Assembly (NCBI RefSeq): GCF_029633825.1
Contig: NZ_CP090641.1
Location: 496,001-560,000, forward strand
Direction: 5' to 3'
DNA from: Burkholderia contaminans
GTDB lineage: Bacteria > Pseudomonadota > Gammaproteobacteria > Burkholderiales > Burkholderiaceae
Length of the DNA: 64,000 nt
Shown here: one piece after another, positions 1 through 64,000 of the stretch
Numbering within the stretch: the stretch's first letter is position 1
Layout of the letters: the number at the start of each line of letters is the position of its first letter
Made by a program: the position numbers and the translations under genes
The notes under the pieces: generated by a model
Seen by the model: only the letters and a program-made list of their open reading frames with translations
What the model was told of the DNA's origin: nothing
The model's database searches: none

Positions 1-149
1 CTGTGGCTGAGCCGATCTTGCATGTACCGGTGTGCCGCCTCACGCGAGGATGCGCCCTCGTACCAGGCACGCAGCGCTGCCAGTGCATCAGCATCAGGAA
101 AGTCGGTCGGGATGTCGGCGGCGGACGGGCTCGTGGGGCGCGTTTTCAT
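1..149 (-). CDS. Tyrosine-recombinase/integrase-like protein, N-terminal fragment (cut by window edge)
   Basis: Only the first 49 codons lie in the window; the gene runs off the left edge. The translation starts MKTRPTSPSAADIPTDF and continues with a DALAALRAWYEG-SREA stretch. I associate this N-terminus with the long phage-type integrases that accompany some Tn3-family transposons. No catalytic residues are visible because they lie outside the window. It is divergent from the transposase at 293, with a 143-bp gap holding an inverted repeat, the usual arrangement of a resolvase module and tnpA around a res site. The assignment rests on resemblance of the N-terminus and on context. Confidence 0.5.
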   Translation of the reverse strand, partial: MKTRPTSPSAADIPTDFPDADALAALRAWYEGASSREAAHRYMQDRLSH

Positions 150-178
150 GTCATCGAGTTTAATATGGAAACAATGCC

Positions 179-204
179 ACAGAGATAATAAAGCTTATCT
201 CTGT
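179..204. repeat. 10-bp inverted repeat between recombinase and tnpA (possible resolution site core)
   Basis: Arms ACAGAGATAA (179-188) and TTATCTCTGT (195-204) are perfect reverse complements with a 6-bp spacer, in an AT-rich patch between two divergent genes. In Tn3-family elements that use tyrosine recombinases, the crossover site lies between recombinase and transposase and looks like this. It could instead be an operator for one of the two genes. Confidence 0.45.
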
Positions 205-292
205 AGAATGCGGGAGTTCAATATTTCTGTCGTACCCCATGTCGTGATATCACAAAATTGAAGGATCTGACGTTGCGTGGAGAGGATGGTCG

Positions 293-3200
293 ATGATCAA
301 CAAGAATAAGCTGCTCAGCGTCTTTTCCGACGCCGAACAGGAAGCCCTGTATGGCCTGCCTGATTTCGACGATGCGCAGCGGCTGGAATACCTGGCATTG
401 ACCGAATCCGAACTGGCGCTCGCCAGTAGCCGGCCCTCCATACCCGCGCAGGTCTATTGCATCTTGCAGATTGGCTACTTCAAGTCCAAGCACGCCTTCT
501 TCCGCTTCGATTGGGACGAGGTTGAGGACGATTACGATTTCGTGTTGAGCCGCTATTTCCACGGCGAGCCGTTCGAACGCAAGCCGATCACCCGGCACGA
601 GTACTACGCCCAGCGCGAACAGATCGCTGAACTGTACGGCTATCGACCGTGGGTGGCCGCCTTCCTGCCGCAACTCATGCAGCAGGCCGCGCAGATCGTA
701 CGTCGCGACGTGACACCGGGATTCGTCGCCGCCGAGCTCATCGTGTGGCTCAATGAGCACAAGATGATCCGGCCCGGCTACACGACCTTGCAAGAGCTAG
801 TCAGCGAAGCCCTGTCCGTCGAACGTCGGCGGCTGGGCGACCTGCTCACCGGCGTATTGGACGAATTGACCCAAACCGCGCTAGACCAACTTCTGGTGCG
901 CGATGATACTCTGTCGAAACTGGCGGCGCTGAAACAGGATGCCAAGAATTTCGGCTGGCGTCAGATGGTCCGCGAACGCGAAAAGCGCGGCACGCTGCAG
1001 CCGTTGCACGAAATCGCCAGGACGCTGCTGCCCCGGCTGGATATCTCGCAGCAGAACGTGCTGTACTACGCAAGCCTGGCGAACTTCTATACCGTCCACG
1101 ACCTGCGCAACCTGAAGGCGGATCAGGCGCAGCTCTACCTGCTGTGTTACGCCCGGGTGCGCTTCCGACAGCTCACCGACAACTCGGTCGATGCGATGGC
1201 CTTCCACATGAAGCAGCTCGAGGAAGAAAGCAGCGCGGGCGCGAAACAGTCACTCATCGCCGAGCAAGTAAAACGCCATCGGGAAACGCCGCAGATCGGC
1301 CGCCTGTTGTCGCTCTATGTGGACGACAGCGTAGCCGATCCGACGCCGTTCGGCGAGGTGCGTCAGCGCGCCTATAAAATCATGGCCAAAGATGTGCTAC
1401 AAAACACGGCGCAACGCATGACGGTCAAGCCGCTGAGTCAACTGGCACTACACTGGTTGGCGGTGGACGGCCTAGCCAAACGTATTCGCCGTCACCTGCG
1501 CCCCTTGTACGTCGAGCTCGACTTCGTCGGCACCTCCCCAGACAACCCGTGGCTCGCGGCGCTGGCTTGGGTCAAGGGGGCCTTCGCCAAACAGCAGCGC
1601 CTGTCACAACGACCGCTCGCCGAATGTCCCGCGGCCACGCTGCCGAAGCGCCTGCGACCGTACCTGCTGATCTTCGGCGCTGATGGTCAGCCGACCGGTT
1701 TGCACGCCGATCGCTACGAATTCTGGTTGTACCGCCAGATCCGGAAGCGCTTCCAGTCGGGAGAGATCTATCTCGACGACAGTCTGCAACATCGTCACTT
1801 CTCCGACGAGCTTGTTTCGATGAACGAGAAGGCCGACGCGCTGGCGCAGATGGAGATCCCGTTCCTGCAGCAGCCAATCGATGCCCAACTCGATGCGTTA
1901 GCGGCCGAGTTGCATGCACAATGGCTGGCCTTCAACCGAGAGCTGAAACAGGGCAAGCTTACGCACCCGGAATACGACAAGGATACGCAGAAGCTGATTT
2001 GGCGCAAACCGAAAACCGAGAACCAGAAGGTGCGTGAGCAGGCATTCTACGAGCAACTGCCATTCTGCGATGTTGCCGACGTGTTCCGCTTCGTCAACGG
2101 CCAGTGCCAGTTCCTGTCGGCGCTGACGCCATTGCAGCCGCGCTACGCGAAGAAGGTAGCGGACGCCGATAGCCTGATGGCGGTTATCATCGCTCAGGCA
2201 ATGAACCATGGCAACCATGTCATGGCGCGCACCAGCGACATTCCGTACCACGTTCTGGATAGCACCTACCAGCAGTATCTGCGTCAGGCGACGCTGCATG
2301 CGGCCAACGACTGCATCAGCAACGCCATCGCCGCGCTGCCGATCTTCCCGTACTACTCGTTCGATCTCGATGCGCTGTACAGCGCCGTCGATGGGCAGAA
2401 ATTCGGCGTCGAGCGACCGACCGTGAAGGCGCGTTACTCGCGCAAATACTTCGGACGAGGCAAAGGCGTCGTCGCCTACACGCTGCTGTGCAATCATGTC
2501 CCGTTGAACGGCTACCTAATCGGCGCGCACGAGTACGAGGCGCATCACGTGTTCGACATCTGGTATCGCAACACGTCGGATATAGTGCCGACTGCGATCA
2601 CCGGCGACATGCACAGCATCAACAAAGCCAACTTCGCTATCCTGTATTGGTTCGGGTTGCGCTTCGAGCCTCGCTTCACAAACCTCGATGACCAGTTGCA
2701 GGAATTGTATTGTATCGACGACCCGGCGCTGTACGAGAAATGCCTGATTCAGCCGATCGGACAAATCGATCGGCAGCTCATCACCAGTGAGAAGACAAAT
2801 ATCGATCAGATCGTCGCCACGCTGGGCCTCAAAGAGATCACGCAGGGCTCGCTGATCCGCAAACTATGTACGTACTCGCAGGAAAACCCGACACGTCGCG
2901 CGATTTTTGAGTTCGATAAGCTCATTCGTACCATCTACACGTTGCGTTACCTGCGCGACCCGCAGCTCGAGCGAAACGTGCATCGCTCCCAAAACCGCCT
3001 CGAGTCTTACCATCAGCTTCGTTCGACCATCGCCCAGGTCGGCGGCAAGAAGGAATTGACCGGCCGCACCGACATCGAAATCGAGATCAGCAACCAGTGC
3101 GCCCGGCTGATCGCCAACGTCATCATTTTTTACAACTCGGCGATTCTGTCGCATCTACTGACGAAATGGGAGGCCAGTGGCAACGCCAAGATGCTGGCGC

Positions 3201-3319
3201 GGCTTACGCAGATATCACCGGCAGCCCGGCGGCATATCCTTTTGAACGGGCACTACACTTTTCAAAGCGACAACAAAATCGACCTCGACGCGCTCATTGC
3301 AGGGCTCGAATTGGAGTGA
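293..3319 (+). CDS. tnpA: Tn3-family transposase TnpA
   Basis: At 1008 residues it has the usual length of Tn3-family transposases, which cut at the transposon ends and join them to target DNA during replicative transposition. The N-terminal third (KHAFFRF, then a LYGYRPW-like region) matches the family DNA-binding part. The DDE triad is readable: D700 in SAVDGQKF, D772 in ITGDMHSINKANF, and E904 in QNRLESYHQL, with the later NQCARLIANVIIFYN helix. An upstream GGAGAGG supports the ATG at 293. The frame is intact, so the protein could be active. The left end of the element lies outside the window and the right end is uncertain. Confidence 0.95.
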   Translation: MINKNKLLSVFSDAEQEALYGLPDFDDAQRLEYLALTESELALASSRPSIPAQVYCILQIGYFKSKHAFFRFDWDEVEDDYDFVLSRYFHGEPFERKPITRHEYYAQREQIAELYGYRPWVAAFLPQLMQQAAQIVRRDVTPGFVAAELIVWLNEHKMIRPGYTTLQELVSEALSVERRRLGDLLTGVLDELTQTALDQLLVRDDTLSKLAALKQDAKNFGWRQMVREREKRGTLQPLHEIARTLLPRLDISQQNVLYYASLANFYTVHDLRNLKADQAQLYLLCYARVRFRQLTDNSVDAMAFHMKQLEEESSAGAKQSLIAEQVKRHRETPQIGRLLSLYVDDSVADPTPFGEVRQRAYKIMAKDVLQNTAQRMTVKPLSQLALHWLAVDGLAKRIRRHLRPLYVELDFVGTSPDNPWLAALAWVKGAFAKQQRLSQRPLAECPAATLPKRLRPYLLIFGADGQPTGLHADRYEFWLYRQIRKRFQSGEIYLDDSLQHRHFSDELVSMNEKADALAQMEIPFLQQPIDAQLDALAAELHAQWLAFNRELKQGKLTHPEYDKDTQKLIWRKPKTENQKVREQAFYEQLPFCDVADVFRFVNGQCQFLSALTPLQPRYAKKVADADSLMAVIIAQAMNHGNHVMARTSDIPYHVLDSTYQQYLRQATLHAANDCISNAIAALPIFPYYSFDLDALYSAVDGQKFGVERPTVKARYSRKYFGRGKGVVAYTLLCNHVPLNGYLIGAHEYEAHHVFDIWYRNTSDIVPTAITGDMHSINKANFAILYWFGLRFEPRFTNLDDQLQELYCIDDPALYEKCLIQPIGQIDRQLITSEKTNIDQIVATLGLKEITQGSLIRKLCTYSQENPTRRAIFEFDKLIRTIYTLRYLRDPQLERNVHRSQNRLESYHQLRSTIAQVGGKKELTGRTDIEIEISNQCARLIANVIIFYNSAILSHLLTKWEASGNAKMLARLTQISPAARRHILLNGHYTFQSDNKIDLDALIAGLELE

Positions 3320-3677
3320 TCGAATTTTCGGCGGTTCTGGCTTGGAATCCCTTATTCCTGTTACGGTGGAATACGATGCCACAACCGGTAATCCTTTACC
3401 CCCAGCCGTGGTCAACACCTGGCGACTGAGCGTCGGCACGTCGCTGTTCGTGATCGATATCCTGGCCGACGGCAGCTGGCGACCGGCGTATATTGCGCCA
3501 AAGCGGCTGGGTGGCTGGACGATGGATGTGTTGCCGAACATGCCGCCGACGTTAGTCGATATCGCTCCCTCGGTACGCACCTGGGCGCGACAGTACGGCG
3601 CGAATGTAACGAACCGGCGCACGCCGGCGCGCCGGTTTCCCGCGCAAACCGCTTCTTCGAACAGGACGCCAGAATGA
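3297..3677 (+). CDS. Small hypothetical protein of the Tn3-associated element
   Basis: This open frame overlaps the end of tnpA. The true start is unclear: ATG 3297, TTG 3342 and GTG 3366 are all possible and none has a good ribosome-binding site. The protein-like part begins around VTVEYDATTGNPLPP and includes WRLSVGTSLFVIDILADG. Its stop overlaps the next gene's start (ATGA at 3674-3677), which argues for a real, translationally coupled gene. I recognise no family. It probably belongs to the mobile element's cargo or to an older plasmid or ICE fragment. Confidence 0.45.
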   Translation: MQGSNWSDRIFGGSGLESLIPVTVEYDATTGNPLPPAVVNTWRLSVGTSLFVIDILADGSWRPAYIAPKRLGGWTMDVLPNMPPTLVDIAPSVRTWARQYGANVTNRRTPARRFPAQTASSNRTPE

Positions 3678-3937
3678 ACATGCTGAAACGTCGTCTCGAT
3701 GCGACAGACGAAAAGCTGCAGGAGCTGAAAACAGCCCGCAAAGCGGCAGCTAAGGCGCAGCGCCAGCAGGTCAAGCAAACGCGCGCGGATCGCGAGCGAA
3801 AGATCATGCTGGCCGGCGAGGCGTTGCTGCGGCGTGTCGATCGCGGCGAGTGGGATGAAGCCGATTTCCGCGCGATGATGGACGATTATCTGTCGCGGCC
3901 CGCCGATCGCGCGCTGTTCGAGCTCGACGATGTATAG
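3674..3937 (+). CDS. Small charged coiled-coil protein, possible mobilization accessory protein
   Basis: An 87-residue protein with a long basic, Lys/Arg/Gln-rich N-terminal helix (LDATDEKLQELKTARKAAAK) followed by a conserved-looking C-terminus: GEWDEADF, MMDDYLSRPADRALFELDD. It is coupled by an ATGA overlap to the gene before it. The tail resembles small relaxosome or mobilization accessory proteins on plasmids and ICEs, but I recall this only as general similarity. The gene is intact. It has no membrane segment or signal peptide and is probably cytoplasmic. Confidence 0.5.
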   Translation: MNMLKRRLDATDEKLQELKTARKAAAKAQRQQVKQTRADRERKIMLAGEALLRRVDRGEWDEADFRAMMDDYLSRPADRALFELDDV

Positions 3938-4013
3938 CCTTTGATGTTCGACGTCGACGCACCGCACAGCCAGGTCGGCAAATGTTGATTTGATTCACGA
4001 TGAAGGATGCCCG

Positions 4014-4586
4014 ATGCTGCCAACGCTCCGCATGAACCGGAATTTTGTCGAGGCCTTGCTGGCCGAGCGCGCGCCCTGCTTTGCGATGGGACTCGTGGCC
4101 GAGGGCCAGACGCACTATGCTTGCCTGGCACTGCGGCCGGTGGATGACATTCCGAACGACGTAACACGCAGCGGTTTCAACTTTGGCCACTCGATACGCG
4201 GCACCGACGACTTCGAGGTCGTACACTTCGGCTTAGAGTTTTACGGCTACCGCATCTTCAATGCGCTGATCAATCCGAGCAACTTCATCGCCAGGACAAT
4301 CCTGTCGCACATGGTCGACACGAAGGCGTTTTTCTTCTTCGCGGTCAACCCGTCAGGCGGTGTGACGGTGTTCAAGTCCGGCATCGGTGAATGCAGCCTG
4401 GACAGCATCGAGTCTAATCTCGAGCGGATACTGCGCTCGAGCACGTCCGATGCTCAGTACGACGCGGCGCTGACAACGTTCAGCGACCATCCAGATCCGG
4501 TCGGGCCGATGCTGCACTGGGTTTGCCGGGACTGCGAAGATTGTCTCGACCTGTCCCACAATGTAATCGAACTGGGCCCCGCGTAA
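4014..4586 (+). CDS. Hypothetical protein of the accessory region
   Basis: A protein of about 190 residues. The frame opens at 3990, but ATG 4014 (MLPTLRMNRNFVEALL) gives the more natural N-terminus. There is no signal peptide or membrane segment. Visible features are a hydrophobic KAFFFFAVNPSGGVTVFKSG strand-like stretch and a Cys pair (WVCRDCEDC) near the C-terminus that could bind metal. I do not recognise the family. It follows the two small genes downstream of tnpA with a 76-bp gap and is probably cargo of the same element. Confidence 0.5.
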   Translation: MLPTLRMNRNFVEALLAERAPCFAMGLVAEGQTHYACLALRPVDDIPNDVTRSGFNFGHSIRGTDDFEVVHFGLEFYGYRIFNALINPSNFIARTILSHMVDTKAFFFFAVNPSGGVTVFKSGIGECSLDSIESNLERILRSSTSDAQYDAALTTFSDHPDPVGPMLHWVCRDCEDCLDLSHNVIELGPA

Positions 4587-4685
4587 CGGTCCTGATGGTC
4601 CGTGTGACCGAGACCGTCATGTCACTCACCGGACGTCGCTCCAACATTCTTCGGCTGGAATAAGCCGATTAATGTTCACAATGTG

Positions 4686-4723
4686 GAACGACGGAATTTT
4701 CTGGGGTTCCGGCGTAGATCCCC
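4686..4723. other. Candidate right terminus of the Tn3-family element
   Basis: Read inwards from 4723 on the minus strand, the sequence begins GGGGATCTACG, then AACCCCAGAAAATTCCG. A GGGG start and an AGAAAATTCCG-like core about 20 bp in recall 38-bp Tn3-family terminal repeats. The mate is outside the window and no 5-bp target duplication can be checked, so this is only a candidate boundary between mobile DNA and the N-acetyltransferase region. Confidence 0.25.
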
Positions 4724-4738
4724 TTCTTCGTCGGTCAT

Positions 4739-4767
4739 GATTGCTAGTATGCTAGCAATCTAGCAAA
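4739..4767. promoter_or_regulatory. TAGCAA-type palindromic operator
   Basis: GATTGCTAG (4739-4747) and CTAGCAATC (4752-4760) form a 9-bp inverted repeat with a TATG spacer, followed by a third half-site TAGCAA (4762-4767). Such arrays are typical operators of small ribbon-helix-helix or HTH repressors and antitoxins on mobile DNA. No matching regulator gene remains in the window, so it may be a remnant. Confidence 0.4.
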
Positions 4768-4828
4768 TGTCAACCGAGGGCACGGCCCGTGGAAGCGGGC
4801 CGCAGTCGTCTACCGATCGTGATCCGGG

Positions 4829-5659
4829 TTATGCGGCGGCGGGCGCCGCCAGTCGCGCAAACAGCGCGTCGAGATCGAATCCCGTCGTGTCGATGCCGAT
4901 CGTGTCGCGCAGGCACGCGCCCCATGCGGCCGCATCGTCGAACGTGACGGTGCGCCCGACGCCCGCCGCGTCGCGGATCGTCAGCGTGGTGTTGCGCAGC
5001 GCGGCACGGCCGTCCGGCAGCACGCGGCAGGCGATCAGGTTATGCAGAAAGATCGATTCGGGGTACGTCGACGTGAACCAGTTCGCGGCGTCGTAATCGA
5101 TCCACTCGACCCGCTTCGGCTGGAAGCGATAGGTGGTCTGCCAGCCGTCGGGCGTCTCGATCTGCATGTCGAATTCACCGTCGACCGGCGCGGCGACGAC
5201 GCGAAACGCGCCGTGCGGCGTCAGTTGCCGCTCGTCCCGCACGAAACGCAGCGGCGCGGTGAGCGTCGCGCTGCCGAAGCCGATGTCCGCGAGCCAGGCC
5301 GCGCCGTCGAGATCGATGCGCAGCAGCATGTGCGTATGCGCGGTGGCGACTTCCGGCGGCTGCATCCAGCGCACGCGCGCGATCATCGGCGTCACGCGAA
5401 AACCGATCGCCGTGAGCGCGGCGTAGAACAGTTTGTTGAGTTCGAAGCAGTAGCCGCCACGGCGATGCGCGAGCACCTTGTCGGCGATCGACGGCAGGTC
5501 GAGCGCGACGCGCGCACCGGTCAGCGGATTGAGGTTTTCGAACGGAATCGCCTGCGGGTGCAGCAGATGCAGCCGGCGCAGCACGTCGAGCGTCGGCTCG
5601 ACCGGGCCGTCGTAGCCGATGCGGGAGAAATAGCGCGAGAGGTCGAACGAGTCTGTCAT
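4829..5659 (-). CDS. nat: Arylamine N-acetyltransferase
   Basis: This cytoplasmic enzyme transfers acetyl from acetyl-CoA to arylamines and hydrazines. The 276-residue length fits prokaryotic NATs. The Cys-His-Asp triad is visible: C71 in RRGGYCFE, H110 in TAHTHMLL, and D125 in LADIGFGS. The frame is open to 5758, but ATG 5659 (MTDSFDLSRYFSRIGY) begins exactly where NAT homology begins. It stands alone: upstream is a divergent short spacer and the exported protein at 5780, downstream is the accessory region. Confidence 0.95.
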   Translation of the reverse strand: MTDSFDLSRYFSRIGYDGPVEPTLDVLRRLHLLHPQAIPFENLNPLTGARVALDLPSIADKVLAHRRGGYCFELNKLFYAALTAIGFRVTPMIARVRWMQPPEVATAHTHMLLRIDLDGAAWLADIGFGSATLTAPLRFVRDERQLTPHGAFRVVAAPVDGEFDMQIETPDGWQTTYRFQPKRVEWIDYDAANWFTSTYPESIFLHNLIACRVLPDGRAALRNTTLTIRDAAGVGRTVTFDDAAAWGACLRDTIGIDTTGFDLDALFARLAAPAAA

Positions 5660-5779
5660 GAACCTGCACCGAAAAAAGGGACACGCCACGATAGCATCGT
5701 GCGCCATCCCCATGTTGGGTGGGGTCATCTTCGTCGTCGCGCGATGCCGGCGCCGCATCGCGCGCGGCCCCGCGCAACG

Positions 5780-6466
5780 TTACGGCAGCAGCTTCAGCGC
5801 GGACGATGCGACCGACGGCACCGAAATGCCCTGGCTCGTCGCGAACTGCACGGCCTGGCTGAGCGTCGTCGCGAGCGACTGCAACTGGCCCGGCGCGCTT
5901 TGCGCGATATACGACGCAGCCTGCATGTTCTGCGGATTCAGGCCCGACTGCAACAGCGACGCCGCGCTCGTCGACCCGAGATTGCCGAGCCCCGACTGCA
6001 GTTGCGAATACCGCGTGAGCCCCTGCCCGAGCGACGCGAGGCCGTTGCTGAACGCCTGCTTGTCGATCGGGCCGTGCGTCGCACCGCCGCTCGCGAATGC
6101 CTGGCCGAGCGCCTGCGATACCGATTGCTGCGCGCCGCCCATCTGCGACAGCGCGGCCGGCGTCAGCGCATCGCCGCCGGTCAGCTGGCTCGCGGCCTGT
6201 TGCGCCTGCCCGGCCGCGCCGGTCAGGCCCATCGCCGACGCAAGCGACGACTGGCCGGTCAGCACCTGCTGGTTCGCGCCGACATAGGCCTGCAGCAATT
6301 GCGCGACGCCGCCCTGCGCGGGCGCCGCCTGCTGCTGCCCGCCGCCGAGCAGCGATGCGCCGATCGACTGCAGGTCGAGCTGCGCATGCGCGGCGCCGCT
6401 TGCCAGGAGGCCGAACGCAATGCCTGCCGAGGCCAGGTACCGGCCCGTCGCGCGAATCTGCTTCAT
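5780..6466 (-). CDS. Exported Ala/Gln/Ser-rich protein of unknown function
   Basis: The 228-residue product starts with a clear signal peptide (MKQIRATGRYLASAGIAFGLL, cleavage after AHA). GAGGGAA lies 6 bp before the ATG at 6466. The mature part is low in charge and rich in Ala, Gln, Ser and Leu. It has repeated SLASLGQGL- and SALGQAFASGG-like helical segments and no cysteine. I do not recognise a named domain with certainty. A periplasmic or envelope location is inferred from the signal peptide. The long upstream extension to 6544 is not needed and lacks a better ribosome-binding site. Confidence 0.75.
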   Translation of the reverse strand: MKQIRATGRYLASAGIAFGLLASGAAHAQLDLQSIGASLLGGGQQQAAPAQGGVAQLLQAYVGANQQVLTGQSSLASAMGLTGAAGQAQQAASQLTGGDALTPAALSQMGGAQQSVSQALGQAFASGGATHGPIDKQAFSNGLASLGQGLTRYSQLQSGLGNLGSTSAASLLQSGLNPQNMQAASYIAQSAPGQLQSLATTLSQAVQFATSQGISVPSVASSALKLLP

Positions 6467-6748
6467 GTGTTTCCCTCGTGCCTGAATCTTGTTGAGGCTG
6501 ATATTGTCGAAGCGCGCCGCGCACGGCCGCAACGACTGAAACACATCGAAACGAAATCACGCTGCGCAGCGGCTTGCAATTCGGCGGCCGACGGGCCCCG
6601 TCGCGCAGATTCGCGTGCGTTTGCCGCGCGATGCCGCGCACGTATCGCGATTCTTTCTCCGGTTGCGTCAATGGATGGCGGTTCCGGCTTGCGCCGGTGT
6701 CGCGACGGAACGCATCCGCCGACGCGCTCCGCGTCGAGCGATGTAAAA

Positions 6749-6777
6749 GAAACGGGCAGCGTGTCGCTGCCCGTTTC
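6749..6777 (-). terminator. Rho-independent terminator after the amidase gene
   Basis: A 13-bp stem, GAAACGGGCAGCG / CGCTGCCCGTTTC, with a 3-base loop is followed on the minus strand by TTTT. It lies 39 bp beyond the amidase stop codon. Apart from this hairpin I see nothing in 6467-6815. Confidence 0.75.
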
Positions 6778-6815
6778 GTCATCCAGCCGCGACCGGCTGC
6801 CTGCCGGCGACGCCG

Positions 6816-8300
6816 TTATGCAGCCATCCACGCCGGCACCCGCCCGCCGACCCGGTCAGCCGCCTTCTCGTAACCGCGCGCGAGCTGGAGCACGGCGAGA
6901 TCGGCACGCGGACGCCCGATCAGCTGCATCCCCATCGGCAGCCCCGCGTCGTTGAAGCCGACCGGCACGCTGATCACCGGGCAGCCGGCCAGCGTCCACG
7001 GCACGACCGTCTCCATCCAGCGGTGATAGGTATCCATCGCACGGCCCGCGATCTCCTTCGGCCAGCGCTGGTCGACGTCGAACGGGAACACCTGCGCCGT
7101 CGGCGCCGCGATGAAGTCGTAGCGGTCGAAGAAGCTCAGCACGGCCTGATGCCACGCGGTGCGCTCGACGCTCGCGTCGAACACGGCCGCGCCCTGCATC
7201 GCGAGCAGCCCTTCGACCTCGTAGATCGCCTCGGGCTTGAGCAGCGCGCGCCGCGCCGGGTCGCGATAGAGGGCAAGCAGCCCGCCGCCGGACAGCAGGT
7301 GCCGGTGCGCGAGCCACAGGCGCCAGATCCGGTCGGGCGCGAACGCCGGCAGCGCGGCATCGACGTCGCAGCCGATCTCGCGCAGCGTCGCCAGCCCTTG
7401 TTCGCACAGCGCGAGCACGCCGGCCTCGGTCGCGAGATAGCCGTTCCAGTCGCCGACCCACGCGATGCGCTTGCCGCGCAGGTCGGCGTCGAGCGGCTGC
7501 GCGAACACGGCCGGATCGTCCGCGAGCGACAGCGGATCATTGCGGTCGTAGCCGGCCTGGATCGCGAGCAGTTGCGCGACGTCGCCGACGGTACGGCCCA
7601 TCGGCCCTTCGATGCCGAGCTGCTGCACGAACACGTCGACGCCCGGCCAGCGCGGCACGCGGCCCTGCGACGGACGAAAGCCGTAGATGTTGCAGAACGC
7701 AGCCGGATTGCGCAGCGAACCGCCGAAATCGCTGCCGTCCGCCACCGGCAGCATCCGTGACGCGAGCGCCGCCGCCGTGCCGCCGCTGCTGCCGCCCGCG
7801 CTCTTCGTCAGGTCGTAAGGGTTGCGCGTCGCGCCGTAGACCTCGTTGAACGTGTGCGAGCCGAGGCCGAATTCGGGCGTATTGGTCTTGCCGATGAAGA
7901 TCGCGCCGGCCGCGCGCATCCGCGCGACGCACACGGAATCGGCCTGCGGCACGTTCTCGCGGAAGATCGGCGAGCCGTAGGTCGTCCGCAGCCCCTTCGT
8001 CATCGCCAGATCCTTCGGCGCCTGCGGCATCCCGTGCATCCAGCCGTGGTACTCGCCGCGCGCCAGCGCGGCATCCTTTTCCGCGGCCTCGGCAAGCAGT
8101 ACGTCGCGATCGCGCAGCGCGACGATCGCATTGACCGCGCCATTCACGCGCTCGACGTGATCGAGATACGCGCGCATCGTCTCGACGCACGACACGGCCT
8201 TGCCGCGGATCGCCGACGCGAGCTCGCCCGCCGACAGGCGCACGATCGGGTCGACGGGGATGGAAGCGGGGGCGAGAAGCTGCGGGGCGCCGTACGGCAT
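6816..8300 (-). CDS. Amidase (amidase-signature family)
   Basis: The 494-residue enzyme hydrolyses a carboxamide; the substrate cannot be read from sequence. The Ser-cisSer-Lys triad is visible: K96 in QAPKDLAM, S171 in the GGSSGG motif, and S195 in ADGSDFGGSLRNPA. This is the canonical spacing of the family, and length is typical. ATG 8300 is chosen because GGAG lies about 8 bp upstream and the next 31 upstream codons look like GC-rich noise. No signal peptide is present, so it is cytoplasmic. The gene is monocistronic, with a terminator at 6749-6777. Confidence 0.93.
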   Translation of the reverse strand: MPYGAPQLLAPASIPVDPIVRLSAGELASAIRGKAVSCVETMRAYLDHVERVNGAVNAIVALRDRDVLLAEAAEKDAALARGEYHGWMHGMPQAPKDLAMTKGLRTTYGSPIFRENVPQADSVCVARMRAAGAIFIGKTNTPEFGLGSHTFNEVYGATRNPYDLTKSAGGSSGGTAAALASRMLPVADGSDFGGSLRNPAAFCNIYGFRPSQGRVPRWPGVDVFVQQLGIEGPMGRTVGDVAQLLAIQAGYDRNDPLSLADDPAVFAQPLDADLRGKRIAWVGDWNGYLATEAGVLALCEQGLATLREIGCDVDAALPAFAPDRIWRLWLAHRHLLSGGGLLALYRDPARRALLKPEAIYEVEGLLAMQGAAVFDASVERTAWHQAVLSFFDRYDFIAAPTAQVFPFDVDQRWPKEIAGRAMDTYHRWMETVVPWTLAGCPVISVPVGFNDAGLPMGMQLIGRPRADLAVLQLARGYEKAADRVGGRVPAWMAA

Positions 8301-8511
8301 GCGGAGTCTCCTGGAATCGGAATGGAATGGCGGGCCGCTTGGCGGCGGTCGCTCCCGAGCCAGCCGGGAGCGGCCGCGGCGCGGCCGATGCACTACTCTA
8401 CGCGACGCCCGAGCAGCAACTTCGGATATTTTCCGCCGCGATTCATTGCGGTTCCGACTGAATCGGAGCGGCGCCCCCCGTTTCGCACGCGCCGCCCCGG
8501 CCGATGAAATC

Positions 8512-8527
8512 GTTTATGCGCATAAAC
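8512..8527. promoter_or_regulatory. 16-bp perfect palindrome upstream of the universal stress gene
   Basis: GTTTATGCGCATAAAC is a perfect palindrome in an AT-rich patch (8510-8580) of an otherwise very GC-rich intergenic region. It sits about 140 bp before the ATG at 8669. The symmetry and location suggest a binding site for a dimeric regulator controlling the stress gene or the divergent amidase. The rest of 8301-8668 shows nothing else recognisable. Confidence 0.4.
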
Positions 8528-8668
8528 TTAAATTTCTTATATTTCTATTAGGCGCAGCACGAGGCGTGCGCGCGTTAACGACATTTTTACGCGCTCGCCC
8601 GTTCTCTTTAGATCGTCCGGCCCGGCGGCGCGCTACGCTGGAATCATCTCGTTCCCTGGACAACATTC

Positions 8669-9103
8669 ATGCTCAAGCTGCTGGTTCCGGTCGGCCACTC
8701 TCCCCGCTCGCTTCAGGCGGTTCGCCACGCGACATTCCTGTATCGCGAACGGTGCGCGTCGGAGATCGTGCTGATCAACGTTCAGGCACCGCTCGAATCG
8801 ACGCGGCTCGAGGCCTACCATCCGCTGTCGCGGCTGCGTTCGATCGAGGAGAAATTCGCGTCCGACGATCTGGCCATGGCCGAGCGGATCCTGAAGGAAG
8901 CCGGCGTCAAGTACAGCGTCGTGATGAAGGTCGGCCCGGTGGCCGATACGATCGCGGCCGTGGCGGCGGAAACGGGCTGCGACGAGATCGTGGTCGTCGC
9001 GCCTCGGCACGACCCGTTGCATGCGCTGCTGTCGGTGTTCCGTCGCAGCGTGATGAGCCGGCTGGTGCGGATTTCGAATGTGCCGGTCACGGCCGTGCAA
9101 TGA
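8669..9103 (+). CDS. Universal stress protein (UspA family)
   Basis: A 144-residue single-domain Usp protein: LKLLVPVGHSPRSLQAV at the N-terminus, the EIVLINVQ strand, and the C-terminal EIVVVAPRHD and SNVPVTAV strands. The usual ATP-binding signature of the MJ0577-type group (Gly-x2-Gly-x9-Gly-Ser/Thr) is not present; the region reads RHDPLHALLSVFRRSVMSRLV instead. It may therefore be of the non-nucleotide-binding type. Usp proteins are cytoplasmic and induced by stress or growth arrest. It follows an AT-rich, palindrome-containing promoter region. Confidence 0.9.
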   Translation: MLKLLVPVGHSPRSLQAVRHATFLYRERCASEIVLINVQAPLESTRLEAYHPLSRLRSIEEKFASDDLAMAERILKEAGVKYSVVMKVGPVADTIAAVAAETGCDEIVVVAPRHDPLHALLSVFRRSVMSRLVRISNVPVTAVQ

Positions 9104-9215
9104 CGGGGATGACGCGCGGCGGCGGCTCGTTCGGTGACGGGCCGATGAATTGCAATGAGCGGTATGACACGTGTGCGCGTTGCCGCCCACACGCGGATCG
9201 ACCTGCCTGCAGCGC

Positions 9216-9326
9216 TTACTTGATGGCCTTGCGCCAGAACACGAAATAAGCGGCGGCCGTTGACGCAACGAGCAGGATGGCCCACATCGGGGCGAGGCTG
9301 ATCAGAACGGAAGAGACGTTAAGCAT
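9216..9326 (-). CDS. 36-residue single-pass membrane microprotein
   Basis: This short frame encodes MLNVSSVLISLAPMW, then a hydrophobic AILLVASTAAAYFVFW segment, and ends with the basic tail RKAIK. One membrane span with a positive C-terminus is evident. TGAGGAA 5 bp before the ATG at 9326 is a strong ribosome-binding site, which supports translation. It converges with the universal stress gene. I know no function. Small single-span proteins of this kind often associate with larger membrane complexes, but that is inference. Confidence 0.6.
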   Translation of the reverse strand: MLNVSSVLISLAPMWAILLVASTAAAYFVFWRKAIK

Positions 9327-9415
9327 TTGGATTCCTCACTATTTCGATAGCGATGTTCAACACGCACCTGCTTGCCGGAACCGATGCATTCCTTCGCGAT
9401 CGCGTTCCGTCAAAT

Positions 9416-9427
9416 CATGAATTCATG
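9416..9427. promoter_or_regulatory. 12-bp palindrome upstream of the microprotein gene
   Basis: CATGAATTCATG is perfectly palindromic, about 90 bp before the microprotein start. It could be an operator. The remaining 9327-9720 contains no gene that I can support. Confidence 0.2.
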
Positions 9428-9720
9428 CTATCGCCTTGAACGGCTGCGCGACCGCCCCCTCCCGTCCGTATCCTGACATTCGTCAAACTCCCGTGAATCG
9501 CGCGCCTGTCGCACGGACGACCGTCGCGCGAATGCCTCACTGCCCGTCCGGTTTCGCCTGCCACGCGCACTGAAGCAACGCCTTCCCTCCTCCCGCACAC
9601 CACGAAAAACGGGACGGGATCACTCGGCACGCCCCCATTTCAGCAGACGTTTACCGGGGGAACCCCCAAGTGCTTCGTCGAACGGGTCCGCGTTACGCTT
9701 GAGCCACGAGGAGACGAACC

Positions 9721-9969
9721 ATGAGACGAGCCGTACATATCGCTGTTTTCGCGCTGCTGGCGTATCTCATTGGCGATCGCGCGATCCTGCATGCGCAGGG
9801 CCGCGACACCAGCCCGCTCGCGTGCGAACAGGGTGCCGCGCAGGTGAAGGTCGACGCGCTCGGCCGCGGCTTCGGCGAAGCAGCCGCCAGCAGCCAGAGC
9901 GAAGCCTTCATGTCGGGCTGCCTGGTGACGGGGCGCGGCAATCAGGACGTCGCGCTGGCGAACCGCTGA
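9721..9969 (+). CDS. Small exported hypothetical protein
   Basis: An 82-residue product with an N-terminal signal sequence (MRRAVHIAVFALLAYLIG, cleavage probably after HAQ). GAGGAGA 7 bp before the ATG is a good ribosome-binding site. The mature part is about 55 residues and carries two cysteines (ACEQG and SGCLV) that could form a periplasmic disulfide. I know no family. It appears monocistronic. Confidence 0.65.
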   Translation: MRRAVHIAVFALLAYLIGDRAILHAQGRDTSPLACEQGAAQVKVDALGRGFGEAAASSQSEAFMSGCLVTGRGNQDVALANR

Positions 9970-10259
9970 CGGGTGCCAGGTGACGCCCCGGTCACGCTCA
10001 GGTCACGACGGCTGAACCGGAACCGCACGCGCCCGCATTCATTCCCGCTTTTTCGATCGATGTCGCGACACATGTCACGGCCTTGACGGTGGTCACGCCG
10101 TACGTCTGCATGTAACCTGCATCGCGGCGGGGAACACGCGTCGATATCGAGTCGATCGGCGCGTCCTTGCCGCATGGCACGCACCAGACGTTCAACTGGC
10201 ATAATTTCCGGCCGCCGCGTCGAGACCCCGCTTCATCTCCAACGACAACACACCCCAAG

Positions 10260-10733
10260 ATGAGCCACCCGCACACCGAATTGATCCAGCGCTTCTACAC
10301 GGCGTTCCAGCAGCGCGACATCGACGCGATGCTCGACTGCTATGCCGATGACGTCGTCTTCAGCGATCCCGCATTCGGCGAGCTGCGCGGCGACCTCGCA
10401 CGCGACATGTGGCGCATGCTGGTGGCGCGTGCGCAGGATTTTTCATTGACGTTCGGCGACGTCGCCGCGGATCAACAAGCCGGGCGCGCCGAGTGGATCG
10501 CCCAGTACCGCTTCACCGCGACCGGCCGGATGGTGGTCAACCGGATCGATGCACGGTTCCGGTTTCGCGACGGACGCATTGTCGAGCATCGCGACAGCTT
10601 CGACCTGTGGCGCTGGGCGCGTCAGGCGCTGGGGCTGAAAGGCGCCCTGCTCGGCTGGACGCCTTTCGTGCAACGCGCGATCCGTGCGCAGGCGCGGAAG
10701 AACCTCGACGCGTATCGCGCCAAGCGGAAATAG
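10260..10733 (+). CDS. SnoaL-like / NTF2-fold protein
   Basis: A 157-residue protein with the features of SnoaL-like folds: a starting helix HTELIQRFYTAFQQRDIDAM, then LDCYADDVVFSDPAFGEL, and the late strand RFRFRDGRIVEHRDSFDLWRW. Proteins of this kind act as isomerases, hydrolases or ligand-binding proteins; no specific activity can be assigned. The ATG at 10260 matches the start of the domain, and the longer frame from 10167 adds only a Pro-rich unlikely sequence. No signal peptide is seen. Confidence 0.8.
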   Translation: MSHPHTELIQRFYTAFQQRDIDAMLDCYADDVVFSDPAFGELRGDLARDMWRMLVARAQDFSLTFGDVAADQQAGRAEWIAQYRFTATGRMVVNRIDARFRFRDGRIVEHRDSFDLWRWARQALGLKGALLGWTPFVQRAIRAQARKNLDAYRAKRK

Positions 10734-11130
10734 CGCACACCGTCATGGCTTCATCGGCATGTGCTCGATCGACCGGATTCAAGGGCTCGCGGCCCTCCAC
10801 GCGGTTCCTTGACAGGCGAGCGGCACGCACCGACGCCCGCTCCGTCTTTTGAAATTCGATTGAAAGCGGCATGAAATAGAGCGTAGGCGCGCGAACGCGG
10901 CCCGTATGTGACGTTTCTTGCGTGCTTGTGCAGATATCTGCGCCACCGGCAACCGGGCTCCCAGGCTTCGTTACCGGTAGCGCACCGCGCCGCCCTCCGC
11001 ACCTCCCGCAGTCCTCGCCAGAACCACCCGGAACACCTTGCTCGCATCCGCACCCAGGCGAGCCTCCGGAACACGCCGCCAAACACCGCCGCCTCCATGC
11101 CACCACGCTTCCCCGTGTCCCGACCGCCAA

Positions 11131-11151
11131 GTCTTATATAAGACATAAGAC
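11131..11151. promoter_or_regulatory. GTCTTATATAAGAC operator upstream of acnB
   Basis: GTCTTATATAAGAC (11131-11144) is a perfect 14-bp palindrome, and its right half ATAAGAC is repeated immediately at 11145-11151. It lies about 110 bp before the acnB start, in the only AT-rich part of 10734-11262. CTTATATAAG-type palindromes are typical of GntR-family operators; which regulator binds here is unknown. The rest of the intergenic region shows nothing else. Confidence 0.5.
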
Positions 11152-11262
11152 ATTTGACGTTAAAGAGCATTGAGATTAGAATCCCGCTCAACGCAGTGCC
11201 TGGAACAGCCCCGGAGTGCCGGCAAGGCCTTCCCCTCAAACGCAATATCAGCAGGTCTCCCC

Positions 11263-13848
11263 ATGCTTGAAAACTTTCGTGCTCACGTGGCCGCCCGCGC
11301 CGCGCTCGGTATTCCTCCCCTGCCGCTGACGGCTCAGCAGACCGCCGAACTGGTGGAACTGCTGACGAACCCGCCCGCCGGCGAAGAGCAGACGCTGCTC
11401 GACCTGATCACCCATCGCGTGCCTGCCGGCGTCGACGAAGCCGCCCGCGTGAAGGCCGGCTTCCTGGCCGCCGTGGCCAAGGGCGAGACCGCCTGCCCGC
11501 TGATCTCGCGCGAACGCGCGACCGAACTGCTCGGCACGATGCTGGGCGGCTACAACATCCAGCCGCTGATCGAGCTGCTGTCCGATGAAGCCGTGGCTGC
11601 CGTGGCTGCCAACGCACTGAAGAAAACCCTGCTGATGTTCGACCAGTTCCATGACGTCAAGGAACTCGCCGACAAGGGCAACGTGCACGCGAAGGCCGTG
11701 CTGCAGAGCTGGGCCGATGCCGAATGGTTCACGAGCCGCCCGGAAGTGCCGCAAAGCCTGACCATCACCGTGTTCAAGGTGACGGGCGAAACCAACACCG
11801 ACGACCTGTCGCCGGCACCGGACGCCACCACCCGCCCGGACATCCCGATGCACGCACTGGCGATGCTGAAGAACGCACGCCCGGGCATCACGCCGGAAGA
11901 AGACGGCAAGCGCGGCCCGGTCAAGTTCATCGAATCGCTGAAGGAAAAGGGTCACCTGGTCGCCTACGTGGGCGACGTGGTCGGCACCGGCTCCTCGCGC
12001 AAGTCGGCCACCAACTCGGTGCTGTGGTTCACGGGCGAAGACATCCCGTTCGTGCCGAACAAGCGCTTCGGCGGCGTGTGCCTCGGCGGCAAGATCGCCC
12101 CGATCTTCTACAACACGATGGAAGACGCCGGCGCACTGCCGATCGAGCTCGACGTGTCGCAGATGGAAATGGGCGACGTGGTCGAACTGCGCCCGTACGA
12201 AGGCAAGGCGCTGAAGGACGGCAAGGTCATCGCCGAATTCCAGGTGAAGTCCGACGTGCTGTTCGACGAAGTGCGCGCCGGCGGCCGCATTCCGCTGATC
12301 ATCGGCCGCGGCCTGACCGCGAAGGCACGTGAAGCGCTCGGCCTCGCGCCGTCGACGCTGTTCCGCCTGCCGCACCAGCCGGCCGACAGCGGCAAGGGCT
12401 TCTCGCTCGCACAGAAGATGGTCGGCCGCGCATGCGGTCTGCCCGAAGGCCAGGGCGTGCGCCCGGGCACGTACTGCGAACCGAAGATGACCTCGGTCGG
12501 CTCGCAGGACACCACGGGCCCGATGACCCGCGACGAACTGAAGGATCTCGCGTGCCTCGGCTTCTCGGCCGATCTCGTGATGCAGTCGTTCTGCCACACC
12601 GCCGCTTATCCGAAGCCGGTCGACGTGAAGACGCACCAGACGCTGCCGAACTTCATCAGCACGCGCGGCGGCATCGCGCTGCGCCCGGGCGACGGCGTGA
12701 TCCACTCGTGGCTGAACCGCATGCTGCTGCCCGACACCGTCGGCACCGGCGGCGATTCGCACACGCGCTTCCCGATCGGCATCAGCTTCCCCGCAGGTTC
12801 GGGCCTGGTCGCGTTCGCGGCCGCCACCGGCACGATGCCGCTGGACATGCCGGAATCGGTGCTGGTCCGCTTCAAGGGCAAGATGCAGCCGGGCGTCACG
12901 CTGCGTGACCTCGTCAACGCGATTCCGCTGTACGCGATCAAGCAAGGCATGCTGACGGTCGCCAAGCAAGGCAAGAAGAACATCTTCTCGGGCCGCATCC
13001 TCGAAATCGAAGGCCTGCCCGACCTGAAGGTCGAGCAAGCGTTCGAGCTGTCGGATGCGTCGGCCGAGCGTTCGGCAGCCGGTTGCTCGGTCCACCTGAA
13101 CAAGGAACCGATCATCGAGTACCTGAACAGCAACATCACGCTGTTGAAGTGGATGATCGCGCAGGGCTACCAGGATCCGCGCAGCCTGCAGCGCCGCATC
13201 CAGGCGATGGAACAGTGGCTGGCCGACCCGCAACTGCTCGCGCCGGACGCCGACGCCGAGTACGCGGCCGTCATCGAGATCGACCTCGCCGACATCCACG
13301 AGCCGATCGTCGCATGCCCGAACGACCCGGACGACGTGAAGACGCTGTCGGACGTCGCCGGTGCGAAGATCGACGAAGTGTTCATCGGCTCGTGCATGAC
13401 CAACATCGGTCACTTCCGTGCGGCGTCGAAGCTGCTCGAAGGCAAGCGCGACATTCCGGTCAAGCTGTGGGTCGCGCCGCCGACCAAGATGGACCAGAAG
13501 CAACTGACCGAAGAAGGCCACTACGGCGTGTTCGGCACGGCCGGTGCGCGCACCGAAATGCCGGGCTGCTCGCTGTGCATGGGTAACCAGGCGCAGGTGC
13601 GCGAAGGCGCGACGGTCATGTCGACGTCGACCCGCAACTTCCCGAACCGTCTCGGCAAGAACACGAACGTGTATCTCGGCTCGGCGGAACTGGCGGCGAT
13701 CTGCTCGCGTCTGGGCAAGATCCCGACCAAGGAAGAGTACATGGCCGACATGGGCGTGCTCAGCGCGAACGGCGACAAGATCTACAAGTACATGAACTTC
13801 GACCAGATCGAGGACTTCAAGGAAGTGGCCGACACCGTGCAGGTGTAA
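11263..13848 (+). CDS. acnB: Aconitate hydratase B
   Basis: This is the main TCA-cycle aconitase, isomerising citrate and isocitrate; some AcnB proteins also handle 2-methylcitrate intermediates. The 861 residues match the usual length of about 865. The N-terminal [22 protein letters not shown] is the AcnB HEAT-like domain, followed by the swivel domain with [15 protein letters not shown]. The catalytic part has the cysteines that hold the 4Fe-4S cluster in [14 protein letters not shown] and [14 protein letters not shown] 11263 is the family start; upstream codons to 11170 lack homology. A palindromic operator precedes it and a strong hairpin follows. Confidence 0.97.
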
Positions 13849-13896
13849 GCACGCAGTCGGGCTGCGGCGGGTGGTCGACGTCGCAGCGCCACCGCG

Positions 13897-13936
13897 AAAA
13901 GGCGCCGCGGGCTGAAAGGCCTGCGGCGCCTTTTTT
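13897..13936. terminator. Terminator between acnB and the convergent PPC gene
   Basis: AAAAGGCGCCGC pairs with GCGGCGCCTTTT over a 14-base loop and is followed by a T run on the plus strand, with an A run on the other side. It can act in both directions and its right end touches the stop codon of the convergent gene. Confidence 0.85.
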
Positions 13937-14349
13937 CATTCGGTGTCGGCGTCCGGCTCGCGCCGGATCACCAGCTCGTTGAAGCCGGTGCCCGCGTCGA
14001 GCTCGCGCGAGAAGCGATGCGCGGGCAGCAGCGCGAGCAGGATCTCGGCCGTCGTGCGCACCACGCAACCACTCGCCACATGGCCGCCCGTCACGCGGCC
14101 GGCTGCATCCGAAATCGACATGTGCAGGTGCGCGCCGTCCGGCGACACCGTGCCGGCCAGCGTCAGGATTTCGAGGTCGCCGCGCAGCTCGGTCGGCTGG
14201 TCGACGCCGGCGAAGCGCAATTGCGCGACGCTCAGGCTGCCGATGCCCTGGATCACGAAGGCGGCGTGCGCTTCGTGTCGACGGAGTGCCGCTTCGATGG
14301 CGCCGCGCAGATCGTCGCCGGGGGAAAGACGCAAAGGATGGGCTTGCAT
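13936..14349 (-). CDS. PPC (DUF296) domain protein
   Basis: A 137-residue single-domain protein of the PPC/DUF296 family. Diagnostic segments are VIQGIGSLSVAQLRFAG, the EILTLAGTVSPDGAHLHMSI stretch, and GGHVASGCVVRTTAEILL. The conserved histidines of the HLH and GGH motifs are present, as in family members that bind a metal. The domain occurs in AT-hook proteins of plants and as a stand-alone trimeric protein in bacteria, where its role is unknown. A 7-bp inverted repeat lies just upstream of the start. Confidence 0.88.
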   Translation of the reverse strand: MQAHPLRLSPGDDLRGAIEAALRRHEAHAAFVIQGIGSLSVAQLRFAGVDQPTELRGDLEILTLAGTVSPDGAHLHMSISDAAGRVTGGHVASGCVVRTTAEILLALLPAHRFSRELDAGTGFNELVIRREPDADTE

Positions 14350-14364
14350 GGTCGGGAGCCTGTG

Positions 14365-14384
14365 GGTCGATCGTGGTATCGACC
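14365..14384. promoter_or_regulatory. Inverted repeat upstream of the PPC gene
   Basis: GGTCGAT and ATCGACC are separated by 6 bp and end 16 bp before the start codon of the PPC gene. The position would suit an operator overlapping a promoter or leader. The remaining 14385-14666 shows nothing recognisable. Confidence 0.3.
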
Positions 14385-14666
14385 AAGCGTACGTTCGCCC
14401 GGTGAATCCGGCAAGTCACCCGCTCGCGATGATCCCCGCGCGTCGGTGTCTTCCAGGCGTCGTTTCAATCGCTACCGTTCGACTCCGGGCCACCTGCGCA
14501 TACGGGCCCGTGCGACATGGTTTCGCACCGGCCGCAGCGAATCGGCTTTGTTTTCCGTAGGGAACGCATATGCGTCCGCCTGAAAACCGCCCCTGACGTA
14601 TGCAAGAATCAGTTCCTCGAGGAAATCCCTGCCTTATCGCCCCCTTTTCATCGAACGCCCCGACGA

Positions 14667-15569
14667 ATGCCCAAATGCCAGAATACGTATGAGCGGTTCC
14701 ACACGCCGAGCGACGAGATTGCCGCGCGGGAAATCGCGGCGATGAGCGATGAGGAGCGTGCGCGCGCCAAGTCGGCGGGGAGCGTGCATGTCCGAAACTG
14801 GCTCGCCATTCTGGCGTTGCCGGTCGTATTCGGGCCTGTGGTCCCGGTGCTCACGTATTTGCTGGGCATACTTGCATACCGCGGAATGGTCGATCCGGCC
14901 TTTGATCTGGATCGTGCAGTTGACGGAACAGTCGTCACCCTCATATGGGTCACGGCGCTCTTCATCGCAGCATGGATCGGCCTGAACTGGTGCGTCGCGA
15001 CGTACGGTACCCGGCAGCGGTACTGGCGAGAAATGCCGTCCAACGGGCATGTCGAACTGGAGCGCCATACGCTATGTTCAGCCATCGTCGTGTGGTCGGA
15101 CGACTACGATCCGGAGCCCCTCTACGTCGAGGAATGGATCGACGGCAAGCTCAGATCCAGCAAGGCCCGAATGAGACAGTGGATCCTGGCCCGAACGTCC
15201 GTCGGTCATTGGCTGGTGCTGGCTGATCTGATTGCGGCTGACAATTGGTACGGGCCGCCAACGTTCCCCTTGGAGACGAAATGGTTGATCCCGAGGCGAG
15301 AATTGGCAATCGCATTTGCGCCACGCACCCATATCCGCATCGGATTGAGATGGAGTGGACCGGCCGCGCCATTGACCGTGACGTCCTGTCTGCTGTCTCA
15401 CGCCGAATGCGAACGCCTGACTGCGGCGGCTCACCTCTTTGCTTTTTTTCCGCCGGCCCAATATGGCGTCGTCGATCCCGCCGATGCAGACTGGGTCGGG
15501 GAACTCGCCGCCAGGGCGCTGGAGCGTGAAATGCCTGTCGACGTGCTGGCCGGGCGGGCGTTGACGTAA
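14667..15569 (+). CDS. Membrane protein of unknown function
   Basis: A 300-residue protein. An N-terminal cytoplasmic stretch of about 40 residues precedes two membrane segments: NWLAILALPVVFGPVVPVL, and a second around VVTLIWVTALFIAAWIGL. A soluble C-terminal domain of about 190 residues follows, containing WILARTSVGHWLVLADLIAA. ATG 14667 (MPKCQNTYERFHTPSDE) is preferred over the longer frame, whose start has no support. I recognise no family. Base composition is slightly less GC-rich than in the neighbours, which may hint at a newer gene. Confidence 0.65.
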   Translation: MPKCQNTYERFHTPSDEIAAREIAAMSDEERARAKSAGSVHVRNWLAILALPVVFGPVVPVLTYLLGILAYRGMVDPAFDLDRAVDGTVVTLIWVTALFIAAWIGLNWCVATYGTRQRYWREMPSNGHVELERHTLCSAIVVWSDDYDPEPLYVEEWIDGKLRSSKARMRQWILARTSVGHWLVLADLIAADNWYGPPTFPLETKWLIPRRELAIAFAPRTHIRIGLRWSGPAAPLTVTSCLLSHAECERLTAAAHLFAFFPPAQYGVVDPADADWVGELAARALEREMPVDVLAGRALT

Positions 15570-15738
15570 TCGTCGTGGGTCGTTTCAACAGCGACTGCGG
15601 CCGCCACCGCGCGAAGGCGCCCGGCGAACAGCCGGAACAGTACGTCACTTGGCGGCGACTGCATAATGACGGGGTTCAGTTCGAGATCTTGTGCATTGTC
15701 TCCCCCCGCGCAAGCCGCCCCAACCCGAATTCCCTTTG

Positions 15739-16665
15739 ATGACACCGATTCCGAACCGACGATCCCGCCTGCGCGGCGGCCTGCTTGGCCTGCTGATCGG
15801 CGACGCGCTCGGCGTGCCGTACGAATTCCACGGCGCCGCTTCGATTCCGCCGCCCGCCGGGATCGACATGATCCCGCCGCCGGGCTTCGCTCGCGCGCAC
15901 GACGGCGTACCGCCCGGCACCTGGAGCGACGACGGTGCGCAGGCGCTCGCGCTGCTCGACGCACTGCTGCGCGAGCACGACCTGAATCTCGATACGTTCG
16001 CCGGCAACCTGCTGAACTGGTTCCATCGCGGCGCATTCACGCCGGACGGCCGCGTATTCGACGTCGGCCTGCAGACTCAACGCGCGTTCCATGCGCTGGC
16101 GGCCGGCGCCGCGCCCGCAGCGGCCGGGCCCCGCGACGAGCGCGACAACGGCAACGGCTCGCTGATGCGCTGCTTCCCCGTCGTGATGGTCGCCGCGTCA
16201 CGCGACGACGCGATCCGGCTCGCGCACAAGCAGAGCATCGTCACGCATGGCCACGTGCGTTCGCAGCTTTGCTGCGCGCTCTATTGCCTGACGGCGCTGA
16301 GGATCGTCGACGGCCAGCCCGCGCCCGACGCGGTGCGCGCGGCAGAGGACGAACTGCTCGCGCACTACGAAGGCACGGCCGACGAAATCGAACTGAAGAT
16401 CGTGCTCGACGGCCGCTTCGACGCGCCGCAAGGATCGGGTTATGTGGTCGACAGTTTCTGGTCGGCGATCCATTGCCTGCTGTCGACGGGCAGCTACGAG
16501 GACTGCGTGAAGCGCGCGATCGCGCTCGGCAACGACACGGATACGACCGCGGCCATCGCCGGCGGCCTCGCCGGCGCGCAGTACGGCGAACAGGCGTTGC
16601 CCGATCGATGGGTTGCAATGTTGCGCGGAAAAGAGATGGTCGAGGGCTGGCTCGCGAAGTTATGA
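15739..16665 (+). CDS. ADP-ribosylglycohydrolase family protein
   Basis: A 308-residue enzyme of the DraG/ARH family, which removes ADP-ribose from proteins or small molecules using two Mg ions. The N-terminus RLRGGLLGLLIGDALGVPYEFH is diagnostic. The metal-binding motifs are visible as GTWSDDGAQ near residue 60 and GNDTDTTAAIAGGLAGA near residue 275. The first motif reads WSDD rather than the common TDDT. ATG 15739 is chosen because the family starts about here. No ADP-ribosyltransferase partner gene is seen nearby, so the target is unknown. Confidence 0.92.
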   Translation: MTPIPNRRSRLRGGLLGLLIGDALGVPYEFHGAASIPPPAGIDMIPPPGFARAHDGVPPGTWSDDGAQALALLDALLREHDLNLDTFAGNLLNWFHRGAFTPDGRVFDVGLQTQRAFHALAAGAAPAAAGPRDERDNGNGSLMRCFPVVMVAASRDDAIRLAHKQSIVTHGHVRSQLCCALYCLTALRIVDGQPAPDAVRAAEDELLAHYEGTADEIELKIVLDGRFDAPQGSGYVVDSFWSAIHCLLSTGSYEDCVKRAIALGNDTDTTAAIAGGLAGAQYGEQALPDRWVAMLRGKEMVEGWLAKL

Positions 16666-16789
16666 ATACGGCCTCATCGGCCAGCCGCCGAGTCGAACCT
16701 GGCGAGCCGAACCCGATTTCCCAGCGTCGTTGCATCAACGCGCGCGCGATCGTTCGTGCCGAGAAATGATGCGCTGCCGCCGCAGCGCA

Positions 16790-17338
16790 TCAGCGCCGGT
16801 CGCTCGCCAGCAACCCATACAGCGCGCTGTCCGACACTTCGTCGCCGACGATCCAGCGTTCGCGCAGCAACCCTTCCCGCACGAAGCCCAGCCGTTCGAG
16901 CAGCCCCGCAGACGCGACGTTGCGCGGATCGATATCGGCTTCGAGCCGGTTCAGCCGCAGCGTGCCGAACGCGTGATCGATCATGGCCGATGCCGCCTCG
17001 CGCATGTATCCGCCACGCCAGTACTTCCGCCCCAGGCTGAAGCCGATCTCGGCGCGCCGGCATTGCTCGTTCGCATGGAACAGCACGCATTCGCCGAGCG
17101 CCTCGCCGGTTTCCCGCGATTCGAGCACGCAGATCAGGTCCTGCCCGCTCGCGGACGTCTTCACGTTGCGCGCGACGCGCTCGATCGCCTGGTCGATATG
17201 CGTCATCGGCGAGAACGAGAAATAGCGCATCGCTTCCGCATCCGACCAGATCTCGAAGAAGGCATGCGCATCCGCTTCGCATAGCGGCCGCAGGACGAGG
17301 CGGGAAGTATGCAGCGTGACGGGTTCGAACAGGGGCAT
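16790..17338 (-). CDS. GNAT N-acetyltransferase, RimJ/RimL type
   Basis: A 182-residue acetyl-CoA-dependent acetyltransferase. It begins PVTLHTSRLVLRPLCEADA, typical of the RimJ/RimL group. The acetyl-CoA pyrophosphate-binding region reads SLGRKYWRGGYMREA, and the late NVASAGLLERLGFVREGLLRE motif is characteristic. ATG 17338 matches the family start; the upstream extension to 17383 is not needed. The substrate, an alpha-amino group or a small molecule, cannot be told. It is not part of the catabolic operon that follows, from which a hairpin separates it. Confidence 0.9.
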   Translation of the reverse strand: MPLFEPVTLHTSRLVLRPLCEADAHAFFEIWSDAEAMRYFSFSPMTHIDQAIERVARNVKTSASGQDLICVLESRETGEALGECVLFHANEQCRRAEIGFSLGRKYWRGGYMREAASAMIDHAFGTLRLNRLEADIDPRNVASAGLLERLGFVREGLLRERWIVGDEVSDSALYGLLASDRR

Positions 17339-17460
17339 GGCGACGGTCGGTCGAAAAACGGGATCGTGAATTAGAACATGCAAGCCGAAAGTCGGCTATG
17401 TCACGCATTCGAACGGTCCGTCGCGCCCCTCCGCAACAACCGGATCGCCGCCAAACAACA

Positions 17461-17483
17461 AGGCCCGGACATCGCCCGGGCCT
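17461..17483 (-). terminator. Hairpin after the catabolic operon
   Basis: AGGCCCGG and CCGGGCCT form an 8-bp GC stem 35 bp beyond the last gene of the minus-strand operon, followed on that strand by TGTTGTTT. The T run is weak but the position fits a terminator. Confidence 0.5.
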
Positions 17484-17517
17484 CTCCACCTCATCCGATA
17501 CCGCCGGCCGACCGCGC

Positions 17518-18918
17518 TTACGCTTCGAGCGCTTCGAGCACCTTCCCCTTCGTTTCGATGCCGACGAAGTGCACGGTCAGCGCCGCGATCAGCGGCACGA
17601 TGCCGATCAGGTAAAACGCCGGCGCGAGATTGCCGCCGATGATCGCGTGCGGCACCACCATCGGTGCGACGAACGATGCGATCTTCAGCCATGCGCTGCC
17701 GAGGCCGCAGCCCGACGCGCGGATGCTCGTCGGATACTGCTCCGGCGTGTAGACGTACGCGGTAATGAACCCCGACGCCATCAACCCGAGCGACAGCGAG
17801 CAGAAGATCGACACGACATACACCGACGACGCGTGATAGAAGCCCGCGAACGCCAGCGACAGCGCGCACAGTACGAACGACCACACGATCACCGGCTTGC
17901 GGCCGAGCTTGTCGACGAGCAGCGCCGACGCCAGCGACCCGAGCACGCCCATCACCGAGCCGATCACCGCAAGGTTCAGCGCAAGCTGCAGCGGTGCGTG
18001 ATAGAAGTTCTTGTAGATCGTCGGCAGCCACGTCGACAGCCCGTACTGGATGAACCCGCAGGTCGCCCACAACGTCGCCACCGCGAGCGTGCGCTTGCGA
18101 TACGCGGCGCTGAACAGGTCGCTCATCTTGCGCTTCGGATGCTGGCGCACCATCTCGTCGAACGCGGCCGCCTGCGTCACGGGCGGCAGCTCGCCGCGCA
18201 CCGACGCTTCGAACTCGCCGACCGCCCGCCCGGCTTCTGCCAGCCGCCCGCGTGACGCGAGCCAGCGCGGCGACTCCGGCACGAGGCGCGTGAGCACGAG
18301 CGACAGGATCAGCGGCAGGCCACCGACGAAGTACATGATCTCCCAGCCGAAGCGCGGCACGAGCCACGCACCGAGCGCCATCGACACGAGCAGGCCGATC
18401 GGGAACACGATCTCGTACAACAGCACGAAGCGGCCGCGGCCATGCGCGCGCGTGATCTCGTTGATGTACGTCGCGGCGACCGGCAACTCGCCGCCGAGAC
18501 CCAGGCCCTGCAGGATCCGCAGCAGCACGAAGATCTCGAAGGTCGGCGCGAACCCGCACGCGACGCTCGTGATGCCGATCACGGCCGAGCTCCATGCGAT
18601 CGCCTTCACGCGGCCGTGCTTCTCCGCCAGCGCGGGAAACAGGAAGGCGCCGATCAGCTGGCCGATCGCGCCGGACGCGATCAGCATGCCGATCTGCGTC
18701 GGCGACAGCCCCCATTTGTGAATCAGCAGCGGCAGCGTCGCCGCGATCGTGATCACGTCGAAGCCGTCGAAGAACGTCGCGGTGCCGATCAGCACGCGGG
18801 CGCGGATCTGCATCGCGTTGGCCGGAAGCCGCTCGAGCCGTGCGATGATCGCGCCGGGCGTGGAGGCGGCAGCTTCCATCGTGGCGCGTCCGGCCACGAC
18901 GTTGTCGAAAGTGCTCAT
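17518..18918 (-). CDS. MFS transporter, probable aromatic acid importer
   Basis: A 466-residue major-facilitator protein with about 12 membrane segments. The first-half signatures GTATFFDGFDVITIAATLP and PALAEKHGRVKAIA (the loop 2-3 motif) and the second-half LVDKLGRKPVI are visible, as in the aromatic acid:H+ symporter and sugar-porter-like groups. ATG 18918 follows GGAGACACC. It is the last gene of the catabolic operon, 29 bp after the ferredoxin reductase gene. It most likely imports the aromatic substrate across the inner membrane, working with the porin at 31308. The substrate is unknown. Confidence 0.9.
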   Translation of the reverse strand: MSTFDNVVAGRATMEAAASTPGAIIARLERLPANAMQIRARVLIGTATFFDGFDVITIAATLPLLIHKWGLSPTQIGMLIASGAIGQLIGAFLFPALAEKHGRVKAIAWSSAVIGITSVACGFAPTFEIFVLLRILQGLGLGGELPVAATYINEITRAHGRGRFVLLYEIVFPIGLLVSMALGAWLVPRFGWEIMYFVGGLPLILSLVLTRLVPESPRWLASRGRLAEAGRAVGEFEASVRGELPPVTQAAAFDEMVRQHPKRKMSDLFSAAYRKRTLAVATLWATCGFIQYGLSTWLPTIYKNFYHAPLQLALNLAVIGSVMGVLGSLASALLVDKLGRKPVIVWSFVLCALSLAFAGFYHASSVYVVSIFCSLSLGLMASGFITAYVYTPEQYPTSIRASGCGLGSAWLKIASFVAPMVVPHAIIGGNLAPAFYLIGIVPLIAALTVHFVGIETKGKVLEALEA

Positions 18919-18947
18919 GCGGGGTGTCTCCTGTATCTCGTCGCCGG

Positions 18948-20192
18948 TCAGGCCAGTGTCTTGCTCGTGTCTGCCAGGGCTTCCGTATCCACTGCCCGGC
19001 CCTGGTTCATCCACTTGCGCGCGAGCTTCAGCTCACGTGCGTTGTTGACGGCGATGACACCTCTCACATGTCCTTCGCCCACGAAAAACAGCGTCGCGCG
19101 TCGCGCGGCAAGCTCGCCGCGCACGACGAGCTGCGCATCGGCCGGCAGATCGCCGAGGATCTGCAGGTTCACGTCGTACTGATCGGACCAGAACCACGGA
19201 ATCTCCGCGTACGGGGCACGCACGCCGAGCACCGCCTTCGCGGCCGCGATCGCCTGGTTCTGCGCGTTGGCCCACGATTCGAGCCGCACGCGCCGCTTCA
19301 GCCAGCCGTTGTGATGGTTCGCGACGTCGCCGCACGCGAAGATCGCCGGGTCGCTCGTCGCACCGAATTCGTCGACGACGATGCCGTCGTCGATGGCCAG
19401 CCCCGCGTCGCTCGCGAGCGACGCGTTCAACGCGAGGCCGATGCCGGCCACCGCGAAATCGGCGTCGATCGTCGTGCCGTCGGCGAGCGTCGCGCGAACC
19501 TTCGACGCGTCGTCCGGCTGCGCGTCGAGCGATGCGAGCGCCGCGCCGAGGCGTACGTCGACACCGTTCGCGCGATGCAGGTCGAGCAGGAAATCCGACA
19601 CGATCTGCGGCACCGAGCGGCCGCACAGCCGCGGCGCGCCTTCGACGACCACCGCGTCGACGCCGAGCTTGCGCGCGGTCGCCGCGACTTCGAGGCCGAT
19701 CCAGCCGCCGCCGATCACGAGCACGCGCCGGCTCGCGCGCAGCTTCTCGCCGAGCGCGGCCGCTTCGTCGAGCGTGCGCAGGTAATGCAGGTTCGGGGTC
19801 CTCACGATCGAATCCGGCAAGCGGCGCGACGTGCCGCCGGTCGCGATCACGAGCCGGTCGTATGCGATCTCGCGGCCGCTTTCGGTTGTCACGACGCGAC
19901 GCGCGCGGTCGATCGACGCGGCGCGTTCCGGCTGCCATGCTTCGACGTTCAGCGCGTCGAATTCGTCAGGACGCACGACACGCACGGTTTCGATGTCGGC
20001 GTCGCCGGCCAGCACGGCCTTCGACAGTGGCGGGCGCTCGTACGGCAGATGCGGTTCGTCGGCGATCATCACGAGGCGGCCCGCGAAGCCTTCCGCGCGC
20101 AGCGTCTTCAGCACCCAGCCGGCGGCCTGGCCGCCGCCGATCACGACGACCGTGCCCGGCGCGGGCTGCTCCTGTGCGTTCTCTTCGCTCAC
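18948..20192 (-). CDS. FAD-dependent NAD(P)H-ferredoxin reductase of a Rieske oxygenase
   Basis: A 414-residue pyridine nucleotide-disulfide oxidoreductase of the oxygenase-coupled type. It has an N-terminal FAD motif (VVVIGGGQAAG), the PYERPPLSKAVL segment typical of these reductases, the NAD motif VLVIGGGWIGLEVAA, and the second FAD motif DPAIFACGDVA. It passes electrons from NAD(P)H to the Rieske ferredoxin (30546-30863). The start is GTG 20192, which overlaps the stop of the dioxygenase gene as GTGA, so translation is coupled. The frame stays open far upstream, but that part is a shadow of the preceding gene. Confidence 0.93.
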   Translation of the reverse strand: MSEENAQEQPAPGTVVVIGGGQAAGWVLKTLRAEGFAGRLVMIADEPHLPYERPPLSKAVLAGDADIETVRVVRPDEFDALNVEAWQPERAASIDRARRVVTTESGREIAYDRLVIATGGTSRRLPDSIVRTPNLHYLRTLDEAAALGEKLRASRRVLVIGGGWIGLEVAATARKLGVDAVVVEGAPRLCGRSVPQIVSDFLLDLHRANGVDVRLGAALASLDAQPDDASKVRATLADGTTIDADFAVAGIGLALNASLASDAGLAIDDGIVVDEFGATSDPAIFACGDVANHHNGWLKRRVRLESWANAQNQAIAAAKAVLGVRAPYAEIPWFWSDQYDVNLQILGDLPADAQLVVRGELAARRATLFFVGEGHVRGVIAVNNARELKLARKWMNQGRAVDTEALADTSKTLA

Positions 20193-21151
20193 GATTTGCG
20201 CTCCGTCATGAACTTGCCTTCCGGCGCCTTCGCGTTCTTCTGCCGGCGCGTGTTGCCGTCGAGGCCGCCGTCGACGGCCCATTCGGCGAACACCGTCGGG
20301 CCCGGCTCGAATTCTCGCGGCTGCCATTCGGGCGTCAGCACGTCTTCGTCCGCGTAGTACTCGATCAGCGCGCCGGCCGGGTTCTGGAAATACCAGAAGT
20401 ACGCGGACGACACCGGATGACGCCCCGGGCCGAGTTGCGTTTCCCAGCCGCAGCGGTCGATGTGCATGCCGCCGCCGAACACCTCGTGGATGTCGCGCAC
20501 GGTGAACGCGACGTGGTTCAGGCCGCGTTTGCCGTTCGGCAGCGCGAGCAGGAACAGGTCGTGGTGGCCGCCGTGCGGTGCGCAGCGCATGAACGCGCCA
20601 CGGCCGGGGTAACGGTCGGACGTCTCGAAGCCCAGCAGTTCGTGATAGAACTTTTCCTGCGCGTCGAGGCAGTTCGTGAAGAACACCACGTGCCCGACCT
20701 CGACCGGCTCCGCGCGTGCATAGATCGGGCTCGGCTGGTCGACGCGCAGCGTCTGGCCCCACACGTTCGACGGCGAGCCCGTGATGTCGAGTTCACGCTT
20801 GCGCGTGACTTCGACGCGGATCGCCATCCCGTTCGGGTCGATGCAGCCGAGCGCATCGTCCTGCGCGTAGTACCCGGGCTGGCCGGCGAGCTTCGTGCGC
20901 AGCGCGTCGAGTTCCTGCCGCGTCGCGACGCCCCACGTGACTTCCCGCAGCGTCGGCCCCGCTTCGAACGCGGGCGGCAGCGACGGGTCGTCGGCCTTGA
21001 CGACCAGCACGGTGCAGCCGTTCAGCGTCTCGAAGCGTGCGCGCGTGTCGTCGTGCGAGACTTCCTTCATCCCCCAGTCGGCGAAAAAGCGCCGGCAGGT
21101 CGCGAGATCGTCGACGCCGTACGTGATCCGCTCGATTCCCAAAATGCTCAT
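20189..21151 (-). CDS. Extradiol ring-cleavage dioxygenase (VOC fold)
   Basis: A 320-residue two-domain vicinal-oxygen-chelate enzyme of the catechol 2,3-dioxygenase type, expected to open a catecholic ring next to the diol with Fe(II). The metal ligands are visible in the C-terminal domain: H154 in VEVGHVVFF, H213 in GLNHVAF and E264 in GALIEYYADED, as in BphC-like enzymes. The C-terminal 50 residues extend past the fold. It sits between the aldehyde dehydrogenase and the ferredoxin reductase and overlaps the latter. It is the only ring-cleaving enzyme evident in the cluster. Confidence 0.9.
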   Translation of the reverse strand: MSILGIERITYGVDDLATCRRFFADWGMKEVSHDDTRARFETLNGCTVLVVKADDPSLPPAFEAGPTLREVTWGVATRQELDALRTKLAGQPGYYAQDDALGCIDPNGMAIRVEVTRKRELDITGSPSNVWGQTLRVDQPSPIYARAEPVEVGHVVFFTNCLDAQEKFYHELLGFETSDRYPGRGAFMRCAPHGGHHDLFLLALPNGKRGLNHVAFTVRDIHEVFGGGMHIDRCGWETQLGPGRHPVSSAYFWYFQNPAGALIEYYADEDVLTPEWQPREFEPGPTVFAEWAVDGGLDGNTRRQKNAKAPEGKFMTERKS

Positions 21152-21169
21152 TGCGTCATTCCCCTTCGC

Positions 21170-22660
21170 TCAGTTCGCCCACGGCAGCGGCGCGTCGTTC
21201 AAGCCCCAGTAGAGGCTCTTCTGCTGCATGTACTCGCGGATGCCGAGACGCCCTTTCTCGCGCCCCATCCCGCTCTCCTTCCAGCCCGAGAACGGCGTGG
21301 AGATCGAGAACAGCTTGTACGTGTTGATCCAGACCGTGCCCGTCTCCAGCGCACGCGCGATACGCCAGGCGCGCTTGTAGTCGCGCGTCCAGATGCCGGC
21401 CGCCAGGCCGAACACGCTGTCGTTCGCCTGCGCGATCAGCGACGCTTCGTCGTCGAACGGCATCGCGACGAGCACCGGGCCGAAGATTTCTTCCTGGCAG
21501 ATGCGCGCGCTGTTCGGCAAGCCTTCGAGGATCGTCGGCTGATAGAAGAAGCCGTTCTCGCGCCCGTCGCCCGACGGCCGCTCGCCGCCGCACAGCAGGC
21601 GGCCGCCTTCCTCGAGGCCGAGCGCCACGTAGCGCTCCACCGATTCGCGATGTTTCGCGGTGATCAGCGGCCCCATCTGCGTGTCTGCCCGCGTCGGGTC
21701 GCCCACGCGCAGCTTGCGTGCGCCGGCCACCAAACGCTTCATGAATTCGTCGTACACCGCGCGCTGCACGAACAGCCGCGAACCCGCGATGCACGCTTCG
21801 CCCGACGAACTGAAGATGCCGTACAGCACGCCGTTGACCGCATGATCGAGATCGGCGTCATCGCATACGATCGTCGGCGACTTGCCGCCGAGTTCGAGCG
21901 ACACGGGCATCAGCTTCTCGGCCGCGATGCGCGCGATGCCGCGGCCCACTTCGGTGCCGCCGGTGAACGACACCTTCTTCACCAGCGGATGGCGCACGAG
22001 CACGTCGCCGATCACCGAGCCCTTGCCGGGCAGCACGCTCAGCACGCCCTTCGGCACGCCGGCTTCCTCGCAGATGCGTGCCAGCGCGAGCGACACGAGC
22101 GGCGTGACTTCGGCCGGCTTGAGCACCACCGCGTTGCCGCCGGCCAGCGCCGGTGCGAGCTTCTGCGCATCGGACGCGATCGGCGAATTCCACGGCGTGA
22201 TCGCCGCGATCACGCCGATCGGCTCGTACACGCTCATCGTCAGGTAGTCGCCGCGCGACGGCGTCAGTTCCTCGTCGAGCGTTTCGAGACACGCGGCGAA
22301 ATAGCGGAACGTGTTCGCGGCGCTCGCCACCAGCACGCGCGTCTCGCCGATCGGCTTGCCGTTGTCGCGGCGCTGCAGGTTCGCAAGCGCTTCGTGGCGC
22401 TGCATGATCAGATCGGCGATGCGGTACAGCACCTGCGCGCGCAGGTGCGGCTTCAGCCCGGCCCAGTCGGCGCGGCGCCATGCGGCATCGGCGGCCACGA
22501 CGGCTTCGGCCGCGTCTTCCGCATTCGCGGTCGACACTTCCATGTTCAGCGACTGGTCGGCCGGATAGATGCTCGCGTAAGGCGCGCCACGGCCGCGCCG
22601 CCATTCGCCGCCGATCAGGATGTTGCCGTCGGGCACGAGGCTCGTATCGAAAGGAGTCAT
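21170..22660 (-). CDS. NAD(P)-dependent aldehyde dehydrogenase
   Basis: A 496-residue ALDH-superfamily enzyme of the kind that oxidises semialdehydes in ring-cleavage pathways. The catalytic residues are present: N158 in TPWNSP, E256 in LELGGKSP and C290 in SSSGEACIAGSR. The start at 22660 (MTPFDTSLVPDGNILIGGEWRR) fits the family; the 20 extra upstream codons have no support. It lies 72 bp downstream of the aspartate-dehydrogenase-like gene and 18 bp before the extradiol dioxygenase gene. Its substrate is probably the aldehyde produced by the TPP enzyme or a ring-fission semialdehyde; this is inference. Confidence 0.92.
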   Translation of the reverse strand: MTPFDTSLVPDGNILIGGEWRRGRGAPYASIYPADQSLNMEVSTANAEDAAEAVVAADAAWRRADWAGLKPHLRAQVLYRIADLIMQRHEALANLQRRDNGKPIGETRVLVASAANTFRYFAACLETLDEELTPSRGDYLTMSVYEPIGVIAAITPWNSPIASDAQKLAPALAGGNAVVLKPAEVTPLVSLALARICEEAGVPKGVLSVLPGKGSVIGDVLVRHPLVKKVSFTGGTEVGRGIARIAAEKLMPVSLELGGKSPTIVCDDADLDHAVNGVLYGIFSSSGEACIAGSRLFVQRAVYDEFMKRLVAGARKLRVGDPTRADTQMGPLITAKHRESVERYVALGLEEGGRLLCGGERPSGDGRENGFFYQPTILEGLPNSARICQEEIFGPVLVAMPFDDEASLIAQANDSVFGLAAGIWTRDYKRAWRIARALETGTVWINTYKLFSISTPFSGWKESGMGREKGRLGIREYMQQKSLYWGLNDAPLPWAN

Positions 22661-22732
22661 GTCACAAGTCCCACAAATCTGTCTCTGCACGTCCGCCCCC
22701 GCCGTGGCGCGGGCGGCCATTCAATGGCCCGG

Positions 22733-25212
<2,480 letters not shown>

Positions 25213-25220
<8 letters not shown>

Positions 25221-26010
25221 GGCGTGCAAAGCCTCCAGAAACGTCGATATGGCTGCCCGTCGTGTAGGACGACAGATGCGTTGCGAGATAAAACAGTGCC
25301 CAGGCGGCCTCGTCAGGCTTGCCGAAGCGGTTCAGCGGAATGTTCTTCGTGCGTGCGAGCGCGCCCGTCCAGTCCTCCCAGCTTTCGCCGGACTGCGCCT
25401 GCATTTCGTAACGGCGGCGCCACTGGCCCGACTCGACGATGCCGATCAGGATCGAGTTCACGCGGATGCGCTGCGGCGCGAGTTCGGCCGCAAGCGACTT
25501 CACGAGACTCAGCACGCCCGCGCGCGCCGACGACGTCGCAACCATGTGCGGCTCCGGCTGCAGTGCGAGCAGCGAGTTCACGCAGGTGATCGTCGGTGCG
25601 GCCGCATCGCGCAGCAGCGGCAGGAATGCGCGTGTCGGGCGGATGATGCTGAAATACTTCAGTTCGAGTTCTTCGCGCCATGCGTCGTCGGTCGTGTCGG
25701 CGAAGGTCGACACGCGGCCCTGACCCGCGTTGTTGACCAGCATGTCGGCGCGGCCGAAACGCGTCGATACGGCGTGCGCGAACGCGGCCACATCCTGCTC
25801 GTCGAGCACGTTGCAGCGTGCGGCGAGCAGTTGTGCGCCCGGGTATTTTTCAACGAGCATCGCTTCGGCACGCGCGAGGCGTTCGTTGTCGCGGCCGCAG
25901 ATTGCGACCGATGCGCCGGCCTGCAGGAACCGTTCGGCCGTCGCGAGGCCGATGCCGGACGAACCGCCCGTCACCACCGCTACTTGCCCGGTCAGATCGA
26001 TTTCAATCAT
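25213..26010 (-). CDS. Short-chain dehydrogenase/reductase with atypical active site
   Basis: A 265-residue SDR with an intact cofactor motif (VVTGGSSGIGLA) and the NNAG motif at 93-96. The catalytic Ser is S146 (CVNSLLAL). The expected Tyr, 13 residues on, is T159, and the expected Lys four residues later is R163 (ATSSARAG). The classic Tyr-x3-Lys pair is thus missing. It may work by another mechanism, on an activated substrate, or not be a dehydrogenase at all. It overlaps the IclR gene by 4 bp and the TPP-enzyme gene by 8 bp, so it is clearly part of the operon. Confidence 0.88.
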
Positions 26011-26864
26011 CGGAGTCCTAAAGCCTTCAAAAACGTGTGCTCGTCATCCGAGCGGTAATTGAGCCGCCGCGACAGTTCCGCCGCCGCGCGCTGTACCTTG
26101 TCGATCAGGCCGTCCGCGATCAGCGCCGCGTCGATTTCCGGCCTCGGCACCGTCACCGTGATGCACGCCACGATCCTCTGTGTCTCGTTACGCACCGGCG
26201 CGGTGACCACCGAGATGCCGCGCTCGAACGACGAATTGCTGACGCCGTAGCCGCGCAGCGCATCCTCGCGGATCACTTCGTACAGCGCATCGACCGTTTC
26301 CGGCGTCGCGTTCGTCATGCGGTTCAGCGTGCCTTCCGGATACAGCGCATGCAGTTCCTTCAACGACAGGTCGCCCATCAGCACGTGACCGTGCGTCGTC
26401 GCATGTGCGGGCAAGCGCGTCCCGACGTTCACGCGGATCGAGCTGAACACCGGCGCCTGGCTCTGCGCCTTCGCGACGAACACCACGTCGCGGCCGTCAC
26501 GGATCACGATGTGCGTCGTGAAGCCGGTCGCATCGCGCAGGCTTTCGATCACGGGCAGGCCGAGATCGGTCAGCTCCAGCGAGCTCAGGTATTCGAAACC
26601 GAGCCGCAGCACGGCGATGCCGAGCTTGTAGTTGCGATCCTTGTCCGCGCGCTCGAGGAAGCCGAGCGATTCGAGCGTCTGCAGCAGACGGAACACCGTC
26701 GTGCGCGGAATGCCGAGCCGCTTCGACAATTCGGGCGCGCCGAGCACGGGCTCGCGCGGCGAGAATTCGGCGAGAATCCGCAGCCCGCGTTCGAGGCCGG
26801 GCACCACGTAGCTGGCTTCGGCCTTGCCGTTTTCGAGTTCGGGTCGTTGCAGCGGTTCGTTCAT
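26007..26864 (-). CDS. IclR-family transcriptional regulator (within the operon)
   Basis: A 285-residue regulator: an N-terminal winged helix with SKRLGIPRTTVFRLLQTLESLGF at about 48-70, then a C-terminal IclR effector domain with LPAHATTHGHVLMGD. It is co-transcribed with the genes it probably controls, between the alpha/beta hydrolase and an SDR, with ATGA overlaps on both sides. It is a close paralog of the IclR at 32490-33383, sharing long identical blocks such as VPGLERGLRILAEFS. Likely operators are the TGTTCC-N6-GGAACA sites at 30906 and 31191. The upstream frame extension to 27680 is a shadow. Confidence 0.93.
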   Translation of the reverse strand: MNEPLQRPELENGKAEASYVVPGLERGLRILAEFSPREPVLGAPELSKRLGIPRTTVFRLLQTLESLGFLERADKDRNYKLGIAVLRLGFEYLSSLELTDLGLPVIESLRDATGFTTHIVIRDGRDVVFVAKAQSQAPVFSSIRVNVGTRLPAHATTHGHVLMGDLSLKELHALYPEGTLNRMTNATPETVDALYEVIREDALRGYGVSNSSFERGISVVTAPVRNETQRIVACITVTVPRPEIDAALIADGLIDKVQRAAAELSRRLNYRSDDEHTFLKALGLR

Positions 26865-27757
26865 GCCAGCCCCCGCTGTTGGTCGCACTGACGGCAGAAC
26901 GCGTCGATCAGTGCGGAATAGACGGCCGGTGCTTCCACGTAGCCGGCATGGCCCGCTTGTGGAATCACCTGCAGCCCGACGTGCGCGGCCGCGGCAATCC
27001 GCTCGCACGCGGCGGGCGGCGTGATCGCGTCGTTCGCGCCGACGGCCACGGCCGTGCGGCCGCGAAAGCCGGCGAGATCCGTTGCGAGATCGGCATTCGC
27101 GAGCAGTTGCGTGGCCTGCGCGTAGCCGGCCGGCACGATGCGCGCCATGTTCCAGCGCACCCACGCACGCGCATCCTCGTTCGCGAAACCGGACAGCATG
27201 TTGCCGCTGCGCTGCTCGGCGAGCCCGGCCGGGCCGAGTTCGGCGAGCATCGCGAGCCGCGCGTCGCGGCGCGCGTCGCGCGTTTCGGCCGGTGCGCTGC
27301 CGTAGCCGCCCGCGGGCGACACCAGCAGCAGGCCGGCGATCCGCGCGGGCATCACGCGGATGAGACCGCCCGCGATGATCGCGCCGAGCGAATGACCGAC
27401 CAGCACGCAGCGTTCGATGCCGAGTGCCTCGAGCCACGCGTTCAGCGATGCCGCGTAATCGGTGGCGGCCGGCGACGCGCCGTGCACCGGCGTCGACACG
27501 CCGTAACCGGGCGCATCCCACGCGAGCACGCGCCGCGATGCGCCGAGCGTGTCGAGCTGGCGCACCCACGATGCGGCGCCCGAGCCGATGCCGTGCAGCA
27601 GCACGACGGGCAACGCACGGCCCGCATGGTGCGCGCCGGCCTCGCGATATCCGATCGTGCCCGCCGCGCCGGCCGCGCAACGCTGTTCGGGGAACTGCCC
27701 GAGCAGCGCGGCGAACGCCGCGGTGCGGTCGCGTTCACGTTTGTCGATGACACTCAT
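26861..27757 (-). CDS. Alpha/beta hydrolase, probable meta-cleavage-product hydrolase
   Basis: A 298-residue alpha/beta-hydrolase. The oxyanion region is LPVVLLHGIGSG, the nucleophile is in the GHSLG elbow (CVLVGHSLGAII), an Asp follows in VGANDAITPP, and the catalytic His is in QAGHAGYVEAP. In catabolic operons with an extradiol dioxygenase, such enzymes cut the C-C bond of the ring-fission product, as BphD does; that role is inferred from context. It overlaps the IclR gene (ATGA) and follows the cupin gene by 18 bp. Confidence 0.88.
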   Translation of the reverse strand: MSVIDKRERDRTAAFAALLGQFPEQRCAAGAAGTIGYREAGAHHAGRALPVVLLHGIGSGAASWVRQLDTLGASRRVLAWDAPGYGVSTPVHGASPAATDYAASLNAWLEALGIERCVLVGHSLGAIIAGGLIRVMPARIAGLLLVSPAGGYGSAPAETRDARRDARLAMLAELGPAGLAEQRSGNMLSGFANEDARAWVRWNMARIVPAGYAQATQLLANADLATDLAGFRGRTAVAVGANDAITPPAACERIAAAAHVGLQVIPQAGHAGYVEAPAVYSALIDAFCRQCDQQRGLA

Positions 27758-27775
27758 TGCTTTACCCGCTCCGTC

Positions 27776-28303
27776 TCAGCGCTTGATCTTCGCGAGCGGC
27801 GAATCGGGCGGATACGTCGGCGTGACCGGCTTCGGCGAACCGAGCATCACGCACATCAGCGCATCTTCCTCGCCGATGTTGATTTCCGTGCGATACACGC
27901 CCGGCGGCACCGAGATCAGGTCGCGCTCGCCGAGGATCGCTTCCCACGTCTCGCCGTCACGCTCGCAGATCACCTTCATCTTCCCGCGCAGCACGAAGAA
28001 GATTTCCTCGACGTCCATGTGGATGTGGCTCGGGCCGATGTTGCCGGCCGGGATGACCATCGTCGAGAACGTGAAGCCGCCGGCCGGCACCGTGTTGACG
28101 TCCTTCGCGACGCCCGTGCCGCCCGTGCCGACGTAGCGCATCTGCGCCCGGCGGTACTTCGGGTCGTAGTCGGCCTGGAACTTCAGTGCGTCCCAGTCGT
28201 AGCGACGCGTCGCATAGCGCGCCACGCGCCCTTCCATCCAGTCGTTGAAGCTTGCGCCTTCCGGCTGGTCCCACGACTTGCGTTCGAGATCGGCGTCCGC
28301 CAT
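27776..28303 (-). CDS. Cupin-domain protein
   Basis: A 175-residue protein with one cupin barrel. The metal-binding motif is PSHIHMDVEEIFFVLRGKMKV, with two His and a Glu, followed by the second motif LISVPPGVYRTEINIG. ATG 28303 (MADADLERKSWDQ) is preceded by GGAGAGG at the right distance; the ATG at 28318 has no such site. Cupins in aromatic operons include dioxygenases, isomerases and decarboxylase-like proteins, so the exact role is open. It lies between the second SDR and the alpha/beta hydrolase. Confidence 0.85.
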   Translation of the reverse strand: MADADLERKSWDQPEGASFNDWMEGRVARYATRRYDWDALKFQADYDPKYRRAQMRYVGTGGTGVAKDVNTVPAGGFTFSTMVIPAGNIGPSHIHMDVEEIFFVLRGKMKVICERDGETWEAILGERDLISVPPGVYRTEINIGEEDALMCVMLGSPKPVTPTYPPDSPLAKIKR

Positions 28304-28340
28304 CGTCCTCTCCTTCATCAGAGTGAAAACTTCAATTCAA

Positions 28341-29111
28341 TCAATTCATCACGAAGCCGCCGTTTACCGGCAGCAGTTGACCCGTCACGAAGCGCGCGCC
28401 GTCCGACAGCAGGAACAGCACAGGGCCCGTCACGTCGTCGGGCACCTGCGCACGCGTCAGCGCGCGGCCCTGCATGTAGAACGCGTGGCGCTCGGCCGGC
28501 ACGTAGGCCGTCGCCTCGACTTCGGTCAGCCCCGGCGCGATCGCATTGACCGTCACGCCGTGCGCGCCGAACTCGCGTGCCTGCGCATGGGTCATCGCGA
28601 TCACCGCGCCCTTGCTCGCGACGTACGCGAGCAACTTCGGCGCGCCCCACAGCGCGGTGTCCGATGCGAGGTTCACGATCGCGCCGCGACCCGACTGCGC
28701 GAGATACGGCAGCGCCGCATTGCTGACGAGCCACAGGCCGCGCACGTTCACGTTCATCACGGCGTCCCAGGTCGACACGTCGAGCTCGGTCGACAGCTTG
28801 CCGCCCGAGTTCGTGATCGCCGCGTTGTTGATCAGTGCATCGATACCGCCGAGCGCCGCCGCGCCCTGCGCGACGAACGCGGTGACGCTCGCCGGATCGG
28901 CGAGGTCGAGTGCGAAGCAATGCGCGACATGGCCGGCTTCGGCGAGTTGCGCGGCAAGCGCGCGGCCTTCGTCGGCCAGCACGTCGCCGAACGCGACCTG
29001 CGCGCCCGCTTCGACGAGCGCCTTCACGAACGCCGCGCCGAGCCCGCGCGCGCCGCCCGTGACGAGCACGCGGCGCCCCGCGAGCGACACGACCGGAGCG
29101 CGCTCAGCCAT
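28341..29111 (-). CDS. Short-chain dehydrogenase, probable cis-diol dehydrogenase
   Basis: A 256-residue classical SDR: cofactor motif VLVTGGARGLGAAF, NNAA motif at about 97, catalytic Ser in VNLASDTALWG, and an intact Tyr-x3-Lys in AYVASKGAV. ATG 29111 overlaps the end of the oxygenase gene by 8 bp. Being directly next to the Rieske oxygenase, it most likely rearomatises the dihydrodiol to a catechol for the extradiol enzyme. This is inference; reduction or oxidation of another alcohol is possible. Unlike the SDR at 25213 its active site is complete. Confidence 0.9.
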   Translation of the reverse strand: MAERAPVVSLAGRRVLVTGGARGLGAAFVKALVEAGAQVAFGDVLADEGRALAAQLAEAGHVAHCFALDLADPASVTAFVAQGAAALGGIDALINNAAITNSGGKLSTELDVSTWDAVMNVNVRGLWLVSNAALPYLAQSGRGAIVNLASDTALWGAPKLLAYVASKGAVIAMTHAQAREFGAHGVTVNAIAPGLTEVEATAYVPAERHAFYMQGRALTRAQVPDDVTGPVLFLLSDGARFVTGQLLPVNGGFVMN

Positions 29112-30180
29112 TTGCCGGCTCCGATGCGGCCTGCGCCTGCGCCGCGCGATGCGCGTCGAGCGCGGAGAGATGCTCCTGCGCACGTGTGCGCAGCATCCGG
29201 CGCACGCGCGTCATGCCGACGTCGTGCTGGTACAGGTACTCGTGATCGCGCGCATTCGGCGCGAGGCTTTCGAGGACGTAGCGGTCCTGCTCGAGCACGT
29301 CCCAGTGCAGGCCCTCGAGGCGGTTGCGATACATGAAGCGCCACACGTCGCGCTGCCAGCCGCTGACCTTGCGGGTGCGCCAGAAGTAGACCTGGCAGTT
29401 GTCGCCGTCGACCGGCGTCGCGAAGCCGATGATCCCGAAGTTGCCGCCCGGGCCGAACTTCTGCTTGTACGGAATCGCGAGACGCATCCACAGGCAGCCC
29501 GTTTCGCCGAGCTCGACCCAGTCGAAGTTCACGTCGCGCTGGCCGATCTTCTCGAACATCAGGCCCGTTTCCGTCTTGCGCACGCGCATGTCGGCCTGCT
29601 TGTCGCCTTCGGCCATCGAGTGCGAGGTGGCATGCAGGTACGCGCCGTGCATCGGGTCCATCACGTTGTCGATCGCGTACTGGTAATTGCACTTCCAGTT
29701 CGACACGCACAGGAAATGGCCGTACGCGTCGTCGACCAGTTCCTCGGGCAGGTTCAGCGGCGCCGGCTCGCCGTGCGCTTCGTCGCCGAACCACAGGAAG
29801 ATCGCGCCGGCCTTCTCCTCGACCGGATACGACTTCACGCACTTCGTGCCTTCGAGCGGACAGTTCGATACGGCCGGCACGCGATTGACCGTGCCGCCGC
29901 CGTCGACTTCGATGCCGTGATACCAGCAGGCAATGTTGCCGCCGAGGTTCCAGCCGAGCGACAGGCGCGCGCCGCGATGCGGGCAGCGATCCTCGAGCGC
30001 GTGGACCTTGCCGTCGTGATCGCGCCACAGCACGATCTGCTCGGACAGGCGCGTGAGGCCGACCGGTGCATTCGACACCTGCCAGCTCGGCGCGACGGGA
30101 TACCAGTAGTTCTTGATGCCGCGGTCGAGGTACGCACGGACCGGGTCGTGTTGTGCTGCGTGTTGTTCGGGGGACGTCAT
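29104..30180 (-). CDS. Rieske non-heme iron oxygenase, large subunit
   Basis: A 358-residue ring-hydroxylating oxygenase. The Rieske 2Fe-2S ligands are C66 and H68 (DRCPHRGARL) and C85 and H88 (CWYHG). The mononuclear iron ligands H178 and H183 lie in DNVMDPMHGAYLH, with D175 as the usual bridging Asp. The length and the absence of a beta-subunit gene point to the phthalate/vanillate-type alpha-only group. It receives electrons from the ferredoxin (30546) and the reductase (18948). It should start the pathway by hydroxylation or demethylation of an aromatic ring. Confidence 0.94.
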   Translation of the reverse strand: MTSPEQHAAQHDPVRAYLDRGIKNYWYPVAPSWQVSNAPVGLTRLSEQIVLWRDHDGKVHALEDRCPHRGARLSLGWNLGGNIACWYHGIEVDGGGTVNRVPAVSNCPLEGTKCVKSYPVEEKAGAIFLWFGDEAHGEPAPLNLPEELVDDAYGHFLCVSNWKCNYQYAIDNVMDPMHGAYLHATSHSMAEGDKQADMRVRKTETGLMFEKIGQRDVNFDWVELGETGCLWMRLAIPYKQKFGPGGNFGIIGFATPVDGDNCQVYFWRTRKVSGWQRDVWRFMYRNRLEGLHWDVLEQDRYVLESLAPNARDHEYLYQHDVGMTRVRRMLRTRAQEHLSALDAHRAAQAQAASEPANG

Positions 30181-30232
30181 CAGTGTGCTCCGGATGCGGT
30201 TGTCGTCGGGTCGGCGGTCGGCGCTTACGCGG

Positions 30233-30544
30233 TCATTCCGCGAGCGAGGCCATTTCGGCGCGAAAGCGCTCAGGTGTCCATACCGTGCCGTCCGGCGCGC
30301 GGAAGCCGATGCGGTTCAGGCCCGCGACGACCTCGTCCAGCTCGACCGCGCCGGCTTCGAACACGCGTTCGAGCGCATCGCCGAGGTCGTTTTCATACTG
30401 GGTCGGTGCGGCCTTGCGGTTCTGCCAGACCTGGTTCTCGACCTGGCCGGGGATCTCGATCTGCCCCTTGCCCGCGACGTTGTTCGGCTGCGGCGCCACC
30501 CACGGCTTCAGGAAGGGATTGAAATTCACGGTCGCTTCTTTCAT
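30233..30544 (-). CDS. Small recombinase-like helix-turn-helix protein of Rieske operons
   Basis: A 103-residue protein beginning MKEATVNFNPFLKPWVAPQPNN, with a C-terminal helical part (LERVFEAGAVELDEVVAGLNRIGF, then GTVWTPERFRAEMASL). The tail resembles the recombinase-type helix-turn-helix in which a Thr-Pro-Glu-x-Phe element ends the domain. I recall such small proteins next to Rieske oxygenase genes, but their job is unknown. It is 1 bp from the ferredoxin gene and 52 bp from the oxygenase gene, so it is made with them and may be a chaperone or accessory of the oxygenase rather than a regulator. Confidence 0.7.
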   Translation of the reverse strand: MKEATVNFNPFLKPWVAPQPNNVAGKGQIEIPGQVENQVWQNRKAAPTQYENDLGDALERVFEAGAVELDEVVAGLNRIGFRAPDGTVWTPERFRAEMASLAE

Positions 30545-30545
30545 G

Positions 30546-30863
30546 TCACTCCACCTTGATCTGGATTTCCTCGCCGGCGAGCCGCACCGCGTACTGCTTC
30601 AGTGCGCGTCCGCCCGGACCCTTCAGGCATTCGCCCGTCTTGATGTCGAACACGGCCTCGTGCAGCGGGCATTCGACCGTGCCTTCGTCGACGAACCCCT
30701 GCGTCAGCAGCGCGTACGCATGCGGGCACACGTTCTCGAGCGCATACACGTCGTCGCCGACACGGTAGATCCCGATTTCGACGCCGTCGGTCCGCTTGAA
30801 CTCGATCGGCGTGTCTTCCGACAGCGCGCCGGCGTGCCCGGCGCAAACCCATTGTTCAGACAT
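30546..30863 (-). CDS. Rieske-type ferredoxin
   Basis: A 105-residue electron carrier. The 2Fe-2S cluster ligands are C46 and H48 (NVCPHAYALL) and C65 and H68 (VECPLHEAVFD). It shuttles electrons from the FAD reductase to the oxygenase large subunit, which makes the system three-component. It is the first gene of the minus-strand operon. Upstream are a TATAAT box (30941-30946) and a TGTTCC-N6-GGAACA operator between that box and the start codon. Confidence 0.95.
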   Translation of the reverse strand: MSEQWVCAGHAGALSEDTPIEFKRTDGVEIGIYRVGDDVYALENVCPHAYALLTQGFVDEGTVECPLHEAVFDIKTGECLKGPGGRALKQYAVRLAGEEIQIKVE

Positions 30864-30895
30864 CTCACACCCTTCCTTCTGATCGACTCTCGGTT

Positions 30896-30923
30896 TGTTC
30901 CGATTTGTTCCATATCCGGAACA
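30896..30923. promoter_or_regulatory. IclR-type operator, site 1 (catabolic operon side)
   Basis: TGTTCC (30906-30911), ATATCC, GGAACA (30918-30923) is an 18-bp interrupted palindrome. A third copy of the half-site, TGTTCC at 30896-30901, lies exactly 10 bp away in direct orientation. A palindrome plus a direct repeat at helical spacing is the layout known for PobR/PcaU-type IclR proteins. The palindrome falls just downstream of the predicted -10 box at 30941-30946, so binding would block transcription of the operon. Confidence 0.7.
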
Positions 30924-30940
30924 GCAGTTTATGGATGGTG

Positions 30941-30969
30941 ATTATAGAAGTGACTTTCCACGAGTAGAA
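30941..30969 (-). promoter_or_regulatory. Predicted sigma-70 promoter of the catabolic operon
   Basis: On the minus strand TATAAT (30941-30946) is a consensus -10 box. A poor -35, TTCTAC (30964-30969), stands 17 bp upstream; TTGTTC a little further up is an alternative with 20-bp spacing. The weak -35 would fit a regulated promoter. The start point would be near 30934, with operator site 1 immediately downstream. Confidence 0.45.
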
Positions 30970-31142
30970 CAAAAAGCTGCATGTCCTAGGGAAAACACTG
31001 ACCGATGGGACGGCGATCGCGCACGCCTACCTCGTCAAATGAAATTATTTGTTATGGGACGGGTATTTACCGGGTTTACGCGGGCTTCGCGCACCGACGC
31101 GGGACATCGGCCCGACATCCATCCGTCCCGAAAAAATTATTT

Positions 31143-31170
31143 TTGATCCGGTGCTCGACGCCTCTATACT
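31143..31170 (+). promoter_or_regulatory. Predicted sigma-70 promoter of the porin gene
   Basis: TTGATC (31143-31148) and TATACT (31165-31170) are separated by 16 bp and give a start near 31177. Operator site 2 begins 20 bp beyond the -10 box, mirroring the arrangement on the other strand. The region 30970-31142 between the divergent promoters is AT-rich but shows no further site that I can support. Confidence 0.5.
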
Positions 31171-31190
31171 CCATTCCATCAGAGGCACAT

Positions 31191-31208
31191 TGTTCCTTAT
31201 ATGGAACA
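31191..31208. promoter_or_regulatory. IclR-type operator, site 2 (porin side)
   Basis: TGTTCC, TTATAT, GGAACA has the same 18-bp architecture and identical arms as site 1. It lies between the predicted porin promoter and the porin start codon (31308), a repressor position. The match between two sites in one divergent region makes shared control of operon and porin likely. Confidence 0.7.
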
Positions 31209-31307
31209 TACGAATGCCCATCCGATGGCGAAAATGCGCGACGTCCGGCCGTTCCCGCGCATGTCGCCACGGCACGTATTCATCAGGTTGGAGATTCAGG
31301 AGATCAA

Positions 31308-32387
31308 ATGGTCAAGCATGCGGTAGCAGCAGCAGTGATCGGAGTGGGCGCCGTGTCGGGCGCGTGGGCGCAGAGCAGCGTGACGCTGTACGGCAGCATG
31401 GATGCGGGCGTCGCGTACGTGAACAACGTCGGCGGCCATGCGAAGTGGGCGATGATCCAGGGCAATACGCAGCCCGATCGGTGGGGCCTGAAAGGCAAGG
31501 AAGACCTCGGCGACGGCCTGTCGGCGATCTTCCAGCTCGAAAACGGCTTCTATACGAACAACGGCCAGTTCGCGACCGCGAACACGATCTGGAACCGCGC
31601 GGCCTTCGTCGGCCTCGGCTCGGAACGCTACGGCACGCTGACGCTCGGCCGCCAGACGCCGCTGTCGTTCGACTATCTGGATCCGCTCAGCACGGCCTAC
31701 CTCGCGATGAGCTGGTACGCGTTCCACCCCGGCAACATCGACGGACTCGCCGCGACCGGCAACGTGCCGTACAACAATTCGGTCAAGTACCGCTCACCGA
31801 CCTTCGCGGGCTTCTCGGCCGCGGCGACGATGGCGCTCGGCAACACGACGAACTTCTCGACCGGCAAGTCGGTCGGCGTCGCGCTGAACTATGCGAACGG
31901 GCCGTTCAAGGCGTCGGCCGTGTACTCGAACGAGCATGACCGCTCGATCCTGATCAGCACGACCGGCATCACGTCGTTCCAGGGGCAGAACACCGCGAAC
32001 GGCTACACCGCGAGCAAGGTCGAGAACATCGGCGCGGGTGCGTCCTATCAGTTCGGCGACTTCCTCGTGCATGGCCTGTACACGCGCACGAAGATGCAGT
32101 CGAACGGCTTTTCGGACACGTTCCAGAGCTACGACGCGGGCGTGAATTACCGCAGCAGCGCGTTCAACACGATCGCGGGCGGCGCGGCGACCACGACGCT
32201 GGCCGGCCGCCGCTGGACGCAGGTCGAACTCGGCGACATCTATGCGTTGTCGAAGCGCACGCAGCTTTATGCGAACGTGTTGTACGAGCACGGTTCGGGC
32301 GGTGCGAAGGCCGCGTTCTTCACGGCGGGTGTGTCGAGCACCGCGAACCAGGTGATCGTGCTCACCGGGATCCACCACTCGTTCTGA
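31308..32387 (+). CDS. Gram-negative porin (OmpC-type, Burkholderiales family)
   Basis: A 359-residue outer-membrane porin. Signal peptide MVKHAVAAAVIGVGAVSGAWAQ, then the family opening SSVTLYGSMDAGVAYVNN, KEDLGDGLSAIFQLENGF and LGRQTPLSFDY, and a C-terminal Phe (IHHSF) as needed for BAM assembly. AGGAG 6 bp before ATG 31308 supports the start over the long upstream extension. It is divergent from the catabolic operon and shares its operators, so it probably lets the aromatic substrate cross the outer membrane. Confidence 0.94.
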   Translation: MVKHAVAAAVIGVGAVSGAWAQSSVTLYGSMDAGVAYVNNVGGHAKWAMIQGNTQPDRWGLKGKEDLGDGLSAIFQLENGFYTNNGQFATANTIWNRAAFVGLGSERYGTLTLGRQTPLSFDYLDPLSTAYLAMSWYAFHPGNIDGLAATGNVPYNNSVKYRSPTFAGFSAAATMALGNTTNFSTGKSVGVALNYANGPFKASAVYSNEHDRSILISTTGITSFQGQNTANGYTASKVENIGAGASYQFGDFLVHGLYTRTKMQSNGFSDTFQSYDAGVNYRSSAFNTIAGGAATTTLAGRRWTQVELGDIYALSKRTQLYANVLYEHGSGGAKAAFFTAGVSSTANQVIVLTGIHHSF

Positions 32388-32415
32388 ACGACGTCGGGCG
32401 GGCGTCGCCCGAAAC

Positions 32416-32445
32416 GACAAAAGCGGCCCGCGGGCCGCTTTTGTC
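32416..32445. terminator. Bidirectional terminator between porin and IclR genes
   Basis: A 30-bp perfect palindrome, GACAAAAGCGGCCCG mirrored without a loop, with T and A runs at its outer ends. It separates the porin gene from the convergent IclR gene. Confidence 0.85.
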
Positions 32446-32489
32446 TTGCGCGTTGCATTTGCACGGCCGCCGGCCGCGCATCGGCATAC

Positions 32490-33383
32490 TCAGAACATCG
32501 CGACCTTGTGGCGCGCGTGCGCGAATGTCGGATCGCTTTCGAGCGGACGATAGTTCAGCCGCTGTGACAGGTCGACCGCCGCGCCGCACACGGCTTCGAC
32601 GAGCCTCTCCTTCTCGCGGGCCTCGCCGATCTCCGAGCGCGGTACGGTCGCGGTGATGGCCGCGACGATCGAGCCCGAATGATCGCGTACGGGTGCGGTC
32701 ACGGCCGAAATGCCGCTCTCGAACGCCGCCTCGCTGACCGCGTAGCCGAGCCGCGCATAGTGGCGCACGCGTTCGTACAGTTCGTCGACCGTGCCCGGCG
32801 TGCGCTCGGTGAACTGCTCGAGCCGCTTTTCCGGATACAGCTGGCGCAGTGCGTCGCGCGTCAGGTCGCCCATCAGCACGTGGCCATGCACGGTCGCATG
32901 CGCGGGCAGGCGCGTGCCGACGTGCACCTTCACCGAACCGAACATCGACGCGTTGCTTTGCGCCTTCGCGACGAACACGACGTCACGCTGGTCGCGGATC
33001 AGCAGATGCGTCGACAGCCCGGTCGCGTCGCGCAGCCGTTCGAGCACGGGCGTGCCGAGATCGGTCAGTTCGAGCGAATTCAGGTATTCGAAGCCGAGCC
33101 GCAGCACGCCGACGCCGAGCCGGAAATAACGGTCGCCGTTCACGCGCTCGAGGAAACCGAGCGCTTCGAGCGTCTGCAGCAGGCGGAACGTGGTCGTGCG
33201 CGGAATGCCGATGCGCTTCGACAGTTCGGGCGCGCCGAGGACCGGCTCGCGCGCGGAGAATTCGGCGAGGATCCGCAGCCCGCGTTCGAGCCCCGGCACC
33301 AGGTAGGACGACGCGCCGCCGGACGATTCGTCGTCGCCGGGCGCCGCGGCTTCAGGTGCGTCGCTCATCGTTGTCTTGACCAT
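32490..33383 (-). CDS. IclR-family regulator, paralog of the one inside the operon
   Basis: A 297-residue IclR protein with winged helix SKRIGIPRTTTFRLLQTLEALGF and effector domain carrying LPAHATVHGHVLMGD. It shares long identical blocks with the regulator at 26007-26864 (over half identical by eye), so the two arose by duplication. The N-terminus has a Glu/Asp/Ser-rich extension of about 25 residues that the other lacks; the start could also be the internal ATG at 33368. It converges with the porin gene. It may recognise the same TGTTCC-type operators with a different inducer or the opposite effect. Confidence 0.92.
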   Translation of the reverse strand: MVKTTMSDAPEAAAPGDDESSGGASSYLVPGLERGLRILAEFSAREPVLGAPELSKRIGIPRTTTFRLLQTLEALGFLERVNGDRYFRLGVGVLRLGFEYLNSLELTDLGTPVLERLRDATGLSTHLLIRDQRDVVFVAKAQSNASMFGSVKVHVGTRLPAHATVHGHVLMGDLTRDALRQLYPEKRLEQFTERTPGTVDELYERVRHYARLGYAVSEAAFESGISAVTAPVRDHSGSIVAAITATVPRSEIGEAREKERLVEAVCGAAVDLSQRLNYRPLESDPTFAHARHKVAMF

Positions 33384-33648
33384 GTGGACATGGACGGTAG
33401 GAAATCAGTCACGAAACAGGTCACGGATCGTCGTGGATATTCAGTCATGCTACCTCAGCGCGCACGGGGTTCACACCCGCGTGCATCGCCGCACCGCAGC
33501 ATGCGGATCGCGACGCCGTGGAGAGTCAATCACGGTCGAGAGGATAGCAGCGATGGACAGCGCCACGCCATGCCGGAATGGCCGGCATCGCGGCAAGGTG
33601 TGCAGGGCGAGCGGCCGGCGCGGCACGCTGCGCCGGGACGCCCGCAGG

Positions 33649-34128
33649 CTACAGGTGCGACAGGTGAACCCGGATGTTCGCGCGGTCGTACGTAAAGCCA
33701 CCGGCCGCGTCCGGTTGGAGCACGCGCGCGAGGTCGACCGCAAACCGCCATCCGCTGCCGAGGAGCCCGCCGTTCACGGCCCGGATCGAGGTGCCGCCGA
33801 CGGCGATCGCCGCATGAAAGACCGCGCCGCCACGCGAGAAGCCGACCGCGGTCCCGGCCGGAATGTTCGCGCGCCCGTCCCATTCGCCGCCGTTCTCGAA
33901 GTTGAACCGCGGCCGCCAATGCTGGCCGATCGTGTCGAGCAGCGTGTTGGGCGTGATCATCGCGTCAGCACGCATCAGGTATCGCACATAGGCCGCAGCG
34001 TCGTAGCAGACGCCGGCGGAGACATACGTATTGATGTCGGCCGTGCCGGACAGCAGCGCCTGCACGTGTCGCTGCCGCTCGGGGAAACCGAACTGGGCGA
34101 CCTGCGCGCCCAACGGGGTCAATTGCAT
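33649..34128 (-). CDS. Orphan protein with NlpC/P60-like Cys-His features
   Basis: A 159-residue protein without a signal peptide; AGGAG precedes ATG 34128. I recognise no exact family, but the order of motifs recalls NlpC/P60-type cysteine hydrolases: a Cys at a helix start (SAGVCYDAAAYVRYLM), a middle IPAGTAVGFSR like the usual GDLVFF segment, then FHAAIAVGGTSIRAVNGG, matching the His strand (HVGIYxG). If so, C and H would be catalytic. It stands alone between an IclR gene and the TonB-like gene. It could be an effector-like or amidase-like protein. Confidence 0.6.
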   Translation of the reverse strand: MQLTPLGAQVAQFGFPERQRHVQALLSGTADINTYVSAGVCYDAAAYVRYLMRADAMITPNTLLDTIGQHWRPRFNFENGGEWDGRANIPAGTAVGFSRGGAVFHAAIAVGGTSIRAVNGGLLGSGWRFAVDLARVLQPDAAGGFTYDRANIRVHLSHL

Positions 34129-34228
34129 GGGGGCTCCTGTTGAAGAAGCGGGGCGTCATCGTCCCGCCAACGCAATAACCTCATATCTTATTACGATATC
34201 CGGACCGATCCGCGCACGCCTCCGGACG

Positions 34229-34711
34229 TCACGGGATGCGTGCCGCCGAAGCCGGTGCCGCGGCGGCCGCATCGGGATTCGGCGCGAGCCGCAGGCGCAC
34301 GCGCAACGGCTGCAGCATGTCGGGCGGCGGCGGCTCCGCCAGCGGGCCGGCCGTGAGCAGTTGCCGCAGCGTCGCGTCCGCGTCGGGATTGCCGAGCGAC
34401 GCGAACTCGACGCGCGTGACGGCGCCGTTCGTGCCGATCCATGCGCGCACGACGATCGCGGGAGGCGGCGCATCGGCGCTCGCGTTCAGCACACGCGCCT
34501 CGAGATAGCGGTGCAGGCGATCGGCCGCGTCGCCGTCGGCTTCGAGCCACGTCTGGAACTGCTGCCCGGCGAGCTGTCCGTAGCGGATCCACGATGGCGG
34601 CACGTCGGCCGCCTGCGCGACGGCCGAAGGCACGACGCCCACGGCAAGCGCCCATGCGACGACGATCGCCCGCCACCCTCCGGACACGCCCCACTGCTGC
34701 ATTCGCTTCAT
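34229..34711 (-). CDS. Exported protein with TonB C-terminal-like domain
   Basis: A 160-residue product with a signal sequence (WRAIVVAWALAVGVVPSAVAQAA) and GGGAGGCGGA before ATG 34711. The C-terminal 80 residues look like a TonB/TolA C-terminal domain: IVVRAWIGTNGAVTRVEFASLG, a helix DADATLRQLL, then PLRVRLRL. No proline-rich linker is present. It is the last gene of the minus-strand secretion locus and follows the HtrA gene by 64 bp. A close relative, apparently frameshifted, is at 38503-38915. Confidence 0.65.
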   Translation of the reverse strand: MKRMQQWGVSGGWRAIVVAWALAVGVVPSAVAQAADVPPSWIRYGQLAGQQFQTWLEADGDAADRLHRYLEARVLNASADAPPPAIVVRAWIGTNGAVTRVEFASLGNPDADATLRQLLTAGPLAEPPPPDMLQPLRVRLRLAPNPDAAAAAPASAARIP

Positions 34712-34775
34712 TCCGCCTCCCGTTTCGACGATGCGCGATCGTGCTGCGTCGCGTCGTCCACTCGCCCTTCGATCC

Positions 34776-36221
34776 TCAACCGATCTCGATCGGCACATAC
34801 AGACGCGCGCCGCCGCGCTGAATGAGCAGCGCGACGTTGCCGTGCGCGGCGTCGATCTCGGTCATCAACGCGCCGATGTTCGCAACCGGCGTGCCGTTGA
34901 CCGACAGCACGACATCGCCGGGCTGCAACCCCGCGCGCGCGGCCTGGCCGCTCGCCTGCTCGACGACGAGTGCCTGGCCGACGCCGAGCCGCTGGCGCTC
35001 CTGCTCCGTCGCCGCGCGCAGCGCGAGCCCGAACCGCGCGGGCCCTTGCTCGCCGCTCGCCACCGCCGTGCCGCTGTCGAATGCGCCGACCGTCGCGCTC
35101 ATGTGCATCGCCCGTCCCGCGCGCCACACGAGCAGGTCGGCTTGCCGGCCGGCCCGCATGCCCGCAACGGTGCCGAGCAGGTCCGCCGATTCGGCGACCG
35201 GCTTGCCGTCGACCGCGAGCACGACGTCGCCCGGCTGCAGGCCCGCGTGCGCGGCCGGGCCATCCGGCTCGACCATCGTGATCAGCGCGCCGTCGGGGCT
35301 CGCGAGGCCGAACGAACGCGCCAGCGCCTGGCTCACTTCCTGCAAGGCCACACCGAGCCGGCCGCGCGTGACCTTGCCGGTGCGCAGCAACTGGTCCTTC
35401 ACGTCGAGCGCGATGTCGATCGGGATCGCGAACGCGAGCCCCTGATAGCCGCCCGTCTTCGAGAAGATCATCGAGTTGATCGCGATCACGCGGCCACTCA
35501 GGTCGAACAGCGGGCCGCCCGAATTGCCGGGGTTGATCGGCACGTCGGTCTGGATGAACGGAATCGCGCGCTCGCCGGGCAACGAACGCGACTTCGCGCT
35601 AACGATGCCCTGCGTGACCGTATTCGCGAACCCGTACGGCGAACCGATCGCCATCACCCAGTCACCCACTTCGGTGCGCGCCGGGTCGCCGGTCGCGACG
35701 ACCGGCAGGTTGTGCGCGTCGATGCGGATCACCGCCACGTCCGACACCGGATCGCTGCCGATCACGCGCCCCTTGAACTGCCGCTTGTCGGTCAGCTTCA
35801 CGTCGATCGCGACCGCATCGCCGACCACGTGCCGGTTGGTCAGGATCACGCCGTCCTCGCTGACGATGAAGCCGGAGCCGAGGCTCACTTCCTCGCGGTT
35901 GCCGATCACGCGCCGCGCAAGAAACGGTGCGAGCGGATGATCGGGCGCGATGCCCGGCGGCAACTGGATGCCCATCTGCGTGACTTCGCGCGTAACGCTG
36001 ATGTTGACGACGGCCGGGCCGACGCGCCGGACCAGCGCGGCGAAGTTCGGTAGCGCGACGGTCGGCGTCGGGGTTGGCGTCGGCGATGCGGCACCCGGCT
36101 GCGCGGGCCGCTCGGCAGCCGTTGCCGTCGAACAGCCGCATGCGCACGCGCAGGCCAACGCCAGTCCGCCGGCCATCGCTCGCAGCGCCGCTGCCAGGTT
36201 CGTGTGCGTGCCCGCTTTCAT
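34776..36221 (-). CDS. HtrA/DegP-like periplasmic serine protease with two PDZ domains
   Basis: A 481-residue trypsin-fold protease with catalytic triad H131 (TNRHVVGD), D161 (VSDVAVIRID) and S234 (NPGNSGGPLF), followed by two PDZ domains at about 290-370 and 395-475, the usual DegP/DegQ plan. The signal region ends in an odd Cys-rich stretch (LALACACACGCSTA), so it may be lipid-anchored. GAGGAA precedes ATG 36221. A Pro-Thr repeat forms the linker. Within this locus it may remove or fold misassembled exoproteins in the periplasm. Confidence 0.93.
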   Translation of the reverse strand: MKAGTHTNLAAALRAMAGGLALACACACGCSTATAAERPAQPGAASPTPTPTPTVALPNFAALVRRVGPAVVNISVTREVTQMGIQLPPGIAPDHPLAPFLARRVIGNREEVSLGSGFIVSEDGVILTNRHVVGDAVAIDVKLTDKRQFKGRVIGSDPVSDVAVIRIDAHNLPVVATGDPARTEVGDWVMAIGSPYGFANTVTQGIVSAKSRSLPGERAIPFIQTDVPINPGNSGGPLFDLSGRVIAINSMIFSKTGGYQGLAFAIPIDIALDVKDQLLRTGKVTRGRLGVALQEVSQALARSFGLASPDGALITMVEPDGPAAHAGLQPGDVVLAVDGKPVAESADLLGTVAGMRAGRQADLLVWRAGRAMHMSATVGAFDSGTAVASGEQGPARFGLALRAATEQERQRLGVGQALVVEQASGQAARAGLQPGDVVLSVNGTPVANIGALMTEIDAAHGNVALLIQRGGARLYVPIEIG

Positions 36222-36298
36222 GTCGCTGTTCCTCGTCGGTTCGCGCCGGAACGCCGCCGGCTCATCGATACCTGCCCCCATGCCCGGGGCCGCCTGCA

Positions 36299-36682
36299 TT
36301 ACTTCGGCGGCACCGCGACCGGCACATCGGGCCGCTGCGGCGTCGTCGACCTGCCCCAGTTCGAGCCGAAACGGTTCCGCTCGGTCGACAGGTTGAACGT
36401 GCCGAGACGGTTCGACGGCTGTTTCGACAACCGCTCCGAATCCGCTTGCGATGCGCCCGCCTGCGGGTCGGCCTTCGGCTTCAGTTGCTGGCTGAGACAG
36501 TCGTACGACAGCGCACGCTTGCCGTCGACTTCCGCATCGACGCACACCGGCTTCGTGGCCGAACCCGGGCTGGGCGCCGCAGGCGCGGCCGCACCCGCCG
36601 CCGCGCGGCCACCCTGCGCGTTTGCGCCGGTTGCCAGCAGCAGGCAGACGATCGTCGCGATGCCGCTTCGTCGCATCTTCAT
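36299..36682 (-). CDS. Small exported protein of the secretion locus
   Basis: A 127-residue product with signal peptide MKMRRSGIATIVCLLLATGANAQ and GAAGGAGG before the ATG. The mature part starts with a Gly/Ala/Pro-rich linker, then PVCVDAEVDGKRALSYDCLSQQL with two cysteines likely to form a disulfide, then a Pro-rich tail. No family known to me. It lies 77 bp upstream of the HtrA gene and is presumably transcribed with it. Confidence 0.7.
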   Translation of the reverse strand: MKMRRSGIATIVCLLLATGANAQGGRAAAGAAAPAAPSPGSATKPVCVDAEVDGKRALSYDCLSQQLKPKADPQAGASQADSERLSKQPSNRLGTFNLSTERNRFGSNWGRSTTPQRPDVPVAVPPK

Positions 36683-36728
36683 GCGCGCCTCCTTCAGAAA
36701 TGGCGCCGTGGCACTCACGCCGCCGCCG

Positions 36729-37559
36729 TCACAGGTTCGCCGCCGGCGCCGACGTGCGCGCCAGGAAACGCGCGAACGCCGCGCGGTCAGATGCGTCGAC
36801 GGACGGCTCGTGTTCATCGACCTGTCGTGCCCACGCGTCGCGCATGCCGTCGACCGGCTGCCACGCCTGCACCTGTGCGCCGGTCGGATACGGCGTGGAA
36901 AGCGGTTCGCGATAGTCGACGCGAAACAGCGGCGGCGCGCTGCCGCCCGCCGTCCACAGATCGCCGACGTCGCGCACGCTCGCGTCGAACCAGAATCGCA
37001 CCCAGCGCGCCGTCGGCGCACGCGGGTCGGTGCCCGGCGCCTCGGTGCCCAACGCGTCCGGCACGCGCAGGAAGCCGGCGAGCACGAGCAGCACGGCCGG
37101 CAGATCGTCGTCGCGCAACATCCGGTACGACCAGAGATCCGCGACGTCGACACAGGAGATCACCGCGATGAAACGGGCAATCGTGAGCGCGGGCCACGCG
37201 CGCCGCATCAGCGTGTAATGGCGCGCCCAGTGCGCCACGAAGCGCTCGCGATGCAGGGCGGCGACCTGCACGTCGCGCGAGCCGCGAATCGTCAGTTCCT
37301 CCGGCTGATACTGGCGAGTCGTGAGCACGCACTGCGCGGAACACCGCGCGCTCCGGTGCCGCGCGTAGCCGCCCGCACCGGGCAACGGCTCCAGCGCGCC
37401 GAAGCACAGCGGGCAATGCGTGGGCCACTCGCCGGGCCGGCCTGGCCACGGGTTCGCTTTCGGCATGCGCGGGCGATCGGCGGCCGCGGCCGGGCGGCGT
37501 CGCCCCGGCGTGCGTGCTTCGGGTGCGTCGACGCGCGGCGTCGAACGGACGGTTGCCAT
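36729..37559 (-). CDS. Hypothetical protein with Cys-pair motifs
   Basis: A 276-residue protein without a signal peptide. After a basic, Pro/Arg-rich start it shows HCPLCFGALEPL and, about 20 residues on, RCSAQC, a spacing that could form a zinc site. The middle LTIARFIAVISCVDVADLWSYRMLRDDDLPAVLLVLAGFLRV is hydrophobic but interrupted by charges. I recognise no domain. It begins 8 bp after the parvulin gene stop, so it is in the same transcription unit. Confidence 0.65.
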   Translation of the reverse strand: MATVRSTPRVDAPEARTPGRRRPAAAADRPRMPKANPWPGRPGEWPTHCPLCFGALEPLPGAGGYARHRSARCSAQCVLTTRQYQPEELTIRGSRDVQVAALHRERFVAHWARHYTLMRRAWPALTIARFIAVISCVDVADLWSYRMLRDDDLPAVLLVLAGFLRVPDALGTEAPGTDPRAPTARWVRFWFDASVRDVGDLWTAGGSAPPLFRVDYREPLSTPYPTGAQVQAWQPVDGMRDAWARQVDEHEPSVDASDRAAFARFLARTSAPAANL

Positions 37560-37567
37560 GAGCGCGC

Positions 37568-38458
37568 CTACCGGGCAGACGCGAGCGCTTTCTTCAGCGC
37601 GTCTTCGTTGATCGGTGCGTTCCCGGCGAGCTTCGCGAGATAGGCCTGCGCGTTCTGCTGGGTGCGCTGCGCACGCAGCATCGCGCGCAGTTGCTCCTTC
37701 ACGTCGTCCAGCGGACGCGGCGCGGCCGCGCGGATGTCGATCAGCTTCACGACATGGAAGCCCGTCGGCGTCTGGATCGGCGCCGAGACCTGGCCCGGCT
37801 TCAGTGCATCGGCCGCCTGACGGACCGCCGGCACCATCAATGGATCGGGCACGAAACCGAGATCGCCGCCGTTCGCGGCACTCGCCTTGTCCTGCGAATT
37901 CGCCTTCGCGAGCGCCGCAAAATCGCCGCCGCGCGCACGGTTCGCGAGATCGGCCGCCTGCTTGCGTGCCTTGTCGAGCGTCGCGGCATCCGCGTTCGGC
38001 GGCACCGCGATGTAGATCTGCGCGACGTGCAGCGCGCGCGGCGCGGTGAACGCCGCTCGGTTCTTGTCATAGGCGGACTGCAACTCCGCGTCCGACGGAT
38101 AGTCGGCCGGCGGTGCATTCACCGACGCCAGATAGCTGCGCACGACGATATCGCGCCGCGCCTGTTCGACGGCGGCCTGCACCTGCGCCTGCTTGTCCCA
38201 GCCCTTCGCTTTCGCCTCGGCCAGCACGGCCTTCTGCGCGAGCGTCGAACGCACGACCTGGTCGAGCGCCGCGGGATCGGCCGCGAGACGTTCGCGTCCT
38301 TCCGGGCTCACCGCCTTCAGCAGCCCCGCGATATCGTCCTGCGTGACCGACGCCTGCGCGGCGTTCGCGATCACGTCGTCCTGTGCATGCGCCACGAACG
38401 GCGCGCCCAGCACGAGACTGCCTGCCACGATCGCCAGCCTCTTCATCTTCGTCATCAT
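37568..38458 (-). CDS. Periplasmic peptidyl-prolyl isomerase, parvulin (PpiC) type
   Basis: A 296-residue protein: signal peptide (KMKRLAIVAGSLVLGAPFVAHAQ), an N-terminal helical chaperone part (VRSTLAQKAVLAEAKAKGWD), then a parvulin domain from about 145 to 250 with ALHVAQIYIAV, the GGDFAALAKANSQD helix, NGGDLGFV and TGFHVVKLID. This is the plan of PrsA/SurA-like foldases. Such a protein in a locus of exported proteins would help fold the porin or exoproteins in the periplasm. A PPIase gene also belongs to the P. aeruginosa Pdt region as I recall it. Confidence 0.92.
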   Translation of the reverse strand: MMTKMKRLAIVAGSLVLGAPFVAHAQDDVIANAAQASVTQDDIAGLLKAVSPEGRERLAADPAALDQVVRSTLAQKAVLAEAKAKGWDKQAQVQAAVEQARRDIVVRSYLASVNAPPADYPSDAELQSAYDKNRAAFTAPRALHVAQIYIAVPPNADAATLDKARKQAADLANRARGGDFAALAKANSQDKASAANGGDLGFVPDPLMVPAVRQAADALKPGQVSAPIQTPTGFHVVKLIDIRAAAPRPLDDVKEQLRAMLRAQRTQQNAQAYLAKLAGNAPINEDALKKALASAR

Positions 38459-38502
38459 CGTTCGACTGCCCTCTCGATTGCTCTTGAAATGCGGACGCCG
38501 CA

Positions 38503-38915
38503 TCAGCGCGCGTCCGTCAGCGTCATGCGCAGGACGAGCGGCTGCGCCATCCCGCGTGGCGGCGCCGCGCCGACCGCCCGGCCGACGAGCGCGGCGTGCA
38601 GAGCGGCGTCGAGCGCCGGTGGCCCGGCCGCGCCGCTGTCGACGCGCGTCACGTGCCCGTACCGGTCGAGCCACGCGCGCACCGGCAGTACGGGACCGTC
38701 GTCGCCGGCATCGGCCCGTTCGCCGGCCCAGTGCTCGATGCCGGCGCGCAGGTGGCACACCGCCGCGTCGTCGCCGTCGAGCGTCGCCTGCAACCACAGC
38801 GCGATGCGCCGGGCATACGCGCCCCATGCGGCGGGGCGTCGCCCGCGGCCATCGCATCCGCCTCGCGCCGCGCGCGGCCCGGCAGCAGCGCCCGCAGTGC
38901 GGTGCCGATCCTCAC
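38503..38915 (-). pseudogene. TonB C-terminal-like gene with apparent frameshift
   Basis: A GTG at 38915 overlaps the stop of the YbjN gene (GTGA) and opens a natural N-terminus (VRIGTALRALLPGRARREADA). That frame loses homology near 38825. The downstream part, in the frame that ends at 38503, reads AYARRIALWLQATLDGDD and then the TonB-like VRAWLDRYGHVTRVDSGAAG, matching the gene at 34229. The span of 413 bp is not a multiple of three, so one indel close to 38822-38828 (a CCCC run) separates the halves. It is either a real pseudogene or a sequencing error; the alternative ATG at 38949 gives an unlikely Pro/Arg-rich start. Confidence 0.5.
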
Positions 38916-39505
38916 TTCGCGGCGGCCTCGACTGCGGCCGTGGCCGCACCGACCGACGATGCGCCTGCCTGGTCGCCGGCGGCCGCGCGTGCCGCCGCTT
39001 CCTGCTCGGCCATCGCGGGGCGGTTGCGCAGGTGCAGCAGGAATTCCTGGATCAGGCGATCCCACAGCTCGATCGTCGAGCGCAGGTAGCGCTCGGACAC
39101 GCCGCCCGCGACGACCACGTCCATCTCCAGCGCGAGAAACTGTCCGTGGCTCGCCAGGCGCGCGAAGCGCTTGGTCCGGTTCCAGTCCGCGACGAGTTCG
39201 GCCGGCAATTCGCCCTGCACCTGCAGCACGCACGACAGCGTGTAGTCGATGAACAACTGCGCGGCAAGCTGCGCATCCGCGCCCTGCGGCGCGAGCGCGG
39301 CGGCCGGGTTGCCGAAGCGCACCGCGAAACCGATACCCTGGCTCGCGCTCATCAGCTGCACTGCGCCGTTCTGTTCGGCCGCCGTCACGCGGTAGCCCGC
39401 GCGGCGCAGCACGTCGGCGAGATGATCGGCGCTGATCGCTTCGATCGGCGCGTCGTGTGCCGCGCGTTCGTCGCCGGCGTTCGGTTGCTGTTGCTTGTCT
39501 TGCAT
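38912..39505 (-). CDS. YbjN-domain protein
   Basis: A 197-residue protein of the YbjN/sensory-transduction-regulator type. Typical segments are ADHLADVLRRAGYRVTAAEQN, then FAVRFGNPAAAL, LSCVLQVQGELPAELVADWNRTKRFARL and the hydrophobic FLALEMDVVVAGGVSERYLR. The YbjN fold resembles the type III chaperone fold, and some members influence motility or stress response. The start ATG 39505 (MQDKQQQ) is preferred; a GTG at 39568 overlapping the previous stop is possible. The Ala-rich C-terminus is low complexity. Confidence 0.8.
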   Translation of the reverse strand: MQDKQQQPNAGDERAAHDAPIEAISADHLADVLRRAGYRVTAAEQNGAVQLMSASQGIGFAVRFGNPAAALAPQGADAQLAAQLFIDYTLSCVLQVQGELPAELVADWNRTKRFARLASHGQFLALEMDVVVAGGVSERYLRSTIELWDRLIQEFLLHLRNRPAMAEQEAAARAAAGDQAGASSVGAATAAVEAAAK

Positions 39506-39564
39506 GTCTGTCTTCCCCGTATTCAACGAATCGATCGGTTCATTCCCGGTTCGGGCCCGCACGC

Positions 39565-40254
39565 TCACTGCGCGTTCGCCGCGGCAGCCGGCGCCGATGC
39601 CGGCGCCGGCGTTGCCGCAACCGGCCGCGCGGCCGGGTCGTACTTGCCCGCATACAGCGCATCGCCGTAGCGTTGCGCGATGTCGTCGTACTTCACGCGC
39701 GCCGACTGCGCGAACGGCTGACGCGACGAGAACAGCGTGCCGAGCCCGACATGCTCGTACGCGTCGAGAATCTCGTGCCCCACGCGATACAGCTCCGCAT
39801 TGTGTGCCTGGCAGGTTTTCAGTTGCGTGTCACGGGCGGCGACGTCCTTCTGCAGCTGCGTCTGCTGCGCGTCGCGGGCACGCGACACGGCGAGCAAGTC
39901 CTCGTAGGACGACTTGTATTTCGCCAGCGACTTCGCGTCCTGCTCGCGGCCCGCGCGCTCCTGCGCGAGCGCGCGCTTCGCGGCCGCCTCGGCGCCCGAA
40001 TCGCCGCGCGCGGCCGCCAGTTGCCCCTGCATCGCCTTCAGTTGCGCGAGCGCGTCGTCGCGCTGCTTCTCGGCCGCCGCCTTGTCGCTCTGCAACTGCG
40101 CCTGGTTGTCCTGCAGCTGGCGCAGCTCCTGCACGGTCGAGCGCAACTGGCTGCGCAGCTTGTCCTCGATGCTCTGCGCGTGCGCGCCGCCGGTCGCGAG
40201 CAGCAGCGTGCCGGTCAAGGCGGCAGCGAGCATCGTGCGTGTGATCGTGTTCAT
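39565..40254 (-). CDS. Exported coiled-coil protein
   Basis: A 229-residue product: signal peptide MNTITRTMLAAALTGTLLLATGGAHAQ, then about 100 residues of Gln/Ala/Lys-rich coiled coil (LRQLQDNQAQLQSDKAAAEK), a segment with CQAHNAELYRVGHEILDAYEHVG, and a Pro/Ala tail. It probably sits in the periplasm and could bridge membrane and envelope partners such as the porin encoded 12 bp upstream. No catalytic motif is seen. The gene order porin, coiled coil, YbjN, TonB-like, parvulin looks like one operon. Confidence 0.75.
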   Translation of the reverse strand: MNTITRTMLAAALTGTLLLATGGAHAQSIEDKLRSQLRSTVQELRQLQDNQAQLQSDKAAAEKQRDDALAQLKAMQGQLAAARGDSGAEAAAKRALAQERAGREQDAKSLAKYKSSYEDLLAVSRARDAQQTQLQKDVAARDTQLKTCQAHNAELYRVGHEILDAYEHVGLGTLFSSRQPFAQSARVKYDDIAQRYGDALYAGKYDPAARPVAATPAPASAPAAAANAQ

Positions 40255-40266
40255 CCGCGGCTCCGG

Positions 40267-42078
40267 TCAGAAGCGAGCATTGAGCTCGATCTGCAGCACG
40301 TCGATCGATACCGGCGGCCCGTACACTTCCTTCGAGCTCAGGTAACGGGCCGACACCCACGTATCGCGTGCGACCGCATACGCGGCGCCGAGCACATAGC
40401 CGCGCGCGTTGGTGCCGCCAAGGTGGAAGTCGGGATCGTTGAATGCATCGAGCACGGCGTCCGGCTGCAGGTACTTGTACGCGATCGAGAAGTTCCACTG
40501 GCCCTTCTCGCGCGGCTCCGGCTCGCCGAACGTCGCCTTCGCGAGGAAGCCGTTCGGGCCGCTGCGATAGTCGGCGCGCGTCGCGTTCACCGACGTCGAA
40601 TCGTAGTTGTTGACCGGCAGCGACGCCGCCGCGAACGCCTTGTTGTCGTTGTACGCGAGGTTGCGCACATATTCGCCGTCGAGACGCAGCTTGAAGCGAT
40701 CGGCCACCACCGTGTCCCACTGTGCCTTCAGGTCGAGCAGCCGGTAGTTGTAGGCCAGGCCGAACAGCTGCGGCTGCGGCGTCATGCCCGGCGCGAGGTT
40801 CGGGTTCTGCACGATGTTGCGCAGCGCGATCAGCGTGTTGCCGCCCTGCATGAACGCCGGCGCCTCGTTGTCGGTGCTGCAGCTCGTCGCGCCGAGATAC
40901 AGCGCGCACGGCGACGACAGCGTGCCGCGCATGTTCTGGAAGTCGTAGTACGCGAGCGCGCCGCGCAGCCGGTTCTTCGCGTCGATCTTCCAGTCGGCGC
41001 CGAACTGCGCGCCGAACATCCACTTCGTATCGCTGCCGGCCTTCTCGGTGCTGTTCGACGGGAAGTTCTCGCTCGTGTACTGGATCGGGAACACGCCGAG
41101 CGTGCCGAACAGCGTGACGTCCGGATTCCACGGCAGCGCATGGCGCAGGTTCGCGGCGATCCCATCCATCATCAGGTCGTCGGAGAACACGAGATCCGAC
41201 TTGAAGAACGGATTGTCGAAACGGCCGGCCGTCAGGTTCAGCCACGAGGTCGGCTTGTATGCGAAGAATGCCTTGTTCAGCCAGATGTTCTTCTTCGCGA
41301 AACCGCCGCCCGCGGTGGCCGTGGTCGATACGGGCCCGTTGTCGTTGCCGCTCGCGAGCTGGATGCCGGCGATCATCTCGTCGGACAGTGTGGCCGTCAC
41401 GCCGAGCCGCGCGCGGTAGCGCAGCAGGTTGTTGCGGTTCTCCCGCGTGTTCTGCGTGGGGATCTGCGTGTTGTTCGTGTTCGAGTTGACGTCGAAGCCG
41501 CCGCCCTGGTTGATCGCCGCGAAGTTCGTCACGCCGTTCGTGTTGTTGCCGCCGTAGAAGTGATACTCGTCGCGCACGCGCAGGTCGCCGTCGAGCTTGA
41601 TGCGCGACACCCAGTCGGGGAACGTGTTCGGCTGCGCCCAGTTCTCGGCCTTCGCCTGCGCGATCACTTCCTGCTTCACCTGGTCGCGGATCTGGTCGCG
41701 CACGAGTTGCGGCACGTACGGCACCGCGACGTCGCCCGGCTGCGTCGGCGGGTTGACCACGCCGGCCGCCACGACCGGCGCGCCCGATGCGCGGGCCGAC
41801 CGCGCCTGCACGGCCTCGGTGCGCGCCTCGCTGATCAGCTCGTTCGCGTTCTGCTGCGTGAGCACGCCGCGCTTCACGAGCAGGTTGATCAGGTTGATCA
41901 CCACGCTTTCCGTCGGCGCGGCTTTCCCCGACGCCGCCTGCGCCTCGAGCGACTGCCCGTGCGCGGCGGACGCGCAGGTCAGCCCGAGCGTCAGCACCGC
42001 CGCGCCGACGCGCGACAGGCGCGCGGGTAGCGCGCCGTTGCGAGGCACCCCACCCCGTCCGTTCAAATTCCGAATCAT
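40267..42078 (-). CDS. Large putative porin (Porin_5-like)
   Basis: A 603-residue outer-membrane protein. The signal sequence ends at ASAAHGQ; a helical coiled-coil part (NLLVKRGVLTQQNANELISEAR) follows, then a beta-barrel with many alternating strands from KLDGDLRVRDEYHFYG to a C-terminal Phe (IELNARF). The mix of short coiled coil and big barrel is typical of putative porins found with TonB/ExbB systems. ATG 42078 has GGAG upstream. It may be the outer-membrane partner of the TonB encoded next to it, although it lacks a plug domain. Confidence 0.85.
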   Translation of the reverse strand: MIRNLNGRGGVPRNGALPARLSRVGAAVLTLGLTCASAAHGQSLEAQAASGKAAPTESVVINLINLLVKRGVLTQQNANELISEARTEAVQARSARASGAPVVAAGVVNPPTQPGDVAVPYVPQLVRDQIRDQVKQEVIAQAKAENWAQPNTFPDWVSRIKLDGDLRVRDEYHFYGGNNTNGVTNFAAINQGGGFDVNSNTNNTQIPTQNTRENRNNLLRYRARLGVTATLSDEMIAGIQLASGNDNGPVSTTATAGGGFAKKNIWLNKAFFAYKPTSWLNLTAGRFDNPFFKSDLVFSDDLMMDGIAANLRHALPWNPDVTLFGTLGVFPIQYTSENFPSNSTEKAGSDTKWMFGAQFGADWKIDAKNRLRGALAYYDFQNMRGTLSSPCALYLGATSCSTDNEAPAFMQGGNTLIALRNIVQNPNLAPGMTPQPQLFGLAYNYRLLDLKAQWDTVVADRFKLRLDGEYVRNLAYNDNKAFAAASLPVNNYDSTSVNATRADYRSGPNGFLAKATFGEPEPREKGQWNFSIAYKYLQPDAVLDAFNDPDFHLGGTNARGYVLGAAYAVARDTWVSARYLSSKEVYGPPVSIDVLQIELNARF

Positions 42079-42170
42079 CGAAGCACTCCGAACAATTGTC
42101 GTTTCTTTTCCGGCAGCATCCGTACCTCGGCGCCGCCCCATGATTCTTTCGTCGTTTCGCGCGCGCATCG

Positions 42171-42875
42171 TCATGCCGGCTTGCGCCCCTGAAGCTTGAC
42201 GAGCACCGGATACGAGGTCGCCGGCGGCGGCACCTCGTCGACCCGGCCGAGCGCTTCGACCGCCGCGACGACGGCCGCATCGATCTTCGCGTCGCCGGTG
42301 GACTGCGCGATCGTCACCTTCGTGATTCGCCCCGACGTATCCATCCACAGGTTCAGGCTGCCCGCGAACCGCGCGCCGCCGGCCTCCTGCACGCCCTTGT
42401 CCTGCTCGATCGCGCGCTGCAACACGTACACCATGTATTGCGCATAGCTCGCGTTGCCGAACTTGCCGCCCCCGCCGCTGCCGACCATCCCCGAGCCGTC
42501 GCCCGCGCCGATGCCGAAGTTGTCCGTGCCCGCCTGCGCATCGGCATTCATCGTCATCTGCTTCGGCTGGTTGTCCGACGGCTTCGGCGCCTCGGACGGC
42601 TTCGGCGCGATCGTCGGCCGCTCGACCGGCGTCTTGACCTCTTCCTTGATCTTCTCGGGCGGCGGCTTCTGTTTCGGCGGCGGCGGCGGGGGCGGCGGCG
42701 GCAATGGAATCACCGTCGTCACCTGCGGCGCGCTCACGCGCTTCACGCCCGCGGTATCGCCCGCGAAATGCCAGATCAGCGCGGCCACGCCCGCGAGCAC
42801 CAGCGCGATCGCGACGGGCTTCACGTAGCGGCCGGGGCCCTTGTCCGGCGGGCCGCCGTTGTAGGTCATCTCCAT
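42171..42875 (-). CDS. tonB: TonB energy transducer
   Basis: A 234-residue TonB: short cytoplasmic start, one membrane span (PVAIALVLAGVAALIWHFAG), a proline run at about 58-66, a Lys/Pro/Glu linker (PPPEKIKEEVKTPVERPTI), a Gly-rich hinge, and a TonB C-terminal domain (FAGSLNLWMDTSGRITKVTIAQSTG). It transmits proton-motive force from ExbB-ExbD to outer-membrane proteins. It lies 4 bp after exbD and 93 bp before the large porin gene, forming a dedicated system. ATG 42869 is an alternative start. Confidence 0.93.
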   Translation of the reverse strand: MEMTYNGGPPDKGPGRYVKPVAIALVLAGVAALIWHFAGDTAGVKRVSAPQVTTVIPLPPPPPPPPPKQKPPPEKIKEEVKTPVERPTIAPKPSEAPKPSDNQPKQMTMNADAQAGTDNFGIGAGDGSGMVGSGGGGKFGNASYAQYMVYVLQRAIEQDKGVQEAGGARFAGSLNLWMDTSGRITKVTIAQSTGDAKIDAAVVAAVEALGRVDEVPPPATSYPVLVKLQGRKPA

Positions 42876-42879
42876 CGCG

Positions 42880-43290
42880 TCAGCCGCCCTGCTTCGCCTT
42901 GCCGGTCACGAGACCGACCTGCGACAGGTCGAGGCGGCGCAGCAGGTCGAGCACGTCCATCACCTTCTGGTACTGCACGCCCGCGTCGCCCTTCAGCACG
43001 ATCGGAAAATCCGGGCTGGTCGCCTTCTCGGTGCGCAGCCGGCTCTCGAGCTCGTCCATCGTCACCGGGTACGCGTCGAGGAACACCTGCCCCGAATCGG
43101 CGACCGTGATCGCCTTCGTCTTCGGTTTCGCGAGGCTCGCGGACGAGCTCGCCTTCGGCAGATCGACCTTGATGCCCTGCACCGACGCGGTCGTCATGAT
43201 GATGAAGATGATCAGCAGCACGTACGCGAGGTCGAGCATCGGCGTGATGTTGATGTCGTCGTACGGCTTGTCGTCGTCCTGAACCTGCAT
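42880..43290 (-). CDS. exbD: Biopolymer transport protein ExbD
   Basis: A 136-residue ExbD/TolR protein: a single N-terminal membrane span (MLDLAYVLLIIFIIMTTASV) with the essential Asp of the family (TPMLDLA), then a periplasmic domain ending with RRLDLSQVGLV. With ExbB it forms the proton channel that powers TonB. AGGAGA before the ATG. It is 18 bp downstream of the ExbB-fusion gene and 4 bp before tonB. Confidence 0.95.
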   Translation of the reverse strand: MQVQDDDKPYDDINITPMLDLAYVLLIIFIIMTTASVQGIKVDLPKASSSASLAKPKTKAITVADSGQVFLDAYPVTMDELESRLRTEKATSPDFPIVLKGDAGVQYQKVMDVLDLLRRLDLSQVGLVTGKAKQGG

Positions 43291-43308
43291 GGTGGTCTCC
43301 TGCGTGCG

Positions 43309-45105
43309 TCAGTCGGCCAGCACCGCGTGATCGGGCGCGCGGTGGGCTTCGGCGAGGCGCGTGACGAATTCGTCGACGAACACCTGCATGTTCGCGGTCA
43401 CGTTCTTGTTGCGGATCAGCAGGTAGTTGTAGCCAAACAGCGCGGGGATCGCGACGAACAGGCCCGTGACGGTGGCGAGCAGCGCGGCCGCGATACCCGG
43501 TGCGATCGCGTTCACGTTCACGTCGCCGGCCGCGGCGATCGCCGCGAACGTGATCATCACGCCCACCACCGTGCCCAGCAGCCCGAGAAACGGGCCGCCC
43601 GAGATCGCGATCGTCAGAAGCACCATCGACTTCGACAGCCGCTGGTTCTCGCGCACGAGCGTCGCGTCCATCGACGCGCGGATCGCCTCGATCGATTCCG
43701 ACGTGATCACCGTGCGGCCGTTGCTGTCGACGCGGCTGTGGATTTCATGCACGCCGGCCTTGTACAGCCGGTACAGCGACGACTGGTACAGGCGGCGGCC
43801 GTCGGCGCTCGCTTCGTCGACATGCGCGAGACCGACCAGGTGGCGCCCGGCCACTTCGCGGAAGCGCTGCACGAAATACTGGTTCGCCTTGTCGACGGTG
43901 CCGACGTAGCGCGCCTTCGTCCACATCACGATCCACGACACGAGCGCCATGCCGAGCAGGATCGTGATCACGACCCACGCATCGACGGTCACCGACTGCA
44001 CGATCACGCCGAAGTAGCCGAAGCCGAAGCCCGACTGCTTCTCGTCGGCGCCGTAGGCGACGAGCTTCGATTCCGAACCTTGTGCGAGCGCATCGACCGC
44101 GATCGTGGCCGGCGAGCGCGCGATCTTCGACAGGCGCAGTTCGTCGAGCGCGCCGGCGTAACCGGCGAAGCCCGCCGGTGCGCCGGTGGCATCCGCACCG
44201 ACGGTTGCGGCGCTGTTCAGCGCGGGCAGCGTCGCCGCGACCTGCGCGGCCTGCTTGCCGTTCACGTAGACGGTGAGGTTCTTGCCGTCGGCCGTGACCG
44301 CGAGATACGTCCACTGGTTCGCGGCGACCGGCGATGCGGCCGGCGTGCGTACCGGTGCGGCACCACCCGCGACTTCCGCGAACGGCACGCCGTTGTCGAG
44401 GCCGATCAGCAGCGCGTTCGCGCCGTCGCGACGGCTGTACAGCAGCGTGTTCGGCGCGAGCGCCGACGGCTTCACCCATGCGCTGAAGGTGAAGCTGCCG
44501 CCGGCCGGCACATTCAGCGACGGGCTCGCCGGCAGCGTCAGCGACCCGCTGCCGTCGAACCGCGCGCCCTTGCCGACGATGCCATCCTCGACCGTCTTGA
44601 ACGACGCGTTCTGCGCGTGGTTGCCATACGCGGTCAGGTCCTTCGGCGGCGCACCCGCCGCGCCGTTGAAGTGGTACACGAGCGTGTAGTCGGCATCGAA
44701 CGTCTCGGCCGGCTTGCTGCCGTCCGGCGCCTTCTTGTTGCCGTAGTACATCCAGATCGACTCGGCGGCGCCGGCCGGCATCTTCGGAATGTCGACCCAG
44801 ATCAGCGCGACGCCGAGTACCGGGTCGTATTGCTCGACGTGGTAGTTCAGCGGCGTCTTGTCGTCGGCGGCGACGAAGCGGATGTCCGCGCCGTTGTCGG
44901 CCAGCCCGTCGAACTGGAAGTTGCCCGAGTGCAGGCGAATCAGCAGCGGCACGCGGCCGGCCGATTCCGCGAGGTTCGCGCCTTTCGCGCTCGCGTCGAT
45001 CGTGATCGCCTTCCGGTACGACCAGTCGTTCTGCCACCATGCGTTCGCGATGCCGGGCAGCACGCCGAGCATCACCGCCAACAGGAAAAACAAGACTCGC
45101 TTCAC
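43309..45105 (-). CDS. exbB: ExbB/TolQ proton-channel protein fused to DUF2341 and LamG-like domains
   Basis: A 598-residue fusion. GTG 45105 follows GGGGAG and starts a signal peptide (KRVLFFLLAVMLGVLPGIANA). Next is a DUF2341 domain (WWQNDWSYRKAITIDAS, SIWMYYGN, near 25-125), then a LamG/concanavalin-like jelly roll (GNHAQNASF, SGSLTLPASPSLNVPAGGSFTFSAWVKP, YVNGKQ, ALDELRLS, 150-350), then a MotA/TolQ/ExbB channel (GPFLGLLGTVVGVMITF, IAAALLATVTGLFVAIPALFGYN). The periplasmic domains could sense or bind polymers and gate TonB power. It precedes exbD and tonB in one operon. Confidence 0.92.
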   Translation of the reverse strand: MKRVLFFLLAVMLGVLPGIANAWWQNDWSYRKAITIDASAKGANLAESAGRVPLLIRLHSGNFQFDGLADNGADIRFVAADDKTPLNYHVEQYDPVLGVALIWVDIPKMPAGAAESIWMYYGNKKAPDGSKPAETFDADYTLVYHFNGAAGAPPKDLTAYGNHAQNASFKTVEDGIVGKGARFDGSGSLTLPASPSLNVPAGGSFTFSAWVKPSALAPNTLLYSRRDGANALLIGLDNGVPFAEVAGGAAPVRTPAASPVAANQWTYLAVTADGKNLTVYVNGKQAAQVAATLPALNSAATVGADATGAPAGFAGYAGALDELRLSKIARSPATIAVDALAQGSESKLVAYGADEKQSGFGFGYFGVIVQSVTVDAWVVITILLGMALVSWIVMWTKARYVGTVDKANQYFVQRFREVAGRHLVGLAHVDEASADGRRLYQSSLYRLYKAGVHEIHSRVDSNGRTVITSESIEAIRASMDATLVRENQRLSKSMVLLTIAISGGPFLGLLGTVVGVMITFAAIAAAGDVNVNAIAPGIAAALLATVTGLFVAIPALFGYNYLLIRNKNVTANMQVFVDEFVTRLAEAHRAPDHAVLAD

Positions 45106-45172
45106 GATCCACTCCCCGAATGTGCGGGCGCCGCGCTCGTCGCATCGCCCCGGCACGATCAAAAAAAATCCG

Positions 45173-46825
45173 TCAGAACCCCAGCCTTACGTAGAAATCG
45201 AACCGCGGGCTGTACTGCCGCGTATAGACGCCCGCCTTCAACGGCCACCCGGCCTCGAAATCCGCGCTCGCGTACTTCATGATCTGCACCCGTGTGCCGA
45301 CGCCGACACTCATCAGGTTGAAGCGCGACGTCTGCTCCGGCAGCGGGCTCAGCAGCCACAGGTGCGCCGCATCGAAGAACGCGTGGAAACGCCACTCGTT
45401 CACGCGGCTGCCGACCGCGCCGCCGAGCCACTTCGCGAGCGACGGGCTGCGCAGCTCGACCGACGCGATCACGCCGCTGTCGGCCGTGTCCTCGGCCTGC
45501 ATGTAGCCGCGCACGCTGTTCATCCCGCCCGCGGCGAACTGCTCGCTCGACACGAGCGGCGAGTTCGAGATCTGCGCATTCACGTGCGCATTGGCCTGCA
45601 TGTCGTTCGCGAAGCGCTGCGTGTGGTTGACGTCGAACTTGCCGTACACGAAATCGGGCGTCGCGTTGTAGCGCTTGTTGTCCCATGCGCCCCAGTCGCT
45701 GCCGAAGCCGCGGATGTTCGTCGTCAGCGATGCGGAGAACGACGTCTGCGAGTTCTTCAGGCTCAACTGGCCGTTGTACGACAGCGTCACCGGCACGTAC
45801 GTGAGCGGCGCGGTCGAGCCGGTCTGGCCCGGTATCGACACGTTCTCGTCGAAGTGCTTGCGGTCGATCTCGACGCTGACCGAATGCGCGTAGGTTTCCG
45901 TCGCCGGCAACGCGTAGATCGCGGTGAAGCCGTACGTGGTGCCCTTGCCGAGCACGTTGGTGTTCGCGACCGACGCGACGTTGCTGTCCGAATGCACGAC
46001 CGTCGCGAGGAAGCTCCAGTGCGAATCCTTGATCGGCGCGAGATACGAGAATGCGTAGACGCGCGCGTCGTTCGGATGCTGCGGCGCGAGCACGTAGGTA
46101 CCGGAAATCACGTGGCCGAGCTGCCACAGATTCGAGTAGCTGAGGTTCGCGGTCGTGCGCAGCGTCGACGTGCCGGGGCTGTTGTCGTTGTTCAGTTCGA
46201 GCGAGCCGTGCAGCGGGCTGTGATCGTCGACCTTCAGGTCGACGTCGACCGTCTGCGGCAGCGCACCCGGCTTGAGGATCGGAATCACCTGCCGGTCCGC
46301 CGAGCGGTTCAGGTCGGTGAGCTGCTGCTGCGCCTGGTTGAAATCGGGCACCTGGCCCTCGGCCAGCGCGGGCACCGCGTCGCGAATGTTCTGCGGCGAG
46401 TTGTATTGCGCGCCGTCGACGCGCAAGCGCCCGACCTTCGCTTCCGTCACCTGCAGCAGGATCACGCCGTTCTTCACCTGCTGCTGCGGCAGCTCGACGA
46501 CGACCGACTGGTAGCCGCGATCCTGGTACGCCTTCTGCAATGCGTCACGCGCCGCATTCACGTCGGCGAGCGTGCGGCCGGGCCCTTCGAACGGATACAC
46601 GGCCTTCTCGATCTCGAGCGTCGGCAACGTCGTGTTGCCGCGCACCACGAAGGCATTCACGTCGAACGACTGCGGCGCGGCCGGCGCCGCCTTCGCGGCC
46701 GGCGCGGCTTCCTGCGCATGAATCCCCGGCGCGACGCCCAGCCCACCGGCCAGCACGACGCCCGCCAGGCATCGGCAGTTCAGCCGCCATCGTTCGCGTG
46801 ACTTGCGGTCTACTCTCGGCGGCAT
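45173..46825 (-). CDS. TpsB two-partner-secretion outer-membrane transporter (ShlB/FhaC family)
   Basis: A 550-residue protein: signal sequence, then POTRA domains from about 53 (SFDVNAFVVRGNTTLPTLEIEKAVYPFEG) to 200, and a 16-strand barrel with the family segment LNNDNSPGTSTLRTTANLSYSNL, GGMNSVRGYMQAE (the VRGY/F motif of the L6 loop) and a final Phe (YVRLGF). It should export a large TpsA exoprotein; the likely partner is the haemagglutinin-family gene ending at 63257. AAGGGGAA precedes ATG 46825. It heads the run of minus-strand genes with exbB, exbD and tonB. Confidence 0.95.
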   Translation of the reverse strand: MPPRVDRKSRERWRLNCRCLAGVVLAGGLGVAPGIHAQEAAPAAKAAPAAPQSFDVNAFVVRGNTTLPTLEIEKAVYPFEGPGRTLADVNAARDALQKAYQDRGYQSVVVELPQQQVKNGVILLQVTEAKVGRLRVDGAQYNSPQNIRDAVPALAEGQVPDFNQAQQQLTDLNRSADRQVIPILKPGALPQTVDVDLKVDDHSPLHGSLELNNDNSPGTSTLRTTANLSYSNLWQLGHVISGTYVLAPQHPNDARVYAFSYLAPIKDSHWSFLATVVHSDSNVASVANTNVLGKGTTYGFTAIYALPATETYAHSVSVEIDRKHFDENVSIPGQTGSTAPLTYVPVTLSYNGQLSLKNSQTSFSASLTTNIRGFGSDWGAWDNKRYNATPDFVYGKFDVNHTQRFANDMQANAHVNAQISNSPLVSSEQFAAGGMNSVRGYMQAEDTADSGVIASVELRSPSLAKWLGGAVGSRVNEWRFHAFFDAAHLWLLSPLPEQTSRFNLMSVGVGTRVQIMKYASADFEAGWPLKAGVYTRQYSPRFDFYVRLGF

Positions 46826-46910
46826 GCGCCATTCCCCTTTGTTGTTCCGGATCGACGCAAAGCGCCCCGCGCCAGCCGTTCGCTCCGCTATCAAATGCCT
46901 GTTTCACTTT

Positions 46911-46931
46911 GATGACGATTTATTCGTCATC
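46911..46931. promoter_or_regulatory. Inverted repeat upstream of tpsB
   Basis: GATGACGA and TCGTCATC are separated by TTTAT, in the AT-rich 150-bp gap between cysC and tpsB, about 90 bp before the tpsB start. It lacks a T run, so an operator is more likely than a terminator. Confidence 0.4.
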
Positions 46932-46975
46932 CTTAGCATGACCTGCGCAATGCTGTTCCGATCACCGCACCGACC

Positions 46976-47623
46976 TTATCCGTGATGCATCCGCGCCGCC
47001 CCCGCATCGACCGCACCGCCGAACTGCGCACACGCGAACTTCACCAGCGTATCGACGCACATCGCAAGCGAAGCACGACCCGCATCGATCTCGAGGTCGG
47101 CTGCCACCGGCGGTTCGTACGGTGCCGAAACACCCGTGAACTCCGGCAGCGCGCCACGCCGCGCCTTCGCATACAGCCCCTTCGGATCCCGCGCCTCGCA
47201 GCAGTCCAGCGCCGTGCTCACATACACCTCACGGAATCTCGGCCCCACGATCGCTTTCGCTTCGTCGCGCATCGCCGCAAGCGGTGAAATGACCGCGACG
47301 ATCGCAAGCGCGCCGGATTCGCTCAACAGTGCCGCGACTTCGGCGATGCGCCGCACGTTCTCGAAACGATCCTGCACCGTAAAGCCGAGATCCCGATTCA
47401 GCCCCTTCCGCAACCGGTCGCCATCGAGCACCACCGGAAGCATCCATTGGTCGCCCAGTCGCGCGGCCACTGCGTCGGCCAGCGTCGTCTTGCCCGCGCC
47501 CGACAGCCCCGTGAGCCACAGCACCCCGCCGGCCCGCCGCGGCGAGGCATCCCACCCTGAGCGAGCCCCATCTATCGATAAGGACGAAACGACACCGGGA
47601 AACCCGCAACCAGCGATCTTCAT
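46976..47623 (-). CDS. cysC: Adenylylsulfate (APS) kinase
   Basis: A 215-residue APS kinase making PAPS from APS and ATP. Motifs: P-loop WLTGLSGAGKTTLADA, VVLDGDRLRKGLNRDLGF, RFENVRRIAEVAALL, and CEARDPKGLYAKARRGALPEFTGVSAPYEPP. About 25 extra residues precede the family start. It overlaps the TIGR03032 gene stop (ATG 47623, TGA 47623-47625). No sulfate-reduction genes are near, so PAPS may serve a sulfotransferase rather than cysteine synthesis; that is inference. Confidence 0.94.
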   Translation of the reverse strand: MKIAGCGFPGVVSSLSIDGARSGWDASPRRAGGVLWLTGLSGAGKTTLADAVAARLGDQWMLPVVLDGDRLRKGLNRDLGFTVQDRFENVRRIAEVAALLSESGALAIVAVISPLAAMRDEAKAIVGPRFREVYVSTALDCCEARDPKGLYAKARRGALPEFTGVSAPYEPPVAADLEIDAGRASLAMCVDTLVKFACAQFGGAVDAGAARMHHG

Positions 47624-48795
47624 CACGCGTTCTCCACCGTATTCGCGGGTTCGTCGTCCTCACGCGGACGCGTCTGCCAGAAGCCGCCCTGCATCGTCAC
47701 GATCGACGGTGTCTCGGCCCATTGATGCGGGCTCAGGATTTCGGCGCGCCGCACGTTCGGAAGCACCTGCACGTCGAAGATCTCGTCGACGCCGTTGAAG
47801 AACTGAAGGATGCCGAGCACGTCGCCGGTGTTCGCGTCGAGCGCGGCCACCCCGGCGACCAGCACATCCGATTCGCTTTCGATCGGCAACCCCTGCGGGC
47901 CGCGTTTGTCACGCAGCTTCGACAGGCCGACGAACAACACGCCGCCGTACTCGGCGAGACCGTGCGTAAAGCCGGGCAGCTTCGCGAGCACACGCCGCGC
48001 ACCGGACTGCGGATCGATCTGCAGCACGTGGCCGCGGCCGCCTTCGAGCACATGCAGCCGCCCGCCGATCACGCGCGGCGAATGCGGCATCGACAGCCCC
48101 GATGCGACGACCCGGCCCGACGGCACCTCCATCACGATGCCGCTGCCGGCCATCCCGCTGCGCCAGCCGAACGGCTCGTTGCTCATGCCGAGCGCGGTCA
48201 CGAAGCGCACCTTGCCCTCGGCAAACGCCATGCCGTTCAGGTGGCACCGATCGTCCGGTGCGGTTTCCGTCACGAACGGCGGCTGCCAGATCGGCGTGAA
48301 GTTGAAATAGCCGTCGATCACGCTGATGCACGAATAGCGCGTGTTGACCGCGAGCAGGACGTGCTTGTCGAACGCCATGTCGTGCAGGTCGAGATCGCCG
48401 GTGTAGTAGGACATGCGCGGCACGAACATCGCGTCGTAATGATCGGGGCGAACCGGATAGCGCGGCGCAAGCGTCGACACGTTCGCGAACACCATCAGCT
48501 CGTGCATCGTCGCGACCGCGAGCCGGTTGCCGGACACGGCCATCCCCATCGAGCGCGGCAACAGGCACGCGGACAGCGTGGGAACGCCATCGTCAACACC
48601 GATCACGGCGACGCCGGACGGACGGCGGCTCACGGCCAGCGAACACTTGAGCGCCTCGAGCACCTGCAGGAAGCGCCCCGTGTCGCGCAGGTTGATGACC
48701 GGCGACAACGCTTCCGCCTGCCGTGCCGATGCGTCGTGCACCGGCGCGCCGCTATCGCCGGTCGCCCTGGTTTCCTCGAACTGTTCCACTGTCAT
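47623..48795 (-). CDS. TIGR03032/DUF4915 family protein
   Basis: A 390-residue protein of the TIGR03032 type: MTYY-like repeats and motifs LAVNTRYSCISVIDGYFNFTPIWQPPFVT, CHLNGMAFAEGKVRFVTALG, and LSMPHSPRVIGGRLHVLEGGRGHVLQID are typical, and it has the look of a beta-propeller. No signal peptide. The family is often found near sulfotransferases and large exoproteins, but its reaction is unknown. It overlaps cysC directly, suggesting that the two work together, perhaps on sulfation of an exported product. ATG 48795 is preceded by ACAGGTG. Confidence 0.85.
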   Translation of the reverse strand: MTVEQFEETRATGDSGAPVHDASARQAEALSPVINLRDTGRFLQVLEALKCSLAVSRRPSGVAVIGVDDGVPTLSACLLPRSMGMAVSGNRLAVATMHELMVFANVSTLAPRYPVRPDHYDAMFVPRMSYYTGDLDLHDMAFDKHVLLAVNTRYSCISVIDGYFNFTPIWQPPFVTETAPDDRCHLNGMAFAEGKVRFVTALGMSNEPFGWRSGMAGSGIVMEVPSGRVVASGLSMPHSPRVIGGRLHVLEGGRGHVLQIDPQSGARRVLAKLPGFTHGLAEYGGVLFVGLSKLRDKRGPQGLPIESESDVLVAGVAALDANTGDVLGILQFFNGVDEIFDVQVLPNVRRAEILSPHQWAETPSIVTMQGGFWQTRPREDDEPANTVENA

Positions 48796-49427
48796 GCACC
48801 TGTCGGCTTCATGCCGCCTGATGAGAAAAAATGCGCGTATCCGCGTGCCCCCGCGCGCCGGCACGGCGCATCGGGGCCGCTTGCGGCGCACCGAGTCGCA
48901 GCTCCCACCTACCTAGACGGAACGAAGCGCGCATTGCCGCAATGTTTTTTGCGTGACGTCGATCGATCCGCCTGCACCGGCAAACGATCGACGCACGCGG
49001 CCTGCAATGCGCGCGCAGCCACCCCTCGCGCAAGACTGGCGAGAAGCGGCGCATGACCTTGCGTGGCCCCCGTTTCGTGTACGTGTCGTCGCGTCGCCGG
49101 CGTGCGGCGCCCGGCGGTCCGCCGTTGCGCGCGGACGGCCGGCAAACGTGTCGCCGTCTGGCCGGCCGACGCGCAATAGCGCGACGTGCCGGCGAGCAGC
49201 CCGACAATCCTCGGGTTTCAACCGGGAAGTTTTTGTGACATTCCGCTGAAGATATTCACGAAATGCTCGCGAAACACGGCAAGCGATCGTCGAGACCGTT
49301 TACGCGGCGCCGCGCAATCGCGATGTGCGGCGCGGCAAACCGCCGGCATGCGCGAAATCCTGCGGCTTGCGGCTGCCCGCTTCGTCCTAGCTATTGAGAC
49401 CAGAACACGTCATCGACAGGACCCTCC
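48796..49427. other. 632-bp intergenic region without a supported gene
   Basis: Short open frames on both strands here have no protein-like features. The region lies between divergent genes, so promoters for both must be within it. A TGTCACAAAAACTTCC stretch on the minus strand (49224-49240) has one good half of a Pho box and a poor second half. Confidence 0.4.
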
Positions 49428-49991
49428 ATGTCATTCGCCACGATGCTCGTACGGTGGCTCGCCGGGCGATTGTCCGGCGCCGCCGGAATGCCGGGCCGGC
49501 CGCTTCCGCCCGCCGCTCATGCCGCGCCGATTCCGCCGCTGCGCTGGCGCGCGCCGTGGCTCGCGTGGCAACTGCTGTCGTGGTTCGTCCTCACCTTGCT
49601 CGCGCCGCCGATCTGGATGATCGGCACGCTGCTGCTGATCAATCCGGCGAGCGACCAGCCGCTGTTCTGGGGACTCGCGATGGCGATCGTGCCCGTCGCA
49701 AACGGGGTCGCAATCGTCGCGACGAACCAGCGGCATCACCGCATGCCGTTCACGCGGCGCCCGGTCGTCGCGGCACACATGTTCGGCATCGCGATGGCCG
49801 TCGGCTGTGCGCTGTTCGTGCTGCTGCTGTGGCGCTCGCACGCAATCGCCAGCCTGGTCGGCCCGCTGGCAAACGACGGCATGCGTCCCGCGACGCTCGC
49901 GTGCTGGGTCGCGGGGCTCGCCGCGCTGTTCGGCGTCACGTCATCTGCGCATGCGAGCATCGCGCATGCGTGGCTGGCGTTCGAGGTGTGA
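49428..49991 (+). CDS. Inner-membrane protein preceding gspK
   Basis: A 187-residue protein with about four membrane segments: WQLLSWFVLTLLAPPIWMIG, WGLAMAIVPVANGVAIVA, FGIAMAVGCALFVLLLW and a last one near CWVAGLAALFGVTS. It has no recognisable domain. It ends 36 bp before gspK on the same strand, so the two are probably one operon, and it may be a membrane accessory of the secretion system. The His-rich loop NQRHHRMPF is the only notable feature. Confidence 0.65.
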   Translation: MSFATMLVRWLAGRLSGAAGMPGRPLPPAAHAAPIPPLRWRAPWLAWQLLSWFVLTLLAPPIWMIGTLLLINPASDQPLFWGLAMAIVPVANGVAIVATNQRHHRMPFTRRPVVAAHMFGIAMAVGCALFVLLLWRSHAIASLVGPLANDGMRPATLACWVAGLAALFGVTSSAHASIAHAWLAFEV

Positions 49992-50027
49992 GCGCACCGC
50001 GCGGACAGACACTGCGGAGGCACGCGG

Positions 50028-51023
50028 ATGCATCGATACGGGACGGGAAGGACGGCGCGCGCGCGGCGCGAACGCGGTATCGCGATCGTGACGGTGCTGC
50101 TCGTCGTCGCGCTGGCGGCCACGCTGGCCGCCAGCGTGCTGTGGCGCCAGCAGGTCGCGACGCGCGACGTCGAGAACCAGCGGCTCGCCACGCAGACGAT
50201 GTGGATCGAGCGCGCCGCGGTCGAATGGGCGCGCGCGACGCTGCGCGCGCAAAGCGCGACGTCGAACGTCACGTTCGTCGGCCAGCCGTGGTCCGCGCCG
50301 GTCGCCGACGTACAGCTCTCGGACCTGCTGCCGTCCGACGCGCTGGCGGTCAACGCCGAGCTGTCGCGCGCGTGGATCTCGGGCAGTGTCGAGGACGCGC
50401 AGGCGCGCTTCAACCTGACGAACCTCGTGTCGCGCGTGGCGCCCGGCAAGCCGTGGCAGTCCAGCGGCGAAGGCGTGCTGGCGTTCCGGCGCCTGCTCGG
50501 CCAGCTGTCGCTCGATCCCGCGCTCGCACAATCGACGGCCGACTACATGCTGCGCTCGCTGCGCGACGCGAACGGCCCTGACGGCTGGCCGCTGCAGCTC
50601 GTGTCCGTCGACGATCTCGCGCGCATTCCCGGCTACGACGCGCGCGTGATCGAAGCGATCGCGCCATTCGTGACGATCCTGCCCGACCTGACCGTCGTCA
50701 ACGCGAACACCGCGGCCGAACCCGTGCTCATCGCCGCGATTCCGCGGCTGTCGCCGAGCCAGGCCAAGCGGCTCGTCGACCGGCGCGCGACTGCCTATTT
50801 CGTCAGTACCGGCGACATCGCCGAATACCTGCTGCCGGCGCAGGGCGGCAACCCGACGCTGCCGGACGGCTCGGCCGTCGGCGTGAACAGCGGCTATTTC
50901 CTCGTGCATTGCCGCGTGCACTCGGCGCGGATCAACACGCGCATCGACACGCTGATCGCGCGCTACGGCAGCGGCAATTTCGCGTGGACGTCGGTCATCT
51001 GGGTGCGACGGCTCACGAGTTGA
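50028..51023 (+). CDS. gspK: Type II secretion minor pseudopilin GspK
   Basis: A 331-residue pseudopilin. A basic N-terminus precedes a prepilin cleavage site and hydrophobic helix (RERG / IAIVTVLLVVALAATLAASVLW); position +5 is Thr, not Glu, as usual for GspK, which caps the pseudopilus tip. The globular part has the helix-hairpin-helix DLARIPGYDARVIEAIAPFVTILP and the family segment TVVNANTAAEPVLIAAI. GGAGGCACGCGG precedes the ATG. It is apart from gspH and gspG (56960-57944), so T2SS genes are scattered in the locus. Confidence 0.93.
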   Translation: MHRYGTGRTARARRERGIAIVTVLLVVALAATLAASVLWRQQVATRDVENQRLATQTMWIERAAVEWARATLRAQSATSNVTFVGQPWSAPVADVQLSDLLPSDALAVNAELSRAWISGSVEDAQARFNLTNLVSRVAPGKPWQSSGEGVLAFRRLLGQLSLDPALAQSTADYMLRSLRDANGPDGWPLQLVSVDDLARIPGYDARVIEAIAPFVTILPDLTVVNANTAAEPVLIAAIPRLSPSQAKRLVDRRATAYFVSTGDIAEYLLPAQGGNPTLPDGSAVGVNSGYFLVHCRVHSARINTRIDTLIARYGSGNFAWTSVIWVRRLTS

Positions 51024-51044
51024 AGCCGACGGGCCGGCGGCACG

Positions 51045-52681
51045 CTAGACCCGCGACAACTCGCCCAACCCGACCGCACGCACGCCCTGCGGCGTCACCG
51101 CCGCATCGAACGACAGCCGCGTGAAGCTCGTCTCGCGCACTTCGCCGAGCAGCCGGTTCCAGTCGTCGATCGACACGAGCAGCGCGATCGGCCGGTTGTA
51201 CTTGGTCACCATCACGAGCGCCTCGCCCGCATGCCGCAGCGCCTTCGACGGGTTGCTGCTGAAGTCGCGCGTCGCCATCGCGATCGTGCGCAGGCTGAAC
51301 ACGTTGGCGGCCGGATCGTCGCCGTCGTCGTGCATCAGGCGCTCGAGCGTCGCCGCGCGCAGCAGCGCCTGCGACTTCGCGGACAGCCGGTTGTCGCGGC
51401 GCCGACGCCGCTCGCTGCGCGGGTCGACGTGCACGGCGAGCATCCGCACGATCTGGCCGAGCGTCGTCGCGGGCAGCTGGTCGTAACGCTGCCACCAGTC
51501 GGGCGGCAGCGCGATCATCATGCCCGCGTAGGTCGCCGTCACGCCGTCGGCGATCAGCGACGGCAAGCGGTCGACGTCACGCGCGTCGAGATCGAGCGCA
51601 CCGCCGACGACGCGCGTCATCACGCTGAACGCGTTGTAGGCAAACGCGGCGATCCCGCTCGCCAGCAGCGCCGCGCGCGCGGGCACGGCGCCGAGCGGCG
51701 CGCCGCCCGTGACGGGCTCGAGCGCCAGCGGCAGCGCGTCGCGCCAGCGCCGGCAAGACAGCGCCACGACCTGCGGTGCGTCGAACCGCTCGGCCGGCAG
51801 ATCGGTCAACAGCGTGACGACTTCGCCGGGCGCCTCCGCGCGGTGCCATTCGATGCGCCGAAACGCGCCCGACACGCCGCCTTCGCCGACCATCCCTACG
51901 GGTTGTTCGCGCAGCCGCCCGTCGCCGAACACGCCGCCCTCCTGCCAGTCGCCAAGCGGCCGGCACGCGGCCGAGCGGCCGTATTCACGCAGCACGAACG
52001 CGCCGCCGCGGCGCGGCCAGCCGGAAAGGAGCGCGTCCGTATCGAAGCGCCCATCGACGATCCACAGCTCGCCGGGCCGCACCGTTTCGAGCAGCGCGCC
52101 GACGAACGCACGCTCGTGCGTCCGGCCACGCTCGCAAGGCAGCAAGTCGACGATCATCCCGAGCTCCGGATCGTAGACCGGCAGGACGCGCGCACCGCCC
52201 GCCGCCGCATCACGCGCGGGTCGTCGCACGCGCGCCCGCAGTCGCATCCGCCGGCCTGGGGCGCGCAAGCCTCGCCGGTACCGTCCAGCACGCGCAGCCG
52301 CATCCCGTCGACTGCATGCGCGCCGTCGGCGTTGTGCGCCGACGCGACCGGCAGCAGCAGTTCGACACTGTCCTTTGCCAGCGCACGCCCCCAGCCGGCA
52401 CGCCAGCGGCTCATGCAATCGTGCAGTGCCGTCACCGCCGCGCCGAACCCGGGCGTAGCGGCCACGCCGGCATCCGGCATCCGCTGCCACGCGGCAATCG
52501 ACGCGATCGCGTCGACGGCGAGCGCAAACAGCGCCTCGCGGATCGACTCTCCGTCGGGCTCGTCGCCGGCGTCCGCCGCGGCGCCGATCCAGTCGTCGTG
52601 CAGCGCGCATTGCAGCACGAGCCGCGCCATGATCGTCATCGGGCTCTGCTCGACAAAGCGTTCCACGATCGTGCGCATCAT
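51045..52681 (-). pseudogene. IS4-like transposase/Phd-antitoxin chimera, frameshifted (PhdA-like)
   Basis: Two overlapping minus-strand frames form one protein. The first, from ATG 52681, gives MMRTIVERFVEQSP and reaches a transposase-like RLRVLDGTGEACAP. The second, ending at 51045, continues with RVLPVYDPELGMIVDLLPCE, then ELWIVDGRFDTDALLSG, as in DDE transposases of the IS4 group; the third acidic residue region (CRRWRDALPL) is altered. The last 100 residues are a Phd/YefM antitoxin-like domain (MATRDFSSNPSKALRHAGEALVMVTKYNRPIALLVS). One indel near 52195-52240 splits the frames. A prevent-host-death homolog, PhdA, is known from the P. aeruginosa Pdt region. Confidence 0.65.
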
Positions 52682-52863
52682 CGGATTACCCCACACTGTC
52701 TGGTTGATCGCACGCGCCGCCGCAACGGCATGCGCACGCGTGCGTCGCGATACGTTCGCACTTGACGGGTTGCCCGCGACGCCGCAGCATCGTGGGCGAC
52801 CGGACCCGCGCGACGGCGCGCCGCCGCGGCGGTCCGCCCGCAATCGATGCACGAGGCACCGGC

Positions 52864-53688
52864 ATGTACGTAGATCCCCGCGTGGCCCATGGCCGCGCCC
52901 GGTTCGACCTGAGCGGCTCGCCGCGGCTCGTCGCCGACGAGCGCCGCTGGGAAATCAGCGACGTCGTCACGCGCGGCCTCGACGATTTCACCGGCGTTCG
53001 CAACCGCCGCAGCCTGATGCGCCTGCTCGAACGCCAGATCGCGCCGAAGCTCGCGCGCCTCGGGCTCGAGCCGTACGTCGGTGCGCTCGGTCATGCCGAA
53101 GGGTTGTTCGTCAACTTCTCGACGATGAGCGCCGAGCACGGCCTGCGCGAATTCCAGCTTCAGCTGACGGTGCCCGACCTCGTGCTGCGCAGCTTCGCGT
53201 CGAACGTGATCCGGCCGCACGCGGTCGCACGCTGCATGCAGCGCAACGGCGTGATGTCGCTCGCGGAAATCGAGCATGAAACGCGCATCGCGTTCGTCGC
53301 GGCGCGCGTGATGCGCTCGCTGGCCCTCGCGGAAGGCTGGCAGCAGATCGGCGTGCCGACGCCGCTCGGGCTGTTCGTCGGCGCGCTGACCGACGCGCAC
53401 GACGTCGCGATGAACACCTATTTCCGGCCCGGCGACAACGACCGTCCGTCGCGCTGGAGCGGCTTCTCGGCCCTCTTCTCGTCGATGCCGGACTGGCGGC
53501 CGGAACAGGTCCGGCACGGCGGCGATCTGCTGCAATGGATGGTCAACCATATCGTGGCCCTGCAAGAATCCGCACCGTTCGTGGAACGCTTTCCCTTTCT
53601 GCGCGAGCCGCTGCGCGATGCCGGCGATCCGCTCGACGCCGCCTGGAACGGCGCACGCGCCGGCCTGCAGCCCGGGGCGCCATCCTGA
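52864..53688 (+). CDS. Hypothetical protein of the secretion locus
   Basis: A 274-residue protein without signal peptide or clear membrane span. The C-terminal half has strongly helical segments (AEIEHETRIAFVAARVMRSLALAEGW and DLLQWMVNHIVALQESAPFVERFPFL) and the pair PTPLGLFVGALTDAHDVAMNTYF. ATG 52864 is chosen; the frame continues upstream to 52762 with an unlikely Arg-rich sequence. I recognise no family. It is divergent from the transposase/Phd-like gene. A role in the locus is only suggested by position. Confidence 0.6.
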   Translation: MYVDPRVAHGRARFDLSGSPRLVADERRWEISDVVTRGLDDFTGVRNRRSLMRLLERQIAPKLARLGLEPYVGALGHAEGLFVNFSTMSAEHGLREFQLQLTVPDLVLRSFASNVIRPHAVARCMQRNGVMSLAEIEHETRIAFVAARVMRSLALAEGWQQIGVPTPLGLFVGALTDAHDVAMNTYFRPGDNDRPSRWSGFSALFSSMPDWRPEQVRHGGDLLQWMVNHIVALQESAPFVERFPFLREPLRDAGDPLDAAWNGARAGLQPGAPS

Positions 53689-53770
53689 ATCCCGGGTCGT
53701 GAATCCGGGCCTGCATGACGCGGCCGGCACATCGGCGCCACACGCCCGCTGCCGTGCGTGCACGGTGATC

Positions 53771-53792
53771 CGGGGGCCCGTTCAGGCCCCCG
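53771..53792. terminator. GC hairpin between convergent genes
   Basis: CGGGGGCC and GGCCCCCG pair over CGTTCA, 82 bp after the stop of the gene ending at 53688. There is no T run, so termination by it alone is uncertain. Confidence 0.4.
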
Positions 53793-53959
53793 TTCCCCGG
53801 TCTCCGCGCTACAGCCCCTCCGCACAGCCCCCTCGCTCTCTCATATACAAGGTCGAAGCGGGCCCGCATAACCCGCAGACTTTCTTGCAACGCCCGTGCG
53901 CCGCCGCGCGAACGCGAATGCGCACCATGGCAGTGCAGTGCGCGCGCAAAGCGGCCTCA

Positions 53960-54211
53960 TCAATGCGTACGCGTCGACCCGCCCGGCTCCGGGCGGCCGA
54001 CCGTCTCCAGCACGGCCCACATCCAGATCAGCTCGCGGACCGTGCGCGCATGCTCGTCGCTCTGCGCGCGCCAGCATGCAAAAGCGTCCAGTTCCTGTTG
54101 CGTCGTGTCGCCGGTGCGCAGCCACAGCAACCAGCGCACCGCGCCCTCGCGGATCGCATCGGCGCGCGTATTCGCGTCGCCGGGATCCTTGTCCCGTTGC
54201 GATTCGTTCAT
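53960..54211 (-). CDS. Orphan FecR-type N-terminal (DUF4880) domain protein
   Basis: An 83-residue protein matching only the cytoplasmic anti-sigma part of FecR: AIREGAVRWLLWLRTGDTTQQELDAFACWRAQSDEHARTVRELIWMW. There is no membrane span or periplasmic domain. A complete FecR lies 258 bp upstream on the same strand (54469-55479), and the two share the domain pattern. It could titrate the sigma factor without sensing, or be a decayed second FecR. ATG 54211 has a poor ribosome-binding site. Confidence 0.65.
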   Translation of the reverse strand: MNESQRDKDPGDANTRADAIREGAVRWLLWLRTGDTTQQELDAFACWRAQSDEHARTVRELIWMWAVLETVGRPEPGGSTRTH

Positions 54212-54468
54212 GATCACGCCACCGCCCGAAGCTCCATCGACACACATCCCCCGCGCCGCGCATCGCTGCACGGCCGGGGCGCTTGCCACCCACGCCTCGG
54301 GTCCGACGACGTCACACCGGGCCGCCATGACGGACGGCCCGGCGTTTGCCGGCCCTCATTGATCAAGTCGTATCGGACGGCCGTAACCCGCAGTGCGCGG
54401 ACAGCCGCAAGCGCCGCGAACGCATCGCCGGCGGAAAGGAGAACGGGAAGTAAAGCGTGGGGAGCCGG

Positions 54469-55479
54469 TCAGCTCAGCAGCACGATGTTGCCCGGCAGGC
54501 GCGTGATGTGCGCGCCATACAGGCGGCCGACCATGTCGATCACGTCGTCGAGCCGCGTGATCGGGAACTGCGCCTGCATCCGGTTTTCGCCGAGCGACGC
54601 GCTGCGCAGGATGACCTTGCCGCGCCGGTAGCGGTTGATCTCGTCGACGACATCGGCGAGCGGCACGCCGTTGAACACCAGCATCCCGCGCCGCCATGCG
54701 CTGACCGCGCCCGGATCGATCCGCGACACGGGCTGCACGCCGCGATCGTCGTAGACGACCTGATCGTCAGCCGTCAGCGTGCGCGCACCGCGCGGATGCT
54801 CGAGCGCGACCGTGCCGGAGAGGCAGGTCACGCAGACCTGCGAACCGGTGCGCCGCACGTTGAAGCGCGCGACCGTCGCCTGCATGCGGCCGCCGCCGGC
54901 CACCACGGTGACGGGCTGGATCGGCGTCGCGCGATCGGCCGGCGGCGCGGCTGCGTCGATCTCCGCCTCTCCGGCGACGACTTCGACGCCGTGCGCGGCG
55001 TCGCTCGCGGCCAGCACGTCGAGACGCGTCTGCGTATTCAGCGCGACCGTCACGCGCGACGACAGCGCGACGCTGCGCTGCTCGCCGGTGCCCGTGTGGT
55101 AATCGGCCGCGAGATCGCCGAGCGAAGGCCACAGCTGCATCGGCGGCCGCACGGCAAGCCACGACGCGCCGGCCGCCACCGCGAAGCCGATGAACGCGCG
55201 CCGCCCGGTGCGCATCGTGCGCTCGCGCCTTGCCACGTTTGCCCAGGCAGCGGCCGCGCGTTCCTCGTGTGCGAGTTCGGTCGCCGCCGTGCGCAGCGCG
55301 CTCCAGGTATCACGCAGCAGATCGGCGGCTTGCGGACGATCGGCGCACCAGCGCTCGAACGCATCGGCTTCGGCCTGGCTCGCGTCTCCCGAGCGCAGAC
55401 GCAGCAGCCACGCACTCGCTTCGTCGAGTTCGTCGTGGGCAGGTTCGGCCTGGGCTTTCGTCATCGTCCTGATGCTCAA
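54469..55479 (-). CDS. FecR-family anti-sigma factor/sensor (VreR-like)
   Basis: A 336-residue FecR protein: DUF4880 at 16-60 (ASAWLLRLRSGDASQAEADAFERW), one membrane span near 92-110 (RRAFIGFAVAAGASWLAV), periplasmic FecR domain (YHTGTGEQRSVALSSRVTVALNTQTRLDV), and a DUF4974-like C-terminus (NGVPLADVVDEINRYRRGKVIL). It should hold or activate the ECF sigma factor encoded just upstream, with which it overlaps (ATGA, 55476-55479), on signal from the STN protein. This is the regulator layout of cell-surface signalling. Confidence 0.93.
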   Translation of the reverse strand: MSIRTMTKAQAEPAHDELDEASAWLLRLRSGDASQAEADAFERWCADRPQAADLLRDTWSALRTAATELAHEERAAAAWANVARRERTMRTGRRAFIGFAVAAGASWLAVRPPMQLWPSLGDLAADYHTGTGEQRSVALSSRVTVALNTQTRLDVLAASDAAHGVEVVAGEAEIDAAAPPADRATPIQPVTVVAGGGRMQATVARFNVRRTGSQVCVTCLSGTVALEHPRGARTLTADDQVVYDDRGVQPVSRIDPGAVSAWRRGMLVFNGVPLADVVDEINRYRRGKVILRSASLGENRMQAQFPITRLDDVIDMVGRLYGAHITRLPGNIVLLS

Positions 55480-56024
55480 AATTTACGCGGGCCGCCTCGC
55501 GTGCCCGAGTACGGATCGCCGTCTTCCTGCATGCGCTGCAGGCAGTACTTCATTGCCGCACTCAGCTCGCTTTCCACGAGCCGCAGCGAAATGCCGAATT
55601 GCTCGGCGATCTCGCGGTTCAGCAGGCCGTCCACACGGGCGGCCAGCAGGATCGCGCGGCGCCGCGGCGGCAGGCCGCGCAGCACGTCCTTCAACGTCTC
55701 GACCTTGCGGCGCGCCGCGACGATGCGCTCGGGATCGGCCAGTTCGTCGGGCATCTCGAGCAGCGTCTCGACATCGTCGTCGTGCAGATGCCGGCGTTCG
55801 CGGCGATGCTGGTCGATCGCGACATTGTTCGCCATCCCGAGTATATAGGCGTCCGCGTTCGTCACCTGCGTGGAGACGTTCGCGTTCTCGAGACGCAGCC
55901 ACGTCTCGTGCAGCGCGTCGGCGGCGCCGTCCTTCGACCCGGTCACGCGCTCGAGGCGCCTGACGAGGTACGCGTAGCGCGTCGCCAGCAGATTCCGGAG
56001 CCCGGAGCGGTTGCTGTCGGACAT
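55476..56024 (-). CDS. ECF sigma factor of a cell-surface signalling system (VreI-like)
   Basis: A 182-residue ECF sigma factor of the FecI-like type. Region 2 is visible as VTGSKDGAADALHETWLRLEN and ADAYILGMANNVAIDQHRRERR; region 4 as LKDVLRGLPPRRRAILLAARVDGLLNREIAEQFGISLRLVESELSAAM. It lies between the STN-TonB gene (6-bp gap) and fecR (4-bp overlap), so it is translated with its regulators. By analogy with VreI it probably drives the secretion and exoprotein genes of this locus; the target promoters are not evident. Confidence 0.94.
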   Translation of the reverse strand: MSDSNRSGLRNLLATRYAYLVRRLERVTGSKDGAADALHETWLRLENANVSTQVTNADAYILGMANNVAIDQHRRERRHLHDDDVETLLEMPDELADPERIVAARRKVETLKDVLRGLPPRRRAILLAARVDGLLNREIAEQFGISLRLVESELSAAMKYCLQRMQEDGDPYSGTRGGPRKF

Positions 56025-56030
56025 GACGGC

Positions 56031-56777
56031 CTAGCCCCGGACGGCCGGCTGCGGCGCCGGACAGCGGAAATGCACGCCGTTGCCGGCCGGCCGCAGCAGG
56101 ATCGTGACCGGCTGCGGCAGGTCCGCCGGCGGCGCGTCGTCCAGCTTCAATGCGCGCAGCGCGCGCATCACCGCCGCGTCGCGGGCGGCCGAACCGCTCG
56201 ATGCCACCATGTTGACCGCCACCACCGCCCCCCTGTTGTCGATGCGCACCTGCGCGACGAGTCGATAGCTGCCCGGCACCGCTGCCGGCTGCGCACACAG
56301 CGCATCAATCAGATGCGCCTGCAGCAGGCCCGCGAACGCGCGCCGATCGCCGGAATCGCCGACCCCGTCGATCGGCAAGGCCGCATCCGCCGGCGTGTCG
56401 GCCGTCGCGGGCGCCTGCTCGGCGGCCGGCTGCGCGACGATGATCGCTTCGTCCGGGCGCGAGAATTCCGCACGCAACCCCGTTCCGGCCAGCATCCGCT
56501 CGAGCGCGGCGCGCGGCACGAATTCGCCCTGGACAGGCGCACTCGTGCGCCCGTCGAGCAGTGGCGCGGGCGCCAGCACGATCAGCTCGGTGAGCCGCGC
56601 GAAGTCCTGCAACGTCTTCGCGAGCGGCTGCGCGGGCAGATCGAAATGCACCACGCTACCCGGCTGGCGGACGATGGAACCGGTCTCCTGCGCGTGTATG
56701 CCGTGCATGCACGGCACGACGAACGCCAGCCACGCGACGAGCGCCAGGACACCGGTCGGCGCCCGTGAACGAGTCAT
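56031..56777 (-). CDS. Receptor-like signalling protein: STN domain plus TonB-like domain, no barrel (VreA-like)
   Basis: A 248-residue exported protein. After the signal peptide comes an STN domain (VVHFDLPAQPLAKTLQDFARLTELIVLAPAPLLDGRTSAPVQGEFVPRAALERMLAGTGLRAEF shortened here; about 40-105), a Pro/Ala linker, and a TonB/TolA-like C-terminal domain (YRLVAQVRIDNRGAVVAVNMVASSG, about 165-240). There is no plug or beta-barrel, so it cannot be an outer-membrane receptor. This matches VreA of P. aeruginosa, the receptor-like component of PUMA3. It precedes the ECF sigma and FecR genes. Confidence 0.88.
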   Translation of the reverse strand: MTRSRAPTGVLALVAWLAFVVPCMHGIHAQETGSIVRQPGSVVHFDLPAQPLAKTLQDFARLTELIVLAPAPLLDGRTSAPVQGEFVPRAALERMLAGTGLRAEFSRPDEAIIVAQPAAEQAPATADTPADAALPIDGVGDSGDRRAFAGLLQAHLIDALCAQPAAVPGSYRLVAQVRIDNRGAVVAVNMVASSGSAARDAAVMRALRALKLDDAPPADLPQPVTILLRPAGNGVHFRCPAPQPAVRG

Positions 56778-56959
56778 GAATCCCTGGACGGAAGTGGAGT
56801 TGCACGTTGCCGGCGAAACGCGCCCCCCCGTGAGCGGTTCCGCAGCAAACGAACGTCAGATTGTGAGCGGGCACTATGACAGTCCGGTGAAGCGTGCAGC
56901 GATGCGATTCAATCGCGGCGTGTTCCCACATTGCGGGCATGCCAGGCGCCGAACGTCGC

Positions 56960-57466
56960 TCACGGCCGGCGCACGACGAAGTTGCCGATGCCCGTGCCGA
57001 CCACGGCCATCCGCACGTCGCCGGACCACAGCGTGATCGTCACGGGCACGTCGATGCCTTCACTGCCGAGCACGACGCGCGACGGCACTTCGCCGCCGCC
57101 GGTGTACCGCACCGACACGCCCGTCACTTCCGCGCCCCAGCGGCGTGCGCGATACAGGTCGTCGGTCATCGGCGCCCACGTGCCGCTTTCGGTGCGCTGC
57201 ACGAAGCGATAGCCGCCGCCCACCGTCTGCCACGCGATCGGAATCGACCGCACCTGCGCTTCGTCGCCGGCCGATTCGAGCAGGTTCGCCAGGCGCTGGG
57301 CCTCCTCCGCCAGATCGGTGCGTCGATTGCGCGACGGCGCGAGCGTCACGACCGCGACCAGCAATCCAACGATCACGAGCACGACGAGCATCTCCAGCAG
57401 CGTGAAACCCGCCGCCGTGCGATGCGCGGTGAGCGCGCGCCGTCCGCGACTGTTCAGGATGCGCAT
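56960..57466 (-). CDS. gspH: Type II secretion pseudopilin GspH
   Basis: A 168-residue minor pseudopilin. The prepilin motif is AAGFTLLEMLVVLVIVGLLVAVV with cleavage after Gly and Glu at +5. The soluble part has the GspH-like ALEEAQRLANLLESAGDEAQV helix and C-terminal VVRRP. ATG 57466 lies 7 bp before the gspG stop, just downstream of it on the minus strand, so both are in one operon. It forms part of the pseudopilus tip with GspI, J and K, of which only K is in the window. Confidence 0.9.
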   Translation of the reverse strand: MRILNSRGRRALTAHRTAAGFTLLEMLVVLVIVGLLVAVVTLAPSRNRRTDLAEEAQRLANLLESAGDEAQVRSIPIAWQTVGGGYRFVQRTESGTWAPMTDDLYRARRWGAEVTGVSVRYTGGGEVPSRVVLGSEGIDVPVTITLWSGDVRMAVVGTGIGNFVVRRP

Positions 57467-57473
57467 TATTTCG

Positions 57474-57944
57474 TCACTGCCACGAGCCGATGTCCGCATC
57501 GTTCCCCTCGCCACCCGGTTTGCCGTCCGCGCCGTAGCTGAACACGTCGATCGCGCCGTGCGCGCCCGGGTTCAGGTATTGATACGCGTTGCCCCACGGA
57601 TCCTTCGGCAACCGCTCCAGATAGCCGCCGTCCTTCCAGTTGTTCGGCACCGGATCGGTTGCCGGCTTCTGGACCAGCGCGGTCAGCCCCTGCTCCTGCG
57701 ACGGATAGCGGCCGTTGTCGAGGCGATACAGGTTCAACGACTGCATCATCGTGCCGATGTCCTGCTTCGCGGCGATGCGGCGCGCCTCGTCCGGGCGGCT
57801 CATGATCTTCGGCACGATCAGCGCCGCGAGAATCCCCAGGATCGCGACCACCACCATGATCTCGATCAGCGTGAAGCCGCGTTGCGTGTGTCCTCCCGCG
57901 TGGCCGGCGTATCGCGTTCGGGTTTCGTTGGGCCCCGTCATCAT
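57474..57944 (-). CDS. gspG: Type II secretion major pseudopilin GspG
   Basis: A 156-residue major pseudopilin with prepilin site and helix (RGFTLIEIMVVVAILGILAALIVPKIM), the GspG hallmark helix QDIGTMMQSLNLYRLDNGRYPSQEQGLTALV, then PVPNNWKDGGYLERLPKDPWGNAYQYLNPG and GADGKPGGEGNDADIGSWQ, the calcium-binding loop of the family. GAGGGTG precedes ATG 57944. It polymerises into the pseudopilus that pushes substrates through the secretin. It is divergent from gspC. Confidence 0.96.
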   Translation of the reverse strand: MMTGPNETRTRYAGHAGGHTQRGFTLIEIMVVVAILGILAALIVPKIMSRPDEARRIAAKQDIGTMMQSLNLYRLDNGRYPSQEQGLTALVQKPATDPVPNNWKDGGYLERLPKDPWGNAYQYLNPGAHGAIDVFSYGADGKPGGEGNDADIGSWQ

Positions 57945-58005
57945 GCATTCACCCTCGCAACAAAGAATGGAAAACATCTTCTGTTCAGCGCACCGACCTG
58001 TCGCC

Positions 58006-58452
58006 ATGAAACCGTTCGACCTGCTTCGCATCGCGCCGTCGCGCGCCGATCTCGTTCCACTCGCCGCGACGCTCGCTGCCGCGGCCGCACTCGTGACTGT
58101 GTCGCTGTGGGCCGTGCGCGTGCTGAGCGCTGCCGATGCGCCGGTCGCGACGCTTGCACCGCCGCCCGCGCCGATCGACGTTGCCGCCGGCACGCGGCTG
58201 TTCGGTGCAAAACCCGACGACGGCCGCGATGCCATCCAGCTGCTCGGCGTGCTCGCCTTCGATGCGCGCCGTGCGGCCGCGATCGTCAGCGTCGGCGGCG
58301 ACGCGTCGCGCGTCGTGTCACTCGGCGCGGCAATCGGCGAAGCCGCGAAACTGGCCGAGGTTCGCGCACGCTCGATCGTCGTCGACCGCAACGGGCTGCA
58401 TCGCGAGATCGCGCTGCCCGCCGCGGAGAAAACCAACGCATACGTGCGCTGA
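58006..58452 (+). CDS. gspC: Type II secretion GspC-like inner-membrane protein
   Basis: A 148-residue protein: short cytoplasmic start, one membrane span (LAATLAAAAALVTVSLWAVRVL), then a homology-region domain with RLFGAKP, IQLLGVLAFDARRAAAIVSVGG and the late strands VRARSIVVDRNGLHREIALP. This is GspC without the C-terminal PDZ or coiled coil, as in short HxcP-type proteins. GspC links the inner-membrane platform to the secretin. It converges with gspF (8-bp gap). Confidence 0.8.
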   Translation: MKPFDLLRIAPSRADLVPLAATLAAAAALVTVSLWAVRVLSAADAPVATLAPPPAPIDVAAGTRLFGAKPDDGRDAIQLLGVLAFDARRAAAIVSVGGDASRVVSLGAAIGEAAKLAEVRARSIVVDRNGLHREIALPAAEKTNAYVR

Positions 58453-58460
58453 GCCCCGCA

Positions 58461-59678
58461 TCACTGCACCATGTTGTTCAGCTCGATGATCGGCATCATC
58501 ACCGCCAGCACGATCACGAGCACCACGCCGCCCATCGCGAGAATCAGCAGCGGTTCGAGCAGGCTCGTCAGGAACATCGTGCGGCGCTCCAGCTCGCGCG
58601 ATTCGCCTTCGGATGCGCGATCGAGCATCGTCGTCACGTCGCCCGTCGCCTCGCCCGAACGGATCAGGTGCACGAGCACCGGCGGAAACGTCTTCGTATG
58701 CGCCAGCGCGCGTGACAGTGCCGAGCCCTCGCGCACGCGGACGATCGCATCGTCGACGTTCGCGCGCATCGCACGGTTCGACAACGTCTCGCCGGCCGCC
58801 TGCAGCGCGCGCAGGATCGGTACGCCGGCCGCCGTGAGGATGCCGAGCGTGCTCGCGAAACGCACCGTGTTGTAGCCGCGTACGAGCTTGCCGGCGAGCG
58901 GCGCGGTCAGCACCCACGTGTCGAACCTGAGCCGCGGCGCATCGCGCGACAGCACCTTGCGGATCGCATAGACGATCGCGACCATCGCCGCGAGCGACGC
59001 CCACCACCAGTGCCGCACGAAGTCAGACAGCGCGAGCATCACGACCGTCAGCGTCGGCAGCTGCTGCTTCGTGCTGGTGAACACGTTCGCGACCTGCGGC
59101 ACGACGTAGCTCAGCAGGAACGTGACAATGCCGAACGCGATCAGCGTGACAATGCCCGGATACGTGAACGCGAGCAGGATCTTTTGTTTCAGCGCGTTGC
59201 TTTGTTCGATGTAGTCGGCCAGGCGCGACAGCACGATGCCGAGCTTGCCGGTGTGCTCGCCGGCCGCGACGAGCGCGCGGTAGATTTCCGGAAAATCGCG
59301 CGGATGCTGGCTCAGCGCGTTCGCGAACGAATGGCCGCCGACGACTTCCGCGCGGATCGACGCCATCAGCTCGCGCACGTAGTCGCGCTCGGCCTGCTCG
59401 CTCAGCACCGACAGCGATTCGTCAAGCGGCAGCCCCGCGACCAGCAGGCTCGCGAGCTGGCGCGTGATGATCGCCTGCTCGCGCTGCGACAGCTTGCGGC
59501 CGAGCGACAGGCGTTGATGACGTTCGCCGTGCAGGCGCTGCGCGGCCAGCTCGACGATCAGCGGCGTGAGACCTTGCGTGCGCAGATGGCTGCGGCCTGC
59601 GCGCGCGCTGTCGGCTTCGAGCACGCCTTTCAGCGTGCGGCCGGTGGGATCGATCGCTTCGTAGCGGAATGCCGACAT
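58461..59678 (-). CDS. gspF: Type II secretion inner-membrane platform protein GspF
   Basis: A 405-residue GspF: the N-terminal FRYEAIDPTGRTLKGVLEADSA, two repeated cytoplasmic T2SSF domains with LASLLVAGLPLDESLSVLSEQ and FASTLGILTAAGVPILRALQAAGE, and membrane segments near 170, 220 and 375. It forms the inner-membrane core on which the GspE ATPase acts. GAGGG precedes ATG 59678. The ATPase, secretin and GspL/M are not in the window. Confidence 0.95.
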   Translation of the reverse strand: MSAFRYEAIDPTGRTLKGVLEADSARAGRSHLRTQGLTPLIVELAAQRLHGERHQRLSLGRKLSQREQAIITRQLASLLVAGLPLDESLSVLSEQAERDYVRELMASIRAEVVGGHSFANALSQHPRDFPEIYRALVAAGEHTGKLGIVLSRLADYIEQSNALKQKILLAFTYPGIVTLIAFGIVTFLLSYVVPQVANVFTSTKQQLPTLTVVMLALSDFVRHWWWASLAAMVAIVYAIRKVLSRDAPRLRFDTWVLTAPLAGKLVRGYNTVRFASTLGILTAAGVPILRALQAAGETLSNRAMRANVDDAIVRVREGSALSRALAHTKTFPPVLVHLIRSGEATGDVTTMLDRASEGESRELERRTMFLTSLLEPLLILAMGGVVLVIVLAVMMPIIELNNMVQ

Positions 59679-60339
59679 GTCAGTGCCCTCGTGTCACGCG
59701 TGCGACTTTTTCGGCGACGGCGCGCAATGTGCCGGACGGAGTCGCCGGGGAAGACTACGGAGCGAACCAGCGCAGATTTGTGACGGATGTTGGGCTACCT
59801 TTTTGGGCGGGGTTTATTACGTCTCGTCGTTATTGTTATAACTTAAAAACGATTTCATTTTTATTCACCAAATCAATCGGCCGCAATTAAATACACACGA
59901 TTTTCGCCAACCGCCCATTTGCTGACTCACCCGCCAAACGGAAGCAATACATCAAAGACACATGTATTCATCGGCGCGCGGAATGTTCCGTAACATCCGC
60001 CACAAAACCGTCTTGAAGTTGGGATAGCGCTGCGCATGGCTCAGATACGAAGCCAATGGTTCCAGCCACGCATGACGCAGGCTCCCGCGCATAATCCGTC
60101 GAACGCCCCCGGCTGCATCCCAATATCTGGACGTTCCGACTGGCGCGAATGTCGCTCCAATTCACGCTTTACCAATCCGAATAACGCAATGGCTCATTCG
60201 ATAAAAATGTTACGTACCATTCGTTATGAAAAATTCACACGCGTCATTCGTATTTCCCCCTACATTTACCCGGCGGTCCACAAGCATTCCAACCGCAGTA
60301 GCAGGGGTTCCCGTTTATCTTCGTTCAAGGAAATTTCTC
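59679..60339. other. 661-bp AT-rich intergenic region before the DING-like gene
   Basis: No supported gene. The base composition drops strongly (for example 59800-59900). Three CATTCG copies, at 60195-60200, 60218-60223 and 60245-60250, lie 90 to 145 bp before the DING-like gene, and GTCAT-like elements occur there, but no convincing Pho box (two TGTCA half-sites at 11 bp) was found. It probably holds the promoters of gspF and of the DING-like gene. Confidence 0.4.
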
Positions 60340-61641
60340 ATGAAATCCAGCAAGCGCAAGATCTGTCAAGTCCTCGCTCTCGTTGTTTCCGGTCTGGGCG
60401 CCACGGCCGCAATGGCCGCGGACATCCACGGCGGCGGTTCGTCGCTCGTCGCCCCGACCATCGGCGCGATCGGCAATACCGCGACCGAAATCGGCCTGTT
60501 CGGCACCGCCGAAGGCTCGTTCACGTACTACTCGGTTGGCTCGGGCGCCGGCCAGAACGCATTCCTGAACAACCAGCCGACGTTCTTCGGCTCGACGGTT
60601 ACGGGCACGGTCCACTTCGCGAACAGCGATGCGGCGCTGTCGACCGCCCAGCTCACGTCGTACAAGGCCGGCCTTGGCGCGACCAACGGCCCGCTGATCC
60701 AGATCCCGTACATCGTCACGCCGATCACGGTGCCGGTCGTCAACGGCCCGGCCGTCACGAGCACGACGACGCCGCAAACGACGCCGGGTCAAGCGCACAG
60801 CATCGCGCTGAACGACAACGACCTGTGCGGCATCTTCTCGGGCAAGCTGACCGACTGGAACCAGGTCATCAACCCGCAAACGGGCTCGGCGTACACGACG
60901 ACCAGCTCGCCGATCAAGGTCGTCTACCGTTCGGACGGCAGCGGCACGACCGAACTGCTGACCCGCCACCTGGCAGCTGTCTGCTCGAGCGCCAATACGG
61001 CCACGGGTGTAACGTTCGTCGATTCGCTGACGTTCACGGCTTCTTTCCCGGGCGGCGTACCGGCAAACTTCACGCCCGCTTCGGGTAGCGGTGGCGTCCG
61101 TTCGCAACTGGTGAGCTATCAGTCGGCCGGTACGGCTGCTGTCGCTTACCTGAGCCCGGACTACACGAACACGTTCCTGGCTCCGCAAAGCACGGTCGTG
61201 ACGCCGGCCAGCGCATTCCAGATCCCGGTTGCTAGCCTCGTGAACGCGACGAACGGCGTGTACTACGCACCGACGTATGCGAACGCAACGACGGCGCTCA
61301 GCACGGCTACCGTGCCGAGCAGCCAAGCTCGCGCCGCCAATCAGGCCAACTGGGTGCCGAACGTCGGCAATCCGGGTTCGGGCTATCCGGTTTCGGGCAC
61401 CAGCCAGATCATCCTGAGCCAGTGCTATGCGGATTCGTCGGTCAAGACCGCCGTGCACGACTTCCTGAACGCTCACTTCACGAATGCCAGCTTTGCGTCG
61501 ATCGTTCACGGCAACGGCTTCGATACCGTGTCGTCGAACTTCCAGAACGCGATTTCGGCCGACTTCCTGAGCAACACGAGCGGCTATAACCTCGACATCG
61601 GCAACACGGGCGTCTGCACGGGCTCGGTGACCGGTCGTTAA
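60340..61641 (+). CDS. DING/PstS-like exported phosphate-binding protein
   Basis: A 433-residue exported protein of the PstS/DING type. Signal peptide MKSSKRKICQVLALVVSGLG, cleaved around residues 26-27, so the mature protein begins near DIHGGGSSLVAP, a variant of the DINGGG start. Phosphate-ligand motifs are kept: YYSVGSGAGQ, FANSDAAL and R197-S-D-G-S-G-T203. There are no pst transport genes nearby, so it is probably secreted, plausibly by the T2SS of this locus, as DING proteins are with Hxc. AAGGAAA precedes ATG 60340; a terminator follows. Confidence 0.9.
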   Translation: MKSSKRKICQVLALVVSGLGATAAMAADIHGGGSSLVAPTIGAIGNTATEIGLFGTAEGSFTYYSVGSGAGQNAFLNNQPTFFGSTVTGTVHFANSDAALSTAQLTSYKAGLGATNGPLIQIPYIVTPITVPVVNGPAVTSTTTPQTTPGQAHSIALNDNDLCGIFSGKLTDWNQVINPQTGSAYTTTSSPIKVVYRSDGSGTTELLTRHLAAVCSSANTATGVTFVDSLTFTASFPGGVPANFTPASGSGGVRSQLVSYQSAGTAAVAYLSPDYTNTFLAPQSTVVTPASAFQIPVASLVNATNGVYYAPTYANATTALSTATVPSSQARAANQANWVPNVGNPGSGYPVSGTSQIILSQCYADSSVKTAVHDFLNAHFTNASFASIVHGNGFDTVSSNFQNAISADFLSNTSGYNLDIGNTGVCTGSVTGR

Positions 61642-61676
61642 GCGGTTGGCGGACCGCAAGGTCCGTCGCCGACCAG

Positions 61677-61714
61677 ACTGCGCCCCCGGGTAACCGCGGG
61701 CGCAGTTTTCTTTT
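61677..61714 (+). terminator. Rho-independent terminator after the DING-like gene
   Basis: ACTGCGCCC (61677-61685) and GGGCGCAGT (61698-61706) form the stem, followed by TTTCTTTT. Confidence 0.85.
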
Positions 61715-61801
61715 GTATTCAGGACATGCCCGAAATGTCCGGCTCCTTGGCGTCTGGCTGCCTACGGACATCGTCGCCCTGCCCGCAGAGAGAATCTCAT
61801 C

Positions 61802-63093
61802 ATGCGGCTTTTTCAATGCAAACTTTGCCAAATCATCACCCTGGCGCTTTCCGGCGTTGGTGCCACAACCGCGATGGCCACACCGAATCTCCAAGGTGGT
61901 GGCTCGTCGCGCCGCTCATCGGTATGATTGGCAACGCTTCGTCTGAAATTGGACTGTTTGGTACTGCAGAAGGTACATTCACGTATTACTCGGCCGGTCC
62001 GGGTATTGGCGGGAACGCGTTTGTCGCCAACCAGCCGACCTACCTCGCCGCAAATCTCACGTGAACGGTTGATTTTGCGAATGTCGACATAACGCTACTC
62101 GACGCGGATATCAAAGCATATTCAACCGGACTCGGTGCGACCAACGGACCACTGATTCAGATTCCGTACGTCGTTGCCCCTATCACGATCCCGATAGTTA
62201 ATGGACCAATCGTGACCAGCACGACGACGCCGCAAACAACGCCCAACCAAGCCCACAGCGTCGCGCTGAACGACGATGACCTCTGCGGTATTTTCTCGGG
62301 CAAACTCTCGAACTGGAATCAGGTGACCAATCCCGAAACAGGTTCGCCGTACACTCTCAATGCGCCTATCACGGTCGTCTATCTTCCGAGAGGGGACGAA
62401 GGCACGAACAAGATGTTGAGCCGCCATCTGGCATCTGTTTGTACACAGTCCAATACGGCCGTAGGTGTCACGTTCGTCGAGTCGATCATGTTCGCTGCTT
62501 CATTCCCGAACGCCCATGTCCCGAACAACTTCGTCAGTGCGGCGGGAAGCGGCGACCTACGCCGTGCTCTCTTGTCATCCCAAGGTGCCGCGATCGGTTA
62601 CCTGAGTCCTGCCTATGCGAATACGTTCCTTGCTGCTTCTAGCTCGGTCGTAACTGAATCAGGCGCAGCGCAATTACCAGTGGCGAGCCTTCTGAATTCA
62701 ATCGATGGAAAATACTACGCCCCGACCCATGCAAATGCGACGGTGGCGTTCGGTACGGCGGCAGCACCGGACAATAAAGTCACTGCAACCAATCCGGCAG
62801 CCTGGGTGCCCAACATCGGCAACCCGCCCGCCGGATATCCGCTTTCGTTCACGAGCCAGATCATTGTGAGTCAATGTTACTCAAATCCGACCGTTATATT
62901 AGCGATGCGCGATTTCCTGAGCATTCACTACACGAATGTCAATTTTGCGTCGCTTATTCAAGGTAATGGTTTCGGCACGATCCCGTCGAATTTTCAGTCG
63001 GCCATTTCGAACACATTCCTTAGTAACGTCAACGGCTATAACCTTGACATTGGTAATGCGAGTGTCTGTTCTGGCCAGGTGACCGGTCGCTAA
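61802..63093 (+). pseudogene. Second DING/PstS-like gene, disrupted
   Basis: A paralog of the gene at 60340, readable over its whole length. From ATG 61802 the frame gives MRLFQCKLCQIITLALSGVG and GGGSS, then shifts: compared with the paralog 7 bp (one copy of CTCGTCG) are missing near 61903-61910. Restoring 7 bp makes 1299 bp, exactly 433 codons. In the restored frame a TGA stands at 62062-62064. The phosphate ligands are altered too: VGSGAGQ is AGPGIGG, and RSDGSGT is LPRGDEGT. The gene is AT-richer than its sister, consistent with relaxed selection. Confidence 0.85.
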
Positions 63094-63210
63094 GCTGTCT
63101 TCGGAAAACCTTTTGACGTTATGACTCGGTTCTTGGAACTCGACGCGTCGAACGCTTCGCCCCCCCGGTGATCCGCGTTAGCGTTACTCACCCCGTTTCC
63201 TGCCGATATG

Positions 63211-63241
63211 AAAACGAGCCATCAGCCCATCTGGCGGCTCG
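63211..63241 (-). terminator. Hairpin after the haemagglutinin-family gene
   Basis: CGAGCC (63215-63220) and GGCTCG (63236-63241), extended by mostly paired bases inside, are followed on the minus strand by TTTTC. It is 16 bp past the stop codon at 63257. Confidence 0.65.
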
Positions 63242-63256
63242 CTTCGTCTTCACTTG

Positions 63257-64000
63257 TCAAATCTTGCCCAACCGTGCACGCTCCTCGGCCGTGAGAACCG
63301 CCCTCTGCGACGGCCCCGCCTGACCAAACCCGAGAATCGACACCGAACTCGACGCGTCGTAGCCTACCTGCTGTTTGTGCTTCTTCCCGCCGTCCCCCCC
63401 CGCATCGCCGAACCCCTCGACCTGCACCGAGATCGTCCAGCGACGTGACGACACACCGGATGCGTTGTTCTTGGCCATATCCTGGGCGACCTGGGTCGCA
63501 GCCGATGCGGCTGCACTCGCAGCCGTGAGCGCGCCGGTATTCACCGCCTGCACGAGCGGAATGCCACTCGCCTTGCCGGTTACCTGGATATTGTCCGCGT
63601 TCACGACGCGCAGTGCCGCGACGTTCAGGTTGCCGGCACGAATACCCGCATCGCCCGCATCGACCGTACCGCGCGGTGCAATCAGGTTGATCGTGCCGAG
63701 CGGTACGCCCGGAACGCTCTGCAGTGTCGCGATACCCGCGCCGGTGACTTGCCCGCGTGCATCGACCGTGCAGTAGTGGTTCGCATCGCAAACATATTGC
63801 GGGGCCGGCGTATCGGCTGACGATTTCGCACCCTTGCCCGCGTTGATATCGCCGTTCGAGCTCCAGATCGTCATGTCTCCGCCCTGCTCGGTGAAGATCC
63901 GGCTCTGCGCGAGCAGCACGCTACGATCCGTGAAGATATCGATATCCCCCTGTTCGAGCGTGAGAATCCCCATCGTCCCGGGCCCGGCGATCACTTTGCC
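63257..64000 (-). CDS. Filamentous-haemagglutinin-family exoprotein (TpsA), C-terminal part
   Basis: The last 247 codons of a minus-strand gene whose beginning lies beyond the right edge. The sequence has the beta-helix style of FHA proteins (LTLEQGDIDIFTDRSVLLAQSRIFTEQGGDMTIWSSNGDINAG without the rest; GTINLIAPRGTVDAGDAGIRAGNLNVAALRVVNADNIQVTG in part) and the C-terminal features of the DUF3739 type, with GKKHKQQVGYD and RAVLTAEERARLGK at the end. It is the expected substrate of the TpsB at 45173-46825, as PdtA is of PdtB. No toxin domain is evident. Confidence 0.88.
   Translation of the reverse strand, partial: GKVIAGPGTMGILTLEQGDIDIFTDRSVLLAQSRIFTEQGGDMTIWSSNGDINAGKGAKSSADTPAPQYVCDANHYCTVDARGQVTGAGIATLQSVPGVPLGTINLIAPRGTVDAGDAGIRAGNLNVAALRVVNADNIQVTGKASGIPLVQAVNTGALTAASAAASAATQVAQDMAKNNASGVSSRRWTISVQVEGFGDAGGDGGKKHKQQVGYDASSSVSILGFGQAGPSQRAVLTAEERARLGKI

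Follow-up and report, generated by a model that had tools for sequence, protein, structure and literature searches.

The window analyzed here is a stretch of 64,000 nt from Burkholderia contaminans (NZ_CP090641.1, positions 496,001 to 560,000), to which all coordinates refer; gene content was searched in the window and the next 50 kb (114 kb), and domains were called by Pfam/NCBIfam profile searches. An earlier note had read this DNA as a counterpart of the Pseudomonas Vre/Hxc/Pdt locus, extended with HtrA, YbjN, a large porin and a CysC-TIGR03032 pair. All of the parts it listed, the four additions included, are present in the window as domain matches too strong to be due to chance. The signaling genes include one for a VreA-like protein (56031..56777, minus strand) of 248 aa that carries an STN domain (PF07660) and a TonB C-terminal domain (PF13103) only, without a barrel, which is the published definition of VreA: STN plus a TolA/TonB-like C-terminal domain without a β-barrel (PMC2729926, in the part consulted). 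It is followed on the same strand by a VreI-like ECF sigma factor (55476..56024; Sigma70_r4_2, E = 1e-12) and a VreR-like, FecR-type anti-sigma factor (54469..55464; PF04773, E = 4e-12, with DUF4880), giving the vreA-vreI-vreR order of the PUMA3 system from 56777 to 54469. VreI control of the P. aeruginosa genes is taken from passages of PMC2729926, PMC4971064 and PMC7035377, the last of which describes VreA as apparently dispensable for activation of VreI. An ordinary iron-type FecIR cell-surface-signaling system lying beside two-partner secretion (TPS) genes by chance is a highly improbable reading: iron receptors are indeed matched by the STN domain, and the FecR model NF007296 gives a hit (E = 1e-21) that falls well short of its cut-off, but the VreA-like protein lacks a receptor barrel, its form and gene order are those of PUMA3, and VreA, ECF, FecR, TpsB and ExbB fall within one 20-kb stretch in 17/20 relatives. 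PUMA3 is also marked by pho boxes at the vreA, pdtA and phdA promoters. In the 64 kb, PHO-box-like sites with up to three mismatches number 6 (5.18 expected), which is chance level; locus L004 has 3 (1.36 expected). A phosphate link is unproven here.

The tpsB block, entirely on the minus strand, begins with a PdtB-like TpsB transporter (45173..46756; POTRA_2, E = 2e-17; ShlB, E = 8e-25), then an ExbB fused to DUF2341 and LamG domains (43309..45105; PF10102, PF13385, PF01618), ExbD (42880..43290; PF02472, E = 1e-28) and a tonB4-like TonB (42171..42875; TonB_2, 25.1 bits against a cut-off of 22). Next are a Porin_5 outer membrane porin in the position of PA0696 (40267..42048; PF16930, E = 1.7e-191), a probable periplasmic coiled-coil protein in the position of PA0697 (39565..40254), for which the profile search returned no family above cut-off, a YbjN-family protein (38912..39505; PF10722, E = 8e-9) and a PA0699-like parvulin of the PpiC type (37568..38458; Rotamase, E = 5e-23). 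A longer frame, 39830-42280, was rejected as the porin gene in favor of 40267-42048. At the far end lies an HtrA-type PDZ protease (34776..36299; Trypsin_2, E = 1e-32, plus PDZ). Among 80 named loci returned in the locus comparison, many of which are incomplete and none of which is from P. aeruginosa, the porin was matched in 73, the coiled-coil protein in 39 and the protease in 9. The order tpsB-exbB-exbD-tonB-porin-coiled coil-YbjN-PpiC agrees with that given for P. aeruginosa in passages of PMC2729926, PMC4971064 and PMC7035377, namely phdA-pdtB-exbB2-exbD2-tonB4-PA0696 (a putative porin)-PA0697 through to PA0699 (PpiC). Linkage of TPS genes, exbBD and a PA0696 homologue, a mark of PUMA3, is likewise found, with PA0696 assigned by family and position only; the comparison with PA0674-PA0701 covers published gene order, architecture, family and position. 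A phdA-like gene (51045..52680, minus strand) encodes a DDE-transposase-derived part (PF01609, above cut-off) and a C-terminal Phd-like domain (PF02604, 21.4 bits, under the cut-off of 29.8). It is split across two frames in this genome; the halves share a single frame in all 25 relatives' loci in which both were found, and the C-terminal part alone was found in two more.

The exoprotein itself extends beyond the window. Its C terminus (63257..64000, minus strand) continues to 76027, giving a complete TpsA of 4256 aa with an N-terminal TPS domain and a C-terminal DUF3739 (E = 8e-37), and a sequence search matched residues 163-265 to EtpA, a heme/hemopexin-binding TpsA and an adhesin. Directly upstream of tpsA, three genes (76213-82979) encode glycosyltransferase-like proteins, all with clear TPRs. 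When their C-terminal 300 residues were searched alone, short matches to PF01075 (GT9) over 30 to 42 residues scored 25.2, 23.2 and 20.0 bits, two of the three above the cut-off of 22, and GT41 (PF13844) was not found in any at E = 0.1. The tpsA side of the locus was found in the stretches of 20 relatives, and the transferase-like genes were matched in 19 of these, one having just two of the three; either the transferases or TpsA appear broken or partial in relatives G126, G273 and G298. We take these three proteins as the probable glycosylating enzymes of TpsA, acting in the cytoplasm.

A second candidate for cytoplasmic modification lies beside tpsB, where CysC, an adenylylsulfate kinase (46976..47626; TIGR00455, 202.3 bits, cut-off 138.7), is paired with a TIGR03032/DUF4915 protein (47623..48795; 443.4 bits, cut-off 251.5), both on the minus strand. 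The predicted fold of the latter is a six-bladed β-propeller with invariant His/Cys (model pLDDT 87.4); no paper on TIGR03032 was found in the literature searched. That the two genes travel as a passenger cassette with no connection to TpsA is rather doubtful, though it deserves some weight. TIGR03032 and CysC are both absent from five loci that keep vreA-ecf-fecR, tpsB and exbB (G011, G126, G193, G273 and G298), CysC is absent from 2 of 14 loci with TIGR03032, and the proteins are therefore not essential. Of six further family genomes whose TIGR03032-like matches stay under cut-off, two (G097, G130) are on the list of genomes with the ExbB fusion. Among 20 distant loci outside the family, 13 lack a same-strand giant frame less than 1 kb from TIGR03032. 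Against a passenger role, all 22 genomes (of 299) with TIGR03032 above cut-off carry the ExbB fusion, itself listed in 59/299 genomes at E = 1e-80. The pair stands beside tpsA or tpsB, with TIGR03032 directly behind tpsA in G183 and G016. Furthermore, unrelated giant frames stand beside TIGR03032 in 7/20 distant loci, some with TPR-glycosyltransferases, whereas a frame of 1500 aa is absent from all 12 controls, stretches that were for the most part taken from other genomes. Association with giant exoproteins therefore points to a role for TIGR03032 in cytoplasmic modification of the exoprotein, which we favor.

The type II secretion (T2SS) genes are scattered through the locus. They comprise gspK, a minor pseudopilin (50028..51023, plus strand; T2SSK, E = 2e-11), gspH (56960..57466, minus strand; PF12019, PF07963), the major pseudopilin gspG (57474..57902, minus strand, start approximate; T2SSG, E = 2e-43) and gspF (58461..59678, minus strand; T2SSF, E = 2e-59), with gspC on the opposite strand between gspG and gspF (58006..58452, plus strand, start approximate; PF11356, 28.4 bits with in-frame neighbors, cut-off 27). 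Beyond the window follow gspJ (83157-83825), recognized by an N-methylation motif and by being 35% identical to the housekeeping GspJ, and gspI (83809-84249). Housekeeping D, E, L, M and N used as tblastn queries gave no match at E = 1e-4 in the window and next 50 kb, and none of the genome's own secretin and T2SSE matches fell inside the locus. The T2SS of the locus is partial, without its own secretin and ATPase. The Vre/Hxc/Pdt reading is largely right, with this locus probably a Burkholderia form of PUMA3/Pdt in which the signaling and tpsB-to-PpiC order stand but a complete Hxc system does not; of the parts whose absence beyond the window the note had named as counting against its reading, the TpsA N terminus was there and the secretin and ATPase were not found in the locus. 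Absence is graded among the loci of 18 relatives: F, H, I, J and K are each present in 18/18, C in 14/18, G in 8/18 (a full-length gspG was not found in the other 10), L/M in 2/18, D in 1/18, and E and N in none. The two loci with L/M, in G171 and G193, retain more of the set, and D, L and M, where retained, are of the Gsp type. A strong GspD match lies outside the locus in each of 19 relatives.

Identity between locus proteins and the genome's own housekeeping Gsp reaches 86% for F and 85% for G, as close as orthologues from other genera; it is lower for C (46-51%), H (53%), I (45-50%), K (37%) and J (35-36%). In four orthologous housekeeping sets whose F is 86-88% identical, the values are H 74-82, I 73-82, K 64-69, J 63-68 and C 56-66%. 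F and G always exceed the minor pseudopilins in conservation; what stands out is how wide the gap is for H, I, J and K, and C falls just slightly below the orthologue range. The tip pseudopilins are far more diverged from their housekeeping copies than F and G. We suggest a re-targeting T2SS set that would borrow the housekeeping secretin and ATPase. Gene conversion from the housekeeping operon, rather than common partners, could explain a near-identity limited to F and G, but this is improbable: in a tree of GspF only, a 100/99 branch sets 16 housekeeping copies, together with the G183 locus copy, apart from 14 locus copies; those outside the housekeeping branch occur in three genera, so the two kinds have been apart for a long time. 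Only slightly less improbable is that the set forms a pseudopilus of its own or uses another secretin and ATPase, such as those of a T4P-like cluster (C1:2353-2363k) that has its own secretin and T2SSE; the 85-86% identity of F and G to housekeeping, when the next GspF-like matches reach 35-36% in 15 relatives, and the Gsp-type D, L and M kept by relatives speak against it. The genes might also be the decaying, functionless remains of an Hxc-like system that was formerly complete, as the missing D, E, L, M and N, the frequent lack of G and the fuller sets in G171 and G193 would allow. We consider this unlikely, since F, H, I, J and K are kept in all 18 loci, the losses fall on parts that could be shared and not on the tip subunits thought to recognize cargo, and dN/dS against seven relatives (F 0.03-0.19, H 0.09-0.28, I 0.03-0.34, J 0.07-0.29, K 0.11-0.26; C 0.16-0.43 in the six having C) indicates purifying selection on F, H, I, J, K and C. 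In B. vietnamiensis, mutants that lacked extracellular depolymerase activity included some with transposon insertions in the complete cluster, from gspC to gspM (PMC13101487, in the part consulted). Locus copies, if present there, therefore do not replace the complete-cluster genes, which fits a separate cargo for the re-targeting set but also non-expression of the locus copies.

A possible cargo is encoded next to gspF: a DING/PstS-like protein (60226..61641, plus strand; PF12849, E = 1e-24; TIGR00975, E = 6e-20, below that model's cut-off), followed by a second, interrupted DING copy (61726..63093, plus strand) with a PstS/DING-like PBP match. Taken together, we consider it probable, though far from certain, that this is a PUMA3/Pdt form with a modified giant exoprotein, dedicated export and a borrowed housekeeping Gsp. 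The VreA-ECF-FecR module would control export of one giant exoprotein; three TPR-glycosyltransferases, in many species helped by TIGR03032, usually with CysC, would modify TpsA in the cytoplasm before it crosses the outer membrane through TpsB; and the dedicated ExbB-ExbD-TonB, porin and parvulin may assist, with TonB putatively energizing export. Meanwhile, C, F, G, H, I, J and K would direct the housekeeping Gsp apparatus to another cargo, probably the DING proteins, and would rely on its D, E, L, M and N. More tentatively, the re-targeting set may occur alongside a general module for cytoplasmic maturation of giant exoproteins, in which TIGR03032, as a propeller enzyme whose invariant His/Cys would form its site, acts with TPR-glycosyltransferases (GT9 or GT41 type) before TPS or type I-like export. 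With several stages of T2SS reduction seen across living relatives, the locus offers a natural experiment on which subunits determine the choice of cargo and which are shareable, and TIGR03032 gains a functional lead from its tie, in unrelated bacteria, to giant exoproteins and to TPR-glycosyltransferases.

Sharing of T2SS parts is also the idea behind the P. aeruginosa orphan C-D pair XphA/XqhA, which joins the Xcp T2SS. That pair brings its own C and D and takes everything else from its host system, whereas the set described here brings C, F, G and the minor pseudopilins and would have to borrow D, E, L, M and N. HMW1C of Haemophilus influenzae is GT41-like, in contrast to the TPR plus GT9-like domains, three copies and lack of a GT41 match in this locus. 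The arrangement is nonetheless alike, HMW1A-HMW1B-HMW1C placing a TPS exoprotein gene beside a cytoplasmic glycosyltransferase gene (PMC5422565, in the part consulted). By domain layout, the three TPR-glycosyltransferase-like proteins may also resemble Caulobacter FlmG, described in a passage of PMC7591256 as binding its substrate, flagellin, through an N-terminal TPR and modifying it through a C-terminal GT-B-like domain prior to export. As far as the cited passages describe it, P. aeruginosa PUMA3 shares with our locus the VreA architecture, the vreA-ecf-fecR order, TpsA/TpsB, a transposase/Phd-type protein, the exbB-exbD-tonB-porin-PpiC order and T2SS genes alongside. Our locus differs in its partial T2SS, housekeeping-like in F and G, in having DING genes (lapA was not found among the proteins searched), in pho boxes not above chance, and in adding three TPR-glycosyltransferase-like genes, TIGR03032-CysC and HtrA. 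The locus as a whole is not new: PUMA3 with tpsA/tpsB, exbBD and some hxc-like genes was reported for B. vietnamiensis in 2009 (Llamas et al., PMC2729926), with the hxc-like genes upstream, interrupted by tpsA, and tpsB and exbBD downstream. The text passage on that locus makes no mention of missing T2SS parts, glycosyltransferases or TIGR03032-CysC, and it is the partial T2SS, the three TPR-glycosyltransferase-like genes and the linkage of TIGR03032 to the locus and to giant exoproteins that go further than the published core.

The window lies on contig C2 (496001-560000) of a 9.44-Mb genome, and reading was extended 50 kb past its end, with window numbering kept throughout. Family profile searches of the window found the parts listed in the earlier note, and the ExbB protein had its best named match in Burkholderia cepacia (96%). 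Most genes fall into three minus-strand blocks, each of which, because of the gene spacing, may constitute an operon. The first runs from gspI and gspJ through three TPR-glycosyltransferase-like genes to tpsA (84249 to 63257), the second comprises gspF-gspG-gspH-vreA-ecf-fecR (59678 to 54469), and the third extends from TIGR03032 through cysC, tpsB, exbB, exbD, tonB, porin, coiled-coil, ybjN and ppiC genes on to htrA (48795 to 34776). Within the region of the second block, gspC lies on the opposite strand; gspK is encoded on the plus strand, as are the DING genes. A frame change together with a stop interrupts the second DING gene (61726-63093), and two DING matches each were found in genomes G171, G183 and G193. 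A conserved 298-amino-acid protein belonging to no Pfam family is encoded at 52792-53688 (dN/dS 0.10 to 0.23), and an 85-amino-acid protein at 53960-54217 matches DUF4880, the N-terminal part of FecR-type proteins.

Among related genomes, 20 stretches were compared on the tpsB side and 20 on the tpsA side (G234 on the tpsA side alone), most of them leaving out approximately 10 kb inside tpsA. T2SS genes occur in the locus in 18 genomes and are absent from the stretches of G016 and G174. All 18 T2SS-bearing loci carry TpsB and the ExbB fusion, and 17 carry VreA, the ECF sigma factor and FecR, which are missing from the stretches of G183, where locus gene order differs too. The hypergeometric value from the scoring of these stretches takes no account of relatedness among the genomes. 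Neither T2SS genes nor TPR-glycosyltransferases were found in the G016 stretches; a diverged VreA-ECF-FecR set (32 to 38%) lies there immediately before tpsA (L344, 4821-6999).

The type II set is partial. GspF, H, I, J and K were called in every one of the 18 relatives' loci, C in 14, G in 8, L and M in 2 (G171, G193), D in 1 (G171) and E and N in none, where presence was called by tblastn at an E value of 1e-4 (short diverged genes, C above all, may escape), GspC and GspG were called from housekeeping queries or correctly framed locus sequences, and GspE was sought in the loci rather than in whole genomes. The own genome holds 9 secretin-domain and 16 T2SSE-domain matches, none of them within the locus. 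Outside the locus, each of 19 relatives has a strong GspD match; further GspD matches lie in the locus in G171 and elsewhere in G183, with a weak one (27%) in G240. The retained genes are under purifying selection, with dN/dS of 0.03 to 0.34 for F, H, I, J and K against seven of the 18 relatives, 0.05 to 0.11 for G (the five of these having it) and 0.16 to 0.43 for C (the six having it). Such constraint in a locus that lacks D, E, L, M and, in some genomes, G is as expected if the housekeeping machine supplies the missing parts, and on these sequence grounds we infer that it does so.

Divergence between locus and housekeeping copies is graded. In the own genome, identity is 86% for F, 85% for G, 53% for H, 45 to 50% for I, 37% for K, 35 to 36% for J and, for C, 46% (118 residues) or 51% (86 residues). 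For comparison, F is 86 to 88% in four sets of orthologous housekeeping genes, which retain 81 to 87% in G, 74 to 82% in H, 73 to 82% in I, 64 to 69% in K, 63 to 68% in J and 56 to 66% in C; in a fifth, with F at 80%, the values are 81 (G), 57 (H), 56 (I), 51 (K), 46 (J) and 51% (C). Judged by these identities, F and G are no more diverged than orthologues, C slightly more and the tip pseudopilins much more. A recent gsp duplication behind the 86% identity of GspF was rejected, as the locus and housekeeping clades of the GspF tree each span genera; the root of that tree, fixed by one very long row, is uninformative. In B. vietnamiensis, the mutants without extracellular depolymerase activity included some with transposon insertions in gspC to gspM of a complete cluster, and a gspE mutant confirmed the result, according to the available part of that study (PMC13101487). 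Locus copies in B. vietnamiensis, if present, are thus no substitute for the complete cluster under those conditions. A literature search on shared or partial T2SS returned no title on a type II set sharing housekeeping parts.

TpsA is 4256 amino acids long, with two cysteines, DUF3739 at its C-terminus and, near its N-terminus, a TPS-type stretch that matches EtpA (E = 5e-11), heme/hemopexin-binding proteins and an adhesin. Of the three parts whose absence beyond the window would, by the earlier note, count against its reading, the TpsA N-terminus is present, and no secretin or ATPase was found in the locus. Immediately upstream of tpsA, three genes encode proteins of 740 to 753 amino acids with long TPR arrays and, in the last 300 residues, GT9-like matches (PF01075) of 25.2, 23.2 and 20.0 bits over 30 to 42 residues, against a cut-off of 22. 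Such proteins were matched in 19 of the 20 tpsA-side stretches (two of the three in G183, none in G016). TPR-glycosyltransferase or tpsA frames seem broken or partial in G126 (L181), G298 (L182) and G273 (L183), which also lack TIGR03032-CysC. In Caulobacter, the TPR of FlmG binds flagellin and the protein has a GT-B-like domain (PMC7591256, in the part available); FlmG and HMW1C (PMC5422565, likewise in part) illustrate the way enzymes of this kind act on exported proteins.

The companions of this TPS type were surveyed in named loci around the ExbB fusion (best 80 of 517 confirmed). Among those best 80, many of them incomplete, ExbD was found in 78, a porin in 73 and TpsB in 25, and 47 have the C-terminus of TpsA. 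Loci of this TPS type thus commonly include the dedicated TonB system, which may power export. T2SS-type genes lie beside the TPS/TonB block in some other genera as well (L186, L187, L188 and L205 and, among the best 80 of 517, L221, L232, L238 and L266). In the two Luteibacter loci, L238 and L266, a secretin gene, vreA-ecf-fecR, tpsB-exbB-exbD-tonB-porin and the tpsA N-terminus occur together, possibly representing a fuller TPS/T2SS locus. In one search TIGR03032 exceeded the cut-off in 32 genomes, 20 of which were examined (own genome excluded); controls for giant-frame neighbors were few, 12 stretches from genomes other than those of the test loci. Among named relatives, Paraburkholderia kururiensis (L263) carries the TIGR03032-CysC pair, and residues H138, C156, C184, H185 and H238 of TIGR03032 may make up one site. 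In L294, a PKHD-type 2OG-Fe(II) oxygenase (10610-11287) adjoins TIGR03032 and a 2724-codon frame. Neither TIGR03032 nor DUF4915 is named in any paper of the library searched.

Between the blocks, the phdA-like gene (51045-52680), with a transposase-derived part and a Phd-like domain, is divided here between two reading frames. A programmed frameshift was rejected, since the halves are read in a single frame in each of the 25 loci of relatives where both were matched. In two further loci, those of G183 (L156) and of Burkholderia sp. WAC0059 (L223), the match covered the C-terminal Phd part alone, a hint that this domain is the one that matters. PHO-box-like sites were at chance level in scans of the window and of L004, leaving a PHO box unsupported. 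Intergenic blocks at 46860-46960 (upstream of tpsB) and 59680-59900 (upstream of gspF) are strongly conserved across relatives and may be candidate ECF sigma-dependent promoters. A TTCGYTCCG-type motif, spotted by eye upstream of gspF, tpsB and TIGR03032, did not rise above chance: a scan for one form of it gave 2 sites, a number that 13 of 100 shuffles reached.

Comparison with P. aeruginosa was made against published descriptions of gene order and domains, not sequences. In the available text of Llamas 2009 (PMC2729926), VreA combines an STN with a TolA/TonB-like domain and lacks the barrel, and VreI overexpression raises hxc, tpsA, a transposase-like gene, tpsB, exbB2, exbD2 and PA0696-PA0699, among others. 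Elsewhere, again from partial text, phdA, pdtB, exbB2D2, tonB4 and PA0696-PA0701 are transcribed from one promoter (PMC4971064) and PA0696 is a putative porin (PMC7035377). The locus as such, the core of the finding, is already published, since the available text of Llamas 2009 describes PUMA3, tpsA/tpsB, exbBD and some hxc-like genes in B. vietnamiensis (PMC2729926). As far as these sources describe it (PMC2729926, PMC4971064, PMC7035377), gene order in P. aeruginosa agrees with that of the Burkholderia locus.
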